Shown in pieces: positions 1 to 64,000 of a DNA stretch of 64,000 nt. The notes under the pieces are model-generated. The model was not told the origin of the DNA, ran no database searches, and worked only from the letters and a program-made list of their open reading frames with translations. The stretch is from positions 723,095-787,094 of the forward strand of contig NZ_CP087114.1 of the NCBI RefSeq assembly GCF_022559585.1. The letters run 5' to 3'. Position numbers and translations under genes: made by a program. The DNA comes from Bartonella machadoae (lineage in GTDB: Bacteria > Pseudomonadota > Alphaproteobacteria > Rhizobiales > Rhizobiaceae). Every line of letters starts with the position of its first letter. Positions within the stretch are counted from its first letter, which is position 1.

Positions 1-336
1 GGGATTTCCATATCGGTCTAAAAAAAGAATGGAAAATTTTTTGAAAGAATACCAATCTTTTTTGGTTAATTCAAAAACTGGAATGCCTACAATGGTAAAA
101 AGTGTAAAACCAATCAATCCTAATGTTAGTGTTTCATCAAGAATTTCTATGATAAAACGTTTCCCTCCTCGGATATGAAAACATTGTGAGGCGATTTTTG
201 CTTTTTTCCAAAAGAAACGGTTAGCAGAACGGATACGATAAAGTGCTGTATCAAACAGCGCATCTAATTCAATGAATCTAGGACTGCGAAATGATTTATT
301 ATGTTTTTCTTTCTTTTTTTTAAAAAAATAAAACAT
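1..336 (-). CDS. Class A penicillin-binding protein, N-terminal part (runs off left edge)
   Basis: A minus-strand frame is open from an ATG at 334-336 to the left edge, giving 112 residues. A basic, aromatic N-terminus (MFYFFKKKKEKHNKSFRSPR) is followed at about residues 75-90 by a hydrophobic membrane anchor (LTLGLIGFTLFTIVGIPVF) and then by SILFLDRYGNP. A membrane anchor followed by FLDRYGN is typical of the segment just before the glycosyltransferase domain of class A PBPs (PBP1a-like) in Rhizobiales. Such proteins polymerise and cross-link peptidoglycan on the outer face of the inner membrane. No catalytic motif lies inside the window, so the call rests on the anchor and this short motif only. 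Confidence 0.6.
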   Translation of the reverse strand, partial: MFYFFKKKKEKHNKSFRSPRFIELDALFDTALYRIRSANRFFWKKAKIASQCFHIRGGKRFIIEILDETLTLGLIGFTLFTIVGIPVFELTKKDWYSFKKFSILFLDRYGNP

Positions 337-683
337 ATGAAGAAAGCCTATAACAAAATAATACAACCAAACAAATCTGTAATATTTTATATGGAGTAAG
401 AGTATTTTTTTGCTATAGTTTTAAGAGAGAAAGAGCATATTTTAAGATTACGATAAGAAGTCAACCGTGGATTATATATCTCGTTTTTTCTTGTGTTAAA
501 TTTTTTTATTTCAATTATTGTGTAATCTGTACTGAAGACGTTATTTTTAAAATGATTAAAATTGGAGATACTGTCCAACCCTTCTTTTATTACACAGAAG
601 GATTATTGTCCTTTATACATAAGTTTAATAAATAAAAAATATTGTTCATTTTATATTCAGGGAAAAGAGATTATAAAATATCT
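337..683. other. Intergenic region between divergent PBP and feuN-like genes
   Basis: AT-rich stretch between two divergently transcribed genes, so it should hold both promoters. A 63-codon minus-strand frame at 387-578 has no recognisable composition, no good ribosome-binding site and no family resemblance, and I do not regard it as a gene. I see no RNA gene here. Confidence 0.5.
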
Positions 684-920
684 ATGATGGAAAAAGTTTT
701 TTTATTTTTAATGATAACAGTCTTTTTCGGAGCAAACTCTGTTCTAGCTGCGAGTTGTGTCGAAGTAGGTAGGAAAGTTGCTAACCAAGAGAATGGTGTT
801 TTAATGCGTTCAACACCTGTTGTTAAGGATGGAAGAGATATGTGTGTGATTGTGGTTGTATCGCCTGCTCGTGAAGATAAAAAGTTACGTCGTATTGAAG
901 TCACTGTCCCTGCTAATTAA
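684..920 (+). CDS. feuN: Small periplasmic protein, FeuN-like inhibitor of the adjacent two-component system
   Basis: The 78-residue product begins with a signal peptide (MMEKVFLFLMITVFFGANSVLA, probable cleavage after LA) and continues with a short mature domain containing two cysteines. A TTG start at 642 is possible, but the ATG pair at 684/687 places the signal peptide correctly. It ends 18 nt before a PhoP-like response regulator, which is followed by its kinase. In Sinorhizobium meliloti the equivalent small periplasmic protein FeuN keeps the FeuPQ system off; gene order, size and secretion agree here. Assignment is by position and architecture; FeuN itself is weakly conserved in sequence. 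Confidence 0.6.
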   Translation: MMEKVFLFLMITVFFGANSVLAASCVEVGRKVANQENGVLMRSTPVVKDGRDMCVIVVVSPAREDKKLRRIEVTVPAN

Positions 921-938
921 AGCTTAGCAGGTGTTGTA

Positions 939-1607
939 ATGCGTATTTTGATTGTTGAAGATGACCGGAATCTCAATCATCAATTAGCGGAAGCCGTAAA
1001 AAGTGCAGGGTATGTTTCGGATAGTGCTTTCGATGGTGAAGAGGCTTATTTTTTAGGAAGTACAGAGTCTTATGATGCTGTCATTCTCGATATAGGTTTG
1101 CCCTATATGGATGGAATTCGTATCATTGAAAAATGGCGTCAAGAAGGATATTCCATGCCTGTTTTAATGCTAACCGCGCGAGATCGCTGGTCTGATAAAG
1201 TGCGTGGTATTGATGCAGGTGCAGATGATTATGTTGTTAAGCCATTTCACCTAGAAGAAGTCATGGCACGGTTGCGGGCGTTAATTCGTCGAACAACTGG
1301 TCATGCAGTAAGCACATTATGCTGTGGTAGTGTTTTGTTGGATACGAAAACGTCTCGTGTTTTCGTTGATGGTCAATTTATTAAACTAACATCTTATGAA
1401 TTCAGACTTCTTTCATATCTTATGCATCATCGTGATAGGATTGTTTCAAGAACAGAACTTACGGAACACCTTTATAATCAAGATTTTGATAAGGATTCAA
1501 ATACGGTGGAAGTTTTTGTTGGTCGATTACGTAAAAAGCTTGGAGTCGATTTGATTGAGACTATTCGGGGGATGGGGTATCGCGTGAGAACGCTAGGTGA
1601 TCAATGA
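939..1607 (+). CDS. feuP: Two-component response regulator, OmpR/PhoP family (FeuP-like)
   Basis: 222 residues, normal for the family. The receiver domain (1-120) has the acidic pocket E7/D8, the phospho-acceptor D51 in VILDIGLPYMDG, T79 and K101 (VVKPF). The C-terminal winged-helix domain (about 125-218) has the OmpR-type ending DSNTVEVFVGRLRKKLG...IRGMGYR. It binds DNA when phosphorylated by the kinase encoded immediately downstream, with which it overlaps by 4 nt (ATGA). In rhizobia FeuP controls cyclic glucan export and iron-related genes; the regulon in this organism cannot be read from the sequence. Confidence 0.85.
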   Translation: MRILIVEDDRNLNHQLAEAVKSAGYVSDSAFDGEEAYFLGSTESYDAVILDIGLPYMDGIRIIEKWRQEGYSMPVLMLTARDRWSDKVRGIDAGADDYVVKPFHLEEVMARLRALIRRTTGHAVSTLCCGSVLLDTKTSRVFVDGQFIKLTSYEFRLLSYLMHHRDRIVSRTELTEHLYNQDFDKDSNTVEVFVGRLRKKLGVDLIETIRGMGYRVRTLGDQ

Positions 1608-3025
1608 ATATTGTAAAAAAGAATAACGGGTTTAGGAGGTTCTTTTTTTTCGTTAATAGATCTTTGAGTTTACGCGTTATGATATTATCAACATTATGGA
1701 TTATTATTTCGCTTTCATCGATTTCTGCAGTGAGTATTTTGTTTTATCAGCGTTCAAGTGAACAAAGTTTAGAGCGTGTTCTTTCGGCTCATCTTTATAG
1801 CCTTATTGCAACAGTTACAGTTTCACCACAAGGAAATTTAAGGGGGAGTGTGGGAATTGATGATATTCGTTATTCAGATCCAACATCGGGGTGGTATTGG
1901 GAAGTTGTTGCTCTATCACATAATCTAAAAGGAAGATTGACATCCCCATCATTGGGAACAGAAAGAATATTTTCGCGGAGCGATGTTAATGTGCCTTTTA
2001 ACAACAAATTCTTTCGCTCTTATCGAATAAAGGGCAACAATGGTCAAAAGTTACAAGTCATTGAGAGTGATGTTGTTCTTGATAATCAAGATCATGTTGC
2101 GCGTTTTCGCCTTGTTGGAAATATTGATGAAGCACATGCGCAAGTGAAGGAGTTTAAGCGGACTTTACAAATTTTTCTCTGGAGCTTTGGGATAGGAAGT
2201 GTTCTTATTAACATTGCTATCATCTTCTTTAGTTTTCAACCATTAAAACTGATCCGACAAGCGTTGAATGATATTCGTGAAGGCAGGGTTCATTACGTAA
2301 ATACGGATTTAGTCAGTGAAGTTATGCCGTTAGCAAAGGAGATGAATGCTCTCATCACTAATAATCAACGTATTATTGAACGGTTTCGCACACAGGTTGG
2401 TAATCTTGCGCATTCATTGAAGACACCTTTGTCAGTTATTATGAATGAGGTTGATAGGATGAGTGGAGAGCAGGCAGTTTTATTGAGAGAACAAACGCAC
2501 ATGATGCAGTCTCAAATAAACCATTACTTACAGCGTGCTCGAATTGCTGCACAATGCGACAGTGTTGTTTATCACACGTCAGTTCGTACAGTGATTGATC
2601 GTTTGATGCGAGTTATGGAAAAGCTTAACCCTGAAAAACAGTTTCAATTTGTTATGGATGTTGAGGATATTATTTTTTCTGGTGAAAGGGAAGATTTAGA
2701 GGAAATTGTAGGGAATCTGATTGATAACGCTGCTCAGTGGTCTCATACAAAAGTTCTCATCTCTTGTCACTTAGAAGAAAATATTGAAGAAGCAGAATTC
2801 TTTAGTATCCTCGTAGAAGATGATGGTTCTGGTTTAACAGAAGAGCAAATTGGTGAAGCTTTAAAAAGAGGTTGGCGGTTTGATGAGAGCAAGCTGGGAA
2901 CAGGTTTAGGATTAGCCATTGTTTCAGATATGGTCAATGAATACGGTGGAAGCTTTGTGTTGTCGCGTTCTGATTTGGGGGGACTGTATGCAAAAGTTTT
3001 ACTACCCAAGGTTAATGATTTTTAA
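1604..3025 (+). CDS. feuQ: Sensor histidine kinase (FeuQ-like)
   Basis: 473 residues, inner membrane. TM1 lies at about 25-48 and TM2 at about 188-211, bracketing a periplasmic sensor domain of about 140 residues; this is followed by a HAMP-like linker. The phospho-acceptor is H270 in LAHSLKTPLSVI. The ATPase domain has the N-box (NLIDNAAQWS, 371-380), G1 (DDGSG, 406-410) and G2 (GTGLGLAIV, 432-440). Translationally coupled to the upstream regulator by the ATGA overlap. FeuN-type proteins act on the periplasmic part of this kinase. Confidence 0.85.
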   Translation: MNIVKKNNGFRRFFFFVNRSLSLRVMILSTLWIIISLSSISAVSILFYQRSSEQSLERVLSAHLYSLIATVTVSPQGNLRGSVGIDDIRYSDPTSGWYWEVVALSHNLKGRLTSPSLGTERIFSRSDVNVPFNNKFFRSYRIKGNNGQKLQVIESDVVLDNQDHVARFRLVGNIDEAHAQVKEFKRTLQIFLWSFGIGSVLINIAIIFFSFQPLKLIRQALNDIREGRVHYVNTDLVSEVMPLAKEMNALITNNQRIIERFRTQVGNLAHSLKTPLSVIMNEVDRMSGEQAVLLREQTHMMQSQINHYLQRARIAAQCDSVVYHTSVRTVIDRLMRVMEKLNPEKQFQFVMDVEDIIFSGEREDLEEIVGNLIDNAAQWSHTKVLISCHLEENIEEAEFFSILVEDDGSGLTEEQIGEALKRGWRFDESKLGTGLGLAIVSDMVNEYGGSFVLSRSDLGGLYAKVLLPKVNDF

Positions 3026-4570
3026 TAACAAAAATTAATGCGTTAATAAATAAAGAGGGAATTTAGAGTTATTGATTCTATTCCTCACATGTTGGGAGCT
3101 TTTTATAGCTTAAAGAGTGAGTCTGTTTATGGTTGGCATTCTATACTAAAACGGTTGATAAAAAATGATTAACAGTAGAAGCTATCAGAAAACTTCAAAA
3201 AAGTTAGAATAACGAGGCTGTAGCTTTTAAAACAAGCCAAGGTTCGATAAAAATCATTGATAAAATTAAAGAGGCGTTTAAGTAAAATCAGAAACCAGAG
3301 GACAAATAGAAGGCTGTACCTGTTATATTGTCTACCACAAATTATAGTTCATTTGCATATCTAACCAAAACTTTTCTTTACTAAAACAAGCAAACTCTAA
3401 TTTAATGGCAAGCTCGGTACTCATAAAGAGGCAGGCTCATTAATAACTCTTGATAGAGAAGTTTTGTTACATGAAGATGGACAGCTAATTTCTGTGTTAT
3501 TAACCCCATTTCTTCAAAAAAACTATTTTAGGTACTTCACTTGGATATGCGAGGTTACGCATCGTTTTAAATTCCTTTAAGCAATGGTAATCTTGATAAT
3601 CAACAAGATCAACGTCTATTCGCGATAAAGCGAAAGGTAACACGCTACTTATCGTGGGAACATATTATGTTGACATAGTATAAAGTAGTATTCTGCAAGT
3701 CCGTCTTTAAGAGAGTGCGTTTTAGAGGCCGATGCTTCCAATATTTCAGCACGTATAGCATTTGTTAAAGCGGTTAAGATAACATGTAACTTTTTTGTGA
3801 ACCGATTGGATAGCTTTTATAAAGCCAGTCATATAAAATAATTTTAAGCTTTTATGTTTTACGGCTCACAATCGCCATCACTATCCCTTTCCGTATATCA
3901 AAATTATACGGTAAATAATAAGCGTCAAACACAATACTGAAGAATTTACCTCTATCTTTATACATCTTGCAAATCTACCTTCAGATAACGACGCAATAAT
4001 TAAAAATATTTTCTTATCAATGATCTCACGATAAAATTCTTACGATAATTCGATTGGATAAGTTTAATTTTCTAATTCCAGAAACTCATACCTTCCAAAG
4101 CTTAAACCAATTTAACATGTTTTTATTAAATAAAGATATAGTTTTAGTAGCGCAATCAACAATGGATTTTTACTCGAATAAAGTACAGATATTTGTGGTA
4201 AAAAACATTTCTAAATGAAATAAAGAAATGGTTAAACCGTGATGACTAATTTATAGTTCAGTTTCTTACTTGAAAATCTGGATAGATTTATTTAGCGATG
4301 TGATATTATGTGATATTGTTGGTGGAAAAGTTAAGGTTTATAATAGAAGATATGCTTTTAATTCTGGTGCATCATACCTAATTTGCAATGGTCCACATGG
4401 AGGACACGTTGGACTTTTCCTTCAGAGAGATTTGATAATTTGGCCACTGCCTTGGCTCTTTATGCCGTTAATACTCGTGGATTTGATATTGTAAGAGTAG
4501 ATAGAATAAATATAATAGAAAGGGCAGGGGGCTTTTTTCCTTATTAAAATTAACCCAAGCCTAATATTTT
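3026..4570 (+). other. Decayed region, remnants of former genes
   Basis: No intact gene is visible in 1.5 kb. Short open stretches in changing frames read like protein remnants, for example about 20 residues ending VLLHEDGQLISVLL near 3.5 kb, a stretch ending FYSNKVQIFVVKNISK near 4.2 kb and one reading DNLATALALYAVNTRGFDIV near 4.46 kb. A 74-codon ATG frame at 4270-4494 crosses the last of these in another frame and is probably not translated. I could not assign any remnant to a family. The pattern fits reductive decay of one or more genes that once followed feuQ. Confidence 0.5.
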
Positions 4571-4638
4571 ATGGATCGATTTGAATTTTCAAACGCGATT
4601 GCAGAATTGTTAATGAATAAAGCTCGAAAGGTCGTTTG

Positions 4639-5679
4639 ATGGTTAAGGGGAATAATCAACAAACTTTCGTTGATGTAAGGGACATCTCAAAGGTTTATAA
4701 AAGTCAAAAAAACTTTTGGGATTATTTTCGTTCCTCAAAGAGAGAAGAAAATAACGATAAATATGCATTAAAAAACGTAACACTGCAGTTAAAAGCTGGA
4801 GAGTGTTTAGGACTTTTGGGCCCAAATGGAGCAGGAAAATCTACATTAGTCAAAACAATTTGCGGTTTACAAAAAGCTGATTGTGGCAAAGTTCAGGTAT
4901 TGGGTTATTCCCCTTCACATCGTAATTATGATTTCTTAAGAAGAATCGGTGTTGTTTTTGGACATAAGTCTAGCTTATGGTGGGATTTGCCTGTTAAAGA
5001 CAGTTATACTGTATTACAGAAAATATATGACATAGATCGCAAAAATTTCACGCTAAAGCTGGAAGAGCTTACGCAAGCTTTGGGCCTGTCCTCAATACTC
5101 AATAGACGGGTTCGAAATTTAAGCCTTGGGGAAAGGGTTAAATGTGAAGTTGTTGCTGCCCTTATTCATGACCCTGACTTACTGATATTAGATGAACCGA
5201 CTGTTGGGTTGGATATCCTCTCTAAATATGAGTTGCGCAAATATCTTTACAGTCTTGTTAAGCAGCAAAATAAAGGAGTTATCATAACGAGCCATGATAT
5301 GGCGGATATAGAACATTGTGCTTCTAGGATTGTCCTTCTCAAGGAAGGTACAATTATTTTTGATGGTTCTGTTCATTCGGTATCAGAAAAAGTTGGAAGC
5401 TTTGTCACAAGCTCACTTGTTGTACAAGAACACCTATTTTCGGATGATTTTATTGAACAAGTCAAAGCGGCTGTTGATCAGCTTTCAATCCAAGGTGAAA
5501 TAATTTCAAAAACCATGACACAATCAAAAATGGAATGGTTAATTGATGCAAATATCAAAGATAAAATGTTTGAATGTTTACAAAAACTTATTATTGATCA
5601 GCCAAATATTGCAATTCAATTTTCTCCGCCTTCTCTTGAAGATATCTATTTAAAACAGTTTAAGGACGGGGATAAGTAA
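4639..5679 (+). CDS. ABC transporter ATP-binding protein, ABC-2 exporter type
   Basis: 346 residues from the ATG at 4639. This start overlaps the stop (4637-4639) of a 22-codon remnant reading frame, suggesting former translational coupling. The nucleotide-binding domain has Walker A GPNGAGKST (61-69), a Q-loop region, the signature variant LSLGE, Walker B DLLILDEP and the switch histidine in TSHD. The C-terminal extension (about 240-346) is typical of COG4586-type ATPases that work with two ABC-2 permeases of the viologen/daunorubicin exporter kind. The two permeases follow at 2-4 nt spacing, so this is an operon. The substrate cannot be read from sequence. Confidence 0.85.
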   Translation: MVKGNNQQTFVDVRDISKVYKSQKNFWDYFRSSKREENNDKYALKNVTLQLKAGECLGLLGPNGAGKSTLVKTICGLQKADCGKVQVLGYSPSHRNYDFLRRIGVVFGHKSSLWWDLPVKDSYTVLQKIYDIDRKNFTLKLEELTQALGLSSILNRRVRNLSLGERVKCEVVAALIHDPDLLILDEPTVGLDILSKYELRKYLYSLVKQQNKGVIITSHDMADIEHCASRIVLLKEGTIIFDGSVHSVSEKVGSFVTSSLVVQEHLFSDDFIEQVKAAVDQLSIQGEIISKTMTQSKMEWLIDANIKDKMFECLQKLIIDQPNIAIQFSPPSLEDIYLKQFKDGDK

Positions 5680-5681
5680 GA

Positions 5682-6521
5682 ATGCGTTTAAAATCTTTTC
5701 TGATGCTAAAGGCAGTGAGGCGGTATTTTGCTTGTGCAAAGCTGTTTGCTTTTATAGCCGTTAAGGAAATCCTTATTGACAAATATATGCTCGTAATTGA
5801 TCTCTTACTAGCAACGAGTATCCCTTTTATCACGCAATATATTATTTGGCACTATATTTACGTAGGCAATGCAGAGGGCATTGTAAGCGGGTATAATTTT
5901 CAGCAATTAATGTTCTATTTTGCAATTTCTATAGCATTCTGGCGGCTTAATAATTCTTACAGTGTGATTGAATATTTTGCACGAAACATTCAAGCTGGCG
6001 AACTTGAGCCCCGTTTACTTTGGCCTATACCTATTCCGGTTCAAAGGTTTTGGGATTTTTTGGGTGGTGCAGTTATCTATGCATGGCCAATTGTTATCAT
6101 TGTAGCTGTTTGTTTTTTTCTTTTTGAAGTCAAAACTGTAAGCTCCTTCTATTGGTTCTGGACGATTATCTATATCATAGAGACACAAATGTTATGTTAT
6201 TTAATTGGCCTTTTTATAGCTGTTAGCACATTTAAATTTGTTCGTCCTGATTTTCTTTTAGCATTGCTATCTGCGCTGCAAGGTATATTAGGCGGGACCA
6301 TGTTACCCCCAAGCTTTTGGCCTGAAACTATAGCGCCTATCATGTTTTATAATCCGTTCAGATTTATCATTGCCGCTCCCGCTGAATTGATTGTTGACCC
6401 CAATATTGGCAATTTAATCTCATATTCTCTTCAATTAAATTTGTATCTGTTTTTATTCATTATTCTTTGCGCAATTTATTGGAAAGTTGCTGTGAATCAA
6501 TATGAAACAGCGGGAGGTTAA
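5682..6521 (+). CDS. ABC-2 family permease (first of pair)
   Basis: 279 residues with about six hydrophobic segments and the motif FARNIQAGELEPRLLWPIPIPVQRFWDF between TM2 and TM3, typical of COG4587/COG3694-type permeases. It starts 2 nt after the ATPase gene stops and is followed 4 nt later by the second permease. It presumably forms the heterodimeric membrane channel with that protein. Because the second permease is frameshifted, the complex may no longer form. Confidence 0.75.
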   Translation: MRLKSFLMLKAVRRYFACAKLFAFIAVKEILIDKYMLVIDLLLATSIPFITQYIIWHYIYVGNAEGIVSGYNFQQLMFYFAISIAFWRLNNSYSVIEYFARNIQAGELEPRLLWPIPIPVQRFWDFLGGAVIYAWPIVIIVAVCFFLFEVKTVSSFYWFWTIIYIIETQMLCYLIGLFIAVSTFKFVRPDFLLALLSALQGILGGTMLPPSFWPETIAPIMFYNPFRFIIAAPAELIVDPNIGNLISYSLQLNLYLFLFIILCAIYWKVAVNQYETAGG

Positions 6522-6525
6522 AATT

Positions 6526-7292
6526 ATGGAAAAATTTCTAGCTTATGTTTCAAATAGTTTAAAAAACTCCAGCGCTTATAAAGCCAATCTCGTAGGGTAC
6601 ATTGGCTTAACATTTATCGTAACCCTTATTAGATTATTCTACGCTGATTCCATCTATCAAAATACGAATTCATTGAAAGGATGGACGCTAGAAGAATTTG
6701 ACGGCCTTATTTTTTTTATGTTAGTGGTATCCTTATTGCTAAACACTTTTGCCTCGTCGATAAATAACTTTTTTATACGCTTCTTTCAGGAAAATTAGAG
6801 CCGCTCTTAATGCAGCCAGTTCCACTCGTTTATCATATGTTATTGCGATGGGCGAATAATAATAACTTGCTAATACTGTTGGGTTTACTGGTTCTAGGTG
6901 CATTATATAATATGCCTAAACTGGATTTCACTTTGCTGTCTATAACAGTTACCTTTTTGACAGTTCTTTTTACAGTCATTTCCAATCTGGCTTTTATAAC
7001 GCTTCTGCATTCTATTTCACTTTTAAGCCAGAAATATCTTCCAGTTGAATATATACATAGCGAGATGTTTAAACTCAATCTATTGCCACCACATCTATTT
7101 GGTATGGTGAGTTTGATAACTATAATCTCCTTTGCACCCTCATTGGTAGGTGCGGGTATAACTGTAACAGCATTACTAAATCCATATTCAAGTTTAATAT
7201 ATTATTATTGGCTCTCAACGGTAATCTGCGTCGTTATTGCTTGGCAATTTTTCAGAACTTTAATGAAAAAACGGGTTTCACTTGGTGGATGA
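6526..7292 (+). pseudogene. ABC-2 family permease (second of pair), frameshifted
   Basis: Translation starts at the ATG at 6526 (Shine-Dalgarno GGGAGG at 6512). The frame reads through FASSINNFFIRFFQ and hits a stop at about 6796. Resuming one base earlier gives GKLEPLLMQPVPLVYHML, matching the GELEPRLLWPIPIPVQRF motif of the neighbouring permease, and continues for about 165 residues to 7292. A single missing G in the run at about 6790 explains the break; restoring it gives 256 codons with six membrane segments. Either a genuine pseudogene or an assembly error at a short G run. Confidence 0.7.
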
Positions 7293-8064
7293 GGAAACTA
7301 TGGGCAAAGCAAAAGGTTTGATTTTCCAGTAATCCTTGTAATGAGCGCGCGGATGAAGGCAGCAGTAAAAGATATAATAAAGAGACATATTCACCTAATC
7401 GGAGAATATCTTATAATTCAAGAACGTTACCATCAAACTTATGACGCTCCTCAAAAAAACTGTATCCAGATTAATGATATGGAAAATGAAGTTTTAAAGA
7501 GTTTAGCAGTTTAAATTACTGATGGATTTAGGCTTACATACATTGTTGCTATGAAAGAGTGTGTAGTTTCAAGTGCATATTATCTTAAATTTTTCAAATA
7601 AGAACCAAAGCTAAGCTCAGAGAAAACACTAAGATCTAGAAACAAGGCGATGATGGCGGAGTAAATCAAAAAACTAGAAAATGTGTTCAACCCGTGTAAT
7701 ACATAAAAGAAGATGTCTTCAAGAACCGCACGACATACCCGATTGTAATAACCCCCATAGATCAAGTATCTTCAATTTGGATCATATTATGTAAAAATTG
7801 AAAAGAGTATTAAATGCTCTTAAAAAGATATCAGGTTCTATAATACAAAAATGTATTAGTATAATGCCATATTGATATCTTGGTAGAAAAGACTAAGCAC
7901 ATTTTCCATTCTGTAGGGAGTTACAAAGAAAATACTGGTTATAAGACTGTTAACGGTGCTTCTCTGGTGCCCTGAAGAGTTCAATAATTTACAATAAAAA
8001 TGAATGAATTATTACTATATGAGGGAAACTTATGACTATTGATTCTATTATGTTTTTTGTAGCG
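7293..8064. other. Intergenic region / left end of prophage
   Basis: No recognisable gene. A 57-codon plus-strand frame at 7341-7514 (starts MSARMKAAVKDIIKRH) could be a small protein or the remnant of a longer one; I do not recognise it. A 61-codon minus-strand frame at 7580-7765 looks accidental. No tRNA is visible next to the integrase. The prophage attachment site should lie here, between 7.5 and 8.06 kb, but the other end is outside the window, so the core cannot be identified. Confidence 0.4.
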
Positions 8065-9108
8065 TTACCCCTCATTTTTTTGAAGCTTTTTTATAGCTTC
8101 TATAGCTAGCCTTTTGCGGTCTGCGCTCTTGGTATAGAGAGATGCCATCTTATCTTCTGTCCATCCAAAAAGTGCTTTGAGTTGTGAAACTGTTGCACCG
8201 GAATTAGCGGCACGCGTTGCTGCTAATTTTCTTAAGCCATGTGCCGATTTTTTAATTCCCGCTATGTTGCAAGCTTCACGAAAGAGATTGCCAAAACTTT
8301 CTTTAACGAGCTTATTTCCGTTTTTCCCAACAATGAATGTTTTTTCTCCAATAGGACCAATTTTAAGAGTTGCTGCTAATTCAGGCAAAATGGGTAGAAA
8401 AACATCTGTTTGGAATTTACTTTTCTCTGTCTTAAGATGAATGATATTATCTTTCACGTCTTTCCAACCAATGCGAACAGCATCACCACGACGCAAACCC
8501 GTATAAAGAAGAACATCAATCCAGACGCGTTCATGCGTTCCTAAAGCCCATTGTTTATAATATTCCTCGACATCTTCTTCTGTCCAAACAGCAAATCCAT
8601 CTTTGTTGTTGTAAGTTGGTCTTCTTACTCCTGCTGTTGGATTGTTTTCTAAAAGCCCTTGATCAATTGCCCAATTAAAAAGACCATTAAGGGCTTTTAA
8701 AAAATTATGGGCGGCTGTTGGTTTTTCTTTGCGGCGTTCAACGCCCGCTGTAATATGTGACTTTTTTATTTCTCTGTATGGAATATTGCCTATGGCATCA
8801 CATACCTTCATAAGGATGAGTTCTCTTTGTCTTTTCGTAGCTTTAGCAAGGCTATGCCAATGAACGCTGTTAAAATACTGTTTAAGCAGCCATGCAAATG
8901 AACCTTCAACAAGTTTACCTACTTTAGGTTTAGGGGGGATGAAGCCTTGTAATTCGGCAAGTGCATTTTTGTAATTGTCAACAAACTCTTGAGTGCCATA
9001 GGTCCCTCGTACTCTAATACGTTTTCCATGACCAATACGCACATACCATACGATTTTACCATATTTGGTAATTTGTTTAACAAGATGAGGGGGGCGTGGT
9101 TTTGGCAT
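8065..9108 (-). CDS. int: Tyrosine recombinase, prophage integrase
   Basis: 347 residues from the ATG at 9108 (MPKPRPPHLVK); an upstream ATG at 9150 would overlap the preceding gene and is less likely. A SAM-like core-binding region lies in the first half. The catalytic domain shows the first arginine in LLYTGLRRGD, the HxxR box in SAHGLRKLA, tryptophan in the second histidine position (LFGWTEDK) and the nucleophile tyrosine in ASLYTKSADR. It marks the left end of the prophage. It is clearly different from the two P4-type integrases further right, so it belongs to the host prophage. Confidence 0.9.
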   Translation of the reverse strand: MPKPRPPHLVKQITKYGKIVWYVRIGHGKRIRVRGTYGTQEFVDNYKNALAELQGFIPPKPKVGKLVEGSFAWLLKQYFNSVHWHSLAKATKRQRELILMKVCDAIGNIPYREIKKSHITAGVERRKEKPTAAHNFLKALNGLFNWAIDQGLLENNPTAGVRRPTYNNKDGFAVWTEEDVEEYYKQWALGTHERVWIDVLLYTGLRRGDAVRIGWKDVKDNIIHLKTEKSKFQTDVFLPILPELAATLKIGPIGEKTFIVGKNGNKLVKESFGNLFREACNIAGIKKSAHGLRKLAATRAANSGATVSQLKALFGWTEDKMASLYTKSADRKRLAIEAIKKLQKNEG

Positions 9109-9115
9109 GGCAATT

Positions 9116-9334
9116 TCACATCTTAGAGAGCGCATTTTCGTAGTATTCATTCTTTGACAAATCTAATAATTTGTTTGGATGCACGGCGGCTTTTGGTATT
9201 GGGATATCGGATTTCAGATAGATCAGAAGTTCACCAGTAGGTTTGATTTCTATTAATTCGCATCCTTGTTTTTTCGCTTCTCTTAAGGCGCGAGCAATCG
9301 CTGGTTGTGTTATAGCAGCGGGACGTGGTGCCAT
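9116..9334 (-). CDS. Small basic protein upstream of integrase, possible recombination directionality factor
   Basis: 72 residues (begins MAPRPAAITQPAIARALREA), ending 7 nt before the integrase start. The N-terminal half resembles a short helix-turn-helix (ITQPAIARALREAKKQG) followed by a beta-rich segment ending in a lysine/tyrosine-rich tail. Small proteins with this N-terminus are common just before integrases in Rhizobiales prophages. An excisionase or regulatory role is inferred only from size, HTH-like start and position. Confidence 0.55.
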   Translation of the reverse strand: MAPRPAAITQPAIARALREAKKQGCELIEIKPTGELLIYLKSDIPIPKAAVHPNKLLDLSKNEYYENALSKM

Positions 9335-9448
9335 GTTTGTCCTCCTTTCTTAGATACAATTTGCCTATGGCGTGAATCACGCATTTCTTGAAAGTTGTTA
9401 TGAGAGGGTGGGGGTGCTTGGAGGCTGTAGAGAAGCACCCCCATAAGG

Positions 9449-10072
9449 TTAAGCAGCTTTTGTCGAGATCTTTTGTATCTCTTGCTCTATCTGAGTTAAA
9501 AAGGCTTCAACAGCTTGGTTAATGCTGTTAATTTGTTCATCATCACGGTGGACACGTTTGACTTTCATACGCAGGTGAGATGATTGATGTGTAAAGCGTG
9601 GGTCATAGCTTACAAAATCACACCATTGTCGCCCTGTACAAGCCATTTGGAATTGCATTTGTGCGAGATATTCAGGTTTGATTTCTTCATCAATACAAAA
9701 GCGCATATGGGTTGCGGAACGTGGGCATTTGATTTCGATTAGACCATCTTCTCCAATAAGCCCATCAGGACTAGCCCCCGCCATTTCTATGCTAGGATGA
9801 GGTATAAAGCCGCATTTTATGATATTGGCATCATAAATGAAGCCATATTCTTGCAAGGCATCATCCTCATGTTCAATGCCCCATCTCATATCTTCTGTTT
9901 CATAATGGGGGCTTATTTCACCTGTTAAACGCTCTGTAATGAGTTTGATTTTGTAATCTTCATATTTGCTTGTTGGTAATCCTTTAGCTGTTTTACTGAG
10001 GATGTTGTACACATTAGAAGCGGTAACTTTTCCTAATCGTGCTTGAAACCATTGTGCAGATCTTTGTTCCAT
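9449..10072 (-). CDS. YqaJ/lambda-type exonuclease
   Basis: 207 residues from the ATG at 10072 (MEQRSAQWFQARLGK). The frame could be read further upstream, but that would lie within recT. The motif QWFQARLGKVTAS is the YqaJ signature; acidic residues in GASPDGLIGEDGLIEIKCP form the D-(D/E)-x-K nuclease centre (PD-(D/E)XK fold). Such exonucleases digest one strand of a linear duplex and hand the other to a RecT/Bet annealase, encoded here one nucleotide upstream. Together they form the phage recombination module. Confidence 0.88.
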   Translation of the reverse strand: MEQRSAQWFQARLGKVTASNVYNILSKTAKGLPTSKYEDYKIKLITERLTGEISPHYETEDMRWGIEHEDDALQEYGFIYDANIIKCGFIPHPSIEMAGASPDGLIGEDGLIEIKCPRSATHMRFCIDEEIKPEYLAQMQFQMACTGRQWCDFVSYDPRFTHQSSHLRMKVKRVHRDDEQINSINQAVEAFLTQIEQEIQKISTKAA

Positions 10073-10073
10073 C

Positions 10074-10889
10074 TCACACCGCCGCTGTCTGTTCTTGGTT
10101 GGTTTGTGCATATTCGATATCTTGGATATGAATATATTCTGCATCTTGAATAGGAACGTCGTTTTGTTCTTGAGATGGTAATTTCTGCGTTTCAATGATT
10201 TGTAAGTTCTGTTTTTTCTTCAAACCGTTTAAAACTGTTTGCGCTTGTTCTTCAGACATATCGGCAAGGCTGTTTGCTTTTACAAAAGAGAGCACTTTTT
10301 TTTCTTCTGTTAGAGTTTGTTCCATTAATTGTCTGATTTGCATAAGCATCTCGTGAGATACCAAAGGAGCTTGTATGGTGTTATTCATACGAGCAGCTTC
10401 ATCTTCTTCATAAATGCCTGAAAATCCGAAAGCATAGCGAGCACATTGTATGGTAGCTTTATGACGCAACATGCGAGCTGGATATTTTTGCCAAGTGTCT
10501 GATTTTTGTTTGCATTCTGCTAGATATTCAGTGACCTCTATAGGGTCTTTAATGCCTTTGAGACGAATAGCACATTTGATAGCAATGAGATTACCATCTT
10601 TATCAAGTTGATCTTGAAAGGTCATACCATCAAATTTTGGATTAGATTTAATGATCTTAATCCACCCGTCGATAGAAACCACGGGAATAATGCCACCACC
10701 TCTTTTAGGGAGAGCGTAGATTTCCTTAGTTAAAGGATTGAGACCATAAGTGTTAGCAACAGAAATAAAGGCAGCGAATTCTTCATCAGAGAAATTGTAA
10801 CTGATACAAGTTTTGACGATAGTTTTTCGAAATTCATCATGAGAGAAACCGTATTTATTTGCCATTGTTGTTAAGGGGGAATTATTCAT
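10074..10889 (-). CDS. recT: RecT/Bet-family single-strand annealing protein
   Basis: 271 residues. The core (about 15-170) has the Bet-type features FAAFISVANTYGLNPLTKEIYALP, VSIDGWIKII, KSDTWQKYPARMLRHKATIQCARYAFGFSGIYEEDEA. The C-terminal third is polar and low in conservation. It promotes annealing of complementary single strands during phage recombination and is translated just ahead of the exonuclease gene. Confidence 0.9.
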   Translation of the reverse strand: MNNSPLTTMANKYGFSHDEFRKTIVKTCISYNFSDEEFAAFISVANTYGLNPLTKEIYALPKRGGGIIPVVSIDGWIKIIKSNPKFDGMTFQDQLDKDGNLIAIKCAIRLKGIKDPIEVTEYLAECKQKSDTWQKYPARMLRHKATIQCARYAFGFSGIYEEDEAARMNNTIQAPLVSHEMLMQIRQLMEQTLTEEKKVLSFVKANSLADMSEEQAQTVLNGLKKKQNLQIIETQKLPSQEQNDVPIQDAEYIHIQDIEYAQTNQEQTAAV

Positions 10890-10970
10890 ATTGAAATCCT
10901 TTTAATGCATGCTTTGTCTTTTGTTATGATTTTTATGAAAGGGGGCGTCTTAAAAACGCCCCTCATAGTT

Positions 10971-11378
10971 TTAAAGAACATCACAAAAGCGCAAACGGTG
11001 CTGTTTTTCATAAGACCCGTACATTTTATCTTCATATTCAAGCTGTTTGATATCGTCTAAAAAAAAACCGTATGCAGCGCTGTTTTTAATAAAGTCGTGA
11101 TTTATGACGCCATCAAAGCATTGTTGTTCACGTTCTTTAATGTAGAACTCTGCGATATCTTCAGAGATATCTTCGCAACGATTAGTTGCTGGTTCTACTC
11201 TCAAGATTTTCACGGCATTATAAGAATTATCGATAAATTTTATGATATCGGTTTCTTCGTAAAAAGGACCGGATTGCGCAATGTTATCTCTATCATCAGA
11301 ACTCATCACTAAGAGGATTTCGTCTGGATTTATAAAAACTGGTTTGTTCACAACAGCCTCCATACTGCCTATTGGCAA
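10971..11378 (-). CDS. Prophage early protein of unknown function
   Basis: 135 residues, acidic, no membrane segment. A second ATG at 11363 (MEAVVNKPVF) is an alternative start. It is the first gene of the leftward early operon ahead of recT and the exonuclease, and its upstream region carries the inverted operator-like motif at 11411-11458. I do not recognise the family; the position fits a recombination or host-takeover accessory protein. Confidence 0.6.
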   Translation of the reverse strand: MPIGSMEAVVNKPVFINPDEILLVMSSDDRDNIAQSGPFYEETDIIKFIDNSYNAVKILRVEPATNRCEDISEDIAEFYIKEREQQCFDGVINHDFIKNSAAYGFFLDDIKQLEYEDKMYGSYEKQHRLRFCDVL

Positions 11379-11410
11379 CTAATAATTTCTAAGGTATGGA
11401 GACATGTATA

Positions 11411-11458
11411 TTTTCGATTTACGGTAATGTCAATATGAAAAATACCGTATAACGAAAA
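11411..11458. promoter_or_regulatory. Operator-like inverted repeat upstream of the leftward operon
   Basis: TTTTCGATTTACGGTA (11411-11426) and TACCGTATAACGAAAA (11443-11458) are inverted copies, 14 of 16 positions matching, with a 16-nt spacer. A related site (TTTTCGTTAAACGTAAA) lies in the repressor/Cro intergenic region. Location ahead of the leftward early genes suggests binding by the prophage repressor encoded nearby. Confidence 0.5.
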
Positions 11459-11515
11459 TTATTTTATGAAAATCTATTTATTTTAGTTTGTTTTTTGTAA
11501 ATATTTGGAGATTTT

Positions 11516-11716
11516 ATGAAAGGTTATAAAGCTGCTAAAAGAAAATTTTTACAATTGTCAAATGAAGAAAAAATAGCAACTATCGCTTTTTTGATTCGAT
11601 TAAAGTATGAAGGAAAGCTAAAGTTGCCCTCCGCTCTTCTTCACTACAAGATGAATATAGATCATAAAAATCTTGATCTATTGTACTTAAAGCCGGATAC
11701 GGAGGATACTCCTTGA
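11516..11716 (+). CDS. Possible small prophage protein, convergent with the repressor gene
   Basis: 66 residues (starts MKGYKAAKRKFLQLSNEEKI) with a good ribosome-binding site (TTTGGAG, 8 nt before ATG). Its 3' part overlaps the 3' end of the repressor gene on the opposite strand by 137 nt. The stretch EEKIATIAFLIRL resembles the repressor's own C-terminus EEERRATLAFLHTL, so this may be a truncated relative formed around an imperfect palindrome. Function unknown. Confidence 0.35.
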   Translation: MKGYKAAKRKFLQLSNEEKIATIAFLIRLKYEGKLKLPSALLHYKMNIDHKNLDLLYLKPDTEDTP

Positions 11717-11912
11717 AGAAGCTATGTAGTTTTACTAGCTCTTCTGCGCTAATGTCTCGGTAAGCTTTAGGATCAGAGTCATCAACAGATAATAAACGTG
11801 TAATAGACGATGGACCTAATCCTAAGTGCTTTCCTAAAGCCTTACGACTGCCATGTCCCATTTCGTTTAATTTCTCATTTATCCATATTTTTATTAGCTT
11901 TTGAAAACTCAT
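11580..11912 (-). CDS. Helix-turn-helix transcriptional repressor (prophage lysogeny switch)
   Basis: 110 residues. An HTH region is visible at about 20-45 (GHGSRKALGKHLGLGPSSITRLLS), followed by a short dimerisation-like C-terminal helix region rich in charged residues; there is no LexA-type peptidase part. It is transcribed divergently from the Cro/YdaS-like gene at 11997 across an 84-nt gap holding operator-like palindromes. This is the classic arrangement of a temperate phage switch. Confidence 0.72.
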   Translation of the reverse strand: MSFQKLIKIWINEKLNEMGHGSRKALGKHLGLGPSSITRLLSVDDSDPKAYRDISAEELVKLHSFFKEYPPYPALSTIDQDFYDLYSSCSEEERRATLAFLHTLIESKKR

Positions 11913-11954
11913 AATATTTTTCTCTCTTAAAATTATTAAATAATCAATGTTGCG

Positions 11955-11993
11955 TTTTGCGAAAACTTTGTTTATATTTTCGTTAAACGTAAA
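11955..11993. promoter_or_regulatory. Operator sites between repressor and Cro-like genes
   Basis: The divergent intergenic region holds a perfect palindrome TTTTGCGAAAA-type site (11955-11965, TTTTGCGAAAA read with its complement TTTTCGCAAAA) and a second site TTTTCGTTAAACGTAAA (11977-11993). Both share the TTTTCG half-site with the inverted repeat at 11411-11458. The sites overlap the expected promoters of both genes. Confidence 0.5.
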
Positions 11994-11996
11994 TAT

Positions 11997-12281
11997 ATGA
12001 AGGAATTTTGTAATTACATGGCTACTACAGCAGTTACGATTATAAAATACTTAGGTGGCGCTAAGCATGTGTCGTTGCTTGTTAAACGCCATGTATCGGC
12101 TGTTTATAAATGGACTTACCCTTTCGGAAAAAGAGAAGGTAAAGGTGGTATTATTCCGGCGAAGTATCAAGTGATACTTTTAGACTATGCTCGTAGAAAC
12201 AACATAGATTTACGCCCTGAAGATTTTTTTTATCCAGAACGCTTGCAGTTATTAATGCAAGAGAAACAACCCCCCCAATGA
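11997..12281 (+). CDS. Cro/YdaS-like HTH regulator
   Basis: 94 residues. A short HTH-like region (GGAKHVSLLVKRHVSAVYKWTYP) is followed by IPAKYQVILLDYARRNNIDLRPEDFF, typical of YdaS-family Cro-like proteins in prophages. It is divergent from the repressor and heads the rightward early genes. It probably antagonises the repressor at the shared operators. Confidence 0.65.
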   Translation: MKEFCNYMATTAVTIIKYLGGAKHVSLLVKRHVSAVYKWTYPFGKREGKGGIIPAKYQVILLDYARRNNIDLRPEDFFYPERLQLLMQEKQPPQ

Positions 12282-12353
12282 CTGAATTTGTAAAAAGTTC
12301 CAGTGCTAATGGCACTCGTGAACATGGCGACGCTTTGCAGTCTTAAGGAGAGA

Positions 12354-13388
12354 ATGATGGCTGTAGAAAAAAAATATGAACTTACTAATGAAGAAATCGC
12401 AGTTGGTGGTCGAATTATCTACCGTATTAAAGCATTAAGGGATTTTGGTGACGTCAAGAAAGGTGACCTAGGTGGCTTTATAGAGCATGAGGGCAACTTA
12501 TCACATGATGGCAATTGCTGGGTAGCTGGTTCCGATAAACCTTTTGATGGTGGCTTTGTTTATGGTAATGCACGTGTTTTTGGAGATGCACGTGTTTGTA
12601 GTATGGCTCGTGTTTTTGGGAATGCACAAGTATACGAAAATGCACGAATTTCCTCCCGTGCGTCTGTTTATGATCATGCAAAGATTTACGGTAATGCAGA
12701 GATTTATAATTATGATACGCATGTTCATGGTCAAGCGCAAATTTATGACAATGCAGTAGTAAAAGGACAAGCAGAAGTTTACGGCAATTCTCGCATTTAT
12801 GGGGATGCTAAGGTTTACAACAAAGCACGCGTTTACGGACAAGCCAAGGTTTATGGCAATGCTCATGTTTTTGAGAATTCTAAAGTTTATGACAATGCGT
12901 TAGTTTACGGGCATGCCAAGATTAGAGAGAATGCCAAGATTTACGGTAATGCGGACGTTTGTGACTATGAAGATTTTCGCGATAGTGAAGAAGTTTACAT
13001 GCGTAAACACGTTTCACAGAGCACAAACGAAGCGCATAAGGCAGATGATGGCAAGGCACGTTTAGACCTTATCCCCCCGTCAACACTGATTGAAATCGGT
13101 AAAGTTTTAGAATTCGGAGCAAAGAAATACGGAGCAAACAACTGGCGTAATGGCATGGCGTGGAGCCGGTTTTACGGCGCTGCTTTGCGTCATTTATTCG
13201 CATGGTTTGGTGGAGAAACGAAGGATGGCGAGAGTGATTTATCACACTTGGCACATGCGGTGTGTTGTCTTGTTTTCTTAATGGAATGCGAAGCAAAACA
13301 GATAGGGCATGATGACCGTCTTAAGAGTGAAGTACGAAATTCAAAAGATAAAGCAATTAAAGCGCCATCCCATAAGAAGAAAAAGTGA
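12354..13388 (+). CDS. Hexapeptide-repeat (beta-helix-like) protein fused to a dATP/dGTP diphosphohydrolase (MazZ/DUF5664-like) domain
   Basis: 344 residues from the ATG at 12354 (Shine-Dalgarno AAGGAGA just upstream). Residues 1-55 form the conserved cap found in all repeat proteins of this window (KKYELTNEE, YRIKALRDFGDVKKGDLGGFI, NLSHDGNCWV). Residues 65-210 are about 22 imperfect 6-residue repeats of the type (I/V)-Y-G-N-A-x, which fit the left-handed beta-helix rule. Residues 234-313 match the DUF5664 / dATP-dGTP diphosphohydrolase N-terminal family: KARLDLIPPSTLIEIGKVLE, FGAKKYGANNWR, RFYGAALRHLFAWF, DLSHLAHAVCCLVFL. MazZ of cyanophage S-2L, of this family, hydrolyses dATP and dGTP. The tail is basic. 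I infer a phage nucleotide-metabolism enzyme carried on a beta-helix scaffold. Confidence 0.75.
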   Translation: MMAVEKKYELTNEEIAVGGRIIYRIKALRDFGDVKKGDLGGFIEHEGNLSHDGNCWVAGSDKPFDGGFVYGNARVFGDARVCSMARVFGNAQVYENARISSRASVYDHAKIYGNAEIYNYDTHVHGQAQIYDNAVVKGQAEVYGNSRIYGDAKVYNKARVYGQAKVYGNAHVFENSKVYDNALVYGHAKIRENAKIYGNADVCDYEDFRDSEEVYMRKHVSQSTNEAHKADDGKARLDLIPPSTLIEIGKVLEFGAKKYGANNWRNGMAWSRFYGAALRHLFAWFGGETKDGESDLSHLAHAVCCLVFLMECEAKQIGHDDRLKSEVRNSKDKAIKAPSHKKKK

Positions 13389-13398
13389 GGAGGTAGAG

Positions 13399-13668
13399 AT
13401 GGAAGATATAGCATCATTTATTATAGGTCATATCATAAGAAACATTCCAATTATTGTGGTTACAATGTTGGCTGTATACTATCGTTTTAAAGCTTCTGAT
13501 CTACAAGAACAGATAGAGCACAATGATGAAATGATTAATGCCAAGGATACAATAATTAAAGATCAAGAGAAATTAATAGATAAACAGAAAACTTTAATGG
13601 AAGAGCAGCTTACAATTTTACATAAAAAATTAGAAGGGCTTGAACAGCAATACAGACTATTTAATTAG
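13399..13668 (+). CDS. Small membrane-anchored coiled-coil protein
   Basis: 89 residues from the ATG at 13399 (strong Shine-Dalgarno GAGGAGG). One hydrophobic segment (about 8-28, FIIGHIIRNIPIIVVTMLAVYY) is followed by a charged, heptad-like coiled coil to the end. It starts 10 nt after the fusion gene stops, so it is probably cotranscribed. The architecture is spanin- or exclusion-like, but the position in the early region gives no clear role. Confidence 0.55.
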   Translation: MEDIASFIIGHIIRNIPIIVVTMLAVYYRFKASDLQEQIEHNDEMINAKDTIIKDQEKLIDKQKTLMEEQLTILHKKLEGLEQQYRLFN

Positions 13669-13778
13669 AAGTTCCAAAAAGATTTTTCTATGTCTTTAGC
13701 TCATTGAAGTTAATTTTATCTCTTTCTTCGTTTTTTGAAAAATAATTTCATAAAATACATTTTGATTGAATATCGGTG

Positions 13779-14252
13779 ATGAATAACACAATTCTTTGTC
13801 TTGATCTAGGTACCAAAACGGGGTGGGCAATACGTGGTGTGGATGGTCACATCTTTAGTGGCACGGTCAATTTTCAATCACGCCGTTTTGAAGGCGGTGG
13901 GATGCGTTATTTGCGCTTTAAGCAATGGCTTACAGAAATGAAATCAACAGCTGGTGATATTGATGCCGTGTATTTTGAAGAGGTGAGGCGTCATGTTGGT
14001 ACAGATGCGGCGCATGTTTACGGTGGTTTGTTAGCAACATTAGCAACATGGTGCGAGCATCATCAGATAGCTTATGAAGGCATCCCTGTTAGTACGATAA
14101 AGAAGGCAACGACGGGAAAGGGGAATGCCTCAAAAGAAGAGATGATTAAGGCAATGTGTATCAAAGGACACGAGCCTAAGGATGATAATGAAGCGGATGC
14201 TTTAGCAATTTTATATTTAGTGAAAGGAAAGGAGGACGGTAATGTCTATTAG
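13779..14252 (+). CDS. RuvC-like Holliday junction resolvase (phage type)
   Basis: 157 residues from the ATG at 13779. RNase H fold motifs: LCLDLGTKTGWAI (first acidic residue), AVYFEEVRRH (second), and DDNEADALAILYL (C-terminal acidic pair). Phage RuvC-like enzymes resolve branched DNA during replication and packaging. The gene overlaps the first DUF1376 gene by 11 nt. Confidence 0.82.
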   Translation: MNNTILCLDLGTKTGWAIRGVDGHIFSGTVNFQSRRFEGGGMRYLRFKQWLTEMKSTAGDIDAVYFEEVRRHVGTDAAHVYGGLLATLATWCEHHQIAYEGIPVSTIKKATTGKGNASKEEMIKAMCIKGHEPKDDNEADALAILYLVKGKEDGNVY

Positions 14253-14607
14253 TAGAGTTCCTTGCGTAAGATTTTATTCCAATCAGTTTTTAAAAGAGCT
14301 TACAGGTTTACAAGCAACGGAGAAAGGCGTTTACACAACATTAGTGTTGCTTATGACAGAAAAGCAAGCGCCTCTTGTAAATAATGCGTCTTATTTAGCA
14401 GGCTGGTGTGGGTGTTCAGTAAGAACGTTTAAAAAGGCATTAGATGTTTTAATAAGCACGGATCATATCGCTTGTTTAGAGAATGGCGATTTATGGCATG
14501 GGTCCGCCTCTTTTGAACATGGTTATAATAGATTTACCGAGCGCGCTTCGAAAGCAGCGATAGCGAGATGGCATAAGCATAAAACAGGAGAAATGCATGT
14601 TAACTAA
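14242..14607 (+). CDS. DUF1376 (YdaU-like) protein, copy 1 of 4
   Basis: 121 residues. DUF1376 pattern: RFYSNQFLKELTGLQATEKGVYTTLVLLMTEKQAPL, CSVRTFKKALDVLI, ENGDLWH, followed by a short A/R-rich tail (ERASKAAIARWHKHK). This family is tied to phage replication initiation in prophages. It lacks the C-terminal domain present in copy 4. Its start overlaps the RuvC-like gene by 11 nt, and its end overlaps copy 2 by 11 nt. Confidence 0.75.
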   Translation: MSISRVPCVRFYSNQFLKELTGLQATEKGVYTTLVLLMTEKQAPLVNNASYLAGWCGCSVRTFKKALDVLISTDHIACLENGDLWHGSASFEHGYNRFTERASKAAIARWHKHKTGEMHVN

Positions 14608-14944
14608 ATTTCCATGGACGCGTCTTTTTGCAGATAAATGGCTTCTTGATATTGCTTGTTTACCAGCGATTGAATGCGCTATTTATCTCAAATTGCGGTT
14701 GCAAATGCTTTATGTTGGTGAACCTATTTTGAATGATACACGAGCATTGTCTCATTTTACTGGTTGTTCCGTAAAAAGATTTGAAAAGGCGCTAGAGTAT
14801 TTATTGGAAACTGGACACCTCATTCTTCAAGATGATGGTCATTTGTGGAGTTTTAAAGTTGGAGAGGAACTTGAATCGCTTAGTGAAGAGCTAGGTAAGT
14901 ATTCCCTTAATATTGGAGCCAAGGGGGGAAAGTATGTCAACTAA
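14597..14944 (+). CDS. DUF1376-like protein, copy 2 of 4
   Basis: 115 residues: WTRLFADKWLLDIACLPAIE, GCSVKRFEKALEYLLETG, DDGHLWSFKVGEELESL. N-terminal family domain only; the A/R-rich linker seen in copies 1 and 4 is missing. It overlaps its neighbours by 11 nt at both ends, with the repeated junction ATGTTAACTAA / ATGTCAACTAA. Confidence 0.7.
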   Translation: MLTKFPWTRLFADKWLLDIACLPAIECAIYLKLRLQMLYVGEPILNDTRALSHFTGCSVKRFEKALEYLLETGHLILQDDGHLWSFKVGEELESLSEELGKYSLNIGAKGGKYVN

Positions 14945-15284
14945 GTTAGCTTGGGTTCGTTGTTTTCCTTCAGATTGGATATCTGATGCTAGTGGAATGA
15001 CGTCACATCAAATATCAACTTATATGATGTTGGTGTTACTTATGTATAAGAAGAAAGAGCCAATTCGTGAGAATGTCTCTGTATTAGCACGTATTTCTGG
15101 TTGCTCAGTAAAAGCCTTTAATAAAGCGCTAGATTTTTTATTAAGTGATGAGAGGCTAATACGTTTAGAAGATGGTCGATTATGGAGTTTACAAGTTGAA
15201 GAGGAACTGAATAGCCTCAGTGAAGAGTTAGACAGTTTTGCCTTTAATAATAATGAAGAAATGGAGGTGAAATATGTCAACTAA
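14934..15284 (+). CDS. DUF1376-like protein, copy 3 of 4
   Basis: 116 residues from the ATG at 14934 (MSTKLAWVRCFPSDW); this start gives the same 11-nt overlap as the other copies, so I prefer it to the upstream ATG at 14913. Motifs: GMTSHQISTYMMLVLLMYKK, GCSVKAFNKALDFLLSDE, EDGRLWSLQVEEELNSL. Closest to copy 4 in the second half. Confidence 0.7.
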   Translation: MSTKLAWVRCFPSDWISDASGMTSHQISTYMMLVLLMYKKKEPIRENVSVLARISGCSVKAFNKALDFLLSDERLIRLEDGRLWSLQVEEELNSLSEELDSFAFNNNEEMEVKYVN

Positions 15285-16392
15285 GTTGGCTTGGACAAGA
15301 CTTAATACTGATCAATGGATAATCGATGTTTCTTGTATGAAACCGATGGAAAAAGCTGTTTATCTTACTCTCAGTTTATTTATGCGCAAAACACATGAAC
15401 CTCTTGACGAGGATACTTTCTTATTATCTCGTTATGTTGGCTGTTCAGAAAAGGCTTTCAATAAAGCACTTACTGCTTTGCTCTGTACTAAAAAAATCAT
15501 ACGTTTAGAAGATGGACGTTTGTGGAGTTTAGAAGTTGAAGAAGAACTCAATAATTCCAATGAAAATTTAAGCAAGGCCTCAGTAAAAGCAGCAAAAGCA
15601 GCAAAAGCAAGATGGGATGAGGAGAAAAATAACACACAAAAAATGCATGAGCATAAAAATCACACATCAAAAAATGCATGTGCACAATCGAATGATGCAT
15701 ATGCATCAAAAAATGATGCTCGTGCAGAAAATTTTATGCTTGGCGATGCACATAACAATAACATTAACATATATAATAAAAAAAATAACACTATCGTGTT
15801 ATCAAAAAAAGAAAACGATTGCGATTTTGAAAATAGCGAATTTGTTGATGAGGCTTATGAACCATCAGAAGATCATGATTGCGAAAAGCTAGCAGATGCA
15901 ATCGAAACGGTAGCAGAGGATCAACCTGCTATTCACGAGCAAGAAAACATTCCCAAAAAAGCCAAGCCGTCTAGAACTGACCGCGGCTGTCGATTACCGG
16001 ACGATTTTGAACCGGATTACGATTTCGCAATTGCAGAGGGATTGCCTCCAGAACGTGTGAAAGTCGAAATCGCAAAATTCCGAGATTACTGGTGTTCAAA
16101 AACCGGAGCCAATGCAACCAAAACCAATTGGCAAGCAACATGGCGCAATTGGGTGCGAAGGGCTATTGATGATTTAACGAAAGGAAGAAATTATGGAAAA
16201 CCCAATATTGCACAAACAGAACAACAGCGTGGCAAATCTTATCGAGTTGCACAATACATGTCCGATATCAAAAATTCAGACAGTGCGTACAAGTTTTTAT
16301 TCGAGGACGATGAAAGAACCACCATTCCTTTGGTTACAGGGACAAAAACCCTCGATTGCAGAAGCGGAGCGAATTACCTCACTAGCCAATGA
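15274..16392 (+). CDS. DUF1376 replication protein, full-length copy 4 of 4
   Basis: 372 residues. Residues 1-95 are the DUF1376 domain (WTRLNTDQWIIDVSCMKPME, EDGRLWSLEVEEELNN), 100-125 an A/K-rich linker, 125-230 a low-complexity acidic and Asn/His-rich linker, and about 235-300 a C-terminal domain (CRLPDDFEPDYDFAIAEGLP, FRDYWCSKTGANATKTNWQATWRNWVRRA) typical of phage replication-initiator C-termini. The three shorter genes before it look like tandem duplicates of its first domain. Probable replication protein of the prophage. Confidence 0.75.
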   Translation: MSTKLAWTRLNTDQWIIDVSCMKPMEKAVYLTLSLFMRKTHEPLDEDTFLLSRYVGCSEKAFNKALTALLCTKKIIRLEDGRLWSLEVEEELNNSNENLSKASVKAAKAAKARWDEEKNNTQKMHEHKNHTSKNACAQSNDAYASKNDARAENFMLGDAHNNNINIYNKKNNTIVLSKKENDCDFENSEFVDEAYEPSEDHDCEKLADAIETVAEDQPAIHEQENIPKKAKPSRTDRGCRLPDDFEPDYDFAIAEGLPPERVKVEIAKFRDYWCSKTGANATKTNWQATWRNWVRRAIDDLTKGRNYGKPNIAQTEQQRGKSYRVAQYMSDIKNSDSAYKFLFEDDERTTIPLVTGTKTLDCRSGANYLTSQ

Positions 16393-16813
16393 TGCGTTGA
16401 AAAAACTTGAAAACAAAGCAACTGAAGAGGAAATCCAAACAACGTATCTTGTGTTATCAAATGGTCTCAAAAGCCCATCAGAATATGATGAAAAAGCAAC
16501 AGCACTTGCGTATTTTTATACCCTTGACGGTATAAGCAGCTGGGCATTGCAAACGGCAACAAAGGACGCTTTGAGAGGCAAAGCAGAAGGTTTAAACGCA
16601 ACTTTTATGCCATCAACAGCCGATTTTTATCGTTACTGTGAAAAGCTTGAAAGCAACATACGCGAGAATATCGATTACATCGTTAGGAGCCTTGAAAAAC
16701 CTGAGAGACAGGACAAAGGAAAGGAGACACCTTTAGCACCAGAGCGCTTAGAAAAGCTTCAAAAAGAGCTGAGTGAAGTTTTAAAGGGTCTTGAAGACGA
16801 GATAGCAAAATAG
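16310..16813 (+). CDS. Prophage early protein of unknown function, overlapping the replication gene
   Basis: 167 residues from the ATG at 16310 (MKEPPFLWLQGQKPSIAEAE), overlapping the preceding gene by 83 nt in another frame; an ATG at 16193 would give a 200-nt overlap and is less likely. Mostly helical, with APERLEKLQKELSEVLKGLE at the C-terminus looking like a coiled coil. By position it might be a helicase-loader-like partner of the replication protein, but I see no diagnostic motif. Confidence 0.6.
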   Translation: MKEPPFLWLQGQKPSIAEAERITSLANDALKKLENKATEEEIQTTYLVLSNGLKSPSEYDEKATALAYFYTLDGISSWALQTATKDALRGKAEGLNATFMPSTADFYRYCEKLESNIRENIDYIVRSLEKPERQDKGKETPLAPERLEKLQKELSEVLKGLEDEIAK

Positions 16814-16866
16814 TGAAAAATGCTGATCATTTTGCAATTTGATATGTGTTTAAATCGACAAAAAGA

Positions 16867-16936
16867 GACCGTACAAAGCGATTTAAAGATTTTTTGATAC
16901 AAACCACATAAAAATTTAAAAACGCTTTGTACAGTC
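16867..16936. repeat. Inverted repeat in the intergenic region
   Basis: GACCGTACAAAGCG (16867-16880) and CGCTTTGTACAGTC (16923-16936) are inverted copies with one mismatch, separated by 42 AT-rich bases. It could be a regulator-binding pair or a large hairpin ahead of the gene at 16983. Confidence 0.45.
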
Positions 16937-16982
16937 ATTTTTGAGGCAAATAGACCAATAGGTAAAATTATGGACTAAAAGC

Positions 16983-17450
16983 ATGGCAATTTTTAGAGAT
17001 CTGTTCTTAACAAAACGTAAAAAACCGCAGAAAAAGTTTATTGCAACGGCAAGAGGGCATGCCCCATGGGGATTAGGAGTTAGTGAATGTTTTTACAATC
17101 TTTACGAGTATGAGGATGGCTCTAGAGAATATGAGGAATTGCAAGGTGGACAATATCACGAGATACCTCAAAATGCAGATTACAGTACCAAAGCGCAAGT
17201 GAAAGCATGGCTATACGGTGGTAACATACCAACATCAGTATTGAATTACGAAGCATTGATAGACGAAATAAACAAAACGATACCGAAGCAAGGTTATGAA
17301 CCATTGGTTTGTAAAATTACAGATGATGGTGAGGTAAGTTATTCACATTCACATGCTTATGATATCGATAAGGAACTGGAAAAAGCGCTTGATATTCAAT
17401 TGGGTAAAAAACAAAATGAAAAAAACGTGTTGACAATAAAACACGAATAG
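16983..17450 (+). CDS. Prophage protein of unknown function
   Basis: 155 residues (begins MAIFRDLFLTKRKKPQKK). A basic N-terminus is followed by a mixed alpha/beta segment; no membrane segment and no recognised motif. It stands alone between the replication genes and the antirepressor. Confidence 0.5.
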   Translation: MAIFRDLFLTKRKKPQKKFIATARGHAPWGLGVSECFYNLYEYEDGSREYEELQGGQYHEIPQNADYSTKAQVKAWLYGGNIPTSVLNYEALIDEINKTIPKQGYEPLVCKITDDGEVSYSHSHAYDIDKELEKALDIQLGKKQNEKNVLTIKHE

Positions 17451-17579
17451 GATATTTGCGAATCATACATTCCAAAAACACTTTAAAAGCGGGAAAGTAT
17501 GATTCTCATCAATAATCTTTTTACCGCAAATTGTAAAGTGTTTTTCTCATAATGTGCTTGTAGCATATGATGAGGGGAT

Positions 17580-17666
17580 TGCCGGGTGTGTTTATGTCAT
17601 ACAAGACCCTTTCGAGGGGAAAGCATAACAATGCACGTTCCGCTGTGTGTTTTGGAGCGCCCGGCA
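17580..17666 (+). ncRNA. C4-like structured leader RNA, copy 1 (before antirepressor gene)
   Basis: Outer stem TGCCGGGTGT (17580-17589) with GCGCCCGGCA (17657-17666); inner stem TTATGT with GCATAA around a CCC/GGGG hairpin; then a hairpin with the variable loop and a CATTCT/AGAGTG hairpin further downstream. The fold matches the other four copies, and the outer stem shows compensatory changes (TGCCGGG/CCCGGCA against TCGGG/CCCGA). Unlike the other copies, its variable loop (GTTCCGCT) has no clear match to the downstream ribosome-binding site. In phages P1/P7 a C4 RNA controls the antirepressor gene, and an antirepressor follows here. Confidence 0.6.
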
Positions 17667-17714
17667 TTCTTTGAGAGTGTTAATCAAAAACAATTAATAT
17701 CGCAAGGTGAAATT

Positions 17715-18461
17715 ATGACTAATTTAATTTACTTCAATAACAATCAAATTGATAATCAAAACAAATTTAACGATTCAACAGTTCAAACCATGTCGAGTAT
17801 TGAAATTGCAGAATTGTGTGGTAAACGGCATGACCATGTTATGCGTGATATCAAGAAAATGCTTGAAGAACTTAGCGCCCCCAAATTTGGGGTGGCGGAT
17901 TTTTTAGGCAGTTATATTGATGAACAAAAGAAACCACGCCCTTGTTATTACCTTCCAAAGCGTGAGTGTTTAATTCTTGTCTCAGGTTATAGCACAGCAT
18001 TAAGAGCAAAGATAATTGACCGATGGCAACAATTAGAACAGCAAGTAGCAGCACCGCAAATCGATTACTCTAGTCCACAAGCAATGATGGGATTTTTGAA
18101 TTATTTACAAGGGCAAATAGATCAAAAAGATAACGTGATTGCAGAATTAGAACCAAAGGCAATGGCTCTTGAACACTTGCAACGTTCAGATGGCTTATTT
18201 GGTATTATAGAGGCAGCTAAAGTATTAGAAGTAAAACCTAAGGACTTAAGTGATTACTTAAGAAGATATGGATGGGCTTATAGAAGGGGACCAGGCAGCC
18301 CATTATTACCTTATCAAGATAAAATCCAAAAAGGTCTGATGGATTGCACGACCATCATGATTCAAAAGCCAGATGGTACAGAAAAGTTGCTACCATCAAC
18401 TAAAATAACGTCAAAAGGATTGGCTTGCTTAAGAGAAGAACTTTACGGAAAATCGCAATAA
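17715..18461 (+). CDS. Phage antirepressor, Rha-type N-terminus with KilAC-like C-terminus
   Basis: 248 residues from the ATG at 17715 (Shine-Dalgarno CAAGGTG); upstream in-frame ATGs fall inside the structured leader and are not used. Residues 20-115 match phage regulatory protein Rha (MSSIEIAELCGKRHDHVMRDIKKML, YYLPKRECLILVSGYSTALRAKIIDRW). Residues 150-245 match the KilAC antirepressor domain (GLFGIIEAAKVLEVKPKDLSDYLRRYGWAYRR, ITSKGLACLREEL). It probably inactivates the lysogeny repressor. Preceded by a C4-like RNA, the arrangement used by P1/P7 for antirepressor control. Confidence 0.85.
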   Translation: MTNLIYFNNNQIDNQNKFNDSTVQTMSSIEIAELCGKRHDHVMRDIKKMLEELSAPKFGVADFLGSYIDEQKKPRPCYYLPKRECLILVSGYSTALRAKIIDRWQQLEQQVAAPQIDYSSPQAMMGFLNYLQGQIDQKDNVIAELEPKAMALEHLQRSDGLFGIIEAAKVLEVKPKDLSDYLRRYGWAYRRGPGSPLLPYQDKIQKGLMDCTTIMIQKPDGTEKLLPSTKITSKGLACLREELYGKSQ

Positions 18462-18623
18462 TTTTTAAAAACTCATATTGACATTAACAACCCCTTATGT
18501 TAACAGAATCACAAGTGCTTCAAAAACACGAAAATCACAAGCGGGTTAATCACGATAAGATTATTCCCCTGCTTTTAAAATACTGATTGTCTTTTATGCT
18601 ATTATTAGCATATATTGGTTACA

Positions 18624-18704
18624 TCGGGTGTGGTTATGCCATACAATACCCTTTCATGGGGAAAGCATAACGACGGACTTGTGACCGTGTTTTTGAGCGC
18701 CCGA
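18624..18704 (+). ncRNA. C4-like structured leader RNA, copy 2
   Basis: Outer stem TCGGGTGT (18624-18631) with GCGCCCGA (18697-18704); inner stem GTTATGC (18633-18639) with GCATAAC (18665-18671). The CGG/CCG hairpin (18674-18687) has loop ACTTGTGA. Loop CTTGTGA (18678-18684) can pair with TTACAAG (18738-18744; six Watson-Crick pairs and one G-U), which sits directly on the Shine-Dalgarno AAGAAAGG of the gene at 18758. The stem-loop GCCCTTATAGGG lies in between. Confidence 0.72.
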
Positions 18705-18757
18705 TGCCCTTATAGGGTTTTAAATCAAAAACGCATTTTACAAGAAAGGTTTTTCCA

Positions 18758-19063
18758 ATGGAAAACAACGAATTCAATATAACAACTGATTTTTTATGCA
18801 ATCTATGGATGGCTGTGTTTAAGGAAGTTAACAGTAATTATACTGAAGATCAATATAGCGATGCTTTAGTAGAACTTATGTCTGATATTGAAAAAGTTTT
18901 GGTTTTAAAATTACAAAACGAAATTCCAAATGTTGCAAAAGTCTTAGCAATTATTACAGAGTTTGGTAAATCTGAACCAATGCAATCAATAGCTAAATTG
19001 TTGAAAGTTTATAGCCCTGATATCAGTGATGATAATGTACACCATATAAACAAAGCAGCATAA
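18758..19063 (+). CDS. Small acidic prophage protein of unknown function under C4-like control
   Basis: 101 residues (begins MENNEFNITTDFLCNLWMAV), helical, acidic, no signal peptide. Its ribosome-binding site is the predicted target of the C4-like RNA just upstream. It is followed by the GC-rich hairpin at 19069-19083. I do not recognise the family. By analogy with icd/ant of P1, genes behind C4 RNAs act when the lysogenic state is released. Confidence 0.55.
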   Translation: MENNEFNITTDFLCNLWMAVFKEVNSNYTEDQYSDALVELMSDIEKVLVLKLQNEIPNVAKVLAIITEFGKSEPMQSIAKLLKVYSPDISDDNVHHINKAA

Positions 19064-19920
19064 ATAACGGCGCGGGGGGCGCCTTTCTTAGTGCAAAAAA
19101 AAGCCGTGTCATATAACGACGCGGCTTTAAGTTTAAGAAAAAGGAGGTATAAAAAAAAGAGAAAAAAACTATAATCAGTTTATACACAAAATGCATAAAA
19201 GATTCAAGAGTCTAGAACAAAAAAACCGTACCAAAATGAATTGATACGGCATTTCTGCAAAAACCATTTTACACAAGAAAAATAACAATGACCACAAACA
19301 AATTACATATTTTGTGTAAAAACGCAATATTGTTTTTATCAATTTGTATCTCAAAATGAATTATGCTACTGTTAATTCGCAACGTTTATAGCGTTGCATT
19401 TTTAGCCGCTCTTTAGGTTAAAATACTATCCCCTTTAAGAATGAAGCCGTGCCAATTAGTTTTGACACGGCTTTCTTTTGCAATACATGTTGGTTCCCTA
19501 ATTATATAACTAAATTGTGGATAAAAAACAAGTTTATTCTTATCATATTGTACTTTTAAAAAGAGTGTGATATCGTGAAAACATTAAGAAATTGACTAGC
19601 CTTGTTATGTTTTTACATGACAGGGCTTTTTTGTATCTCATCATTATGATGTTGTGTTTTGATTAAAATGATGCTATTTAAAAACTGCGAAACTCAAAAT
19701 GATTTTGTCTGTTTGATAAGGCAAGGCTCTATTTAGGCGGCGTTTTTATAACGTTGCCTTTTTTATTGTGCAATTGCATAAAATAAAACCGTGCCAAAAT
19801 TAATTGGCACGGTTCTATCCTATCTTTGTTGATCCGTAAATAATCAACCATAATATGGCACATTCTGTATAAAAACGCAAGAATTTATACTAAAAAATGT
19901 GTCTATTTAAAACTTCACAA
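19064..19920. other. Non-coding region with a cluster of terminator-like hairpins
   Basis: No gene. At least six hairpins are seen: GGCGC/GCGCC followed by TTTCTT (19069-19089); AAAGCCGTGTC...GACGCGGCTTT (about 19100-19129); CCGTACC...TGATACGG (about 19230); GCAACG...CGTTGC followed by TTTTTAG (about 19379-19404); AAGCCGTGCC...GACACGGCTTTCTTTT (about 19444-19478); CTAGCCTTG...CAGGGCTTTTTT (about 19595-19632); and AACCGTGCC...GGCACGGTT (about 19788-19814). The last ones repeat as degenerate units about 340 nt apart. The same AAGCCG hairpin recurs at the left end of each island. Confidence 0.5.
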
Positions 19921-19925
19921 AGCAA

Positions 19926-20231
19926 TTAGCAATCGCTGGCTTTCTTTAAGACCTCACTCATACGCATACGCCAGTCTTTACCTTGTGCCTTAAAAAAAGC
20001 AATAACTTTAGAGTCAAGACGTAAGGTAATTGCTTCTTTTGGAGATGCAACTGGAGGGCGTCCTCGTTTGCGACGCTCGTTATTTACATATTTAAAAAAG
20101 GAAACTGGTAAAACTTCTTTAGCTGGTTTTAAACGTGCAAGTTCTTCATCTGTGAGTGGTGGCGAGTTCACAGCCTCCCAATCTTCTTTTGTGTAATACC
20201 GTTCTTTTTTAAAGGTTTTTTTGATAGTCAT
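19926..20231 (-). CDS. brnA: BrnA-like antitoxin
   Basis: 101 residues from the ATG at 20231 (MTIKKTFKKERYY). The C-terminus carries the BrnA-type ribbon-helix-helix segment RRKRGRPPVASPKEAITLRLDSKVIAFFKAQGKDWRMRMSEVLKKA, which binds its own promoter. It overlaps the toxin gene upstream by 23 nt, the usual toxin-first order of brnTA. Confidence 0.85.
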   Translation of the reverse strand: MTIKKTFKKERYYTKEDWEAVNSPPLTDEELARLKPAKEVLPVSFFKYVNNERRKRGRPPVASPKEAITLRLDSKVIAFFKAQGKDWRMRMSEVLKKASDC

Positions 20232-20475
20232 TGAAAACCTCTCTTTCTTTCTTATTGGCACGACGAAAACTGATAACAGATATCGCTTCAGTGCCAAGTT
20301 GTGCAAAGATAACAACCGTTGTTCCATCAGCAAAACGTCCAATAGCTTTCATACGATTTGAATACGTTGCATCAATAAAAGCATGTTCCCACTCAAAGTA
20401 AATCACATCGGCAAAATCCAACCCATGTTTATCAATGTTTAAAACTCTTTTAGGTTCATCCCATACTATTTTCAT
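20209..20475 (-). CDS. brnT: BrnT-like ribonuclease toxin
   Basis: 88 residues from the ATG at 20475 (MKIVWDEPKRVLNIDKHGLDF), preferred over 20490 because it matches the BrnT (DUF497) N-terminus. Motifs: WDEPKRVLNIDKHGLDFADV, RMKAIGRFADGTTVVIFAQ, ISVISFRRANKKEREVF. BrnT is a RelE-fold RNase neutralised by BrnA; the pair was first characterised in Brucella. It may act as a stability or abortive-infection module of the prophage. Confidence 0.88.
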   Translation of the reverse strand: MKIVWDEPKRVLNIDKHGLDFADVIYFEWEHAFIDATYSNRMKAIGRFADGTTVVIFAQLGTEAISVISFRRANKKEREVFNDYQKNL

Positions 20476-20593
20476 ATATTTTGTGTACACTAAAAATAAG
20501 ATTTTGTCAATAAATTATTGAAAATATTGAAAAAATAATAAAACTATACTATAATTACATACATAATAGGTACATATCTAATGGAATTGATAA

Positions 20594-21037
20594 ATGCTTA
20601 ATAAGGCAATTTTAATTGGCTATCTCGGTGCCAATCCCGACAGCAAAACAATGCAGAATGGTACTGAGGTGGTTAATTTTCGTATCGCAACATGCGAAAG
20701 CTATACAGACAAAAGCACTAACAAAAAAGTAGAGAAAACAGAATGGCATTCAGTTGTGGTGTTTAATCAACACTTAGCAAAGATTGCGCTTCAGTATCTC
20801 AATAAAGGCAGTAAAGTCTATATTGAAGGGCAGATACAAACCCGAAAATGGCAAGATAAAAATGGTATTGACCGTTATACAACAGAAATTGTTTTACCTC
20901 ATTACAGAGGGGATTTAAAGCTTTTAGACAGCAAAAATGATGATGATCAAGAGCGCGTATCATCACCGTACGATAGAAGCTATCAACGCCCTCTTGATAT
21001 GCCTAGAAATGCTTTAAATGATCAAGTTCCTTTTTAA
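20594..21037 (+). CDS. ssb: Single-stranded DNA-binding protein
   Basis: 147 residues: OB-fold core (LNKAILIGYLGANPDSKTMQNG, VVNFRIATCESYTDKST, EWHSVVVFNQHLAKIALQYLNKGSKVYIEGQI, KWQDKNGIDRYTTEIV) and the short acidic-tip-like end DQVPF. It is complete: E1 is inserted exactly at its TAA stop. Without E1 the next prophage gene (36502) would begin 14 nt after this stop. Confidence 0.92.
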   Translation: MLNKAILIGYLGANPDSKTMQNGTEVVNFRIATCESYTDKSTNKKVEKTEWHSVVVFNQHLAKIALQYLNKGSKVYIEGQIQTRKWQDKNGIDRYTTEIVLPHYRGDLKLLDSKNDDDQERVSSPYDRSYQRPLDMPRNALNDQVPF

Positions 21038-21040
21038 TGA

Positions 21041-21905
21041 TAAAGAGGATAATGAAGAAAAACACAATAAAATCAGTACATTAAGTGCATTTATTTTATA
21101 TGAATCCACCTATGAATCCACACTTTTATGCACGATTCAATTGATCATTTTTTATAAACAATAGCCATCTATAAACAGAGCATAAAAAGCAAATCATGAT
21201 GCCAATGTTATAACATATGAGAGCATTCAAATAAAATGCAAAGCAGTTATCATTCATAACATCTCATAAATTTTACAAGACGTTTTTATCACATAATCGC
21301 ATTGTTAAAACGCAATTGAATATGAGGGCTTGTTCAAATGCAGATACTTGAAACGTTCTTTAAGAGGTTAATCCAAATTTGGATTGAGTGATTAGGGTCT
21401 CCTCAAAAATGAGGGCACCTTTTTTCATAAGCAGAGAGAAGTTGAGAGATAACATAATTAAACGCAGATGTTTAAAAGAGAGCTCTATAGCTGTTTTTTG
21501 TTTTATGAGAGATTGCTTTAAAAACCAACGCTTGCTTTTGATTGACTTGATATAACTTTACAAAGCGTTTTGAGAAGGTGCTTTCTTTCAAATTGACCAC
21601 CTCAAAAATGAGGGCATTGTTATGAAGAGGTTTTAAATCATTACAGAACTAACATGTTTTTTCATTCAAATGTGATGATCTAAAAGAACGCTTTCATATA
21701 TATTATTTTGGATAAGTTTTTATAAAGCGAATACAAAGCTTGCAATATAATACGTCTTGTATATATGTGCTTATAACTCCTTAGAGTGATGATTGATTCA
21801 ACATGAGAGATATGAAAGCCGCGTCACGTAAAAATGGCACGGCTTTCTTTTTTGCACTCTTGTCTTTTGAAATGGTATAAAACCAACGCCCCCCGCATTT
21901 GGTAT
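21041..21905. other. Non-coding left end of island E1
   Basis: AT-rich and without genes. Much of it is shared with 38762-39530 and 56649-57608, starting with a conserved block TTTATTTTATATGAATCCAC. It contains two copies of TCAAAAATGAGGGCA (about 21404 and 21600). A hairpin AAAGCCGCGTCAC...GGCACGGCTTT (about 21812-21845) with a T-run on the plus strand lies 60 nt past the last beta-helix gene and may work in both directions. Confidence 0.5.
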
Positions 21906-22688
21906 TTATTCTTCAGTATCAATAATCTCTATAAGAATATCGCTCTTATTAACCTCCTTATTTTTTGGAACCTCTCTTATCTCACTTTTTCGATTAAGTT
22001 TTGCACGCCCACAAGCACGACCAAAGACCTTGATAGTATGAGAAACCTGAGCTTTTCCATAAACAGAGCCATAAATTTGCGCACAGCCACTTACTTTTGC
22101 ATAGTCATAAACCTTGCCATAAATCTTTGCACGGCTATTAACAACAGCATAGCCATAAACATGCGCATAACTAAAAAGACAAGCAGAGCCTAACACTCTA
22201 GCGTTGCCATAAAGCCTTGCATATTCAAAAAGATAACTATTATGAAAAAGATGCGCATTGCCATAAACATGGGCTTCAATTGAAACGCGGCTATTGCCAT
22301 AGACACGAGCCTTGCCATAAACATAGCCCGCCACATGCGCACTATCATAAACAAATGCATTGTCATAAATTTTTGCATATTGAGAAATAAACACCTTATC
22401 ATGCACCTGAGCATTGCCATAGACAAGACCACAAATTTGCGCATTGCCTCGTATTTTTGCATTGTCATAAACACGGGCATGTTTATAAACCAATGCATTA
22501 TCATAAACCCAGCAAAGACCGTTATGAGAAAGATTTTCTTCCTTTTCAATAAAGCCACCGAGTTGACCAGCCTTGACATCAGAAAAGCTTTTTAAAGCCT
22601 GAATGCGATAAAGCGTTGTAATTTTTTGTGTAATTTTATCTTTCAGTTGTTTTGTTTCATTAGTTAGTTTGTATTTTTTAGACATCAT
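21906..22688 (-). CDS. Hexapeptide-repeat (beta-helix-like) protein, E1 gene 5
   Basis: 260 residues from the ATG at 22688 (MMSKKYKLTNETK). Cap domain 1-60 (TLYRIQALKSFSDVKAGQLGGFIEKEENLSHNGLCWVYDNA), then about 28 repeats of (I/V)-Y-G-N-A-x to about residue 225, and a polar tail (KSEIREVPKNKEVNKSDILIEIIDTEE). No signal peptide, so probably cytoplasmic. Last gene of a five-gene operon on the minus strand. Nearly identical copies are found in E2 (39531) and E3 (57609). Function unknown. Confidence 0.7.
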   Translation of the reverse strand: MMSKKYKLTNETKQLKDKITQKITTLYRIQALKSFSDVKAGQLGGFIEKEENLSHNGLCWVYDNALVYKHARVYDNAKIRGNAQICGLVYGNAQVHDKVFISQYAKIYDNAFVYDSAHVAGYVYGKARVYGNSRVSIEAHVYGNAHLFHNSYLFEYARLYGNARVLGSACLFSYAHVYGYAVVNSRAKIYGKVYDYAKVSGCAQIYGSVYGKAQVSHTIKVFGRACGRAKLNRKSEIREVPKNKEVNKSDILIEIIDTEE

Positions 22689-22761
22689 AAAACCCCTCAC
22701 AATCTCTTTTGTGAAAAAAGTTGCATGGAAAATGTTGGAAAAATGGAATGACCGCGGCGCT

Positions 22762-23274
22762 TTAAAGCTTTAAAAAGGCTTTATTACGCAGCCAGATGAT
22801 TTTTATTTCATTATCGGAAAGCAATTCGATATAAGACCTTGTTTCAATATCATCGCGCGTTTTTTCTAAAATCATAACAATGCCGTGACTATTAGCATTC
22901 TCATAAATATGAACATAATTGACGACACGGGCGTGATCATAAATTTGTGCATTACCATAGACATGGGCATGGTCATAAATGATCGATTTACCAAGAACGA
23001 TAGCATTGCCATAGACATAACCAGCGATAATAGCGTTATGATAGACCCTAGCATTCTCAGAAACACGACCTGAGTTTAAAACCAGAGCATTACCATAAAC
23101 CCAGCAATTGCCATCATGTGATAAGTTTTTTTCGTTTTCAATAAAGCCACCGAGTTGACCAGCCTTAACATCAGCAAAGTCTCTTAAAGATTTAATGCGA
23201 TAAAGGGTATGATTGTTTAATACACGCGTTTCATTTGTTAATTCATATTTTTTAGTTACAACTGTACTAGCCAT
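22762..23274 (-). CDS. Hexapeptide-repeat protein, E1 gene 4
   Basis: 170 residues from the ATG at 23274 (MASTVVTKKYELTNE). Cap (LYRIKSLRDFADVKAGQLGGFIENEKNLSHDGNCWVYGNA) followed by about 12 repeats and a non-repeat C-terminus (GIVMILEKTRDDIETRSYIELLSDNEIKIIWLRNKAF). Its counterparts at 40390 and 58465 share this tail, but start with a different N-terminus (MQKKFALTNETRLF), so cap ends have been exchanged between genes. Confidence 0.7.
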   Translation of the reverse strand: MASTVVTKKYELTNETRVLNNHTLYRIKSLRDFADVKAGQLGGFIENEKNLSHDGNCWVYGNALVLNSGRVSENARVYHNAIIAGYVYGNAIVLGKSIIYDHAHVYGNAQIYDHARVVNYVHIYENANSHGIVMILEKTRDDIETRSYIELLSDNEIKIIWLRNKAFLKL

Positions 23275-23329
23275 GAGAAAACCCAATCTAAATATTTAAT
23301 AAATTTTGAATGAAATGTTCTTTTAAAGA

Positions 23330-23354
23330 GGGGCGCCCCCCGCCGCGCCCGCGG
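23330..23354 (-). terminator. GC-rich intergenic hairpin, example of a recurrent element
   Basis: GGGCGC (23331-23336) and GCGCCC (23345-23350) form a strong hairpin in the gap between two repeat-protein genes, followed on the minus strand by CTCTTTAAA. The same element, with small changes, occurs at 24130-24148, 24892-24910 (weakened), about 42203-42224, 59870-59888 and 60461-60479. It may attenuate transcription between operon genes or stabilise 3' ends. Confidence 0.5.
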
Positions 23355-23360
23355 TGTTAT

Positions 23361-24077
23361 TTATGCTACTTGATTTTCAACAATCTTTACAACGTTATCA
23401 CCTTCATAAATTTCACAATCCTTAGGAATCCCATATGCATAGTAAGGATTTTGCTTGATATATGAGCAACCATCTCTTTTTAATATTGCATTGCCATGCA
23501 CCAAACCTCTAATGGTATGATAACCAGTCACTTTTGCATTGCCATAAACAGAACCGTAGACCTTAGTATAACCTCCCACACTAGCATTGCCATAAACAGA
23601 GCCATAAATTTTTGCAGCCCCATTAACAACGGCATTCTCATAAACTTTTGCCTTTACTTTAATACGAGCACTACCTGATACTTTTGCATTACCATAAACC
23701 CGCGCCTTATGATAAACTCATGCTTTATTGGAAATATGGGCATTGTCATAAACATGGGCATGAGGATAAACGCGGGTTTTGTCGCAGACATGGGCATTGC
23801 CATAGACCTGACCACAAACTTGCGAATTGCCTCGTATTTTTGCATTCTCATAAACACGGGCATGACCATAAACCCATGCATTATCATATACCCAGCAGTT
23901 GCCATCATGAGAGAGGTTATCTTCATTTTCAATAAAGCCCCCCAATTGACCAGCCTTTACATCATCAAAATCTCTTAATGCGCGAATGCGATAAAGTGTA
24001 TAATCATCCAATACACAGGTTTCATTTGTTAATTCATATTTTTTGGATACAATTTTAGATACATTTATAGTGGTCAT
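23361..24077 (-). pseudogene. Hexapeptide-repeat protein, E1 gene 3, interrupted by a stop codon
   Basis: The frame is continuous for 239 codons from MTTINVSKIVSKKYELTNE to the stop at 23361, except for one in-frame TGA at 23718-23720 (DNAHISNKA, stop, VYHKARVYGNAKV). A tryptophan codon TGG at this place would fit the repeat (A-W-V-Y), so a single G-to-A change probably killed the gene. The intact 119-residue N-terminal product could still be made. Confidence 0.7.
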
Positions 24078-24158
24078 AGGTAAGTTCCCAATCTAAATAA
24101 TGGATTAAATTTGAATGAAGTTTAAAGAGGGGCGCCCCCGCCGCGCCCGTGGTGTTAT

Positions 24159-24842
24159 TTACGCAGCGTCTTTTATGGTCTGATCACAAATTTTGATTTT
24201 ACCATTCAATTTTTTTGTATCTATATATGAATTACCAAAAACACTCACTTTATTGCAAATGTATGTACCACCTGTAATTTTAGCATTGTCATAAATACAA
24301 GCATCATCACAAACCACAGCAAAAAACCAAACTTGTGCGTTACCAAAAATCTTTGCATTCCCATAAGCTTGCGCATAGCCAGTTAGTAAAGCGTTCTCAT
24401 AAATTTTTGCATTGCCTTTTATAACAGCCCTGTCAGAAACTTCAGAATTATTCAAAACACAGGCATGATTGTAAACAAAAGCCCTTCCCAAAACCCTAGC
24501 ATTATCAGCAATTTTTGCATTGTCATAAATTTTTGCACAATCAAAAACCTTTGCATTGTCACAAACCGTTGCATTATCGAAAACGCTAGCATAATTGAAA
24601 ATTTGCGCATTATCAGACACGACGCCATTGTCAGCAACCCACGCATCATCATAAACCCAGCAGTTACCATCATGAGAGAGATTATTTTCATTCTCAATAA
24701 AACCACCCAATTGACCAGCCTTGACATCAGAAAAATCTCTTAAAGCACGAATGCGATAAAGGGTACGATTACCAACGACATGCGTTTCATTTGTTAATTC
24801 ATATTTTTTGGATACAATTTTAGATACAGTTTTAGTGGTCAT
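24159..24842 (-). CDS. Hexapeptide-repeat protein, E1 gene 2
   Basis: 227 residues (MTTKTVSKIVSKKYELTNETHVV). Cap, then about 24 repeats dominated by (I/V/F)-x-D-N-A-x (VSDNAQIFNYASVFDNATVCDNAKVFDCAKIYDNAKI), ending in SYIDTKKLNGKIKICDQTIKDAA. Aspartate replaces glycine in many repeats, making this member more acidic. Its repeats resemble the first half of the double protein at 40976. Confidence 0.7.
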   Translation of the reverse strand: MTTKTVSKIVSKKYELTNETHVVGNRTLYRIRALRDFSDVKAGQLGGFIENENNLSHDGNCWVYDDAWVADNGVVSDNAQIFNYASVFDNATVCDNAKVFDCAKIYDNAKIADNARVLGRAFVYNHACVLNNSEVSDRAVIKGNAKIYENALLTGYAQAYGNAKIFGNAQVWFFAVVCDDACIYDNAKITGGTYICNKVSVFGNSYIDTKKLNGKIKICDQTIKDAA

Positions 24843-24921
24843 AGGGAGCTCCTAATCTAATAATCGATAAAATTTGAATGAAGTTTAAAGAGGGGCACCC
24901 CCGCAGCGCCCGTGGTGTTAT

Positions 24922-25650
24922 TTACGCAGCTTGATTTTCATCTTCAGAATTGCAATCATATTGGTAATCATCATCATAACCATAATCATCATAATATTCG
25001 TGACGATAATAATCATCTTCACTACCCAATTCCGGATATGCCTCGTCCCAAATATGATCATCAGCAGTTAAAGAGGCAGCACTATGTACATAAGAATTGC
25101 CTGAGATAAGAGCCCCACAAACCATGGCATCATCAAAGACACGGGAATCATCACAAATGTGAGAAGCGCCACTTATTTTTGCATTGCCACCGACATGGGC
25201 ATTATCACATATGACAGCATCATCAGAAACATGGGCATAATTCGTTACAGAGGCGTTATCATAAATTTTTGCATTCCCTTCAATTGCAACAGCATTTTGC
25301 ACATGGGCATTGCCATAAAGTTTTGCATTGCCTTTTATTGTACGACCTTCAAAAATAGCATTTCCATAAATTTTTGCCTTGCCATAAACGTCGACAAAAT
25401 AACCTTTTATTTTTGCATTTCCAAAAACACGAGCCTTTTCAAAGACACGAGCCTGATCATAAACCCAGCAGTCCCCATCATGAGAGAGATTACTTTCCTT
25501 TTCGATATACCCCCCAAGGTCACCTTTTTTGACATCAGCAAAGTCTTTTAAAGCACGGATACGGTATAATAAGTGACCATTAACGCATTGCATATCATAT
25601 GTGAATTCATATTTTTTGGATGATGTTTTCTTATTAACAGTAGCATTCAT
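24922..25650 (-). CDS. Hexapeptide-repeat protein with acidic C-terminus, E1 gene 1
   Basis: 242 residues (MNATVNKKTSSKKYEFTYDM). Cap (LLYRIRALKDFADVKKGDLGGYIEKESNLSHDGDCWVYDQA), about 22 repeats, then a strongly acidic Tyr/Asp-rich tail (about residues 200-242: EDDYYRHEYYDDYGYDDDYQYD). First gene of the operon; its ribosome-binding site AACTAGGAG is the predicted target of the C4-like RNA immediately upstream. A near-identical gene lies at 42233 in E2. Confidence 0.72.
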   Translation of the reverse strand: MNATVNKKTSSKKYEFTYDMQCVNGHLLYRIRALKDFADVKKGDLGGYIEKESNLSHDGDCWVYDQARVFEKARVFGNAKIKGYFVDVYGKAKIYGNAIFEGRTIKGNAKLYGNAHVQNAVAIEGNAKIYDNASVTNYAHVSDDAVICDNAHVGGNAKISGASHICDDSRVFDDAMVCGALISGNSYVHSAASLTADDHIWDEAYPELGSEDDYYRHEYYDDYGYDDDYQYDCNSEDENQAA

Positions 25651-25780
25651 AGCTAGTGTCTCCTAGTTGTTTGAAGTTTTCAGTTGATACCTATAAAGGT
25701 ATCGGGCGTTGAAAACACGGCAACTAGCCCGTTGTTACGCTTTCCCCATAAGGGTATTGTATGGCGTAACCACACCCGAC
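25651..25780 (-). ncRNA. C4-like structured leader RNA, copy 3 (heads E1 beta-helix operon)
   Basis: Read on the minus strand: outer stem TCGGGTGT (25772-25779) with ACGCCCGA (25702-25709); inner stem GTTACGC (25764-25770) with GCGTAAC (25734-25740); hairpin GATACC/GGTATC downstream. The variable loop CTAGTTG (25721-25727) is exactly complementary to CAACTAG (25663-25669), which is part of the Shine-Dalgarno CTAGGAG of the gene starting at 25650. Compared with the other copies, both the inner stem and the loop/target pair show compensated changes. Confidence 0.78.
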
Positions 25781-27073
25781 AAAATCATTATATGCGTTCA
25801 ATAGCATAAAAGAAAGTCAGTTCTCAAAAAGATGGGAAAGATTGTTTCGTAATCCATCCGCTAGTTGTTAGTGTTTTCATCACTTGAGTATTTATATAAC
25901 AAAATACATATTTATTGTCAACTATCTTTTATTATTTTTTGTGTTTTTTATAATTATTTTTTATGCCATTGTGTATAAATATGCGTCATATTCTTATAAA
26001 TATTTTCTGTTTTATTGACTCTATTTGACTCTATATTACACAATTGCGTTATTTTTCTCTTTTAAACATCATAATAACTAAAAACGCTCTCATAATGCCT
26101 ATTTTTAACTTTATAACGCATCATTATTTTTATGAGATAATTTGTGAATATTTTTGTGAATTTTTTATAAGAGGTTTGTAATTTAAACAGCTTTATAGAG
26201 ACCGCGTCTTTATAATCAGCGCTTTTGATTCAAATCTATTGTTTTGATTCATTCTCTATAGCCACCGCATCATTTTCATAAAACAAGGATAATATGATCA
26301 TGCGGTTTTGATTTGTTATAAAAACATTTTGAATTCTTATATCCTTATCAAAATACCTTTTTATGGGCTTTTGTCTCTTGTCAGTGATTAGCAGTCATTT
26401 TACCCCCTCATTTTTAAAAAAACTTTTCGATAAAAGTAAAAAACATTATATTTCAATATGTTAGTAAGTTTTGAGAAAAAAACCATCCCAATAAGATGAT
26501 TTATATAGACAATTAATGAGATAAGTTGATTAAAACTTGTCAGTATCTGTCAAAAAATTGAACTGACACCATTTATGATTTTAATGAATGATTAAACCAT
26601 GTTTTATGAGAGGGAATATAGCTCTTTAAATGCCTCTCAAAAGACCGTTTGTAATTATGAGATATGTTATAAAGAGTAACTTATAGATTTAAAGAGGGTT
26701 TTGAGTTTTGAAACTTTGTGTTTTAAAGAAAAAAATACTAAAAAGACAAAAAACAATCTCTCTTGATAAATACAACCTATTCATACGCATAATTCTCTTT
26801 AAAGAGAACTTAAGAGATATGAAAGGCATCATTTGAGATTGCGAGTTAATCTTTTAAAGGCAATGTAAAAAAATCTCATTCTATTTAAGATGGGATTTCT
26901 TAAAAGCCTTAAAGCAATCCAAATAAGAGTGTCTAAAAGTGCAAGGCTTCTCTTTTTAGAATTGCGCATAGTAAATCATTCCTTTTAAGATTATAGGTAA
27001 GCAACCTAATAAGAGAGTATAGATTATGGTTATAAGATCTATACCCCTTATGAGATTGGCATGCTTCATAAAT
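25781..27073. other. Non-coding region between C4-like RNA and restriction gene, E1
   Basis: About 1.3 kb without genes, well conserved in E2 (43101-44388) and partly in E3. It should contain the promoter for the leader RNA and beta-helix operon. Its middle (26401-26582) is the left arm of an inverted repeat whose other arm lies behind the restriction gene at 32309-32491. Confidence 0.55.
26401..26582 (+). repeat. Inverted repeat flanking the restriction gene, left arm (E1)
   Basis: This ~182 bp segment (starts TACCCCCTCATTTTTAAAA, ends CACCATTTATGATTTT) is the reverse complement, with scattered changes, of 32309-32491. It contains short motifs CTTGTCAG and CTGTCAAA that resemble each other. 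The pair encloses exactly the 5-kb restriction-modification gene. The same arrangement is present in E2. Confidence 0.75.
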
Positions 27074-30000
27074 CTATTCAGTTTCTCTTAATTCCAAATT
27101 TGGCAGGTTTTTAACAATCTTCATTGTTTCTAAACTTACGGTAATAACCCTTTGGAACAATTCCAATGGATAAGCAGGGTTGCCAATGGTCTCAACCGCA
27201 TAGCGATTGGCATCATTAACAATGCCACTCTTTTTATCAGTTTTTACACATTGCCGCCCCATAACCCATTCAAGAGCGGGTTTACCATTCACGATATACT
27301 CATAAGCTTCCTTAGGTATATCTGTTATGATGATATTGCTATTATAAATAACTGTAGACTTATCCTTTTCCTTACTATTTTTGATTTTTGCGAATTTCAT
27401 TTCTGTAACGTAATAAAATTTCTCAGGATTAGAGATCTCTGTAAGTTTTGGATTGCCTTTTTTAAAGGTCACTGGATAAGGGGCCACCGTTTCATAATTA
27501 ACGTGCAAATTACCTAATTCACGACCCGCATTAACAAATGCCCAGAAATCCTCAGCACTTTTTACGCAAGGGATGCGAGGCAATTCTTTAGAGAGATTAT
27601 CAGCATAGCGAGCACGGTAATCTTCTGAATGCAAAAGACCGTAAACATAATAGAAGAGATCATCCTTAGTTATGGTCTCATTAGGATAAGCAGCTTTAAA
27701 ATGTGCTAAACCTTCATCAGTAATGGCATCACGGCGTTGTAAATCAGCAGCTTTGGTTTCTTCTGTAGAATTTGCAAATAAATGAGATTGTTTCTTATCA
27801 TGGTCATCTATTGAAGAGTCAACATCTTCGTAAATATAGCGTGGAAAGCATTGGTTTTTTTCTATTAAATCATGATTAGGCAAAGCATTACTCATCAAAA
27901 CAGAAAAGCTTTTTTTCCCTCCTATGCCTGTAACTTGTATTACCTTGTTTTCAACTGCTTCTCCTATAGAGAATATACGCAGCATTTGGTAAACACCATC
28001 ATTAAAGTCCCGATTATAATAAAGCCACTGTCGTGTGAAAGGACGGTACAAGCTTGTGGTAAGACAATTTTCCTTAAAATTGAAAACCTTTCCTTTTATT
28101 AAATATTGTTTGAGATTATAACTCCAACTTATTTTTTTCTCATCCGAACTAACAAAATCATTTATAACCTTTGCACGTGTTTTAGAGTCAGCATGTGGAT
28201 AGGTCTCGTTAAAACGTTCTACTTCACTATTATAGAAGGCAATCATATTATGCATATTTTTTGCTAAAATCTTATGACTTGAGTTATATGCCCATGCATC
28301 ACGATTGCTCTTAAGACCACAGGAATAAGTCTCAAAAAGTTTTTTATCATGACCTTCCTTAACACCCATGGCTAAAAACGCTTTAAAACTTTCATCACGT
28401 TGATTTATCCAATCACCATGCTTGTCTGGTGTAATAATTTTCCAACCGTGTTCACTCCGTGTAATACCCTCAATACTACCAAAGGTTTCGATTATTGTGA
28501 GTTTTTTTTCTCTTGTGAGATAATCACCAATATCACGAAAATATATTTTACCACGCTGTTTGGATTCTGGATTTTTTACAAGAATAGAGATGGCAATGGG
28601 AGCCCGAGATCCTTCTCCAAAAATGCCACCACTTTCTTTCTTACGTTGTTCTCCAGAAGTCCGAGCATTTCCCCGTAAATGGAAAATATAAAGGCTGCTA
28701 AATTCCTCAACGAGGCATTTACGTAGACCATCCATAGAATTTGCATCTATAAAACTTGCATTGGTAACAAAACCAATAACACCACAGTCTTTTATACGGT
28801 CACTAGCCCAACGAATAGCTCGAATATAACTGTCATATAGTGCTCGTATATTCGTTACTTCCGATTGAACGGCATAAGTCTCACTGATACGTTTATCTAA
28901 GAGTGGATAAGGAGTGTTTTTTGCATTGTCATTTTCGCTTTTTTGCCCCACGGAATAAGGAGGATTACCAAAGATAACTTCAATATTGAGTTTTTTCTGA
29001 AGTTCCAAATAGGCACTGTTTTCCTCTAATAAACCCTTCATCAGATCTTGTTTTTCAACCATCTGAAACGTATCGGTTAAACCAATATGCTTAAAGGGGA
29101 TATAACCTCCTTTCATAAGACTATGATAGGTCGATTCAATATTAATCGCTGCTATGTAATAAGCTAAAAGGACAATCTCATTGGCATGGATATCATGACG
29201 GAACTTATATTCCATATCCTCTGGTTTTATCAGATCAGATTGCAAAAGCCTTGTGATAAAGGTACCTGTTCCCGTAAAGGGGTCAAGAATAGAAACACCC
29301 CGTGAACCTAAGCTCTTGCCAAATTCTTTGCGTAAAACATCATTAACCGAATGAATAATAAAATCGACAACCTCAACAGGGGTGTAAACAATACCTAATT
29401 TTTCTACCGTACGCGGAAATGCCTTGGCAAAGAAACTTTCATAAAGAGTGATGATGAGGTTTTGTCTTGCTTGCGGAGTGGTAATCCCAGAAGCACGTAA
29501 TTTTACACTATCATAGAATTCTTTAAGGTCCTTTGACTCTTCTTCAATATTTGTCTTATCTAATTCCTTTAAGATCTTTTCCATCGCTTGCGAGATGGTA
29601 TTGTTTTGGACAAATTGATTGCCATCAAACAAAGCTTCAAACACAGGACGCGTCACAAGATGCTGTGCAAGCATCTCAACCGCTTCCTCTTGTTTAATAT
29701 CACTGTTTAAATTGTTTTTTAGTTCGAGATAAAAGCTCTCAAAAGCATGGCGTGCTTCGCTTGTCTCATCAGCAAGCATGTTTTGCAGACGATTGATATG
29801 GTTTTGTGCAATCTCAGCAACATTACCAGCCCAGTTTTCCCAATAATCGGTAATGGCAAATTTCTTCGCAAGGAGTGTTTTAAGGGCATGGGGAAATTCA
29901 AAACAAAAGGAGTAGTTTCTGTTTACTTTATAGCTCTGATGAGGTTCATAAGCTGGTTTTCCAATTTCCAGTCCCATACTTTCTGATTTCTCATAGATTG

Positions 30001-32041
30001 AGATTTTATCCTCAACCGCAGTCATACTGTCTAAGGCAAGAATCTCTAGGGTATGACTTACATCTTGCCCTAAAATCATCTGGTTGAGGGTTATCTCAAA
30101 ATTCTCATCATGGGCAAGTAAGGCATTGATGACTTGCCAGACAACCTTGTATCTCTTGTTGTGTCTTAGAGCCTGTTCCGCAGAAATCCCCGCAGGAACG
30201 CCAACCGGTAGAATGATATAGCCTCTCTTTTTGCCCTTGGCACGGCGCATGATACGTCCCACCGCTTGTATCACATCCACATGACTTTTGCGCGGGTGTA
30301 AAAACATCACCGCATCAAGAGCAGGAACATCCACACCTTCAGAGAGACAACGGACATTGCTTAAGACACGACAAACATTTTCCCCCGCATCTTCTCTTAG
30401 CCAATCAAGAGCTTCATTGCGTTTTTTAGCACTTTGAGTTCCGTCAATATGGTTGAAGGTACAATCAAGAGGAGGTGTCTCTTTACGGTTCTCATAAAGA
30501 ACACGCAATCTTTCCTTAGTTTTTTCAGAATTAAAGGCTCTACAGATACTTTCAGAGGTTTTAATATCTTTACAAAAAGCCAAAGCCCTCCGCATGGGGT
30601 TAGGGTCATCACTTAAATCAACCTTCAAATCGATTTTACTGAGAGCTTGATAACAGCCTACAAGCTTGGTTTCATCATCAAGAGTAAGTTCATAACTATT
30701 ATCAGTCATCAGATGTTGAATGGATTGAGCCACGACTTCTTCATTCACACCTAAGACAATAATCTTATAAGGTGCTAACAGGTCATTCTGAACGGCTTTT
30801 GAGAAGGTATAGGTATAAAGGGTTTTTCCATAGAGCTCTTCATCATCCATAGATGCTAACACAGCATTAATCTCATTGGCTTGTTTCTTGGCATTATCCG
30901 TAAAGATCTTTGGAGTTGCGGTCATGTAGAGACGTTTTTTGCCCTGAACAATGCTGTTATCATGAACCTTAACAAACTCTGATTCACTGTTGTCTGTACC
31001 CAATACAGCGCCCGTTGTCCTATGGGCTTCATCGCAAATGATTAGATCAAATTCAGGTAAATCATAGTTCTTTTGTGCATCGGATATCACTTGGATGGAA
31101 TGATAAGTCGAAAACACCACAGTCATCACATCAGATGAAATTTTATTGGCTTTGCTAGCAAGCTCTTTTGCATCTGTTGTAGCAGGTAGGACAAGATCAG
31201 ATGCGTTAAAATCAGCAGCATCCTCTTGGTTTTTACGCCGCTTGCCAACTTGTGTATCAGAACACACCGCAAAGGAACGCAACGGAACTTGTGTATCGCT
31301 TGTCCATTCTCTGATGGTTTGTGACATAAGAGCAAGAGAAGGTACCAAAAACAAAACCCGCTTGCCTTGACCAGCAAGAGTTTCTGCTATCTTAAGACTT
31401 GTGAAAGTTTTACCTGTTCCACAAGCCATAATCAGCTTGCCACGGTCTGCTTCTTTTAAACCCTCACAAACAGCGTCCAGTGCTTCTATCTGATGATCTA
31501 AAAGCTTTTTCTTCTTTTGCTCTTTAAGAACAACATCCCCTTTTTCTTCAAAGGCACTCCAATCGATTTGACTTTTTTCGAGATCAAACAGATTAATCTG
31601 TTGAATGCGGATTTCTTGTCCTTCACAGGTATGAGAAGCATTATCACTCCAATCACTTTCAGTGCTGTCAATAAGAATGCGACGAGAGAAGATCTTTTTT
31701 CCAGAGGCAGCGATAAAACTATCAATATCTTCTTTTTTAATGCAATGAGAGGCGTCATAGCATTTGCATTGGATAGCAGCATAGCTTTCCTGATCACGGA
31801 TTTTAGCGACCAAATCAATTCCAATATCACGACCATCTTCACCACGCTCTTTAGCCCAATCGCAATAGGTTTGAACCTTTTCGTATTCTTGACATTGCAG
31901 CGGGTCATGGGTCAAATAAACCATGACAAGGTTTTCGAAAAGAGTACCTAACTCACGAGGAGATTGTGCTTTATTACGATAAGACTGTAAGAGAGCGCGT
32001 AAAGAAGATTGTTTATTATCAGAATTGATGGTTTGAGACAT
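27074..32041 (-). CDS. Single-chain type ISP-like restriction-modification enzyme (E1)
   Basis: 1655 residues, the expected size for LlaGI/LlaBIII-type enzymes. Domains: Mrr-like nuclease (about 30-125; D76 and Q91-C-K93); SF2 translocase (about 180-640; Walker A ACGTGKT 206-212, DEAH 337-340, TAT 374-376, motif VI QAVGRIMRR 591-599); N6-adenine methyltransferase (about 880-1090; DPFTGTG 919-925, NPPY 1025-1028); target recognition and C-terminal region (about 1090-1655). It both methylates and, after translocation, cuts unmodified DNA. Compared with the E2 copy it is nearly identical in the nuclease and motor core, but very different at about 1091-1200 and 1250-1395, so the two probably recognise different sites. 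All motifs are intact. Confidence 0.9.
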   Translation of the reverse strand: MSQTINSDNKQSSLRALLQSYRNKAQSPRELGTLFENLVMVYLTHDPLQCQEYEKVQTYCDWAKERGEDGRDIGIDLVAKIRDQESYAAIQCKCYDASHCIKKEDIDSFIAASGKKIFSRRILIDSTESDWSDNASHTCEGQEIRIQQINLFDLEKSQIDWSAFEEKGDVVLKEQKKKKLLDHQIEALDAVCEGLKEADRGKLIMACGTGKTFTSLKIAETLAGQGKRVLFLVPSLALMSQTIREWTSDTQVPLRSFAVCSDTQVGKRRKNQEDAADFNASDLVLPATTDAKELASKANKISSDVMTVVFSTYHSIQVISDAQKNYDLPEFDLIICDEAHRTTGAVLGTDNSESEFVKVHDNSIVQGKKRLYMTATPKIFTDNAKKQANEINAVLASMDDEELYGKTLYTYTFSKAVQNDLLAPYKIIVLGVNEEVVAQSIQHLMTDNSYELTLDDETKLVGCYQALSKIDLKVDLSDDPNPMRRALAFCKDIKTSESICRAFNSEKTKERLRVLYENRKETPPLDCTFNHIDGTQSAKKRNEALDWLREDAGENVCRVLSNVRCLSEGVDVPALDAVMFLHPRKSHVDVIQAVGRIMRRAKGKKRGYIILPVGVPAGISAEQALRHNKRYKVVWQVINALLAHDENFEITLNQMILGQDVSHTLEILALDSMTAVEDKISIYEKSESMGLEIGKPAYEPHQSYKVNRNYSFCFEFPHALKTLLAKKFAITDYWENWAGNVAEIAQNHINRLQNMLADETSEARHAFESFYLELKNNLNSDIKQEEAVEMLAQHLVTRPVFEALFDGNQFVQNNTISQAMEKILKELDKTNIEEESKDLKEFYDSVKLRASGITTPQARQNLIITLYESFFAKAFPRTVEKLGIVYTPVEVVDFIIHSVNDVLRKEFGKSLGSRGVSILDPFTGTGTFITRLLQSDLIKPEDMEYKFRHDIHANEIVLLAYYIAAINIESTYHSLMKGGYIPFKHIGLTDTFQMVEKQDLMKGLLEENSAYLELQKKLNIEVIFGNPPYSVGQKSENDNAKNTPYPLLDKRISETYAVQSEVTNIRALYDSYIRAIRWASDRIKDCGVIGFVTNASFIDANSMDGLRKCLVEEFSSLYIFHLRGNARTSGEQRKKESGGIFGEGSRAPIAISILVKNPESKQRGKIYFRDIGDYLTREKKLTIIETFGSIEGITRSEHGWKIITPDKHGDWINQRDESFKAFLAMGVKEGHDKKLFETYSCGLKSNRDAWAYNSSHKILAKNMHNMIAFYNSEVERFNETYPHADSKTRAKVINDFVSSDEKKISWSYNLKQYLIKGKVFNFKENCLTTSLYRPFTRQWLYYNRDFNDGVYQMLRIFSIGEAVENKVIQVTGIGGKKSFSVLMSNALPNHDLIEKNQCFPRYIYEDVDSSIDDHDKKQSHLFANSTEETKAADLQRRDAITDEGLAHFKAAYPNETITKDDLFYYVYGLLHSEDYRARYADNLSKELPRIPCVKSAEDFWAFVNAGRELGNLHVNYETVAPYPVTFKKGNPKLTEISNPEKFYYVTEMKFAKIKNSKEKDKSTVIYNSNIIITDIPKEAYEYIVNGKPALEWVMGRQCVKTDKKSGIVNDANRYAVETIGNPAYPLELFQRVITVSLETMKIVKNLPNLELRETE

Positions 32042-32601
32042 TATTCAATAAACTCCATTGCCTTATGAGACTCAAAAAATCACAATGGCGTTTCATAAAT
32101 ACATTTAGAACAAATATCGAGTACCCAATAAACCAAAATGGCGCGAAAACCTATCAAATGCGTCAAAAAAATTTAACAAGTTGCAATTATAAACAGCCTA
32201 TAAACAGCAAAGTAGTAAAATTTACTATTCGTTTTTGTGTTAATAAAAACAAATTCGATATGTATTTTAAGAGATCAAAATAAATAGTTTGAAGTGTTTT
32301 ATGATCACAAAAATCATAAATGGTGTCAGTTCAATTTTTAGACAAATACAGACAAGTTTTGATCAATTATTCCCATTAATTGTCTATATAAATCATCTTA
32401 TTAGCATTGAATATTTCTCAAAACACACTAACATATTGAAATATAATGTTTTTTATTTTTATCGAAAAGTTTTTTTAAAAATGAGGGGGTAAATCAACCG
32501 ACAACGACTGACAAGAATATGACCTGAGTTATGACTATCCATTCAGATCATATCTTTCTCTTTTGCCAGCACTCTTTAAAATCATCTTCTGTTCATTCGC
32601 T
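32042..32601. other. Non-coding region behind the DUF3987 gene and upstream of the restriction gene, with right inverted-repeat arm (E1)
   Basis: No gene. It contains the right arm of the inverted repeat (32309-32491) and, next to it, a run with the related words ACAGACAAG, CCGACAACG and CTGACAAG (about 32335-32515), which look like degenerate iterons. The promoter for the restriction gene must lie between 32042 and about 32300. Conserved in E2 at 49357-49932. Confidence 0.5.
32309..32491 (-). repeat. Inverted repeat flanking the restriction gene, right arm (E1)
   Basis: Reverse complement of 26401-26582 (see there). The outer end reads AAAATGAGGGGGTA, the inner end AAAATCATAAATGGTG. E2 has the same pair at about 43726-43907 and 49639-49822. 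Confidence 0.75.
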
Positions 32602-34202
32602 TTATTGCCTTGCATTCTCGTTTTTTACCAAAGGATGCCATTCATAATAGGTACTCGATTTACTTGTCTGATGGGTTATAAACTTTTTGCGAATGTGGTT
32701 TGTATGGCATAAAACATCTAAAGCTTGTTTGACCGCTTCCTTGTCCTTTAAATGCGTCCAGCAGCGTCTGTAGATATCACGAGCAGTAAAAACCTCAGGT
32801 AAGCATTCACAGCGCTCTATAATCAAATTTGCACGCTCTTTTATCAGTATATCCGCAGCAGCATAAAGCCTTTTTACATGACTTAACAGATAGTTTGACC
32901 AACGCAAGGCTGTTGAGAGAGAAGGCAAAGTGATCTCAAAACGCCCATCCTCAACAAGTTCGATAATGAGGGCAAGGCTTGCTATGGTTTTTGGCATTTT
33001 TAAAAGATGCGCTTGGTAAGAGACAGAAACTTTGCTTTCCTTGATTTCTTTATGATGATTTTCCCACCATTCACGAAACAATTCTTGAGCATTAGCAGCA
33101 AAGCGCATGATCCGTGGGTGCTTAGGTGATCCCAAGGGTTTGTCATAAAAAGAACGAAGCACCTTTTCATATTCTTGATAGGCTTCTTGATTGGGATTTT
33201 TATCTTTCCATTCCCACTCTTGGTTTTCATCCGGCCACACCATCATTTGAAACCGTTGCAATAAACCATCATCTCCTTTCCCAGACAGCATTGCCTGAAG
33301 TAGGGGCATTATCCTTAAGGGTTGAATCCCTCCAATGATAGAAAGCGTTGCATTGGGAATATGAAGGGTTCACGTCCAATACGGTCATAGGTGAATTGAC
33401 CATCCCCATTAAAGGTTTCCAAATAAAAAGCCCGCTCCGATTGATATTCAACCCGCTCCATATTTGCTAAAAAACCAGAAAGTTCATCACGAACTAACAG
33501 TAACCCACGTGGATTTTCTTTGAGTAATTCTCCTAGCTTTTCGACCGTTGTGTCATTGACAATAAAACGTGAATTTTCCTCATCCTGCTGGTTATCTTTG
33601 GTTATGTTTTCAGCTAAAATAGAACGGGCAGCTTGGGTATCTCCATTCTTTAAAGCTTTTCCGGCTTGTTTATTCTTTTGTTTTTGGTTTATCGCCTCAA
33701 GAGCCTGTTCAATCTCTGCTTGTTTATTCTTTTGTTGGTAAGCTTGCAAAGCTTCTGTTTGAAGATCAGCAAGGGGTTGAAGAGCGGTTTTCAAAGCCGG
33801 TGTTTTTCGTGTAGAAGGGTTACCAATAATAGCCCCCCATAGATTAGGAACAATGTACCAATTATCATGCTGTTTTGGAGCAATGCGCACGCCATTGCCA
33901 ATCAGAGCAGCTAAAGCACAGATAGCAGAGACAGCCACAAAATCGAGAGGCGATTGTTGACGGTCAGCAATATCGTAAACATATCTGCTTAGTCTATAAG
34001 GCATTTGTAAAATATTAAAAGGCTCGACCGGTAAAAGAGCGGTGTTAATCGGTTTTAATTCGCCCCATCCCATTTGTTGCAAAGCCTGTTCATAAGGGAT
34101 GGCTTGTAAACAGGGATGCTCCTTTAAAGAGACAGGATTGTTATCGTTATCAGTATTATTTACAGAGCTATTTTCGTTGTTATCAAGACTATGTTTTGTC
34201 AT
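32602..34202 (-). pseudogene. DUF3987 (YfjI-like) P-loop protein, frameshifted (E1)
   Basis: The E2 homologue is intact (49933-51549, 538 residues). Here the N-terminal part (34202 to 33315) keeps the P-loop-like motif GNPSTRKTPALKTAL, but loses frame at about 33372, where CGTGGAACC-type sequence has become CGTGAACC; the next frame continues to 32602 with the same C-terminus as E2. One base restores the gene. DUF3987 proteins accompany primases in phage and plasmid replication modules and are probable helicases. Confidence 0.75.
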
Positions 34203-34642
34203 TGTTTTTCACTTTCATAATTTAATAATAAAATGTTGAAGTCAGAGCCATGGGGGGCTTGCATCATCAAGACTTCAAAGCCTTGGCGATAAGCACGGGC
34301 AGCAAGCATCCATTGTCTTGTAAAAAGGTTCTATGGATTGCAAAGGAGCCACCACCCTCAACTAAAGCCACCAACGCGGGGATGGTTTTGCCAGAGGGAT
34401 GGGGGCAGTTGCTATGAAAGCGTAAACTAGGGAGGCAAGTTACAAGTGATACCACGCTTGCGTAAATGAAGCTCTGCTATGGTCTCTTTAAAAGAACATA
34501 GAGATAAACTAGGCACTTGATCATCATGGGCAGGGCAGCGGGCTAGTCCATAAGCACTATGCCAGACACCCCGCAAGGCATTTGTAATGCCCCGAGCATT
34601 TATAAAATGATACATTTTTCGCATCCTTAGACGTTGCGTCAC
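34203..34642 (-). pseudogene. Zinc-finger/Toprim primase remnant (E1)
   Basis: Begins MYHFINARGITNALRG (ATG at about 34615) with the zinc-binding start LARCPAHDDQVPSLSL. Compared with E2 it has lost the second half of the zinc finger (YCYAGC) and about 65 further residues, with microhomology at the deletion ends. Both islands then share a C-run frameshift after GITCNLPP, a Toprim-type stretch in the next frame (SLRFHSNCPHPSGKTIPALVALV) and a C-terminal scrap in yet another frame. Not able to make a working primase. Confidence 0.7.
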
Positions 34643-34714
34643 AGGACGGTTTTTGCTATTTTCTTATCGGTTCATAAGAGAAAGCCTTGTCCGTCCTTAC
34701 GTGACAAGGTTTTT

Positions 34715-34921
34715 TTATGCCACATCACTGAGATGTTGACGTTGCGTTTTGGCTTTTTCAATCACATTCAACAGATCCGATTTTAACCAACGCGATAAAG
34801 AACCAAATTTTAAGGGCTTTGGTAAAGATCCATTGGTGACATGGCGACGAAATGTTGAAACGCTTATATGCAATAATTGTGCACTTTCACGGTCTGTAAG
34901 AAGAACATCATTTTCAGTCAT
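34715..34921 (-). CDS. AlpA-like helix-turn-helix regulator (E1)
   Basis: 68 residues (MTENDVLLTDRESAQLLHISVSTFRRHVTNGSLPKPLKFG). The DRESAQLLHISVSTFRRHV helix-turn-helix followed by a short wing (LPKPLKFGSLSRWLKSDLL) is typical of AlpA/MerR-type excisionase-regulators. In CP4-57 and P4-like elements AlpA controls integrase expression and excision. Located between integrase and primase remnant, as in those elements. Confidence 0.85.
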   Translation of the reverse strand: MTENDVLLTDRESAQLLHISVSTFRRHVTNGSLPKPLKFGSLSRWLKSDLLNVIEKAKTQRQHLSDVA

Positions 34922-35093
34922 AACTAAATCCTTTCAATCTAAAAAGAGCAACAAATCATAAGTATTTATTAACCATATTTTATTGAGATTTGAAAGTAAG
35001 TTTAATCATAAAAAACAGTACTTTATGATGTATTTTCTCATTTGATAATTTATGAGTCTTATTGAAACGGAATGAGAGAACGAAGAGAGAAAG

Positions 35094-35102
35094 TTATCCA
35101 CA
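35094..35102 (+). promoter_or_regulatory. Consensus DnaA box (E1)
   Basis: TTATCCACA, a perfect DnaA-box match, lies between the AlpA-like gene and the integrase, and is kept in E2 (52654-52662). One box alone does not make an origin, but the AT-rich surroundings of 34.92-35.14 kb are equally conserved. Confidence 0.4.
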
Positions 35103-35112
35103 GATAATGGAA

Positions 35113-35136
35113 TAAAAATGGGGTACAAGCCCCCAT
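35113..35136 (-). terminator. Rho-independent terminator of integrase gene (E1)
   Basis: On the minus strand ATGGGGGCTTGTACCCCAT forms a hairpin followed by TTTTTATT, starting 4 nt past the integrase stop. E2 has the same element at 52673-52696. Confidence 0.7.
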
Positions 35137-35139
35137 CTT

Positions 35140-36306
35140 TTAAGATTTGCTCGTGACATAAGCCGCCCATTTATCCATATAAACACGGCGCTGTTCTAAA
35201 TAATCAGTACGACGATAAGCACGTTCTACTTTACCCCCGACGGTATGACTTAGAATGGTTTCTGCGACCTCAAAAGGGGCATCGGTTGTTTCAGCTAACC
35301 AATCGCGTAAACTAGAGCGAAAACCATGGGGACAAGCATCAAGTCCAGTTTGTTTCATATATTTTGACATGCAAGTATCAGCAAGGGGACCACGACCTTT
35401 TGCAGAAAAGAAGAAATCATTACGAGACAGCAAACGCGCTTGTTTCAAAATTTCCAATGCTTCTGTTGATAAAGGTACGCGAAACTCTGTTGTAGTATCA
35501 AGCCTTCCTTTCATATTTTCAGCAGGGATGGTCCATATATCATCTTCAACTTGATCTTTATGGATATGACGCAAAGGATAGGTACGAACACCTGTAAGAA
35601 TAAGTAAACGCAAAGCTAGATGTGTCATGGTTGTTGTTTCGCAAAGTGTTTTGTAAAAAGCCGGTATATCTTTCCAATCCATTGCAGGTCTATTTTGCGT
35701 TTTATGGCGTTGTTTTCCTAGGAGCGCGCGTGCTTTTTCTGTAGCCTGTAAATCAACATCCAAACCCAAGGCAGCAGCATGTTTGAAACAAATATTGAGG
35801 CGATTAAGAGCCTGTATAGCTGTTCCAGCTTTTGTATGCCAGATGGGAGCAAGCGTATTGCGTATATCGGTTTGTGTAATTTCTGAAACCGGCATACAAC
35901 CTAATTTAGGGAGGATATGAAGTTTTAAAGGTGAAAACCACTCACCATTTTTACCATCTCCTTTTAATTCTGCTTTGCGACTTTCAAAAGCATCCAAAGC
36001 AATATCTTTTAGATAATGAAGATTACGCATTGCCTCACGTTTTTGCTTTTCACGTTCTTTAATGGGGTCACGACCTTCTTGTAAAACAGAACGCCACTCA
36101 GTTGCCAATTCACGTGCTTTTTTTAAAGAGACATTTCTTAAAGCACCCAATCCCATTTCACGACGCCGCCCGTGGATGGTATAACGTAAAAGCCATTGAG
36201 CACCCCCATCTTTACGCTTATGAAGTAATAAGCCAGCACCATCATTATATTTGCCAGCCCCCAATGTTGCGACAGCCCTTGCATTAAGACGATTCATTAA
36301 AGGCAT
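35140..36306 (-). CDS. int: P4-type tyrosine integrase (E1)
   Basis: 388 residues. N-terminal DUF4102-type arm-binding domain (1-85: YNDGAGLLLHKRKDGGAQWLLRY, REMGLGALRNVSLKKAREL), core-binding domain (about 95-200) and catalytic domain with R241 (LTGVRTYPLR), H327-R330 (CPHGFRSSL), H354 (ILSHTVGG) and nucleophile Y364 (ERAYRRTDYLEQR). About 90% identical to the E2 integrase by eye. It lies next to the right boundary of E1 and should catalyse its integration at the ssb end. Confidence 0.93.
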   Translation of the reverse strand: MPLMNRLNARAVATLGAGKYNDGAGLLLHKRKDGGAQWLLRYTIHGRRREMGLGALRNVSLKKARELATEWRSVLQEGRDPIKEREKQKREAMRNLHYLKDIALDAFESRKAELKGDGKNGEWFSPLKLHILPKLGCMPVSEITQTDIRNTLAPIWHTKAGTAIQALNRLNICFKHAAALGLDVDLQATEKARALLGKQRHKTQNRPAMDWKDIPAFYKTLCETTTMTHLALRLLILTGVRTYPLRHIHKDQVEDDIWTIPAENMKGRLDTTTEFRVPLSTEALEILKQARLLSRNDFFFSAKGRGPLADTCMSKYMKQTGLDACPHGFRSSLRDWLAETTDAPFEVAETILSHTVGGKVERAYRRTDYLEQRRVYMDKWAAYVTSKS

Positions 36307-36501
36307 TTTTGCTCCTTTCTAAACTGTTTTTTACCCACACACCAACCCCACTTATGACGTGCAAATAAGTGACTTTAATTGATTGAACATAATATGATTT
36401 GAATTGAGAGAATCTTACAATATTCGGGGGTCTCATTCAATATGCAAAACAGTAAATTATCATTATAAATCAATACGTTGTCTTAATGAGAAGGCGGTGT
36501 T

Positions 36502-37029
36502 GTGAAAAGAACTAAAAAAAGGGGACGCCCCAGAAAATTAGGGCAGTTAAGAGAGCCAAATGGACGCATTTCAAGAGCAAAAACACCGCGTGAACCTGTT
36601 GATCACTTGGCACTAACAACACGTGCTAAGCGCTTTGGTTTAACGCTACAAGAGGCAAAAAATCCACTTTCTGGCACCTATATCGGGCGGCTTTGTTTGC
36701 AAGGCGTGTTGACTCAAGAGCAGTATGACGCCGCACAGCAATATCTCCAGATAAGAAACGACTATCTTTGTGCAAAAGGCTTGCCAAACGCTATTTATGA
36801 TGATGTGTCTACAAGTTCAGACCAAAAGAGTCTTGAACAATGGGTTGAAAAAGCAACCCATCACTATCAAGCCGTGCAAGAGGTCATAAAAGAAGCGCAA
36901 TGCCTTTATAGGCAGTACAACCTTTACGCAGCAATGCAATATCTTGTTATAGAAGATCAAATGCTACCGCATCTCGTGAGTTCATTGCGTATCGCTCTTA
37001 ATGCGCTTCAGAAACATTTTGATCGTTAG
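36502..37029 (+). CDS. Prophage protein upstream of terminase, unknown function
   Basis: 175 residues with a GTG start at 36502 (AAGGCGG upstream). A basic N-terminus (MKRTKKRGRPRKLGQLREPN) resembles an AT-hook-like segment (KRGRPRK), followed by a helical body. Found just before terminase, as DNA-binding packaging accessory proteins often are; the role is inferred from position only. It was the next gene after ssb before E1 inserted. Confidence 0.6.
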   Translation: MKRTKKRGRPRKLGQLREPNGRISRAKTPREPVDHLALTTRAKRFGLTLQEAKNPLSGTYIGRLCLQGVLTQEQYDAAQQYLQIRNDYLCAKGLPNAIYDDVSTSSDQKSLEQWVEKATHHYQAVQEVIKEAQCLYRQYNLYAAMQYLVIEDQMLPHLVSSLRIALNALQKHFDR

Positions 37030-37454
37030 ACAATTCTCCAAATAAACTTGATCAACGCTATCAACGCTATTAAACTCAAGAGGAACGCTATAATTAGTCC
37101 TAAATATTTCATTATACCAATAAACATTGCCACTCCTAAAATTGCTATTAGTATTATTGGATTAATTACACCAAACGACGCTATAGCTGTTAAGAATACT
37201 GTTATGAAATGACAGTACAAAAGCGCATTAAATGTGTTGTCAATATTTTCAGCTTTTAAACTTAGATCTCCCATTTCTTTAAGTGCCCCTATATAACCCA
37301 CATGCGATAATAATGCTACACCTATTGGTATAGCTAATCTGTCTTGGTGTACGTGGTCTAATCCGAAGGGATTGAAAGCCAGTATCATCAAGCAAATTAT
37401 AAAAGATAATGGCAGGCATAAAATTAGTGTAAATAGTTGTTTTTTCGAGATCAT
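37026..37454 (-). CDS. Polytopic membrane protein on the opposite strand, possible lysogenic-conversion gene
   Basis: 142 residues with four to five hydrophobic segments (LFTLILCLPLSFIICLMILAF, HFITVFLTAIASFGVI, IILIAILGVAMFIGIM, LIIAFLLSLIALIALIKF). It is transcribed against the surrounding late genes, with a 4-nt convergent overlap. Opposite orientation, AT-rich composition and membrane character are typical of prophage 'moron' genes such as superinfection-exclusion proteins. No family recognised. Confidence 0.6.
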   Translation of the reverse strand: MISKKQLFTLILCLPLSFIICLMILAFNPFGLDHVHQDRLAIPIGVALLSHVGYIGALKEMGDLSLKAENIDNTFNALLYCHFITVFLTAIASFGVINPIILIAILGVAMFIGIMKYLGLIIAFLLSLIALIALIKFIWRIV

Positions 37455-37542
37455 TGAAATTTCAATCTTATAATCAATTTAAATTTTACCTTTCCTCTAT
37501 AATTGATTCCCTTTGAATATATCAATATGTGTTATTTTATTG

Positions 37543-37650
37543 TTGACAATGTGTTGCAAATCGTATTTAATGACAAATGCGGCACTGGTCGTATTGTATC
37601 TAGACGAAGGGCAGTGCAGTGAGGAAATCCCCGCATTTGCGGGGTTTTTT
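37543..37650 (+). ncRNA. Promoter, structured short transcript and strong terminator ahead of terminase
   Basis: TTGACA (37543-37548) and TTTAAT (37566-37571) with a 17-nt spacer form a good promoter. About 80 nt follow, with a GCACTG...CAGTGC stem-loop, and end in CCCCGC-ATTT-GCGGGG (37629-37644) plus six T (37645-37650), an ideal rho-independent terminator. A short RNA of roughly 75 nt is therefore predicted. It may be a separate small RNA or an antitermination leader for the terminase genes, which start 22 nt later. Confidence 0.55.
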
Positions 37651-37671
37651 ATTATCGGGAGGGAGTATTTT

Positions 37672-38004
37672 ATGACATCAGAAAATACAGAGCCAACTCC
37701 AGCAGTCAAAAGAAAATGGATACCACCTAGAGCTGGGATAGGGCGTGTTAAAGGCGTTCCCAATAAAATGACCCGCATTTTAAAAGAGGCAGTGGTGAGG
37801 GCTGCTGAAAATGCCGGCAATAAAATAGGCAATGAGGGTTTAATCTCTTATTTGGAAAAGCAAGCAATGGATTGCCCCGCTGCTTATTTAGCACTGCTTG
37901 GCAAGGTGTTGCCTTTACAGGTTACTGGTGAGGACGGCGGAGCAGTAAAGATCATAGGGCGTGTTGAAATCGCTCCTTTAATCGATGACGATAAGACAGA
38001 TTAA
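37672..38004 (+). CDS. Terminase small subunit-like protein
   Basis: 110 residues from the ATG at 37672 (Shine-Dalgarno GGGAGGGAG); in-frame codons before it lie in the terminator. Features: RAGIGRVKGVPNKMTRILKEAVVRAAENAG (DNA-binding-type start common to phage small terminases) and CPAAYLALLGKVLPLQVTGEDGG, typical of DUF5681-like packaging proteins. It overlaps the large subunit gene by 20 nt. Confidence 0.75.
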   Translation: MTSENTEPTPAVKRKWIPPRAGIGRVKGVPNKMTRILKEAVVRAAENAGNKIGNEGLISYLEKQAMDCPAAYLALLGKVLPLQVTGEDGGAVKIIGRVEIAPLIDDDKTD

Positions 38005-38747
38005 GATAGTACCAAAACTGATACCAATCTTTTCAGGCACGGCAGCAGTGCGTGCGGCTTGGGGAGGGCGGGGTTCAGGCAAGACAAGATCATTTGCCTT
38101 GATGGCGGCTTTAAAGGGCTATCAATTTGGTATGGGAGGGATATCGGGGACTATCCTTTGTGCACGTCAATTTCAGAATTCGCTCGCAGAAAGTTCTTTG
38201 GAGGAGATCAAACGCGCTATTGAAGCCCATGATTTCTTAAAGGACTATTATAAGGTTGGGGAGTCTTCAATTAAGTCTCGTGATGGTCGTATCGCCTTTC
38301 AGTTTTCAGGTCTTGACCGTAATATAGCAAGCATTAAGTCGATGGGGCGTATTTTGCTTTGTTGGGTTGATGAAGCAGAGCCTGTTACGGAAACGGCTTG
38401 GCAAACGCTAATACCGACTTTACGTGAGGAAGGTGAGGGATGGCGTGCAGAGTTATGGGTTACATGGAATCCATTGCGTGAGAATGCTCCTGTTGAGAAG
38501 CGGTTTCGCTTTTCTGATAATGAGGCAATTAAGCGTGTTGAGATTAACTGGTCAGATAATCCAAAGTTTCCAAAGATTTTGAATGAAGCGCGGTTGGATG
38601 ATCTAAGAAATCGTCCAGAGAGCTATAAGCATATTTGGGAAGGGAATTATCTCAAAGCCGTTCAGGGCGCTTACTTTCAAAAAGAGATGTTGGCAGCCGA
38701 GCAGGAGGGGCGAATAGGGCGTGTTTCTCGTGACCCTTTGATGCAAA
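37985..38747 (+). pseudogene. terL: Terminase large subunit, N-terminal ATPase part, split by island E2
   Basis: Walker A AAWGGRGSGKTRSF (about residues 24-34), Walker B ILLCWVDEAEP, coupling motif VTWNP. The coding sequence is cut at RDPLMQ (38738-38747, TTGATGCAAA) and continues after E2 at 54040-54049 as LMQIRAFWDIGGTG. Joining 37985-38747 with 54050-54615 gives exactly 443 codons, in frame and of normal length. In the present state a truncated protein would read 4 residues into E2. The gene powers DNA packaging, so the prophage should be unable to package. Confidence 0.9.
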
Positions 38748-38761
38748 ATAAGATATTGTAA

Positions 38762-39530
38762 CAAAAAATACAATAAAGTCAATAGCTTGAGTGTAATTAT
38801 TTTATTTGAATCCCCATAAGAATCCATACTTTTATGCACGATTCAATTGAACATTTTTTACAAACAATAGCCATCTATAAACAGAGCATAAAAAGCAAGT
38901 CATGATGCCAATATTATAACAGATGAGAGCATTCAAATGAAATGCAAAGCAGTTATCATTCATAACAGGTCATAAATTTTACAAGACGTTTTTATCATAA
39001 TAAATCGCATTGTTAAAACTATATGCTTTTAATGATAGAATGCAAAACACGTTTCAAAAGCTGTTTTGATAATACGGTTAAAGTAATAAATGCAATTTGA
39101 ATTGAGTGATTAAGGACTCCTCAAAAATGAAGGCATCTTTTTTCATAAGCAGAGAGAAGTTGAGAGTTGATATAACTTTACAAAGCGTTTTGAGAAGGTG
39201 CTTTCTTACAAATTAACCGCTTTAAAAATGAGGGCATTGTTATGAATAGGTTTTAAACCATCACAAAGCTAATAGGCTTTTAAATGTGATAATCTAAAAG
39301 AACGCTTTCATAATCATTCCTTTATATTATTTTGGATAAGTTTTTATAAAGCGAATACAAAGCTTGCAATATAATACATTTTGTATATAGCCACTTGCTA
39401 TCAATTTCTTTTATAGAGTTCCTTAATATATTCATTCATAAAGCCGCGTCACGTAAAAATGGCACGGCTTTCTTTTTTGCACTCTTGTCTTTTGAAATGG
39501 CATGAAACCAACGCCCCCCGCATTTGGTAT
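38762..39530. other. Non-coding left end of island E2
   Basis: Related to 21041-21905 and 56649-57608 throughout, though with small deletions. It holds the words TCAAAAATGA and AAAAATGAGGGC and the hairpin AAAGCCGCGTCAC...GGCACGGCTTT (about 39440-39473) just past the beta-helix operon. No gene seen. Confidence 0.5.
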
Positions 39531-40313
39531 TTATTCTTCAGTATCAACAATCTCGATAAGAATATCGCTCTTATTAACCTCCTTATTTTTTGGAACCTCT
39601 CTTATCTCACTTTTTCGATTCAGTTTTGCACGCCCACAAGCACGACCAAAGACCTTGATAGTATGAGAAACCTGAGCTTTTCCATAAACAGAGCCATAAA
39701 TTTGTGCACAGCCACTCACTTTTGCATAATCATAAACCTTGCCATAAATCTTTGCACGGCTATTAACAACAGCATAGCCATAAACATGCGCAGTGCTAAA
39801 AAGACAAGCAGAGCCTAACACCCTAGCGTTGCCATAAAGCCTTGCATATTCAAAAAGATAACTATTATGAAAAAGATGCGCATTGCCATAAACATGGGCT
39901 TCAATTGAAACGCGACTATTGCCATAGACACGAGCCTTGCCATAAACATAGCCAGCCACATGCGCACTATCATAAACAAATGCATTGTCATAAATTTTTG
40001 CATATTGAGAAATAAATACCTTATCATGCACCTGAGCATTGCCATAGACAAGACCACAAATTTGCGCATTGCCTCGTATTTTTGCATTGTCATAAACACG
40101 GGCATGTTTATAAACCAATGCATCATCATAAACCCAGCAAAGACCGTTATGAGAAAGATTTTCTTCCTTTTCAATAAAACCGCCCAGTTGACCAGCCTTG
40201 ACATCAGAAAAGCTTTTTAAAGCCTGAATGCGATAAAGCGTTGTAATTTTTTGTGTAATTTTATCTTTCAGTTGTTTTGTTTCATTAGTTAGTTTGTATT
40301 TTTTGGACATCAT
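39531..40313 (-). CDS. Hexapeptide-repeat protein, E2 gene 4
   Basis: 260 residues from the ATG at 40313 (MMSKKYKLTNETK), almost identical to the E1 protein at 21906 (differences such as YDDALVYKH for YDNALVYKH, FSTAHVYGY for FSYAHVYGY). Cap, about 28 repeats, polar tail. Last gene of the E2 operon. Confidence 0.7.
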   Translation of the reverse strand: MMSKKYKLTNETKQLKDKITQKITTLYRIQALKSFSDVKAGQLGGFIEKEENLSHNGLCWVYDDALVYKHARVYDNAKIRGNAQICGLVYGNAQVHDKVFISQYAKIYDNAFVYDSAHVAGYVYGKARVYGNSRVSIEAHVYGNAHLFHNSYLFEYARLYGNARVLGSACLFSTAHVYGYAVVNSRAKIYGKVYDYAKVSGCAQIYGSVYGKAQVSHTIKVFGRACGRAKLNRKSEIREVPKNKEVNKSDILIEIVDTEE

Positions 40314-40389
40314 AAGACCCCTCACAATCTCTCTTGTGAAAAAAGTTGCATGGAAAATATTGGAAAAATGGAGTGACCGCCGCGGCGCT

Positions 40390-40887
40390 CTAAATGTTTA
40401 AAAAGGCTTTATTACGCAGCCAGATGATTTTTATTTCATTATTGGAAAGCAATTCGATATAAGACCTTGTTTCAATATCATCACGAGTCTTTTCTAAAAT
40501 CATAACAATGCCGTGACTATGAGCATTCTCATAAATATGAACATGATTGACGATACGGGCGTGATCATAAATTTGTGCATTGCCATAGACATGGGCATGG
40601 TCATAAATGATCGATTTACCAAGAACGATTGCATTGCCATAGACATAACCAGCAATAATAGCGTTATGATAGACCCTAGCATTCTCATAAACACGACCGG
40701 AGTTTAAAACCAGAGCATTACCATAAACCCAGCAATTGCCATCATGAGAAAGGTTACTCTCATCTTCGATAAAGCCGCCCAGTTGACCAGCCTTGACATC
40801 AGAAAAGCTTTTTAAAGCCTGAATGCGATAAAGTATGTGATTAGCAAAGAGACGCGTTTCATTTGTAAGTGCAAATTTCTTTTGCAT
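40390..40887 (-). CDS. Hexapeptide-repeat protein, E2 gene 3
   Basis: 165 residues (MQKKFALTNETRLFANHILYRIQALKSFSDVKAGQLGGFIEDESN). About 12 repeats and the same non-repeat tail as 22762 (EKTRDDIETRSYIELLSNNEIKIIWLRNKAF). N-terminus differs from the E1 counterpart and matches the E3 one. Confidence 0.7.
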   Translation of the reverse strand: MQKKFALTNETRLFANHILYRIQALKSFSDVKAGQLGGFIEDESNLSHDGNCWVYGNALVLNSGRVYENARVYHNAIIAGYVYGNAIVLGKSIIYDHAHVYGNAQIYDHARIVNHVHIYENAHSHGIVMILEKTRDDIETRSYIELLSNNEIKIIWLRNKAFLNI

Positions 40888-40975
40888 AGGAACAATCCTT
40901 ATAGAATATGAGATTTGAAATGAAAGATTTGGAAAGCAGGCGCCCCCGCAACGCCTGTTATTTACGTTGCTTTAT

Positions 40976-42151
40976 TTATGGTTTTGTTATTTTACCAATA
41001 TCTTCATAAATTTTTTGATTGCCATTAACCACGGCATTGCCTGAAATTTTTATTAAATAACAAACATATGCGTTATTATCAATGAAAGCATCATCATAAA
41101 CACGAGCATACCAATCAATACGAGCAGAACCTGAGATTTTTGCATTTCCATAAATAAAACCACTCACATACGCATTATGAGAAATTTTTGCATTCTCATA
41201 AATTTTTGCCTCATAAAGGATATTGGCTTTATTACAAACCATGGCATTGCCATAAACTTGACCACGCACTATAGCATTGTCATAAATTTGCGCATTGTCA
41301 TAAACATGGGCATTGCCTCCAAAAACCCATGCCTTATCACGAACCACGGCATTGCCATAAACACAAGCATTTCTATTAATAAGGGCATTGCCATATATTT
41401 TTGCATTTTCATACACACGGGCATCACGAGAAACGGTAGCATTATCATAAACCCAGCAATTGCCATCATGGGATAAATTGCTTTCATTTTCGATAAAACC
41501 ACCCAATTGACCAGCCTTGACATCATCAAAATCTCTTAATGCGCGAATGCGGTGTAAAGTAACCCCATCACGAATGCAGCTTTCATTTGTTAATTCATAT
41601 TTTTTTGTTATGGGTAAATCAACACAAACATTGTCACAAGGTTTAGATACACAGGAGAGCTTTGTATTGCCTTCAATACGGGTATACCAACTCACAAAGG
41701 CATTACCATAAACTTTTGCCTTATCTCTTATAACAGCCTTATCACATACAGCAGCATTCTCAAAAACATGGGCATATTTGTAAACAAAAGCATCCCCATA
41801 AACCAAGGCATTATCATAAATTTTTGCATTGTCATAAATACTTGCAAAATCAAAAACTTTAGCATTGTCACAGACCGTTGCATTATCGAAAACACTAGCA
41901 TAATTGAAAATTTTCGCATTATCAGAAACATGGGCATTATTATACACACATGCCTCGTTACCAACCCAGCAATTGCCATCATGAGAGAGGTTATCTTCGT
42001 TTTCAATAAAGCCACCTAACTCTCCAATTTTAATATCATCAAAGTCTCTTAAAGCCCGAATGCGATAAAGGGTGCTATTAGCACATACACGGGTTTCATT
42101 TGTTAATTCATATTTTTTGGATACAATTTTAGATACATTTATAGTGGTCAT
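40976..42151 (-). CDS. Double hexapeptide-repeat protein with two cap domains, E2 gene 2
   Basis: 391 residues from the ATG at 42151 (MTTINVSKIVSKKYELTNE). Two complete units follow each other: cap 1 (SKKYELTNETRVCANSTLYRI), about 20 repeats, a cysteine-containing linker (SKPCDNVCVDLPI), then cap 2 (TKKYELTNESCIRDGVTLHRI) with about 28 repeats. The first half resembles E1 gene 2, the second E3 gene 1, so it looks like an in-frame fusion of two operon genes with loss of the intergenic hairpin. Confidence 0.7.
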   Translation of the reverse strand: MTTINVSKIVSKKYELTNETRVCANSTLYRIRALRDFDDIKIGELGGFIENEDNLSHDGNCWVGNEACVYNNAHVSDNAKIFNYASVFDNATVCDNAKVFDFASIYDNAKIYDNALVYGDAFVYKYAHVFENAAVCDKAVIRDKAKVYGNAFVSWYTRIEGNTKLSCVSKPCDNVCVDLPITKKYELTNESCIRDGVTLHRIRALRDFDDVKAGQLGGFIENESNLSHDGNCWVYDNATVSRDARVYENAKIYGNALINRNACVYGNAVVRDKAWVFGGNAHVYDNAQIYDNAIVRGQVYGNAMVCNKANILYEAKIYENAKISHNAYVSGFIYGNAKISGSARIDWYARVYDDAFIDNNAYVCYLIKISGNAVVNGNQKIYEDIGKITKP

Positions 42152-42232
42152 AGGTAAGTTCCCAATCTTAATAATCAATAAAATTTGAATGAAGTCTAGA
42201 GAGGGGCGCCCCCGCCGCACCCGCGGTGTTAT

Positions 42233-42967
42233 TTATGCAGCTTGATTTTCATCTTCAGAATTGCAATCATATTCGTAATCATCATCATAACCATAATCAT
42301 CATAATATTCGTGACGATAGTAATCATCTTCACTACCCAATTCGGGATATGCCTCGTCCCAAATATGATCATCAGAAGTTAAAGAGGCGGCACTATGTAC
42401 ATAAGAATTGCCTGAGATAAGAGCCCCACAAACCACGGCATCATCAAAGACACGGGAATCATCACAAATGTGAGAAGCGCCACTTATTTTTGCATTGCCA
42501 CCGACATGGGCATTATCACATATGACAGCATCATCAGAAACATGGGCATAATTCGTTACAGAGGCGTTATCATAAATTTTTGCATTCCCTTCAATTGCAA
42601 CAGCATTTTGCACATGGGCATTGCCATAAAGTTTTGCATTGCCTTTTATTGTACGACCTTCGAAAATCGCATTTCCATAAATTTTTGCCTTGCCATAAAC
42701 GTCGACAAAATAACCTTTTATTTTTGCATTTCCAAAAACACGAGCCTTTTCAAAGACACGAGCCTGATCATAAACCCAGCAGTCCCCATCATGAGAGAGG
42801 TTACTTTCCTTTTCGATATACCCCCCAAGGTCACCTTTTTTGACATCAGCAAAGTCTTTTAAAGCACGTATACGGTATAATAAGTGACCATTGACGCATT
42901 GCATATCATATGTGAATTCATATTTTTTGGATGAGATAACGGGGGTGTTTTTAACTGTAGATTTCAT
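42233..42967 (-). CDS. Hexapeptide-repeat protein with acidic C-terminus, E2 gene 1
   Basis: 244 residues from the ATG at 42967 (MKSTVKNTPVISSKKYEF); the frame is open further upstream into the leader RNA, but the Shine-Dalgarno TAAGGA supports 42967. From SSKKYEF on it is nearly identical to the E1 protein at 24922, including the acidic Tyr/Asp tail, while the N-terminal dozen residues and the leader differ. The ribosome-binding site CAGTAAGGA pairs with the C4-like RNA loop. Confidence 0.72.
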   Translation of the reverse strand: MKSTVKNTPVISSKKYEFTYDMQCVNGHLLYRIRALKDFADVKKGDLGGYIEKESNLSHDGDCWVYDQARVFEKARVFGNAKIKGYFVDVYGKAKIYGNAIFEGRTIKGNAKLYGNAHVQNAVAIEGNAKIYDNASVTNYAHVSDDAVICDNAHVGGNAKISGASHICDDSRVFDDAVVCGALISGNSYVHSAASLTSDDHIWDEAYPELGSEDDYYRHEYYDDYGYDDDYEYDCNSEDENQAA

Positions 42968-43018
42968 AATTAAATCCTTACTGATTAGATGTTTTTCATT
43001 AACAACCCTATAAGGGCA

Positions 43019-43100
43019 TCGGGTGTTGAAAAACACGGCAGTAAGTCCGTTGCTTACACTTTTCCCTAATAAGGGTATTGTATGGTGTAAGCACACCCGA
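43019..43100 (-). ncRNA. C4-like structured leader RNA, copy 4 (heads E2 beta-helix operon)
   Basis: Minus strand: outer stem TCGGGTGT (43093-43100) with ACACCCGA (43019-43026), all Watson-Crick here; inner stem GCTTACAC (43085-43092) with GTGTAAGC (43052-43059), fully compensated against GTTATGC/GCATAAC of other copies. Loop CTTACTG (43039-43045) is exactly complementary to CAGTAAG (42977-42983) at the Shine-Dalgarno of the gene at 42967. Confidence 0.78.
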
Positions 43101-44388
43101 CAGAATCTTAATATACTAACAAGAGCATAAAAGACAGCCAGTTTTTAAAAAGTATGGAAAAGATCTTACGTGATCCATTCGCTTACTGTTTCAGTGTTTT
43201 TCAATCACTTGAGTATTTATATAACAAAATACGTATTTATTGTCAACTATCTTTTATTATTTTTTGTGTTTTTTATAATTATTTTTTATACCATTATGTA
43301 TAAATATGCGTCATATGCTTATGAATATTTTCTGTTTTATTGCATCTATTTGACTCTATATTACGCAATTGCGTTATTTTTCTCTTTTAAACATCATAAT
43401 AACTAAAAACGCTCTCATAATGCCTATTTTTAACTTTATAACGCATCATTATTTTTATGAGATAATTTGTGAATATTTTTGTGAATTTTTTATAAGAGGT
43501 TTGTAATTTAAACAGCTTTATAGAGACCGCGTCTTTATAATCAGCGCTTTTGATTCAAATCTATTGTTTTGATTCATTCTCTATAGCCACCGCATCATTT
43601 TCATAAAACAAGGATAATATGATCATGCGGTTTTGATTTGTTATAAAAACATTTTGAATTCTTATATCATTATCAAAATACCTTTTTATGGGCTTTTGTC
43701 TCTTGTCAGTGATTAGCAGTTATTTTACCCCCTCATTTTTAAAAAAACTTTTCGATAAAAGTAAAAAACATTATATTTCAATATGTTAGTAAGTTTTGAG
43801 AAAAAAACCATCCCAATAAGATGATTTATATAGACAATTAATGATATCAATTGAATAAAACCTGTCAGTATCTGTCTAAAAATTGAACAGACAGCATTTA
43901 TGATTTTAATGAATAATTAAATCATGTTTTATGAGAGGGTATATAATCCTTTAAAGCCTTTCAAAAGACAAGAAATGGTTATGAAGCATGTTATAAAGAG
44001 TAACTTATCAATTTGAATGGGGTTTTGAGTTTTGAAACTTTGTGTTGTAAAGAAAAAAACACTAAAAAGATAAAAAACATTATATTCCAATATATTAAGT
44101 CTTATCAATTGTTCAAAAAACAATCTCTATTGATAAAGACAACCTATTCATACGCATAATTCTCTTTAAAGAGAACTTAAGAGATATGAAAGGCATCATT
44201 TGAGATTGCGATATAATCTTTTAAAGGCAATATGAGAGTGTCTAAAAGTGCAAGGCTTCTCTTTTTAGAATAGCGCATGGTAAATCATTCCTTTTAAGAT
44301 TGTACATAAGCAAGCTAATAAGAGAATATAGATGATGATTATAAGATCTATACCCTTATGAGATTGGCATGCTTCATAAGTCTTAAGT
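43101..44388. other. Non-coding region between C4-like RNA and restriction gene, E2
   Basis: Conserved with 25781-27073. Contains the left inverted-repeat arm (about 43726-43907). Short open frames on either strand have no family resemblance. A 60-bp stretch near 44060-44120 repeats part of the arm (AACATTATATTCCAATAT). Confidence 0.5.
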
Positions 44389-47300
44389 CTATTCAGTTTC
44401 TCTTAATTCTAGATTTGGTAGTTTCTTAACAATCTTCATTGTTTCTAAACTTACCGTAATAACCCTTTGGAATAATTCCAATGGATAAGCAGGGTTTCCA
44501 ACGGTCTCAATAGCATAGCGATTGGCATCATTAACAATGCCACTCTTTTTATCAGCCTTTACACATTGACGCCCCATAACCCATTCAAGAGCAGATTTAC
44601 CATTCACGATATACTCATAAGCTTCCTTAGGTATATCTGTTATCGTGATATTGCTATTGTAAATAACAGTAGTTTTATCCTTTTCCTTACTATTCTTGAT
44701 TTTTGCAAATTTCATTTCTGTAACGTAATAAAATTTCTCAGGATTAGAGATATCTGTAAGTTTTGGATTGCCTTTTTTAAAGGTCACAGGATAAGGCTCT
44801 ACCGTTTCATAATTGACGTGTAAATTGCCTAATTCACGACCCGCATTAACGAATGCCCAGAAATCTTCAGCGCTCTTTACGCAAGGGATGCGAGGGAGTT
44901 CTTTCACTAAATTATCAGCATAGCGAGCACGGTAATCTTCTGAATGCAAGAGACCGTAAACATAATAGAAGATATCATCTTTAGTGATGTTCTCATTAGG
45001 ATAAGCTGTTTTAAAATGTGCTAGTCCCTCATCAGTAATGGCATCATGGCGTTGTAAATCAGCAGCTTTGGTTTCTTCTGTAGAATTTGTAAATAAATGA
45101 GTTTGTTTTTTGTTTTTATCTTTTAAAACCGTAACATCTTCATAAATATAGCGTGGAAAGCATTGGCTAGTATCTATTGCATAGTAATCAGGTAAATTTT
45201 GACTCATCAAAACAGAAAAGCCACTTCGTGCTCCTAAACCTGTAACTTGTATCACCTTATTATCAACGGCTTTTCCTATCGGGAATATACGCGGCATTTG
45301 ATAAACCATTTCATTGAAAGTACGATTATAATAAAGCCATTGTCGTGTAAAAGGACGATACGAACTTTGTGTGAGATCTACTTCTTCAAATTCAAAAACT
45401 TTTCCTTTTACCAACTCTTGTTTCAGTGCACGACTCCAACTAATTTTTTTTGCATCCGAATTAACAAAATTGTTTATAGCATTGATACGTGTTCTACGGT
45501 CAGAATGTATATAGGTTTTATTAAAACGTTTTACTTCGCTATTATAGAACGTAATCGTATTCTTCATATTGTTTGCTAAAGATTCACGACTTGAGTTATA
45601 TACCCACGCATCACGATTGGTTTTTAGACCACAAGAATAAGTCTCAAAGAGCTTTTTATCATGCCCCTTTTTAACACCTATAGCTAGGAATGTTTTAAAA
45701 CTGTCATCACGTTGATTTATCCAATCTCCGTGTTCGTCTGGTGTAATGATTTTCCATTCTTGTTTTTGCGTAATACCACCAATGCTACCAAAGGACTTGA
45801 GTACAGACAGTTTCTTTTCTGTCGTAAGATTATTACCAATATCATGATAGTAAATTTTGCAATCTCCAGAAACATTGGGATTTTTGATAAATAATGTTAC
45901 GGCAATACCGGTCATACTACCATTACCAAAAACATTTTCGCCTTCTTGAGCTCGACCACCGCTTAACATGTTTTTGCGAATATCTCCTCGTAAATTAAGC
46001 ACATAAATACTGGTAAATTCCTTGGTTAAAGATTGTCGCAAGGTATTCATTGTTAACTTTTCCATATAACCAGAACCAGAAACAAAACCGATAACCCCAG
46101 CATTATCAATACGGTCACTTGCCCAGCGAATGGCACGAATATAACTATCATAAAGCGCCCGTATATTAGTTGCTTTTGAGTGAGCAGCATAGGTTTCACG
46201 AATACGGTTATCTAAAAGTGGATAAGGAGTGTTCTTGGCATTATCATTCTCATTCTTTTGCCCTACGGAATAAGGAGGATTGCCAAAGATAACTTCAATA
46301 TTCAGATTTTTCTGAAGTTCTAAATAGGCGCTGTTTTCCTCTAGTAAACCCTTCATCAGATCTTGCTTTTCAACCATCTGAAACGTATCGGTTAAACCAA
46401 TATGCTTAAAGGGAATATAATCTCCTTTCATAAGACTATGATAAGTCGATTCAATATTAATGGCAGCAATATAATAAGCTAAAAGAACAATCTCATTGGC
46501 ATGGATATCATGACGGAATTTATATTCCATATCCTCTGGTTTTATCAGATCAGATTGCAAAAGCCTTGTGATAAAGGTACCTGTTCCCGTAAAGGGGTCA
46601 AGGATAGAAACACCCCGTGAACCCAAGCTCTTGCCAAATTCCTTGCGTAAAACATCATCAACCGAATGAATAATAAAATCCACAACCTCAACAGGGGTAT
46701 AAACAATGCCAAGCCTATCCGTTATCTTTTTGAACGCCTTGGCAAAGAAACTTTCATAAAGAGTGATGATGAGGTTTTGTCTTGCTTGCGGGGTCGTAAT
46801 CCCAGAGGCACGTAATTTTACACTGTCATAGAATTCTTTAAGATCCTTCGACTCTTCTTCAATATTTGTCTTGTCTAATTCCTTTAAGATCTTTTCCATT
46901 GCTTGCGAGATGGCATTATTTTGGACAAATTGATTGCCATCAAACAAAGCTTCAAACACAGGACGCGTGACAAGATGCTGCGCGAGCATCTCAACAGCTT
47001 CCTCTTGCTTGATATCACTGTTTAAGTTGTTTTGTAATTCCTCGTGAAACGCATGAAAGGCATGAAAGGCTTCACTCTTTTCATCAGCAAGCATGTTTTG
47101 CAGGCGATTGATATGATTTTGCGCAATCTCAGCAACATTGCCAGCCCAGTTTTCCCAATAATCCGTAATGGCAAATTTCTTCGTTAAAAGGGTTATCAGA
47201 GCATTACGGAACTCTTTAAAAAAGGGTAATCTTGTTTGTACTCCAACACTTTGAGCAGGTTCATAGGCGGGTTTTCCTATCTTTAATCCCACACTTTCTG

Positions 47301-49356
47301 ATTTTTCATAGAGTGAGATTTTATCCTCAACCGCAGTCATACTGTCTAAGGCAAGAATCTCTAGGGTATGACTTACATCTTGTCCTAAAATCATCTGGTT
47401 CAGGGTTATCTCAAAATTCTCATCATGGGCAAGTAAGGCATTGATTACTTGCCAGACAACCTTGTATCTCTTGTTGTGTCTTAAAGCCTGTTCAGCAGAA
47501 ATCCTCGCAGGGACGCCAACCGGTAGAATGATATAGCCTCTTTTTTTGCCTTTGGCACGGCGCATGATACGTCCCACCGCTTGTATCACATCGACGTGAC
47601 TTTTGCGCGGGTGTAAAAACATCACCGCATCAAGAGCAGGAACATCCACACCTTCAGAAAGACAACGAACATTGCTTAACACACGGCAGGTATTTCCCCC
47701 CGCATCTTCCTTTAACCAATCAAGGACTTGATTACGTTTTTTTGCACTTTGTTTTCCGTCAATATGTTCAAACTTACAATGAAGAGGGGAGGTCTTTTTA
47801 TAGCTTTCATAAAGAGTCCGTAATTCATCCTGAATTTCTTCAGAATTGAAGGTATCACGAATGCGTTCAGAGGTTTTAATATCTTTACAAAAAGCCAAAG
47901 CCCTCCGCATGGGGTTAGGGTCATCACTTAAATCAACCTTCAAATCGATTTTACTGAGAGCTTGATAACAGCCTACAATCTTGGTCTTATCATCAAGAAT
48001 AAGTTCATAATTATCATCGGTCATAAGATGTTGAATGGATTGAGCGACTGCTTCTTCATTCACACCCAAGACAATAATCTTATAAGGTGCTAAAAGATCA
48101 TTCTGAACGGCTTTTGAGAAGGTATAAGTGTAAAGGGTTTTTCCATAGAGCTCTTCATCATCCATAGAAGCCAGCACGGCATTAATCTCATTGGCTTGTT
48201 TCTTGGCATTATCCGTAAAGATCTTTGGAGTTGCGGTCATGTAGAGACGTTTTTTGCCCTGAACAATGCTGTTATCATGAACCTTAACAAACTCTGATTC
48301 ACTGTTGTCTGTACCCAATACAGCGCCCGTTGTCCTATGGGCTTCATCGCAAATGATTAGATCAAATTCAGGTAAATCATAGTTCTTTTGTGCATCGGAT
48401 ATCACTTGGATGGAATGATAAGTCGAAAACACCACAGTCATCACATCAGATGAAATTTTATTGGCTTTGCTAGCAAGCTCTTTTGCATCTGTTGTAGCAG
48501 GTAGGACAAGATCAGATGCGTTAAAATCAGCAGCATCCTCTTGGTTTTTACGCCGCTTGCCAACTTGTGTATCAGAACACACAGCAAAGGAACGCAACGG
48601 AACTTGTGTATCGCTTGTCCATTCTCTGATGGTTTGTGACATAAGAGCAAGAGAAGGTACCAAAAACAAAACACGCTTGCCTTGACCAGCAAGAGTTTCT
48701 GCTATCTTAAGACTTGTAAATGTTTTACCTGTTCCACAAGCCATAATCAGCTTGCCACGGTCTGCTTCTTTTAAACCCTCACAAACAGCGTCCAGTGCTT
48801 CTATCTGATGATCTAAAAGCTTTTTCTTCTTTTGCTCTTTAAGAACAACATCCCCTTTTTCTTCAAAGGCACTCCAATCGATTTGACTGTTTTCGAGATC
48901 AAACAGATTAATCTGTTGAATACGGATTTCTTGTCCTTCACAGGTATGAGAAGCATTATCACTCCAATCACTTTCAGTGCTGTCAATAAGAATGCGACGG
49001 GAGAAGATCTTTTTTCCAGAGGCAGCAATAAAGCTATCAATATCTTCTTTTTTAATGCAATAAGAGGCGTCATAGCATTTGCATTGGATGGCAGCATAGC
49101 TTTCTTGATCACGGATTTTAGCAACCAAATCAATTCCAATATCACGACCATCTTCATCACGCTCTTTAGCCCAATCGCAATAGGTTTGAACCTTTTCGTA
49201 TTCTTGGCATTGCAGCGGGTCATGGGTCAAATAAGCCATGACAAGGTTTTCGAAAAGAGTTCCTAATTCACGGGGCGATTGTGCTTTATTACGATAAGAC
49301 TGTAAGAGAGCGCGTAAAGAGGATTGTTTATTATCAAAATTGAGGGTTTGAGACAT
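44389..49356 (-). CDS. Single-chain type ISP-like restriction-modification enzyme (E2)
   Basis: 1655 residues with the same domain order and intact motifs as the E1 enzyme (Mrr-like nuclease, ACGTGKT, DEAH, QAVGRIMRR, DPFTGTG, NPPY). The first ~490 residues differ at only a handful of positions. Blocks of divergence occur at about 495-560, 695-775, 1091-1200 (FVSGSGYMEKLTMNTLRQSL against FVTNASFIDANSMDGLRKCL) and 1250-1395; the last ~250 residues are again nearly identical. The mosaic suggests exchange of target-recognition segments between copies, giving a different methylation and cleavage site. Confidence 0.9.
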   Translation of the reverse strand: MSQTLNFDNKQSSLRALLQSYRNKAQSPRELGTLFENLVMAYLTHDPLQCQEYEKVQTYCDWAKERDEDGRDIGIDLVAKIRDQESYAAIQCKCYDASYCIKKEDIDSFIAASGKKIFSRRILIDSTESDWSDNASHTCEGQEIRIQQINLFDLENSQIDWSAFEEKGDVVLKEQKKKKLLDHQIEALDAVCEGLKEADRGKLIMACGTGKTFTSLKIAETLAGQGKRVLFLVPSLALMSQTIREWTSDTQVPLRSFAVCSDTQVGKRRKNQEDAADFNASDLVLPATTDAKELASKANKISSDVMTVVFSTYHSIQVISDAQKNYDLPEFDLIICDEAHRTTGAVLGTDNSESEFVKVHDNSIVQGKKRLYMTATPKIFTDNAKKQANEINAVLASMDDEELYGKTLYTYTFSKAVQNDLLAPYKIIVLGVNEEAVAQSIQHLMTDDNYELILDDKTKIVGCYQALSKIDLKVDLSDDPNPMRRALAFCKDIKTSERIRDTFNSEEIQDELRTLYESYKKTSPLHCKFEHIDGKQSAKKRNQVLDWLKEDAGGNTCRVLSNVRCLSEGVDVPALDAVMFLHPRKSHVDVIQAVGRIMRRAKGKKRGYIILPVGVPARISAEQALRHNKRYKVVWQVINALLAHDENFEITLNQMILGQDVSHTLEILALDSMTAVEDKISLYEKSESVGLKIGKPAYEPAQSVGVQTRLPFFKEFRNALITLLTKKFAITDYWENWAGNVAEIAQNHINRLQNMLADEKSEAFHAFHAFHEELQNNLNSDIKQEEAVEMLAQHLVTRPVFEALFDGNQFVQNNAISQAMEKILKELDKTNIEEESKDLKEFYDSVKLRASGITTPQARQNLIITLYESFFAKAFKKITDRLGIVYTPVEVVDFIIHSVDDVLRKEFGKSLGSRGVSILDPFTGTGTFITRLLQSDLIKPEDMEYKFRHDIHANEIVLLAYYIAAINIESTYHSLMKGDYIPFKHIGLTDTFQMVEKQDLMKGLLEENSAYLELQKNLNIEVIFGNPPYSVGQKNENDNAKNTPYPLLDNRIRETYAAHSKATNIRALYDSYIRAIRWASDRIDNAGVIGFVSGSGYMEKLTMNTLRQSLTKEFTSIYVLNLRGDIRKNMLSGGRAQEGENVFGNGSMTGIAVTLFIKNPNVSGDCKIYYHDIGNNLTTEKKLSVLKSFGSIGGITQKQEWKIITPDEHGDWINQRDDSFKTFLAIGVKKGHDKKLFETYSCGLKTNRDAWVYNSSRESLANNMKNTITFYNSEVKRFNKTYIHSDRRTRINAINNFVNSDAKKISWSRALKQELVKGKVFEFEEVDLTQSSYRPFTRQWLYYNRTFNEMVYQMPRIFPIGKAVDNKVIQVTGLGARSGFSVLMSQNLPDYYAIDTSQCFPRYIYEDVTVLKDKNKKQTHLFTNSTEETKAADLQRHDAITDEGLAHFKTAYPNENITKDDIFYYVYGLLHSEDYRARYADNLVKELPRIPCVKSAEDFWAFVNAGRELGNLHVNYETVEPYPVTFKKGNPKLTDISNPEKFYYVTEMKFAKIKNSKEKDKTTVIYNSNITITDIPKEAYEYIVNGKSALEWVMGRQCVKADKKSGIVNDANRYAIETVGNPAYPLELFQRVITVSLETMKIVKKLPNLELRETE

Positions 49357-49932
49357 TATTCAATAAACTCCATTGCCTTATGACATTGACTCATTAACAT
49401 CGTAAGAATCGTAATGGCGTTTTATAAATACATTTAGAACAAATATCGAGTACCCAATAAACCAAAATGGCGCGAAAACCTATCAATTCCCTCAAAAAAA
49501 TTTAACAAGTTGCAATTATAAACAGCCTATAAACAGCAAAGTAGTAAAATTTACTATTCGTTTTTGTGTTAATAAAAACAAATTCGATATGTATTTTAAG
49601 AGATCAAAATAAATAGTTTGAAGTGTTTTATGATCACAAAAATCATAAATGGTGTCAGTTCAATTTTTAGACAAATACAGACAAGTTTTGATCAATTATT
49701 CCCATTAATTCTCTATACAGATCATCTTATTGGGATGGTTTTTTTGTAAAAATATCATAACATATTGAAATGTAATGTTTTTTACTTTTTGCTAAAAGGT
49801 GTTTTTTAAAATGAGGGGGGTAAATCAACCGACAACGACCGACAAGAATATGACCTGAGTTATGGTTATTCATTCAGGTCATATCTTTCTCTTTTGCCAG
49901 CACTCTTTAAAATCATCTTTTGTTCATTCGCT
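49357..49932. other. Non-coding region upstream of the E2 restriction gene, with right inverted-repeat arm
   Basis: Counterpart of 32042-32601. Right arm at about 49639-49822, followed by the words CCGACAACG, CCGACAAG. No gene seen. Confidence 0.5.
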
Positions 49933-51549
49933 TTATTGCCTTGCATTCTCGTTTTTTACCAAAGGATGCCATTCATAGTAGGTACTCGATTTACTTGTCT
50001 GATGGGTTATAAACTTTTTGCGAATGTGGTTTGTATGGCATAAAAGCTCTAAAGCTTGTTTGACCGCTTCCTTGTCTTTTAAATGCGCCCAGCAGCGTCT
50101 GTAGATATCACGAGCAGTAAAAACCTCAGGTAAGCAATTACAGCGCTCTATAATCAAATTTGCACGCTCCTTTACCAAGATATCGCCCGCAGTATAAAAC
50201 CGTTTCGCATGGCTTAACAGATAGTTTGACCAACGCAAGGCTGTTGAGAGAGAAGGCAAAGTGATCTCAAAACGCCCATCCTCAACAAGTTCGATAATGA
50301 GGGCAAGGCTTGCTATGGTTTTTGGCATTTTTAAAAGATGCGCTTGGTAAGAGACAGAAACTTTGCTTTCCTTGATTTCTTTATGATGATTTTCCCACCA
50401 TTCACGAAACAATTCTTGAGCATTAGCAGCAAAGCGCATGATCCGTGGGTGCTTAGGTGATCCCAAGGGTTTGTCATAAAAAGAACGAAGCACCTTTTCA
50501 TATTCTTGATAGGCTTCTTGATTGGGATTTTTATCTTTCCATTCCCACTCTTGGTTTTCATCCGGCCACACCATCATTTGAAACCGTTGCAATAAACCGT
50601 CATCTGCTTTTCCAGAAAGCATTGCCTGAATGATAGGAATAATCCGAGAAGGTTGTATTCCCCCAATCATTGAAAGCATTACATTGGGAATATGAATCGT
50701 TCCACGTCCAATACGGTCATAGGTATAGAGTTGATCCCCATTAAAAACTTGTAAATAAAACCCACGGTCTGTTTGATATTCCTTAAGTTCCAAGTTTGCT
50801 AAAAAACCAGAAAGTTCATCACGAACCATCAATAATCCTCGCGGGTTTTCATTGAGTAATTCCCCAAGCTTTTCGACGGTCACATCATTGACAATAAAGC
50901 GAGAGAGGCAATCATCTTTTTCATTGTCTTTAGAAAGGGTTTCCGACAAAAGAGCATTGGCAGCCTCAGAATCTCCTTTTTTAAGAGCTTTAGAAGCTTG
51001 TTTTCTCTTTTCTTTCTGATTGAGCTCCTCAAGGATTTCTTTAATTTTTGCACGTTTTTTTTGTTTTTTCCATTCTTGATACCATTCTTTTTGCAGGTGA
51101 GCGATAGGTGTTAAAGCGGCTTGCATGGCAGGTGTTTTTCGTGCAGAAGGTTGACCAATAATCATCCCCCATAGATTAGGAACAATCTTCCAATTATTAC
51201 TATGCTGTTTTGGAGCGATACGAACCCCATTGCCAATCACGGTTGCTAAAGCACAGATAGCAGAGACAGCCACAAAATCGACAGGGGATTGTTGATGGTT
51301 AGCAATATCATAAATATACCTTCCCAAGACCAATGGAACTTGTGTAGCATGAAAAGGCTCGACCGGTAAAAGAGCGGTGTTAATCGGTTTTAATTCACCC
51401 CAGCCCATTTGTTGCAAAGCCTGTTCATAAGGGATGGCTTGTAAACAGGGATGCTCCTTTAAAGAGACAGGGGTGTTATCGTTATCAGTATCATTTAAAG
51501 AAGTATTGCCATTTTTATTGGTTAAATCAGTTTTATTTTTGTGGTCCAT
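49933..51549 (-). CDS. DUF3987 (YfjI-like) P-loop protein, intact copy (E2)
   Basis: 538 residues. N-terminal linker, then an ATPase-like core: P-loop variant GQPSARKTPAMQAAL (about 135-150), a Walker-B-like region LLMVRDELSGFLANLE (about 235-250), and IGRGTIHIPNVMLSMIGGIQP (about 275-295); the C-terminal third is helical with a winged-helix-like end (FTARDIYRRCWAHLKDKEAVKQAL). Family members accompany primases in prophages and plasmids and are thought to act as replicative helicases. Lies between the primase remnant and the restriction gene. Confidence 0.78.
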   Translation of the reverse strand: MDHKNKTDLTNKNGNTSLNDTDNDNTPVSLKEHPCLQAIPYEQALQQMGWGELKPINTALLPVEPFHATQVPLVLGRYIYDIANHQQSPVDFVAVSAICALATVIGNGVRIAPKQHSNNWKIVPNLWGMIIGQPSARKTPAMQAALTPIAHLQKEWYQEWKKQKKRAKIKEILEELNQKEKRKQASKALKKGDSEAANALLSETLSKDNEKDDCLSRFIVNDVTVEKLGELLNENPRGLLMVRDELSGFLANLELKEYQTDRGFYLQVFNGDQLYTYDRIGRGTIHIPNVMLSMIGGIQPSRIIPIIQAMLSGKADDGLLQRFQMMVWPDENQEWEWKDKNPNQEAYQEYEKVLRSFYDKPLGSPKHPRIMRFAANAQELFREWWENHHKEIKESKVSVSYQAHLLKMPKTIASLALIIELVEDGRFEITLPSLSTALRWSNYLLSHAKRFYTAGDILVKERANLIIERCNCLPEVFTARDIYRRCWAHLKDKEAVKQALELLCHTNHIRKKFITHQTSKSSTYYEWHPLVKNENARQ

Positions 51550-52175
51550 AAGATATTCCTTTCAAAGGGTAAAAAATCATTAAAATCAGCTCCTTCGGGA
51601 GCTTGCATCATCAAGACTTCAAAGCCTTGGCGATAAGCACGGGCAGCAAGCATCCATTGTCTTGTAAAAAGGTTCTATGGATTGCAAAGGAGCCACCACC
51701 CTCAACGAGAGCAACCAACGCGGGGATGGCTTTCCCAGAGGGATGGGGGCATTTGCTATGAAAGCGTAAACTAGGGGGGCAAGTTACAAGTGATACCACG
51801 CTTGCGTAAATAAAGCTCTGCTATGGTCCCTTTAATTGGTTGACTTTGCTTCCAAATCTTTTGTGCTCTCTCTGCTTTCTGTTTTGCCTTGTTATCTTCA
51901 CAACAAAACTGTTTTGAGAGAGACAACCTATAATCATAAGTTTTATCAAAACATGTTTGTGTATTGATAAGACCAATGTTCTTAAGAGCTTGTAAGATCT
52001 CTTTAAAAGAGCAGCCGGCATAACAATAAAGCAAGAGACGCCCATCATTTCCATTGGCAAGGGATAAACTAGGCACTTGATCATCATGAGCAGGGCAGCG
52101 AGCAAGTCCATAAGCACCATACCAGACACCCCGCAAGGCATTTGTAATGCCCCGAGCATTTATAAAATGATACAT
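51550..52175 (-). pseudogene. Zinc-finger/Toprim primase, frameshifted (E2)
   Basis: The first 134 residues (ATG at 52175) keep the zinc-binding part CPAHDD...YCYAGCS and a linker up to RGITCNLPP. A CCCCCC run at about 51778-51783 (one base too many) then breaks the frame; SLRFHSKCPHPSGKAIPALVALV continues in the next frame to about 51611, and a Toprim-like end (LAARAYRQGFEVLMMQAPEGADFNDF) is readable in another frame to about 51552. A middle segment with the acidic Toprim residues appears deleted. The identical C-run frameshift is present in E1. Confidence 0.7.
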
Positions 52176-52274
52176 TTTCGCATCCTTAGACGTTGCGTCA
52201 CAGGACGGTTTTTGCTATTTTCAATTTACGATAATTTGAGAAAGCCTTGTCCGTCCTTACGTGACAAGGTTTTT

Positions 52275-52481
52275 TTATGCCACATCACTGAGATGTTGAC
52301 GTTGCGTTTTGGCTTTTTCAATCACATTCAACAGATCCGATTTTAACCAACGTGATAAAGAACCAAATTTTAAGGGCTTTGGTAAAGCTCCATTGGTGAC
52401 ATGGCGACGGAATGTTGAAACGCTTATATGCAATAATTTTGCACTTTCACGGTCTGTAAGAAGAACATCATGTTCAGTCAT
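52275..52481 (-). CDS. AlpA-like helix-turn-helix regulator (E2)
   Basis: 68 residues (MTEHDVLLTDRESAKLLHISVSTFRRH), three substitutions from the E1 protein at 34715. Same position between primase remnant and integrase. Confidence 0.85.
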   Translation of the reverse strand: MTEHDVLLTDRESAKLLHISVSTFRRHVTNGALPKPLKFGSLSRWLKSDLLNVIEKAKTQRQHLSDVA

Positions 52482-52672
52482 AACTAAATCCTTTCAATCT
52501 AAAAATAGTAACAAATCATAAGTATTTATTAACCATATTTTATTGAGATTTGAAAGTAAGTTTAATCATAAAAAACAGTACTTTATGATGTATTTTCTCA
52601 TTTGATAATTTATGAATCTTATTGAGCAAAAATGAGTAAACGAAGAGAGAAAGTTATCCACAGATAATGAAG

Positions 52673-52696
52673 TAAAAATGGGGTACAAGACCCCAT
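52673..52696 (-). terminator. Rho-independent terminator of integrase gene (E2)
   Basis: ATGGGGTCTTGTACCCCAT hairpin on the minus strand followed by a T-run, directly after the integrase stop. A DnaA box TTATCCACA lies just beyond (52654-52662). Confidence 0.7.
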
Positions 52697-52699
52697 ATT

Positions 52700-53866
52700 T
52701 TAAGATTGCCCCGTAACATAGGCAGCCCATTTATCCATATAAACACGGCGCTGTTCTAAATAATCAGTACGACGGTAAGCACGCTCTACTTGTCCACCGA
52801 CCACATGACCTAGAATGGTTTCTGCTACCTCAAAAGGGGCATCGGTTGTTTCTGCTAGCCAATCTCGTAAACTAGATCGAAATCCATGAGGGCAAGCATC
52901 AAGTCCAGTTCTTTGCATGTAATGTGACATGCACTTAACAGCAAGGGGACCGCGACCGGTTGCAGAGAAAAAGAAATCATTACGCGACAACAAGCGCGCT
53001 TGTTTCAAAATTTCCAATGCCTCTGTTGATAGAGGCACGCGAAATTCTTTTGTTGTATCACGCCTTCCTTTCATATTTTCAGCTGGGATAGTCCATATAT
53101 CATCTTCAATCTGATCTTTATGGATATGACGCAAAGGATAGGTACGAACGCCTGTCAGAATAAGCAGACGCAAAGCCAATTGTGTTAGGGTTGGTGTTTT
53201 GCAAAGTGTTTTATAAAAAAACGGAACATCTCTCCAATCCATTGCTGGTCTATTTTGCATTTTATGGCGTTGTTTGCCTAAAAGAGCTTTTGCTTTTTCT
53301 GTTGCTTGTAGATCCACATCTAAACCCAATGCAGCAGCATGTTTGAGGCAAATATTAAGACGATTTAGTGCAGCACGGGCTGCTCCAGCTTTTGTATGCC
53401 AAATGGGGGCAAGCGTATTGCGTATATCGGTTTGTGTAATCTCTGAAACGGGTAGACAACCTAATTTAGGGAGAATATGAAGTTTTAAAGGTGAAAACCA
53501 CTCACCATTTTTACCATCTCCTTTTAATTCTGCTTTACGACTTTCAAAAGCATCCAAAGCAATATCTTTTAAATAATGGAGATTACGCATTGCCTCACGT
53601 TTTTGTTTCTCACGTTCTTTAATGGGGTCACGACCATCACGAATAACAAAACGCCATTGGGTTGCCAATTCACGGGCTTGTTTTAAAGAGACATCTCTTA
53701 AAGCACCCAAGCCCATCTCACGACGCCGCCCGTGAATGGTATATCGATAAATCCATTGAGCACCCCCATCTTTACGCTTATGAAGTACCAAGCCGGCACC
53801 ATCATTATATTTGCCAGCCCCCAATGTTGCGACAGCCCTTGCATTAAGACGATTCATTAAAGGCAT
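52700..53866 (-). CDS. int: P4-type tyrosine integrase (E2)
   Basis: 388 residues with R241, HxxR 327-330 (CPHGFRSSL), H354 (ILGHVVGG) and Y364 (ERAYRRTDYLEQR). Substitutions relative to E1 concentrate in the arm-binding domain (IYRYTIHGRRREMG, QWRFVIRDGRD) and around 205-230, which may relate to the different insertion target. Next to the right boundary of E2. Confidence 0.93.
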   Translation of the reverse strand: MPLMNRLNARAVATLGAGKYNDGAGLVLHKRKDGGAQWIYRYTIHGRRREMGLGALRDVSLKQARELATQWRFVIRDGRDPIKEREKQKREAMRNLHYLKDIALDAFESRKAELKGDGKNGEWFSPLKLHILPKLGCLPVSEITQTDIRNTLAPIWHTKAGAARAALNRLNICLKHAAALGLDVDLQATEKAKALLGKQRHKMQNRPAMDWRDVPFFYKTLCKTPTLTQLALRLLILTGVRTYPLRHIHKDQIEDDIWTIPAENMKGRRDTTKEFRVPLSTEALEILKQARLLSRNDFFFSATGRGPLAVKCMSHYMQRTGLDACPHGFRSSLRDWLAETTDAPFEVAETILGHVVGGQVERAYRRTDYLEQRRVYMDKWAAYVTGQS

Positions 53867-54049
53867 TTTTACTCCTTTCTAAATGTTTTCTATCCACACG
53901 TTAATCCCACTTGTGACGTGCAAGGGGATGATTTTGATTGATTCAGCATAAGCAGGTTTGAGATGAGAGAATCTTAGAATATTCGGGGGTCTCATTCAAC
54001 ATGCAAAACAGTGAATTATTATTATAAATCAATGTCTTATTGATGCAAA

Positions 54050-54615
54050 TACGCGCTTTTTGGGATATTGGCGGCACGGGCGCCAAGGCAGATGCGACGG
54101 CAATCTGGATAGCACAGTTTGTAGGTCGTGAGATCAGGGTCCTTGATTATTACGAAGCACAGGGGCAGCCGTTATCGGAACACATAGGCTGGTTGCGTCA
54201 AAATGGCTATGAGAAGGCGTTGATGGTGTTACCCCATGATGGTGCGACAAGAGACCGTGTGCATAATGTGAGTTTTGAGAGCGCCTTGAATGATGCCGGT
54301 TTTGAAACGCAGGTTATTCCCAATCAGGGAGCCGGTGCTGTAAAGATGCGTATAGAGGCAGTGCGACGGATATTACCGTCAATTTGGTTTAATGAAGAGA
54401 CGACCGTAGCAGGGCGCAAAGCACTGAATTGGTATCACGAGAAATGGGATGAGAAGCGCAATATTGGTTTGGGCGCAGAGCATGATTGGGCAAGTCATGG
54501 GGCAGATGCCTTTGGCTTAATGTGTGTTGCTTATGAACCACCACCAGAAAGACAGAAACGAGCAGCCTATAGTAGTAAAAGAGAATATGAGAGCACCTCA
54601 TGGATGGCAGAATGA
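54050..54615 (+). pseudogene. terL: Terminase large subunit, C-terminal nuclease part, split by island E2
   Basis: Continues the terL frame after the E2 boundary: FWDIGGTGAKADATAIWIAQ (first nuclease acidic residue), GYEKALMVLPHDGATRD, WYHEKWDEKRNIGLGAEHDWASHGADAFGLM (last acidic residue DAF). An ATG at 54043-54045 within the repeated core could start a separate fragment, but without the ATPase part it would not package DNA. Ends overlapping the portal gene start. Confidence 0.88.
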
Positions 54616-56648
54616 TGCAAGATCAAGATGACGAGCGTTTAAAGCAGGAAGACGGCAAGGCTTCTGATCTGTCCAGTGACTGTTTGTTTCGCAAGCTTGT
54701 CAGTTGGTACAAAGAAGATTTAGAGCATGTGAATAAATGGCGTGAACATGCGCGTGAAGATTTTGCTTTCTACAATGGTGATCAGTGGAATGAGAAGGAC
54801 TTATCGGTTTTAAAAGAGCAACGCCGCCCTGTTATGACCTTTAACCGGATTGCCCCGCTTGTGAATGCAGTTGTAGGCTCTGAACGCAATAACAAACGAG
54901 AAGTGCAGTTTATTCCGAGACAAATAGGCAAGGCGTTGCCAAGTGAACTGCTTACCGGAGCAGCGGAATGGTTTCGTGATATGGCACACGCAGAATATGC
55001 CGATTCCGATGCTTTTCAGGATGCTGTCATTTGTGGAATGGGGTGGACCGATACACGGCTTGATTATGAGAATAATCCTGATGGGGAGCCGGTTATCACG
55101 CGTTTAGACCCGTTGAAAATGGTTTGGGACAGTGCCTCTGTTCAACCAAATTTAACCGATGCGCAACGGATGTGGTATGTTGACCGCAAGCCTTTGGAAG
55201 TTGCAAGGCAAATGTTTCCAAAATCCCATTGGACAGAACTGAATGCAGATTGGGCACGAGATGGTGTTGGTTATGAAGGGGTGCACCATAATGATCTTGA
55301 ATATTACAGTGATGAGAAAAGCGTTGATGTTGAGAACGGTCGACGAATGGTCACGCTTGTTGAATGCCGTTGGTTTGAACACGAAACCGCTTACAAGGCA
55401 CCTGATTTAGAGACAGGAGAACTTCGTGATTATAGCAAGGAGGAATTTGAACAGCTTTGTTGTATGATGCCGGATATTCAAGGGGTTCAGTTCAATAAAA
55501 AGGTTGTGAAACGCGCCTTTTTGGGCAGGAAGCTTTTGTTAGAGCCTGATCAACCGCTCGTTCCTGCTGGTCAATTGGGTTGGGAGTGTATTACCGGTTA
55601 TTTTGATAAGATCAACCGGCAGTTTTATGGTGTTGTGCGACCGACAAAAGACCCGCAACGTTGGGCAAATAAGTACTTTAGTCAGATTATGTATATTCTC
55701 AATAGCCAATCCAAGGGTGGTATCATGGCAGAGCGGGGGGCTTTTGAGAATGAGGCAGAGGCGGCAAGAAGTCTTGCAAGAGCAGACAGTCTTACATGGA
55801 CTAAACCTAACGCATTGGCACAAGGTAAAATCCAACCCAAACCTGTAGCACAGTTTCCAGCAGGTTTTTTCCAGCTGTTTAATGAAGCAAAGGAGGCAAT
55901 CAATCAGGTTACGGGTTTATCACCTGAATTTATTGGCACAAGGGAAGTGACACAAGCAGGTATTCTTGAAGCACAAAGGCGTCAATCAAGTCTCAATCTG
56001 CTTGCTTGTTTGTTTGATGGCTTACGTTTGTATCGTAAGCGGCAAGGAAAGATTATCCTCCATTTGATTCAGAATTATTTGTCAGATGGTCGTTTGGTGA
56101 GGATATCAGGGGAAGAGAATGCACAATATATTCCCTTAACCCGTGAAGCAGTGATGAGTGTAGATTATGATATTGTTGTTGATGATGCACCGACCAGCCC
56201 GAATGAGAAAGAACGTACCTTCGGTATTATCACCCAGCTGTTACCGTTGCTTCAAAATGCCATTACACCAGATATCATGCTTGATTTGTTGCGTTATTCG
56301 CCTCTACCTGCGTCGTTACTCAATCGCGTGAGTGAAAGATTCCAACAGCAACAACAGATGGCACAACAGCAGCAGCAAATGAATCCAGAACAGGAAATGA
56401 ATTTGCAAGAAAAGCAGCAAGACATTGCGACAAAAGCGCAAATGCAACAGATGGATTTACAAGGCAAGCAGATAGATCTGTATATGCGTCAGGAAAGAGC
56501 GAAATTAGAAGCAGAATTAATGAAAGAGAAGCATGAATTGGAGCGACAACGTATAATGTTGAAAAATATAATATATTCAATAGCTTATATGTATTTATTT
56601 TATATGAATCCACTTAAGAATCCACACTTTTATGCACAATTTAATTGA
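54612..56648 (+). pseudogene. P22-type portal protein, 3' end replaced by island E3
   Basis: Start at the ATG at 54612 (ATGA overlap with terL) or 54600. Residues to about 650 follow the P22 portal family: WYKEDLEHVNKWREHAREDFAFYNGDQW, RRPVMTFNRIAPLVNAVVGSERNN, FDKINRQFYGVVRPTKDPQRWANKYFSQIMYILNSQ, GLSPEFIGTREVTQAGILEAQRRQ, then a Gln-rich coiled-coil C-terminus. After QRIMLK (about 56566) the frame runs into E3 sequence (NIIYSIAYMYLFYMNPLKN) and stops at 56648. The true C-terminus should lie beyond the right end of E3, outside the window. Confidence 0.8.
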
Positions 56649-57608
56649 CCATTTTTTACAAACAATAGCCATCTATAAACAGAGCATAAAAAGCAAATCA
56701 TGATGCCAATGTTATAACACATGAGAGCATTCAAATGAAATGCAAAGCAGTTATCAGTCATAACATCTCATAAATTGTACAAGACGTTTTTATCATAACA
56801 TAATTGTATAGACGTAAAGAATAATATGGCTTTTGCTCTTTTTTGAGCAAAAAAGGAATTAATCGTTTTGAAGCTGTTATAAGGTTATAGATTTTCACTC
56901 ATTGAGAATCGCATAAAAGGATTTAAAGACAATCGATTTTATAACGCTTACTAAAAATTTAGAAAACGGTAGATAGCCACCATATTATCTCTTATGAAAG
57001 CGATATCCTTTTAATGATAGAACGCAAAACACGTATCAAACGCTGTTTTGATAATAGGTTTAAAGTAATAAATGCAATTTGGATTGAGTGATTAAAGACC
57101 CTTCAAAAATGAGGGCACCTTTTTTCATAAGCAGAGAGAAGTTGAGAGATAACATCATTAAATGCAGATGTTTAAAGGAGAGCTCTATAGCTGTTTTTTT
57201 GTTTTATGAGAGATTGTTTTAAAAACCAACGCTTGCTTTTGATTGACTTGATATAACTTACAAAGCGTTTTGATTTTAGAATGTAATTTCTTTGAAATTT
57301 ACTCAATTCAAAAATGAGGGCATTGTTATGTTACGAATAGGTTTTAAACCATCACAGAGCTAACATGTTTTTTCATTTAAATGTGATGATCTAAAAGAAC
57401 GCTTTCATAATCATTCCTTTATATTATTTTGGATAAGTTTTTATAAAGCGAATACAAAGCTTGTAATATAATACGTTTTGTATATATGCATTTATTACTC
57501 CATTAGAGTTGAGACATGAAAGCCGCGTCACGTAAAATGGCACGGCTTTCTTTTTTGCACTCTTGTCTTTTGAAATGGTATAAAACCAACGCCCCCCGCA
57601 TTTATTGT
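56649..57608. other. Non-coding left end of island E3
   Basis: Same family as the left ends of E1 and E2, slightly longer. Repeated words TCAAAAATGAGGGCA (about 57104 and 57308) and the hairpin AAAGCCGCGTCAC...GGCACGGCTTT (about 57519-57551). No gene seen. Confidence 0.5.
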
Positions 57609-58391
57609 TTATTCTTCAGTATCAATAATCTCTATAAGAATATCGCTCTTATTAACCTCCTTATTTTTGGGAACCTCTCTTATCTCACTTTTTCGATTCA
57701 GTTTTGCACGCCCACAAGCACGACCAAAGACCTTGATAGTATGAGAAACCTGAGCTTTACCATAAACAGAGCCATAAATTTGCGCACAGCCACTCACTTT
57801 TGCATAGTCATAAACCTTGCCATAAATTTTGGCACGGCTATTAACAACAGCATAGCCATAAACATGCGCAGTGCTAAAAAGACAAGCAGAGCCTAACACT
57901 CTAGCGTTGCCATAAAGCCTTGCATATTCAAAAAGATAACTATTATGAAAAAGATGCGCATTGCCATAAACATGGGCTTCAATTGAAACGCGACTATTGC
58001 CATAGACACGAGCCTTGCCATAAACATAGCCAGCCACATGCGCACTATCATAAACAAATGCATTGTCATAAATTTTTGCATATTGAGAAATAAACACCTT
58101 ATCATGCACCTGAGCATTGCCATAGACAAGACCACAAATTTGCGCATTGCCTCGTATTTTTGCATTGTCATAAACACGGGCATGTTTATAAACCAATGCA
58201 TTATCATAAACCCAGCAAAGACCGTTATGAGAAAGATTTTCTTCCTTTTCAATAAAGCCACCGAGTTGACCAGCCTTGACATCAGAAAAGCTTTTTAAAG
58301 CCTGAATGCGATAAAGCGTTGTAATTTTTTGTGTAATTTTATCTTTCAGTTGTTTTGTTTCATTAGTTAGTTTGTATTTTTTGGACATCAT
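57609..58391 (-). CDS. Hexapeptide-repeat protein, E3 gene 5
   Basis: 260 residues from the ATG at 58391, near-identical to 21906 and 39531. Cap, about 28 repeats, polar tail. Last gene of the E3 operon; strong conservation in three islands suggests either recent copying or selection. Confidence 0.7.
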   Translation of the reverse strand: MMSKKYKLTNETKQLKDKITQKITTLYRIQALKSFSDVKAGQLGGFIEKEENLSHNGLCWVYDNALVYKHARVYDNAKIRGNAQICGLVYGNAQVHDKVFISQYAKIYDNAFVYDSAHVAGYVYGKARVYGNSRVSIEAHVYGNAHLFHNSYLFEYARLYGNARVLGSACLFSTAHVYGYAVVNSRAKIYGKVYDYAKVSGCAQIYGSVYGKAQVSHTIKVFGRACGRAKLNRKSEIREVPKNKEVNKSDILIEIIDTEE

Positions 58392-58464
58392 AAGACCCCT
58401 CACAATCTCTCTTGTGAAAAAAGTTGCATGGAAAATGTTGGAAAAAGGGAATGACCGCCGCGCT

Positions 58465-58962
58465 TTAAAGATTTAAAAAGGCTTTATTACGCAGCCAGAT
58501 GATTTTTATTTCATTATTGGAAAGCAATTCGATATAAGACCTTGTTTCAATATCATCACGTGTCTTTTCTAAAATCATAACAATGCCGTGACTATTAGCA
58601 TTTTCATAAATATGAACATAATTGACGACACGGGCGTGATCATAAATTTGTGCATTACCATAGACATGAGCATGGTCATAAATGATCGATTTACCAAGAA
58701 CGATAGCATTTCCATAGACATAACCAGCGATAATAGCGTTATGATAGACCCTAGCATTTTCAGAAACCCGACCTGAGTTTAAAACCAGAGCATTACCATA
58801 AACCCAGCAATTGCCATCATGGGAGAGGTTGCTTTCATTTTCGATAAAACCACCGAGTTGACCAGCCTTGACATCAGAAAAGCTTTTTAAAGCCTGAATG
58901 CGGTAAAATATGCGATTACCAAAGAGACGCGTTTCATTTGTAAGTGCAAATTTCTTTTGCAT
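58465..58962 (-). CDS. Hexapeptide-repeat protein, E3 gene 4
   Basis: 165 residues (MQKKFALTNETRLFGNRIFYRIQALKSFSDVKAG), with the same C-terminal tail as 22762 and 40390. About 12 repeats. Confidence 0.7.
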   Translation of the reverse strand: MQKKFALTNETRLFGNRIFYRIQALKSFSDVKAGQLGGFIENESNLSHDGNCWVYGNALVLNSGRVSENARVYHNAIIAGYVYGNAIVLGKSIIYDHAHVYGNAQIYDHARVVNYVHIYENANSHGIVMILEKTRDDIETRSYIELLSNNEIKIIWLRNKAFLNL

Positions 58963-59031
58963 AGGAACAATCCTTATAGAATGAGATTTTAAATGAAAGA
59001 TTTGGAAAGCAGGCGCCCCCCGCGCCGTTAT

Positions 59032-59814
59032 TTATGCTGCTTCATTTTCGATAATTTTTTCACGGCTATTGATTATAACATCATCACTTACTTCATTACG
59101 AACATACGCATTTCCAAATATTTTTGCATTGCCATAAATTTTGATATTTTTTTCAATAACCGCTTTTCCATAAACCCTAGCATTTTCAAAAATATGAGCA
59201 CCCTCACTTACATAAGCAGAGCCCGATACTTTTGCATTGCCATAAACAGAGCCATTCACATAAGCACTATGCAAAACTTTTGCATTGTCATATATTTTTG
59301 CCTCTATAGTAATAAAGGCTTTTCCATAAACCACGGCATTGTCATAAACTTGACCACAAACCTTGGCATTCCCATTAACCACGCACTTGCCATAAACCCA
59401 TCCCTTGTCTCGAAACCACATATTCCCTGAGATACTAGCATGATCATAAACCTTGGCATTGTCATAAACATGGGTATCATGACCATAAACTTTAGCATGA
59501 TCACTAATAACAGCATTCCCATAAGCTTTAGCATGTTTAGCAACAACAGCTTCATTACGAAGTTTTGCATTTTCAGACACGACGCCATTGTCAGCAACCC
59601 ACGCCTCATCATAAACCCAGCAATTACCATCATGAGAGAGATTATCTTCATTTTCAATAAAGCCACCCAATTGACCAGCCTTTACATCATCAAAATCCCT
59701 TAATGCGCGAATGCGATAAAGATTTATAGGCACAAATTTACCATCCTTATTTTGGTAAATTTCTTTGATTTCATTTGTTAATTCATATTTTTTAGTTACA
59801 ACTGTACTAATCAT
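59032..59814 (-). CDS. Hexapeptide-repeat protein, E3 gene 3
   Basis: 260 residues from the ATG at 59814 (MISTVVTKKYELTNEIKEIYQNKDGKFV). The cap has an insertion of about seven residues before LYRIRALRDFDD. About 30 repeats, including Trp-containing ones (NMWFRDKGWVYGKCVVNGNAKV), then SDDVIINSREKIIENEAA. The starting residues match those of E1 gene 4, showing exchange of 5' ends. Confidence 0.7.
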   Translation of the reverse strand: MISTVVTKKYELTNEIKEIYQNKDGKFVPINLYRIRALRDFDDVKAGQLGGFIENEDNLSHDGNCWVYDEAWVADNGVVSENAKLRNEAVVAKHAKAYGNAVISDHAKVYGHDTHVYDNAKVYDHASISGNMWFRDKGWVYGKCVVNGNAKVCGQVYDNAVVYGKAFITIEAKIYDNAKVLHSAYVNGSVYGNAKVSGSAYVSEGAHIFENARVYGKAVIEKNIKIYGNAKIFGNAYVRNEVSDDVIINSREKIIENEAA

Positions 59815-59910
59815 GAGAAAACCCAATCTAAATAATCGATAAAATTTGAATGAAATGTTCTTAAGAAGGGGGCGCCCCCGCCGCGCCCGCGGTGTTATTT
59901 ATGCTGCTTT

Positions 59911-60408
59911 TTATGGACGACACATTACAAAGGAAATCTCGCCATAAGGAGAGAGCCGTTCTGTATAAACATTCTCTCTTGTATTGCCATAGGCATTTTT
60001 AGTAACAATAGCCATGCCATAGGCACTTGCATTTTCATAAATATGGACATTACTGATAATTTTTGCACTATCAAAAACCCGTGCGTTATCATAGACATGG
60101 GCATTGGCAAAAACCTTGGCAAAATCATAAACATGCGCATTGCCATAAACAAAACCACCAACCGCAGCATTGCCATAAACCCTAGCATTATCATAAACAC
60201 GACCGGGTTTTAAAACATACGCATTATCAGCAACCCAGCAATTGCCATCATGAGAGAGATTACTCTCATCTTCAATAAAGCCCCCCAATTGACCAGCCTT
60301 AACATCATCAAAATCTCTTAAAGCACGGATGCGATAAAGGGTATGATTATCAAAGACATGGGTTTCATTTGTAATTTCATATTTTTTGGATACAGTTATA
60401 GTATTCAT
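59911..60408 (-). CDS. Hexapeptide-repeat protein, E3 gene 2
   Basis: 165 residues (MNTITVSKKYEITNETHVFDNHTLYRIRALRDFDDVKAG). About 13 repeats (DNARVYGNAAVGGFVYGNAHVYDFAKVFANAHVYDNARV) and a short unique tail (ERLSPYGEISFVMCRP). No close counterpart in E1 or E2. Confidence 0.7.
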   Translation of the reverse strand: MNTITVSKKYEITNETHVFDNHTLYRIRALRDFDDVKAGQLGGFIEDESNLSHDGNCWVADNAYVLKPGRVYDNARVYGNAAVGGFVYGNAHVYDFAKVFANAHVYDNARVFDSAKIISNVHIYENASAYGMAIVTKNAYGNTRENVYTERLSPYGEISFVMCRP

Positions 60409-60489
60409 AGGTAAGTTCCTAATCTAAATAATGGATAAAATTTGAATGAAATTTAGAGAGGGGCGCCCCCGCCGCGCCTGCGGTGTTAT

Positions 60490-61275
60490 TTACGCAGCAT
60501 CTTTAAGAGACTGATCATTAGTACAAATATCATCACGAATTTTTATATGGCTATTAACCACGGCATTGCCATAAATTTTTACATGATGATCGATATTTGA
60601 TTTACCATAAACCTTGGCATTATCATAAATTCTTGCCAAGCAACCAACGCGCGCCGAGCCAGAGACTTTTGCATTGCCATAGACACTTGCATAATCCTTA
60701 ATCCAAGCATTGCAAAAGACATGGGCATTATCATAAATATGTGCCCATACATAAATACGTGATTTACCATAAACATGGGCATTTCCAAAAACATAGCCAC
60801 AAATATGTGCCCTCTCATAAACCCGTGCGTTATCATAAACCTTGGCACCATCAGCAATAGTAGCATTATCACTTACAACGGCATTGCCATAGACATGACC
60901 ACAGACCCTAGCGTTATCGTTAATTTTTGCATTTTCATAAATATGAGCTTTATAATCAAATACCCATGCCTTGCCATTTACAGTAGCATTTCCATAAACC
61001 TTGGCTTGTCTAAAAACTTTAGCTTCTTGATAAATTTTAGCATTCTCATAAAGCTTGGCATCCAAAAAAACCGCGGCATTATCATAAATCCAACAATTGC
61101 CATCATGAGAGAGGTTATCTTCGTTTTCAATAAAACCACCCAATTGACCAGCCTTTACATCATCAAAATCTCTTAATGCGCGAATGCGGTGTAAAGTAAT
61201 CCCATCAAAAGTGAAGTTTTCAGTGGTTAATTCATATTTTTTGGATAATGTTTGTTTATTAACAGTAGCATTCAT
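60490..61275 (-). CDS. Hexapeptide-repeat protein, E3 gene 1
   Basis: 261 residues (MNATVNKQTLSKKYELTTENFTFDG). Shares its first residues and leader with E1 gene 1, but the body differs: about 32 repeats, no acidic tail, end KIRDDICTNDQSLKDAA as in E1 gene 2. Its Shine-Dalgarno CATGTAGGAG pairs with the C4-like loop upstream. Confidence 0.72.
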   Translation of the reverse strand: MNATVNKQTLSKKYELTTENFTFDGITLHRIRALRDFDDVKAGQLGGFIENEDNLSHDGNCWIYDNAAVFLDAKLYENAKIYQEAKVFRQAKVYGNATVNGKAWVFDYKAHIYENAKINDNARVCGHVYGNAVVSDNATIADGAKVYDNARVYERAHICGYVFGNAHVYGKSRIYVWAHIYDNAHVFCNAWIKDYASVYGNAKVSGSARVGCLARIYDNAKVYGKSNIDHHVKIYGNAVVNSHIKIRDDICTNDQSLKDAA

Positions 61276-61327
61276 AGCTAGTGTCTCCTACATGTTTGAA
61301 GTTTTCAGTTGACACCCTTATAAGACG

Positions 61328-61407
61328 CCGGGCGTTGAAAACACGGCATGTAGTCCGTTGTTATGCTTTTCCCATGAAAGGGTATTGTATGGCATAACCA
61401 CACCCGA
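61328..61407 (-). ncRNA. C4-like structured leader RNA, copy 5 (heads E3 beta-helix operon)
   Basis: Minus strand: outer stem CGGGTGT (61400-61406) with ACGCCCG (61329-61335); inner stem GTTATGC with GCATAAC; loop CTACATG (61347-61353) exactly complementary to CATGTAG (61288-61294) at the Shine-Dalgarno of the gene at 61275. The body is almost identical to copy 3, yet both the loop and its target have changed together. Confidence 0.78.
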
Positions 61408-61420
61408 CAAGATCTTCATA

Positions 61421-62617
61421 TACTAACAAGAGCATAAAAGACAATCAGTATTTTAAAGGACATGGGAAAGGCTGTTTCGTAACCTATCCGCTACATGTTA
61501 AGTGTTTTCATCACTTGAGTATTTATATAACAAATTACGTATTTATTGTCAACTATCTTTTATTCTTTTTTGTGTTTTTTTATAATTATTTTTTATGCCA
61601 TTGTGTATAAATATGCGTCATATGCTTATAAATATTTTCTGTTTTATTGACTCTATTTGACTCTATATTACGCAATTGCGTTATTTTTCTCTTTTAAACA
61701 TCATAATAACTAAGAATGCTCTCATAATGCCCATTTTTAACTTTATAACGCATCATTATTTTTATGAGATAACTTGTGTATATTTTTGTGAATTTCGTTG
61801 TCATTTTATAAAGAGACCGCGTTTTTATAACCACCGCTTTTGATTCAAATCTATTGTTTTGATTCATTCTCTATAGCCACCGCATCATTCTCATAAAAGG
61901 ATAATATGATCATGCGGTTTTGATTTTTATAAAAACATTTTGAATTCTTGTATCCTTATCAAAATGCCTTTTTATGGGCTTTTGTCTCTTTTGTTTGTTT
62001 TGTCAGTTAATCTAGCCCCCCCTTTTATTTAAAAAAATTGAGATAAAATAAAAACATTATATTTCAATAGGTTAGTATTTTTCAAAATTTTAAAATATCA
62101 CGTATAAAAGCAATGTGAGTAATATAGACAATTAATGACACGCGTTTTGTCTGTTTTGTCAAATTTTGTCAGTAAATTTTAAAAGACAATTGTTATGATT
62201 AGAGTGCGTGTTTTAACCATGTTTTATGAGAGGGAATATGGCTCTTTAAATGCCTCTCAAAAGACAAGAGATGGTTATGAGGCGTGTTATAAAGAGTAAC
62301 TTATCAATTTAAAGGGGGGTTTGAGTTTTGAAACTTTGTGTTTTAAAGAAAAAAACACTAAAAAGACAAAAAACAATCTCTATTGATAAATGCAACCTAT
62401 TAATACGCATATTTCTTTTTAAAGAAAGATATGAAAGGCATCATTTGAGATTGCGATATAATCTTTTAAAGGCAATGTAAAAAATCTTATCCTCTCTTTT
62501 TAGAATAGCGCATGGTAAATCATTCCTTTTAAGATTATAGGTAAGCAACCTAATAAGAGAGTATAGATTATGGTTATAAGATCTATACCCCTTATGAGAT
62601 TGGCATGATTCATAAAT
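61421..62617. other. Non-coding region between C4-like RNA and restriction gene, E3
   Basis: Counterpart of 25781-27073 and 43101-44388. The part matching the left inverted-repeat arm (about 62010-62230) is more diverged (CTGTTTTGTCAAATTTTGTC instead of the E1 words). No gene seen. Confidence 0.5.
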
Positions 62618-64000
62618 CTATTCAGTTTCTCTTAATTCTAGATTTGGTAAGTTTTTAACAATCTTCATTGTTTCTAAACTTACCGTAATAACCCTTTGGA
62701 ACAATTCCAATGGATAAGCAGGGTTGCCAATGGTCTCAAGTGCATAGCGATTGGCATCATTAACAATGCCACTCTTTTTATCAGTTTTTACACATTGCCG
62801 CCCCATAACCCATTCAAGAGCGGGTTTACCATTTACGATATACTCATAAGCTTCCTTAGGTATATCTGTTATTGTGATATTACTATTGTAAATAACAGTG
62901 GTTTTATCCTTTTCCTTACTATTGCCAGCAAATTTCATTTCTGTAACGTAATAAAACTTTTCGGGGTTCTTTATATCTGTAAGTTTTGGATTACCTTTTT
63001 TAAAGGTAACGGGATAAGGCTCTACCGTTTCATAATTAACGTGTAAATTGCCTAATTCACGACCCGCATTAACAAATGCCCAGAAATCCTCAGCACTTTT
63101 TACGCAAGGGATGCGAGGCAATTCTTTAGAGAGATTATCAGCATAGCGAGCACGGTAATCTTCTGAATGCAAAAGACCGTAAACATAATAGAAGAGATCA
63201 TCCTTAGTTATGGTCTCATTAGGATAAGCAGCTTTAAAATGTGCTAAACCTTCATCAGTAATGGCATCACGGCGTTGTAAATCAGCAGCTTTGGTTTCTT
63301 CTGTAGAATTTGCAAATAAATGAGATTGTTTCTTATCATGGTCATCTATTGAAGAGTCAACATCTTCGTAAATATAGCGTGGAAAGCATTGGTTTTTTTC
63401 TATTAAATCATGATTAGGCAAAGCATTACTCATCAAAACAGAAAAGCTTTTTTTCCCTCCTATGCCTGTAACTTGTATCACCTTGTTTTCAACTGCTTTT
63501 CCTATAGGGAATATACGCAGCATTTGGTAAACACCATCATTAAGATCCCGATTATAATAAAGCCACTGTTGTGTAAAAGGACGGTACAAGCTTTTGGTAA
63601 AACAATTTTCCTTAAAATTGAAAGCCCTTCCTTTTATTAAATATTGTTTGAGATTAAAACTCCAACTTATTTTTTTCTCATCCGAACTAACAAAATCATT
63701 TATAGTCTTTGCACGTGTTTTAGAGTCAGCATGTGGATAGGTCTCATTAAAACGTTCTAACTCACTGTTATAGAACACAATCATATTATTTATATTTTTT
63801 ACTAAAGATTTGCGGCTTGAGTTGTATGTCCATGCATCACGATTGCTCTTAAGTCCACAAGAATAAGTCTCAAAAAGCTTTTTACCATGACCTTCCTTAA
63901 CACCCATAGCTAGGAATGCTTTGAAACTGTCATTACGTTGATTAATCCAATCACCATGTTTGTCTGGTGTAATGATTTTCCAACCGTGTTCACTCCGTGT
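62618..64000 (-). CDS. Type ISP-like restriction-modification enzyme, C-terminal part (E3, runs off right edge)
   Basis: The frame is open from the stop at 62618 through the right edge (461 codons), corresponding to residues about 1196-1655 of the E1 enzyme. Motor and methyltransferase domains are outside the window. The recognition-region segment (SLYRPFTQQWLYYNRDLNDGVYQML, VTGIGGKKSFSVLMSNALPNHDLIEK) follows E1, not E2, so E1 and E3 may share a specificity. A two-residue shortening occurs near VTEMKFAGNSKEKD. Confidence 0.88.
   Translation of the reverse strand, partial: TRSEHGWKIITPDKHGDWINQRNDSFKAFLAMGVKEGHGKKLFETYSCGLKSNRDAWTYNSSRKSLVKNINNMIVFYNSELERFNETYPHADSKTRAKTINDFVSSDEKKISWSFNLKQYLIKGRAFNFKENCFTKSLYRPFTQQWLYYNRDLNDGVYQMLRIFPIGKAVENKVIQVTGIGGKKSFSVLMSNALPNHDLIEKNQCFPRYIYEDVDSSIDDHDKKQSHLFANSTEETKAADLQRRDAITDEGLAHFKAAYPNETITKDDLFYYVYGLLHSEDYRARYADNLSKELPRIPCVKSAEDFWAFVNAGRELGNLHVNYETVEPYPVTFKKGNPKLTDIKNPEKFYYVTEMKFAGNSKEKDKTTVIYNSNITITDIPKEAYEYIVNGKPALEWVMGRQCVKTDKKSGIVNDANRYALETIGNPAYPLELFQRVITVSLETMKIVKNLPNLELRETE

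What the first reader, a model, noticed from the sequence alone, without database searches (positions are those of the whole stretch)
17580..61407. Five C4-like leader RNAs with loops privately matched to their own gene's ribosome-binding site
Copies at 17580, 18624, 25651-25780, 43019 and 61328 share an outer stem (TCGGGTGT with A/G-C-G/A-CCCGA), an inner stem and a small loop hairpin. Seen in the sequence: the 7-nt loop is complementary to the Shine-Dalgarno region downstream in four copies, each with a different word: CTTGTGA/TTACAAG (one G-U), CTAGTTG/CAACTAG, CTTACTG/CAGTAAG, CTACATG/CATGTAG. The inner stem also covaries (GTTATGC/GCATAAC, GTTACGC/GCGTAAC, GCTTACAC/GTGTAAGC). This is strong internal covariation evidence for an RNA that blocks translation. 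Known: C4 RNA of P1/P7 blocks the antirepressor message in this way. Family membership is inferred from architecture.
Basis: partly seen in the sequence, partly recalled or inferred. Interest (0 to 1): 0.95.

Follow-up and report, generated by a model that had tools for sequence, protein, structure and literature searches.

The report
Private-code RNA switches on mobile genes
Small folded RNAs sit in front of mobile-element genes in this bacterium, and most carry two short words that match their own gene's start site and a second upstream copy; this looks like the antisense immunity switch of phage P1, multiplied into many copies with different codes.

Summary
Four of the five window copies are complete antisense circuits of the phage P1 C4 type; the fifth (17580) has decayed words. 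There are two, a and b, and each occurs three times: upstream (a1 b1), inside the RNA (b' in the hairpin loop, a' beside it) and at the gene start (a2 b2). The genome holds 46 copies, 37 distinct. Exact matches of 37: b1 32, b2 32, a1 31, a2 29, against 2-5 when flanks are permuted. By duplex energy the own target is best for 34 of 36. Pairs of RNAs with nearly identical bodies carry different words.

Rfam's C4 model does not match. The family is RF02221 (sRNA-Xcc1), which Rfam does not place in the C4 clan. RF02221 loci from named genomes show the same layout: 102 of 110 share words upstream, 96 of 110 downstream, permuted means 39 and 31. So an sRNA family without an established mechanism looks like a C4-type antisense system.

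Most likely mechanism: the RNA blocks translation of its own antirepressor, Rha or beta-solenoid gene, and a short upstream a1b1 RNA relieves the block, as IsrK does in phage Gifsy-1. Transcription, processing and pairing are untested.

The parts
18478..18483 (+). TTGACA, -35-like box of the upstream promoter candidate, cassette 2
   Evidence: promoter enrichment over the genome's cassettes
18520..18527 (+). a1 word TCAAAAAC, cassette 2
   Evidence: exact complement of a'
18535..18541 (+). b1 word TCACAAG, cassette 2
   Evidence: exact complement of b'
18622..18714 (+). C4-like / sRNA-Xcc1-like RNA, cassette 2 (b' 18678-18684, a' 18689-18696)
   Evidence: RF02221 50.0 bits, R1 102 bits, fold
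18725..18732 (+). a2 word TCAAAAAC
   Evidence: exact
18738..18744 (+). b2 word TTACAAG at the SD region
   Evidence: one mismatch, a G-U pair
18758..19063 (+). target gene, 101 aa, PHROG_33768, function unknown
   Evidence: no Pfam family
25916..25921 (-). TTGACA of upstream promoter candidate, cassette 3 (TATATA 17 nt on)
   Evidence: the strict scan lists no promoter here, its -10 rule needs a final T
25873..25879 (-). a1 word TGAAAAC, cassette 3
   Evidence: exact
25861..25867 (-). b1 word CAACTAG, cassette 3
   Evidence: exact
25693..25780 (-). C4-like RNA, cassette 3 (b' 25721-25727, a' 25710-25716)
   Evidence: RF02221 52.8 bits, gathering 53; R1 98.9
25676..25682 (-). a2 word TGAAAAC
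   Evidence: exact
25663..25669 (-). b2 word CAACTAG overlapping the SD (CAACTAGGAG)
   Evidence: exact
24922..25650 (-). target gene P0001, YdcK-type beta-solenoid, 242 aa; first of an array of similar genes down to 21906
   Evidence: PF18836 2.9e-10; array
43241..43246 (-). TTGACA of upstream promoter candidate, cassette 4
43196..43203 (-). a1 word TGAAAAAC, cassette 4
   Evidence: exact
43182..43188 (-). b1 word CAGTAAG, cassette 4
   Evidence: exact
43010..43101 (-). C4-like RNA, cassette 4 (b' 43039-43045, a' 43027-43034)
   Evidence: RF02221 45.0; R1 93.8
42991..42998 (-). a2 word TGAAAAAC
   Evidence: exact
42977..42983 (-). b2 word CAGTAAG at the SD
   Evidence: exact
42233..42967 (-). 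target gene P0002, beta-solenoid, 244 aa (likely start 42967, not the mechanical GTG at 43096)
   Evidence: near-identical to P0001 by eye
61547..61552 (-). TTGACA of upstream promoter candidate, cassette 5
61504..61510 (-). a1 word TGAAAAC, cassette 5
   Evidence: exact
61491..61497 (-). b1 word CATGTAG, cassette 5
   Evidence: exact
61319..61408 (-). C4-like RNA, cassette 5 (b' 61347-61353, a' 61336-61342)
   Evidence: RF02221 44.4; R1 97.7
61301..61307 (-). a2 word TGAAAAC
   Evidence: exact
61288..61294 (-). b2 word CATGTAG overlapping the SD (CATGTAGGAG)
   Evidence: exact
60490..61275 (-). target gene P0003, beta-solenoid, 261 aa; first of an array down to 57609
   Evidence: PF18836 3.7e-20; array
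17580..17674 (+). C4-like RNA, cassette 1, with decayed words (no exact a or b match)
   Evidence: RF02221 37.8, R1 76.5, words
17715..18461 (+). gene after cassette 1: Rha + KilAC/ANT antirepressor, 248 aa
   Evidence: PF09669 3.7e-19, PF03374 3e-22; PHROG_63 anti-repressor Ant

Best explanation
Each intact cassette is a self-contained antisense circuit. (1) An upstream sigma70-like promoter starts a leader carrying a1 and b1. (2) About 80 nt further on comes a three-way-junction RNA of about 90 nt: b' lies in a hairpin loop and a' in the unpaired stretch beside it. (3) Just downstream, a2 and b2 (same sequences as a1 b1) sit before the gene, with b2 on the Shine-Dalgarno. Pairing of a'b' with a2b2 blocks ribosome entry. 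Targets are phage antirepressors (AntA/ANT, Rha) and the first gene of YdcK-type beta-solenoid arrays. (4) An a1b1-bearing short RNA competes for a'b' and relieves the block, so the ratio of leader RNA to antisense RNA sets the switch. (5) Because nearly every mobile element has its own word pair, coexisting elements do not silence one another, as in P1/P7 heteroimmunity. Shown here: anatomy, structure covariation, double-word matching at both sites, near-privacy of the words, words differing where RNA bodies hardly do. Inferred: transcription, processing, pairing in the cell, relief by a1b1, immunity role. The confidence given is for (1)-(3); (4) about 0.6, (5) about 0.5.
For: Exact words of 37 distinct genome cassettes: b1 32, b2 32, a1 31, a2 29; permuted means 2.2, 1.8, 4.6, 4.4. 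Both words exact downstream: 26 of 37 own, 2 of 1332 non-own. Duplex energy: own target best for 34 of 36 (L046 left out), own upstream site best for 30 of 36. Shared 7-mers with own flank, up/down: this genome 34 and 35 of 37 (permuted means 19.6, 9.1); same-genus genomes 28 and 28 of 28 (14.2, 13.1); RF02221 outside the genus 27 and 19 of 30 (7.2, 4.3); 0 of 20,000 permutations reach the 7-mer totals in any. Named-genome set: 102 and 96 of 110, both in 92 (39.2, 30.9), again 0 of 20,000. P1 annotation gives the same layout, and complementary words are found on both sides in P1, P4 and Gifsy-1. b2 ends 8-12 nt before an ATG in all 32 cassettes of this genome with an exact b2. Loop positions 62-65 are among the most variable yet stay matched. 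Of 8 cassette pairs with RNA bodies under 3% apart, none shares both words. Promoter at the a1b1 side: 32 of 36 at >=10/12 against 1.8 shuffled. Terminator-like hairpin after a1b1: 82 of 110 named loci at <=-5 kcal/mol against 15.3 shuffled. Experimental precedent for step 4: short IsrK raises anrP translation by up to 171-fold (PMC4825925 section 6), and isrK overlaps c4-a1b1 just upstream of a C4 match.
Against: No expression data for this genome. The C4 model does not match. In this genome the terminator after a1b1 is weak: 9 of 37 at <=-5 kcal/mol (1.4 shuffled), and the leader alignment (29 of 37 given) has almost no consensus fold (-0.51 kcal/mol), so a separate short a1b1 RNA is less sure here than elsewhere. 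A promoter between a1b1 and the RNA is clear in only 13 of 36 cassettes, and outside the genus in 0 of 29. Copy 17580 has lost its words; L021 has neither its downstream site nor matching upstream words; L030 and L039 have mismatched upstream words; L029 has no upstream set. Permutations do not correct for relatedness, and the 7-mer baselines are high; the downstream count of 96 includes some chance 7-mers (L146, L152 by eye). 10 of 110 named loci, Xanthomonas melonis among them, have upstream but no downstream words. Only 51 of 96 named loci have the downstream word 5-12 nt before an ATG (control 12%). Random re-pairing of the existing a and b words gives about as many distinct pairs (34.1 against 35 of 36), so the pairing of a with b is not itself evidence of selection.
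Confidence: 0.9

Rival explanations
1. The leader works only in cis, as a fold that hides the SD within one transcript; a1b1 against a2b2 pairing with a'b' is a cis switch chosen during transcription, without a free antisense RNA.
For: All three word sets lie on one strand within about 220 nt and could be on one transcript. In Gifsy-1 the long transcript is itself inactive by cis pairing (PMC4825925 section 12).
Against: The RNA body is a closed, covarying unit. The RF02221 type member is an 88-nt RNA seen on Northern blots (PMC2996969, passages). 13 of 36 cassettes have a promoter-like site right before the RNA.
Confidence: 0.3
2. a1b1 is an attenuator: the antisense RNA binding a1b1 controls read-through of the terminator behind it (as CI RNA does in P4), and repression is mainly transcriptional.
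For: Terminator-like hairpins follow a1b1 in 82 of 110 named loci against 15.3 shuffled, control region 5 of 109 against 5.0. P4 carries the same Rfam set c4-a1b1/isrK/C4, the c4-a1b1 match slightly under its cut-off. P4 CI acts by termination (PMC4825925 section 21).
Against: b2 sits on the SD at a narrow distance in this genome, which points to translation. In this genome the terminator is weak, and an inner promoter after it exists in part of the cassettes.
Confidence: 0.3
3. The repeated words are operators for a DNA-binding protein or relics of duplication, not pairing partners.
For: a1b1 and a2b2 are direct repeats.
Against: a'b' are reverse complements placed in a hairpin loop and an unpaired stretch. 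Words differ from copy to copy and agree at three places. The same layout is annotated as RNA target sites in P1.
Confidence: 0.03
4. sRNA-Xcc1 family RNAs are general trans-acting sRNAs with many chromosomal or even host targets.
For: Published target predictions for Xcc and Xylella homologues (PMC2996969, passages; PMC12189769, passages). 10 of 110 named loci have upstream but no downstream words.
Against: In 96 of 110 loci the loop and spacer share a 7-mer with the stretch just downstream, and in 102 of 110 with the upstream stretch, against 31 and 39 permuted.
Confidence: 0.07

Closest known systems
C4 antisense RNA of phages P1/P7 (RF01695) with c4-a1b1 (RF03163)
   Same: Order a1 b1 - RNA (b' in hairpin loop, a' 3' of it) - a2 b2 with b2 at the SD; promoters upstream of a1b1; antirepressor operon as target.
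   Different: Neither covariance model matches here; an extra inner stem with conserved AUACAAUACCC...GGGGAA; many targets are beta-solenoid genes; 37 distinct copies in one genome.
sRNA-Xcc1 (RF02221)
   Same: Rfam family that matches: 46 hits in the genome, 6 over cut-off; same stems; an 88-nt RNA in X. campestris (PMC2996969, passages).
   Different: Described as trans-acting. No link to C4 found in the searches (passages read in 4 of the 18 papers that hold the name, the other 14 seen as listing only; Chen 2011 is not held). Rfam lists no clan for it. The window copies fall under its cut-off.
IsrK / STnc1160 / anrP of Gifsy-1
   Same: c4-a1b1 and isrK overlap, then a C4 match, then the antirepressor-like gene (called anrP from its position as described in the paper); short IsrK activates translation in trans (PMC4825925).
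   Different: Single locus studied; a coupled small ORF (orf45); the terms 'C4 RNA', 'C4 antisense' and 'phage P1' do not occur in the paper's main text. Here no isrK match.
P4 CI RNA with seqA/seqC
   Same: P4 region scores as C4 (74.9 bits) plus isrK, and c4-a1b1 at 44.1 bits against a cut-off of 46.7; words on both sides; satellite immunity.
   Different: Acts by transcription termination according to PMC4825925 section 21.
Acinetobacter baumannii Group 1 sRNAs (21 C4-like copies, PMC5320573 section 16)
   Same: Multi-copy C4-type RNAs in one genome with variable a' words; RNA-seq suggests processing.
   Different: C4 motif by Rfam; in the section and passages I read no local targets or a1b1 are described; bacterial targets were proposed.

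Membership tests
C4 antisense RNA (RF01695) | covariance-model match | tested here: not met
   window none at E<=5; genome 0 matches at E<=10; RF02221 loci elsewhere also none (5 loci)
C4 antisense RNA (RF01695) | outer stem closing two hairpins, b' in the second hairpin's loop, a' unpaired 3' of it | tested here: met
   (copy 17580's predicted fold differs)
C4 antisense RNA (RF01695) | a2 b2 downstream, b2 at the ribosome-binding site | tested here: met
   4 of 5 window copies
C4 antisense RNA (RF01695) | a1 b1 upstream | tested here: met
   4 of 5 window copies
C4 antisense RNA (RF01695) | antirepressor as target | tested here: inconclusive
   16 of 37 distinct cassettes (11 AntA, 5 Rha with or without ANT); 18 solenoid, 1 small unknown, 2 without a recognisable target
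C4 antisense RNA (RF01695) | RNase P processing and repression in trans | not testable with these tools
   no RNA data
sRNA-Xcc1 (RF02221) | covariance-model score above gathering (53) | tested here: inconclusive
   0 of 5 window copies (best 52.8); 6 of 46 genome copies
sRNA-Xcc1 (RF02221) | discrete RNA of about 88 nt | not testable with these tools
   known for X. campestris; homologue transcripts reported in Xylella
isrK (RF01394) / c4-a1b1 (RF03163) | covariance-model match upstream of the RNA | tested here: not met
   no match in the window at E<=5
isrK (RF01394) / c4-a1b1 (RF03163) | a1b1 leader ended by an intrinsic terminator | tested here: inconclusive
   strong in RF02221 loci elsewhere (82 of 110 and 20 of 30 at <=-5 kcal/mol), weak in this genome (9 of 37)

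The most novel reading that the evidence does not exclude
The RF02221 family as a whole is a second, wide lineage of three-RNA switches (target, antisense, anti-antisense leader), and in Bartonella it has become a library of dozens of mutually insulated RNA codes under diversifying selection, which lets many related prophages, satellites and plasmids keep separate immunity in one cell. Each new code requires concerted change at three sites.
Probability: 0.5. Interest if true: 0.88.

Novelty: new variant of a known kind. Interest (0 to 1): 0.78.

Why it matters
It proposes a mechanism and local targets for a widespread Rfam sRNA family that has been treated as a trans-acting virulence RNA. It ties that family to three classic phage systems (P1 C4, P4 CI, Gifsy-1 IsrK). 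It offers a natural set of 36 word pairs, nearly private by prediction, to study how RNA specificity diversifies while three sites stay matched, and ready parts for insulated gene switches. It also makes the role of a1b1, marked only as a putative C4 target in the P1 record, testable across many natural replicates.

Tried and rejected
C4 family by Rfam: no hit. Phage records by DNA similarity: only two weak matches, of no use. Strict promoter/terminator scan of 25600-26000: nothing found; its -10 rule excludes TATATA. Consensus fold of the leader: almost no signal (29 of the 37 cassettes were given). Whether (a,b) pairs are more diverse than random pairing of existing words: no, 35 of 36 distinct against a mean of 34.1, 40% of shuffles as high. 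Internal promoter outside the genus: no enrichment, 0 of 29 at >=10 of 12. Operator-repeat and duplication readings rejected (see rivals). First target parsing picked wrong ATGs for L008 and L045 and was redone. In one search a 40-aa minimum missed the short-ORF class; redone and recounted. The Pfam tally of named-set targets covers 50 targets only. An impression by eye that the L025 cassette is identical to the B. harrusi plasmid cassette did not hold over 549 nt.


Full report
WHAT IS THERE. The five segments are real, homologous RNAs. The Rfam gathering scan of the window lists nothing. With relaxed thresholds all five match RF02221 (sRNA-Xcc1) at 52.8, 50.0, 45.0, 44.4 and 37.8 bits against a cut-off of 53, and C4 is not listed. 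The genome (2,708,601 bases, window at 723095-787094) holds 46 RF02221 matches at E<=1, 6 over cut-off; the same search rang below cut-off in 2 of 14 control genomes. For C4 the genome has none at E<=10. A model built from the copies finds 47 in the genome; the 47th was not examined. Nine of the 46 are identical to another cassette over the roughly 280 nt compared, six of them from one block repeated about 51.9 kb apart, leaving 37 distinct cassettes. The host is Bartonella by the finding's own text and because the only near matches in the plasmid collection are four Bartonella plasmids.

ANATOMY. P1's annotation names a1, b1, C4, a2, b2 and puts the start of icd just after b2. A direct check shows b' in the loop of C4's second hairpin and a' unpaired 3' of it. 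With that nomenclature the intact cassettes read: TTGACA promoter, a1 (in the loop of a small GGTG/CACC-like hairpin, seen by eye), b1 (running into AGCGG or AGCGA), about 80 nt, the RNA, a2, b2 on the Shine-Dalgarno, ATG. Scripts call the SD word 'a' and the 5' word 'b'; this report uses P1's names.

STATISTICS, OWN GENOME. Of 37 cassettes, exact b1 32, b2 32, a1 31, a2 29; permuted means 2.2, 1.8, 4.6, 4.4 and maxima 9, 9, 14, 15 in 10,000 permutations. There are 23 different b words, 11 a words and 36 different pairs. Both words exact downstream: 26 of 37 own and 2 of 1332 non-own, the latter being two near-duplicates, L007 and L020. By summed duplex energy the own downstream site is best for 34 of 36 and the own upstream site for 30 of 36, L046 left out. 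Excluding L046, L021 and L029 (34 left), b positions 4, 5 and 6 each show all four Watson-Crick pairs with b2, and nearly all cells are paired. Stems: 99.2% of cells paired and 8 of 23 pairs changed on both sides, each in 0 of 500 shuffles; further pair types are not exceptional (81 of 500). Caveat: cassettes are related and permutations do not correct for it. The most telling control is: of 8 cassette pairs whose RNA bodies differ by under 3%, none shares both words (3 share b, 4 share a), and of 22 pairs under 6% only one shares both. The words thus differ where the body hardly does, and agree at three places.

EXCEPTIONS. Copy 17580 (L046) has no exact word. L021 (and its repeat L022) lacks its downstream site and has upstream words of L009, whose 150 upstream bases it shares exactly. 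L039 and L030 likewise share their 150 upstream bases exactly with L042 and L014, so their upstream words are partly wrong for their own RNA: recombinants. L029 has no upstream set and a poor a2. One mismatch: a2 in L004, L030, L034, L040 and L043; b2 in L015, L027 and L023; b1 in L023 and L039; a1 in L016.

WIDER SETS. In 71 genomes of the genus, own included, 52 have matches with a model of the 37. The best locus of each of 29 of the 51 other genomes was taken; 28 are distinct, and 28 of 28 share a 7-mer with their own flank on each side, permuted means 14.2 and 13.1. RF02221 is found in 55 of 398 genomes drawn from the phylum at E<=1e-4, own included, 40 over cut-off, and in 0 of 14 controls. 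Of 30 loci outside the genus, 27 share words upstream and 19 downstream, against permuted means of 7.2 and 4.3. After dropping 9 matches near contig ends and 1 duplicate, 110 remain: 102 upstream, 96 downstream, 92 both, 10 upstream only, 4 downstream only, 4 neither; permuted means 39.2 and 30.9; 0 of 20,000 permutations reach the 7-mer totals. The downstream count includes some chance 7-mers (L146 and L152 by eye). The four without words include two Synechococcus contigs and may be chance pattern matches. So the RF02221 family, which Rfam lists without a clan, has the C4 layout.

TARGETS. Own genome, 37 cassettes, by comparison with Pfam-identified exemplars: 18 beta-solenoid (PF18836), 11 AntA/ANT antirepressors, 5 Rha with or without ANT, 1 small unknown, 2 without a recognisable target. 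Elsewhere, among 19 proteins scanned: 5 Bro-N (one of them, L092, under Pfam's cut-off), 3 Rha, 1 KilA-N, 1 P22_AR_N, 1 SymE, 8 without a family. Of 50 targets tallied from the named set, 16 Bro-N, 2 P22_AR_N, 2 SymE, 1 each KilA-N, AntA and Rha, the rest mostly without a family. In the named set 32 of 87 loci have a 28-32-aa ORF first, reminiscent of orf45 in Gifsy-1. SymE behind this RNA fits the published sRNA-Xcc1/symE integron cassette of Xanthomonas (PMC12444791, passages), for which that paper suggests 'a divergent regulatory mechanism'; I did not test those very cassettes.

THE UPSTREAM SET. a1b1 is as well kept as a2b2, so I take it to be functional. Promoter-like sites (>=10 of 12) lie before it in 32 of 36 cassettes against 1.8 in shuffles; before the RNA itself in 13 of 36 against 0.8, all in AntA or Rha/ANT cassettes and the truncated L021; two control stretches 0 of 36 each; outside the genus 3 of 29 before a1b1 and 0 of 29 before the RNA. 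Terminator-like hairpins follow a1b1 in 82 of 110 named loci at <=-5 kcal/mol against 15.3 shuffled, in 20 of 30 loci outside the genus against 4.5, with 5 of 109 against 5.0 in a control stretch, in P1 itself (-8.5 kcal/mol), and more weakly in this genome, 9 of 37 against 1.4. Gifsy-1 gives the key: Rfam finds c4-a1b1 overlapping isrK, then C4, then the antirepressor-like gene. Hershko-Shalev 2016 showed that short, terminated IsrK acts in trans to switch on translation of the read-through anrP message (abstract and sections 6, 12, 21 read). That paper compares IsrK with P4 seqA; the terms 'C4 RNA', 'C4 antisense' and 'phage P1' do not occur in it. P4's region scores as C4 and isrK, with c4-a1b1 slightly under cut-off. 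I infer that a1b1 RNA is the anti-antisense partner in all of these.

PRIVATE CODES. PMC5320573 (section 16 and passages) states, citing Citron and Schuster 1990, that 4 nt of difference between P1 and P7 suffice to stop cross-reactivity, and reports 21 C4-like sRNAs in one Acinetobacter genome with variable words. The Bartonella set is larger, has identified local targets, and belongs to RF02221. The mobile setting fits an immunity role: the window's solenoid cassettes lie near a type ISP restriction-modification gene, DUF3987 and a phage integrase, and the RNA also occurs on plasmids of B. tribocorum, B. krasnovii and B. harrusi, with intact words by eye.

NOVELTY. The mechanism class is known; the family assignment, the scale, the solenoid targets and the matched three-site word differences are, as far as the searches go, new. 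Searches for a link between sRNA-Xcc1 and C4, or for these RNAs in Bartonella, found none; most papers were seen as listings only. The library lacks most subscription papers, Chen 2011 among them, and Weinberg 2010 (passages; its table lists c4 antisense RNA and c4-a1b1) was not read with its supplement. P1 details beyond the record's annotation (RNase P, trans action, heteroimmunity) rest on PMC5320573, PMC12197685 (passages) and recall.

Noticed in passing
27074-32041(-), 44389-49356(-), 62618-63907(-): Type ISP single-polypeptide restriction-modification genes (the first tested whole by Pfam, the second of the same length not tested, the third an ORF with the specificity domain) near the solenoid arrays.
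   Followed up: partly
21906-25650(-), 39531-42967(-), 57609-61275(-): Tandem arrays of four to five beta-solenoid-like genes (some checked by Pfam, others by eye), with the C4-like RNA only before the first gene of each array.
   Followed up: partly
32602-34202(-) against 49933-51549(-): DUF3987 gene split into two ORFs in one unit and in one ORF in the other.
   Followed up: no
G000:C1:34022-71688 and 85913-123580: Six cassettes recur about 51.9 kb apart, which looks like a tandemly duplicated prophage.
   Followed up: no
L021/L022 with L009; L039 with L042; L030 with L014: Recombinant cassettes: 150 upstream bases identical to another cassette while the RNA's words differ.
   Followed up: partly
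19581-19765(+): Sub-threshold GcvB match, 32 bits against 42.
   Followed up: no
L139, L146, L152 (Xanthomonas melonis, [Pseudomonas] boreopolis, Xanthomonas prunicola), L080: RF02221 RNAs with upstream a1b1 but no convincing downstream site; possibly trans-acting or with lost targets.
   Followed up: no
loci among L107-L225: A 28-32-aa first ORF behind the downstream word in 32 of 87 loci, like a coupled leader peptide.
   Followed up: partly
L230 (Bartonella harrusi plasmid pBHa) and L025: The plasmid cassette is very like a chromosomal cassette of this genome by eye over about 340 nt, but not identical over 549 nt.
   Followed up: partly
19 of 71 genus genomes: No match at E<=0.001 with stricter filters, several of them genomes of 2.3-2.9 Mb; the RNA is patchy within the genus.
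   Followed up: no
G000: The R1 model finds a 47th copy that RF02221 did not list; not examined.
   Followed up: no
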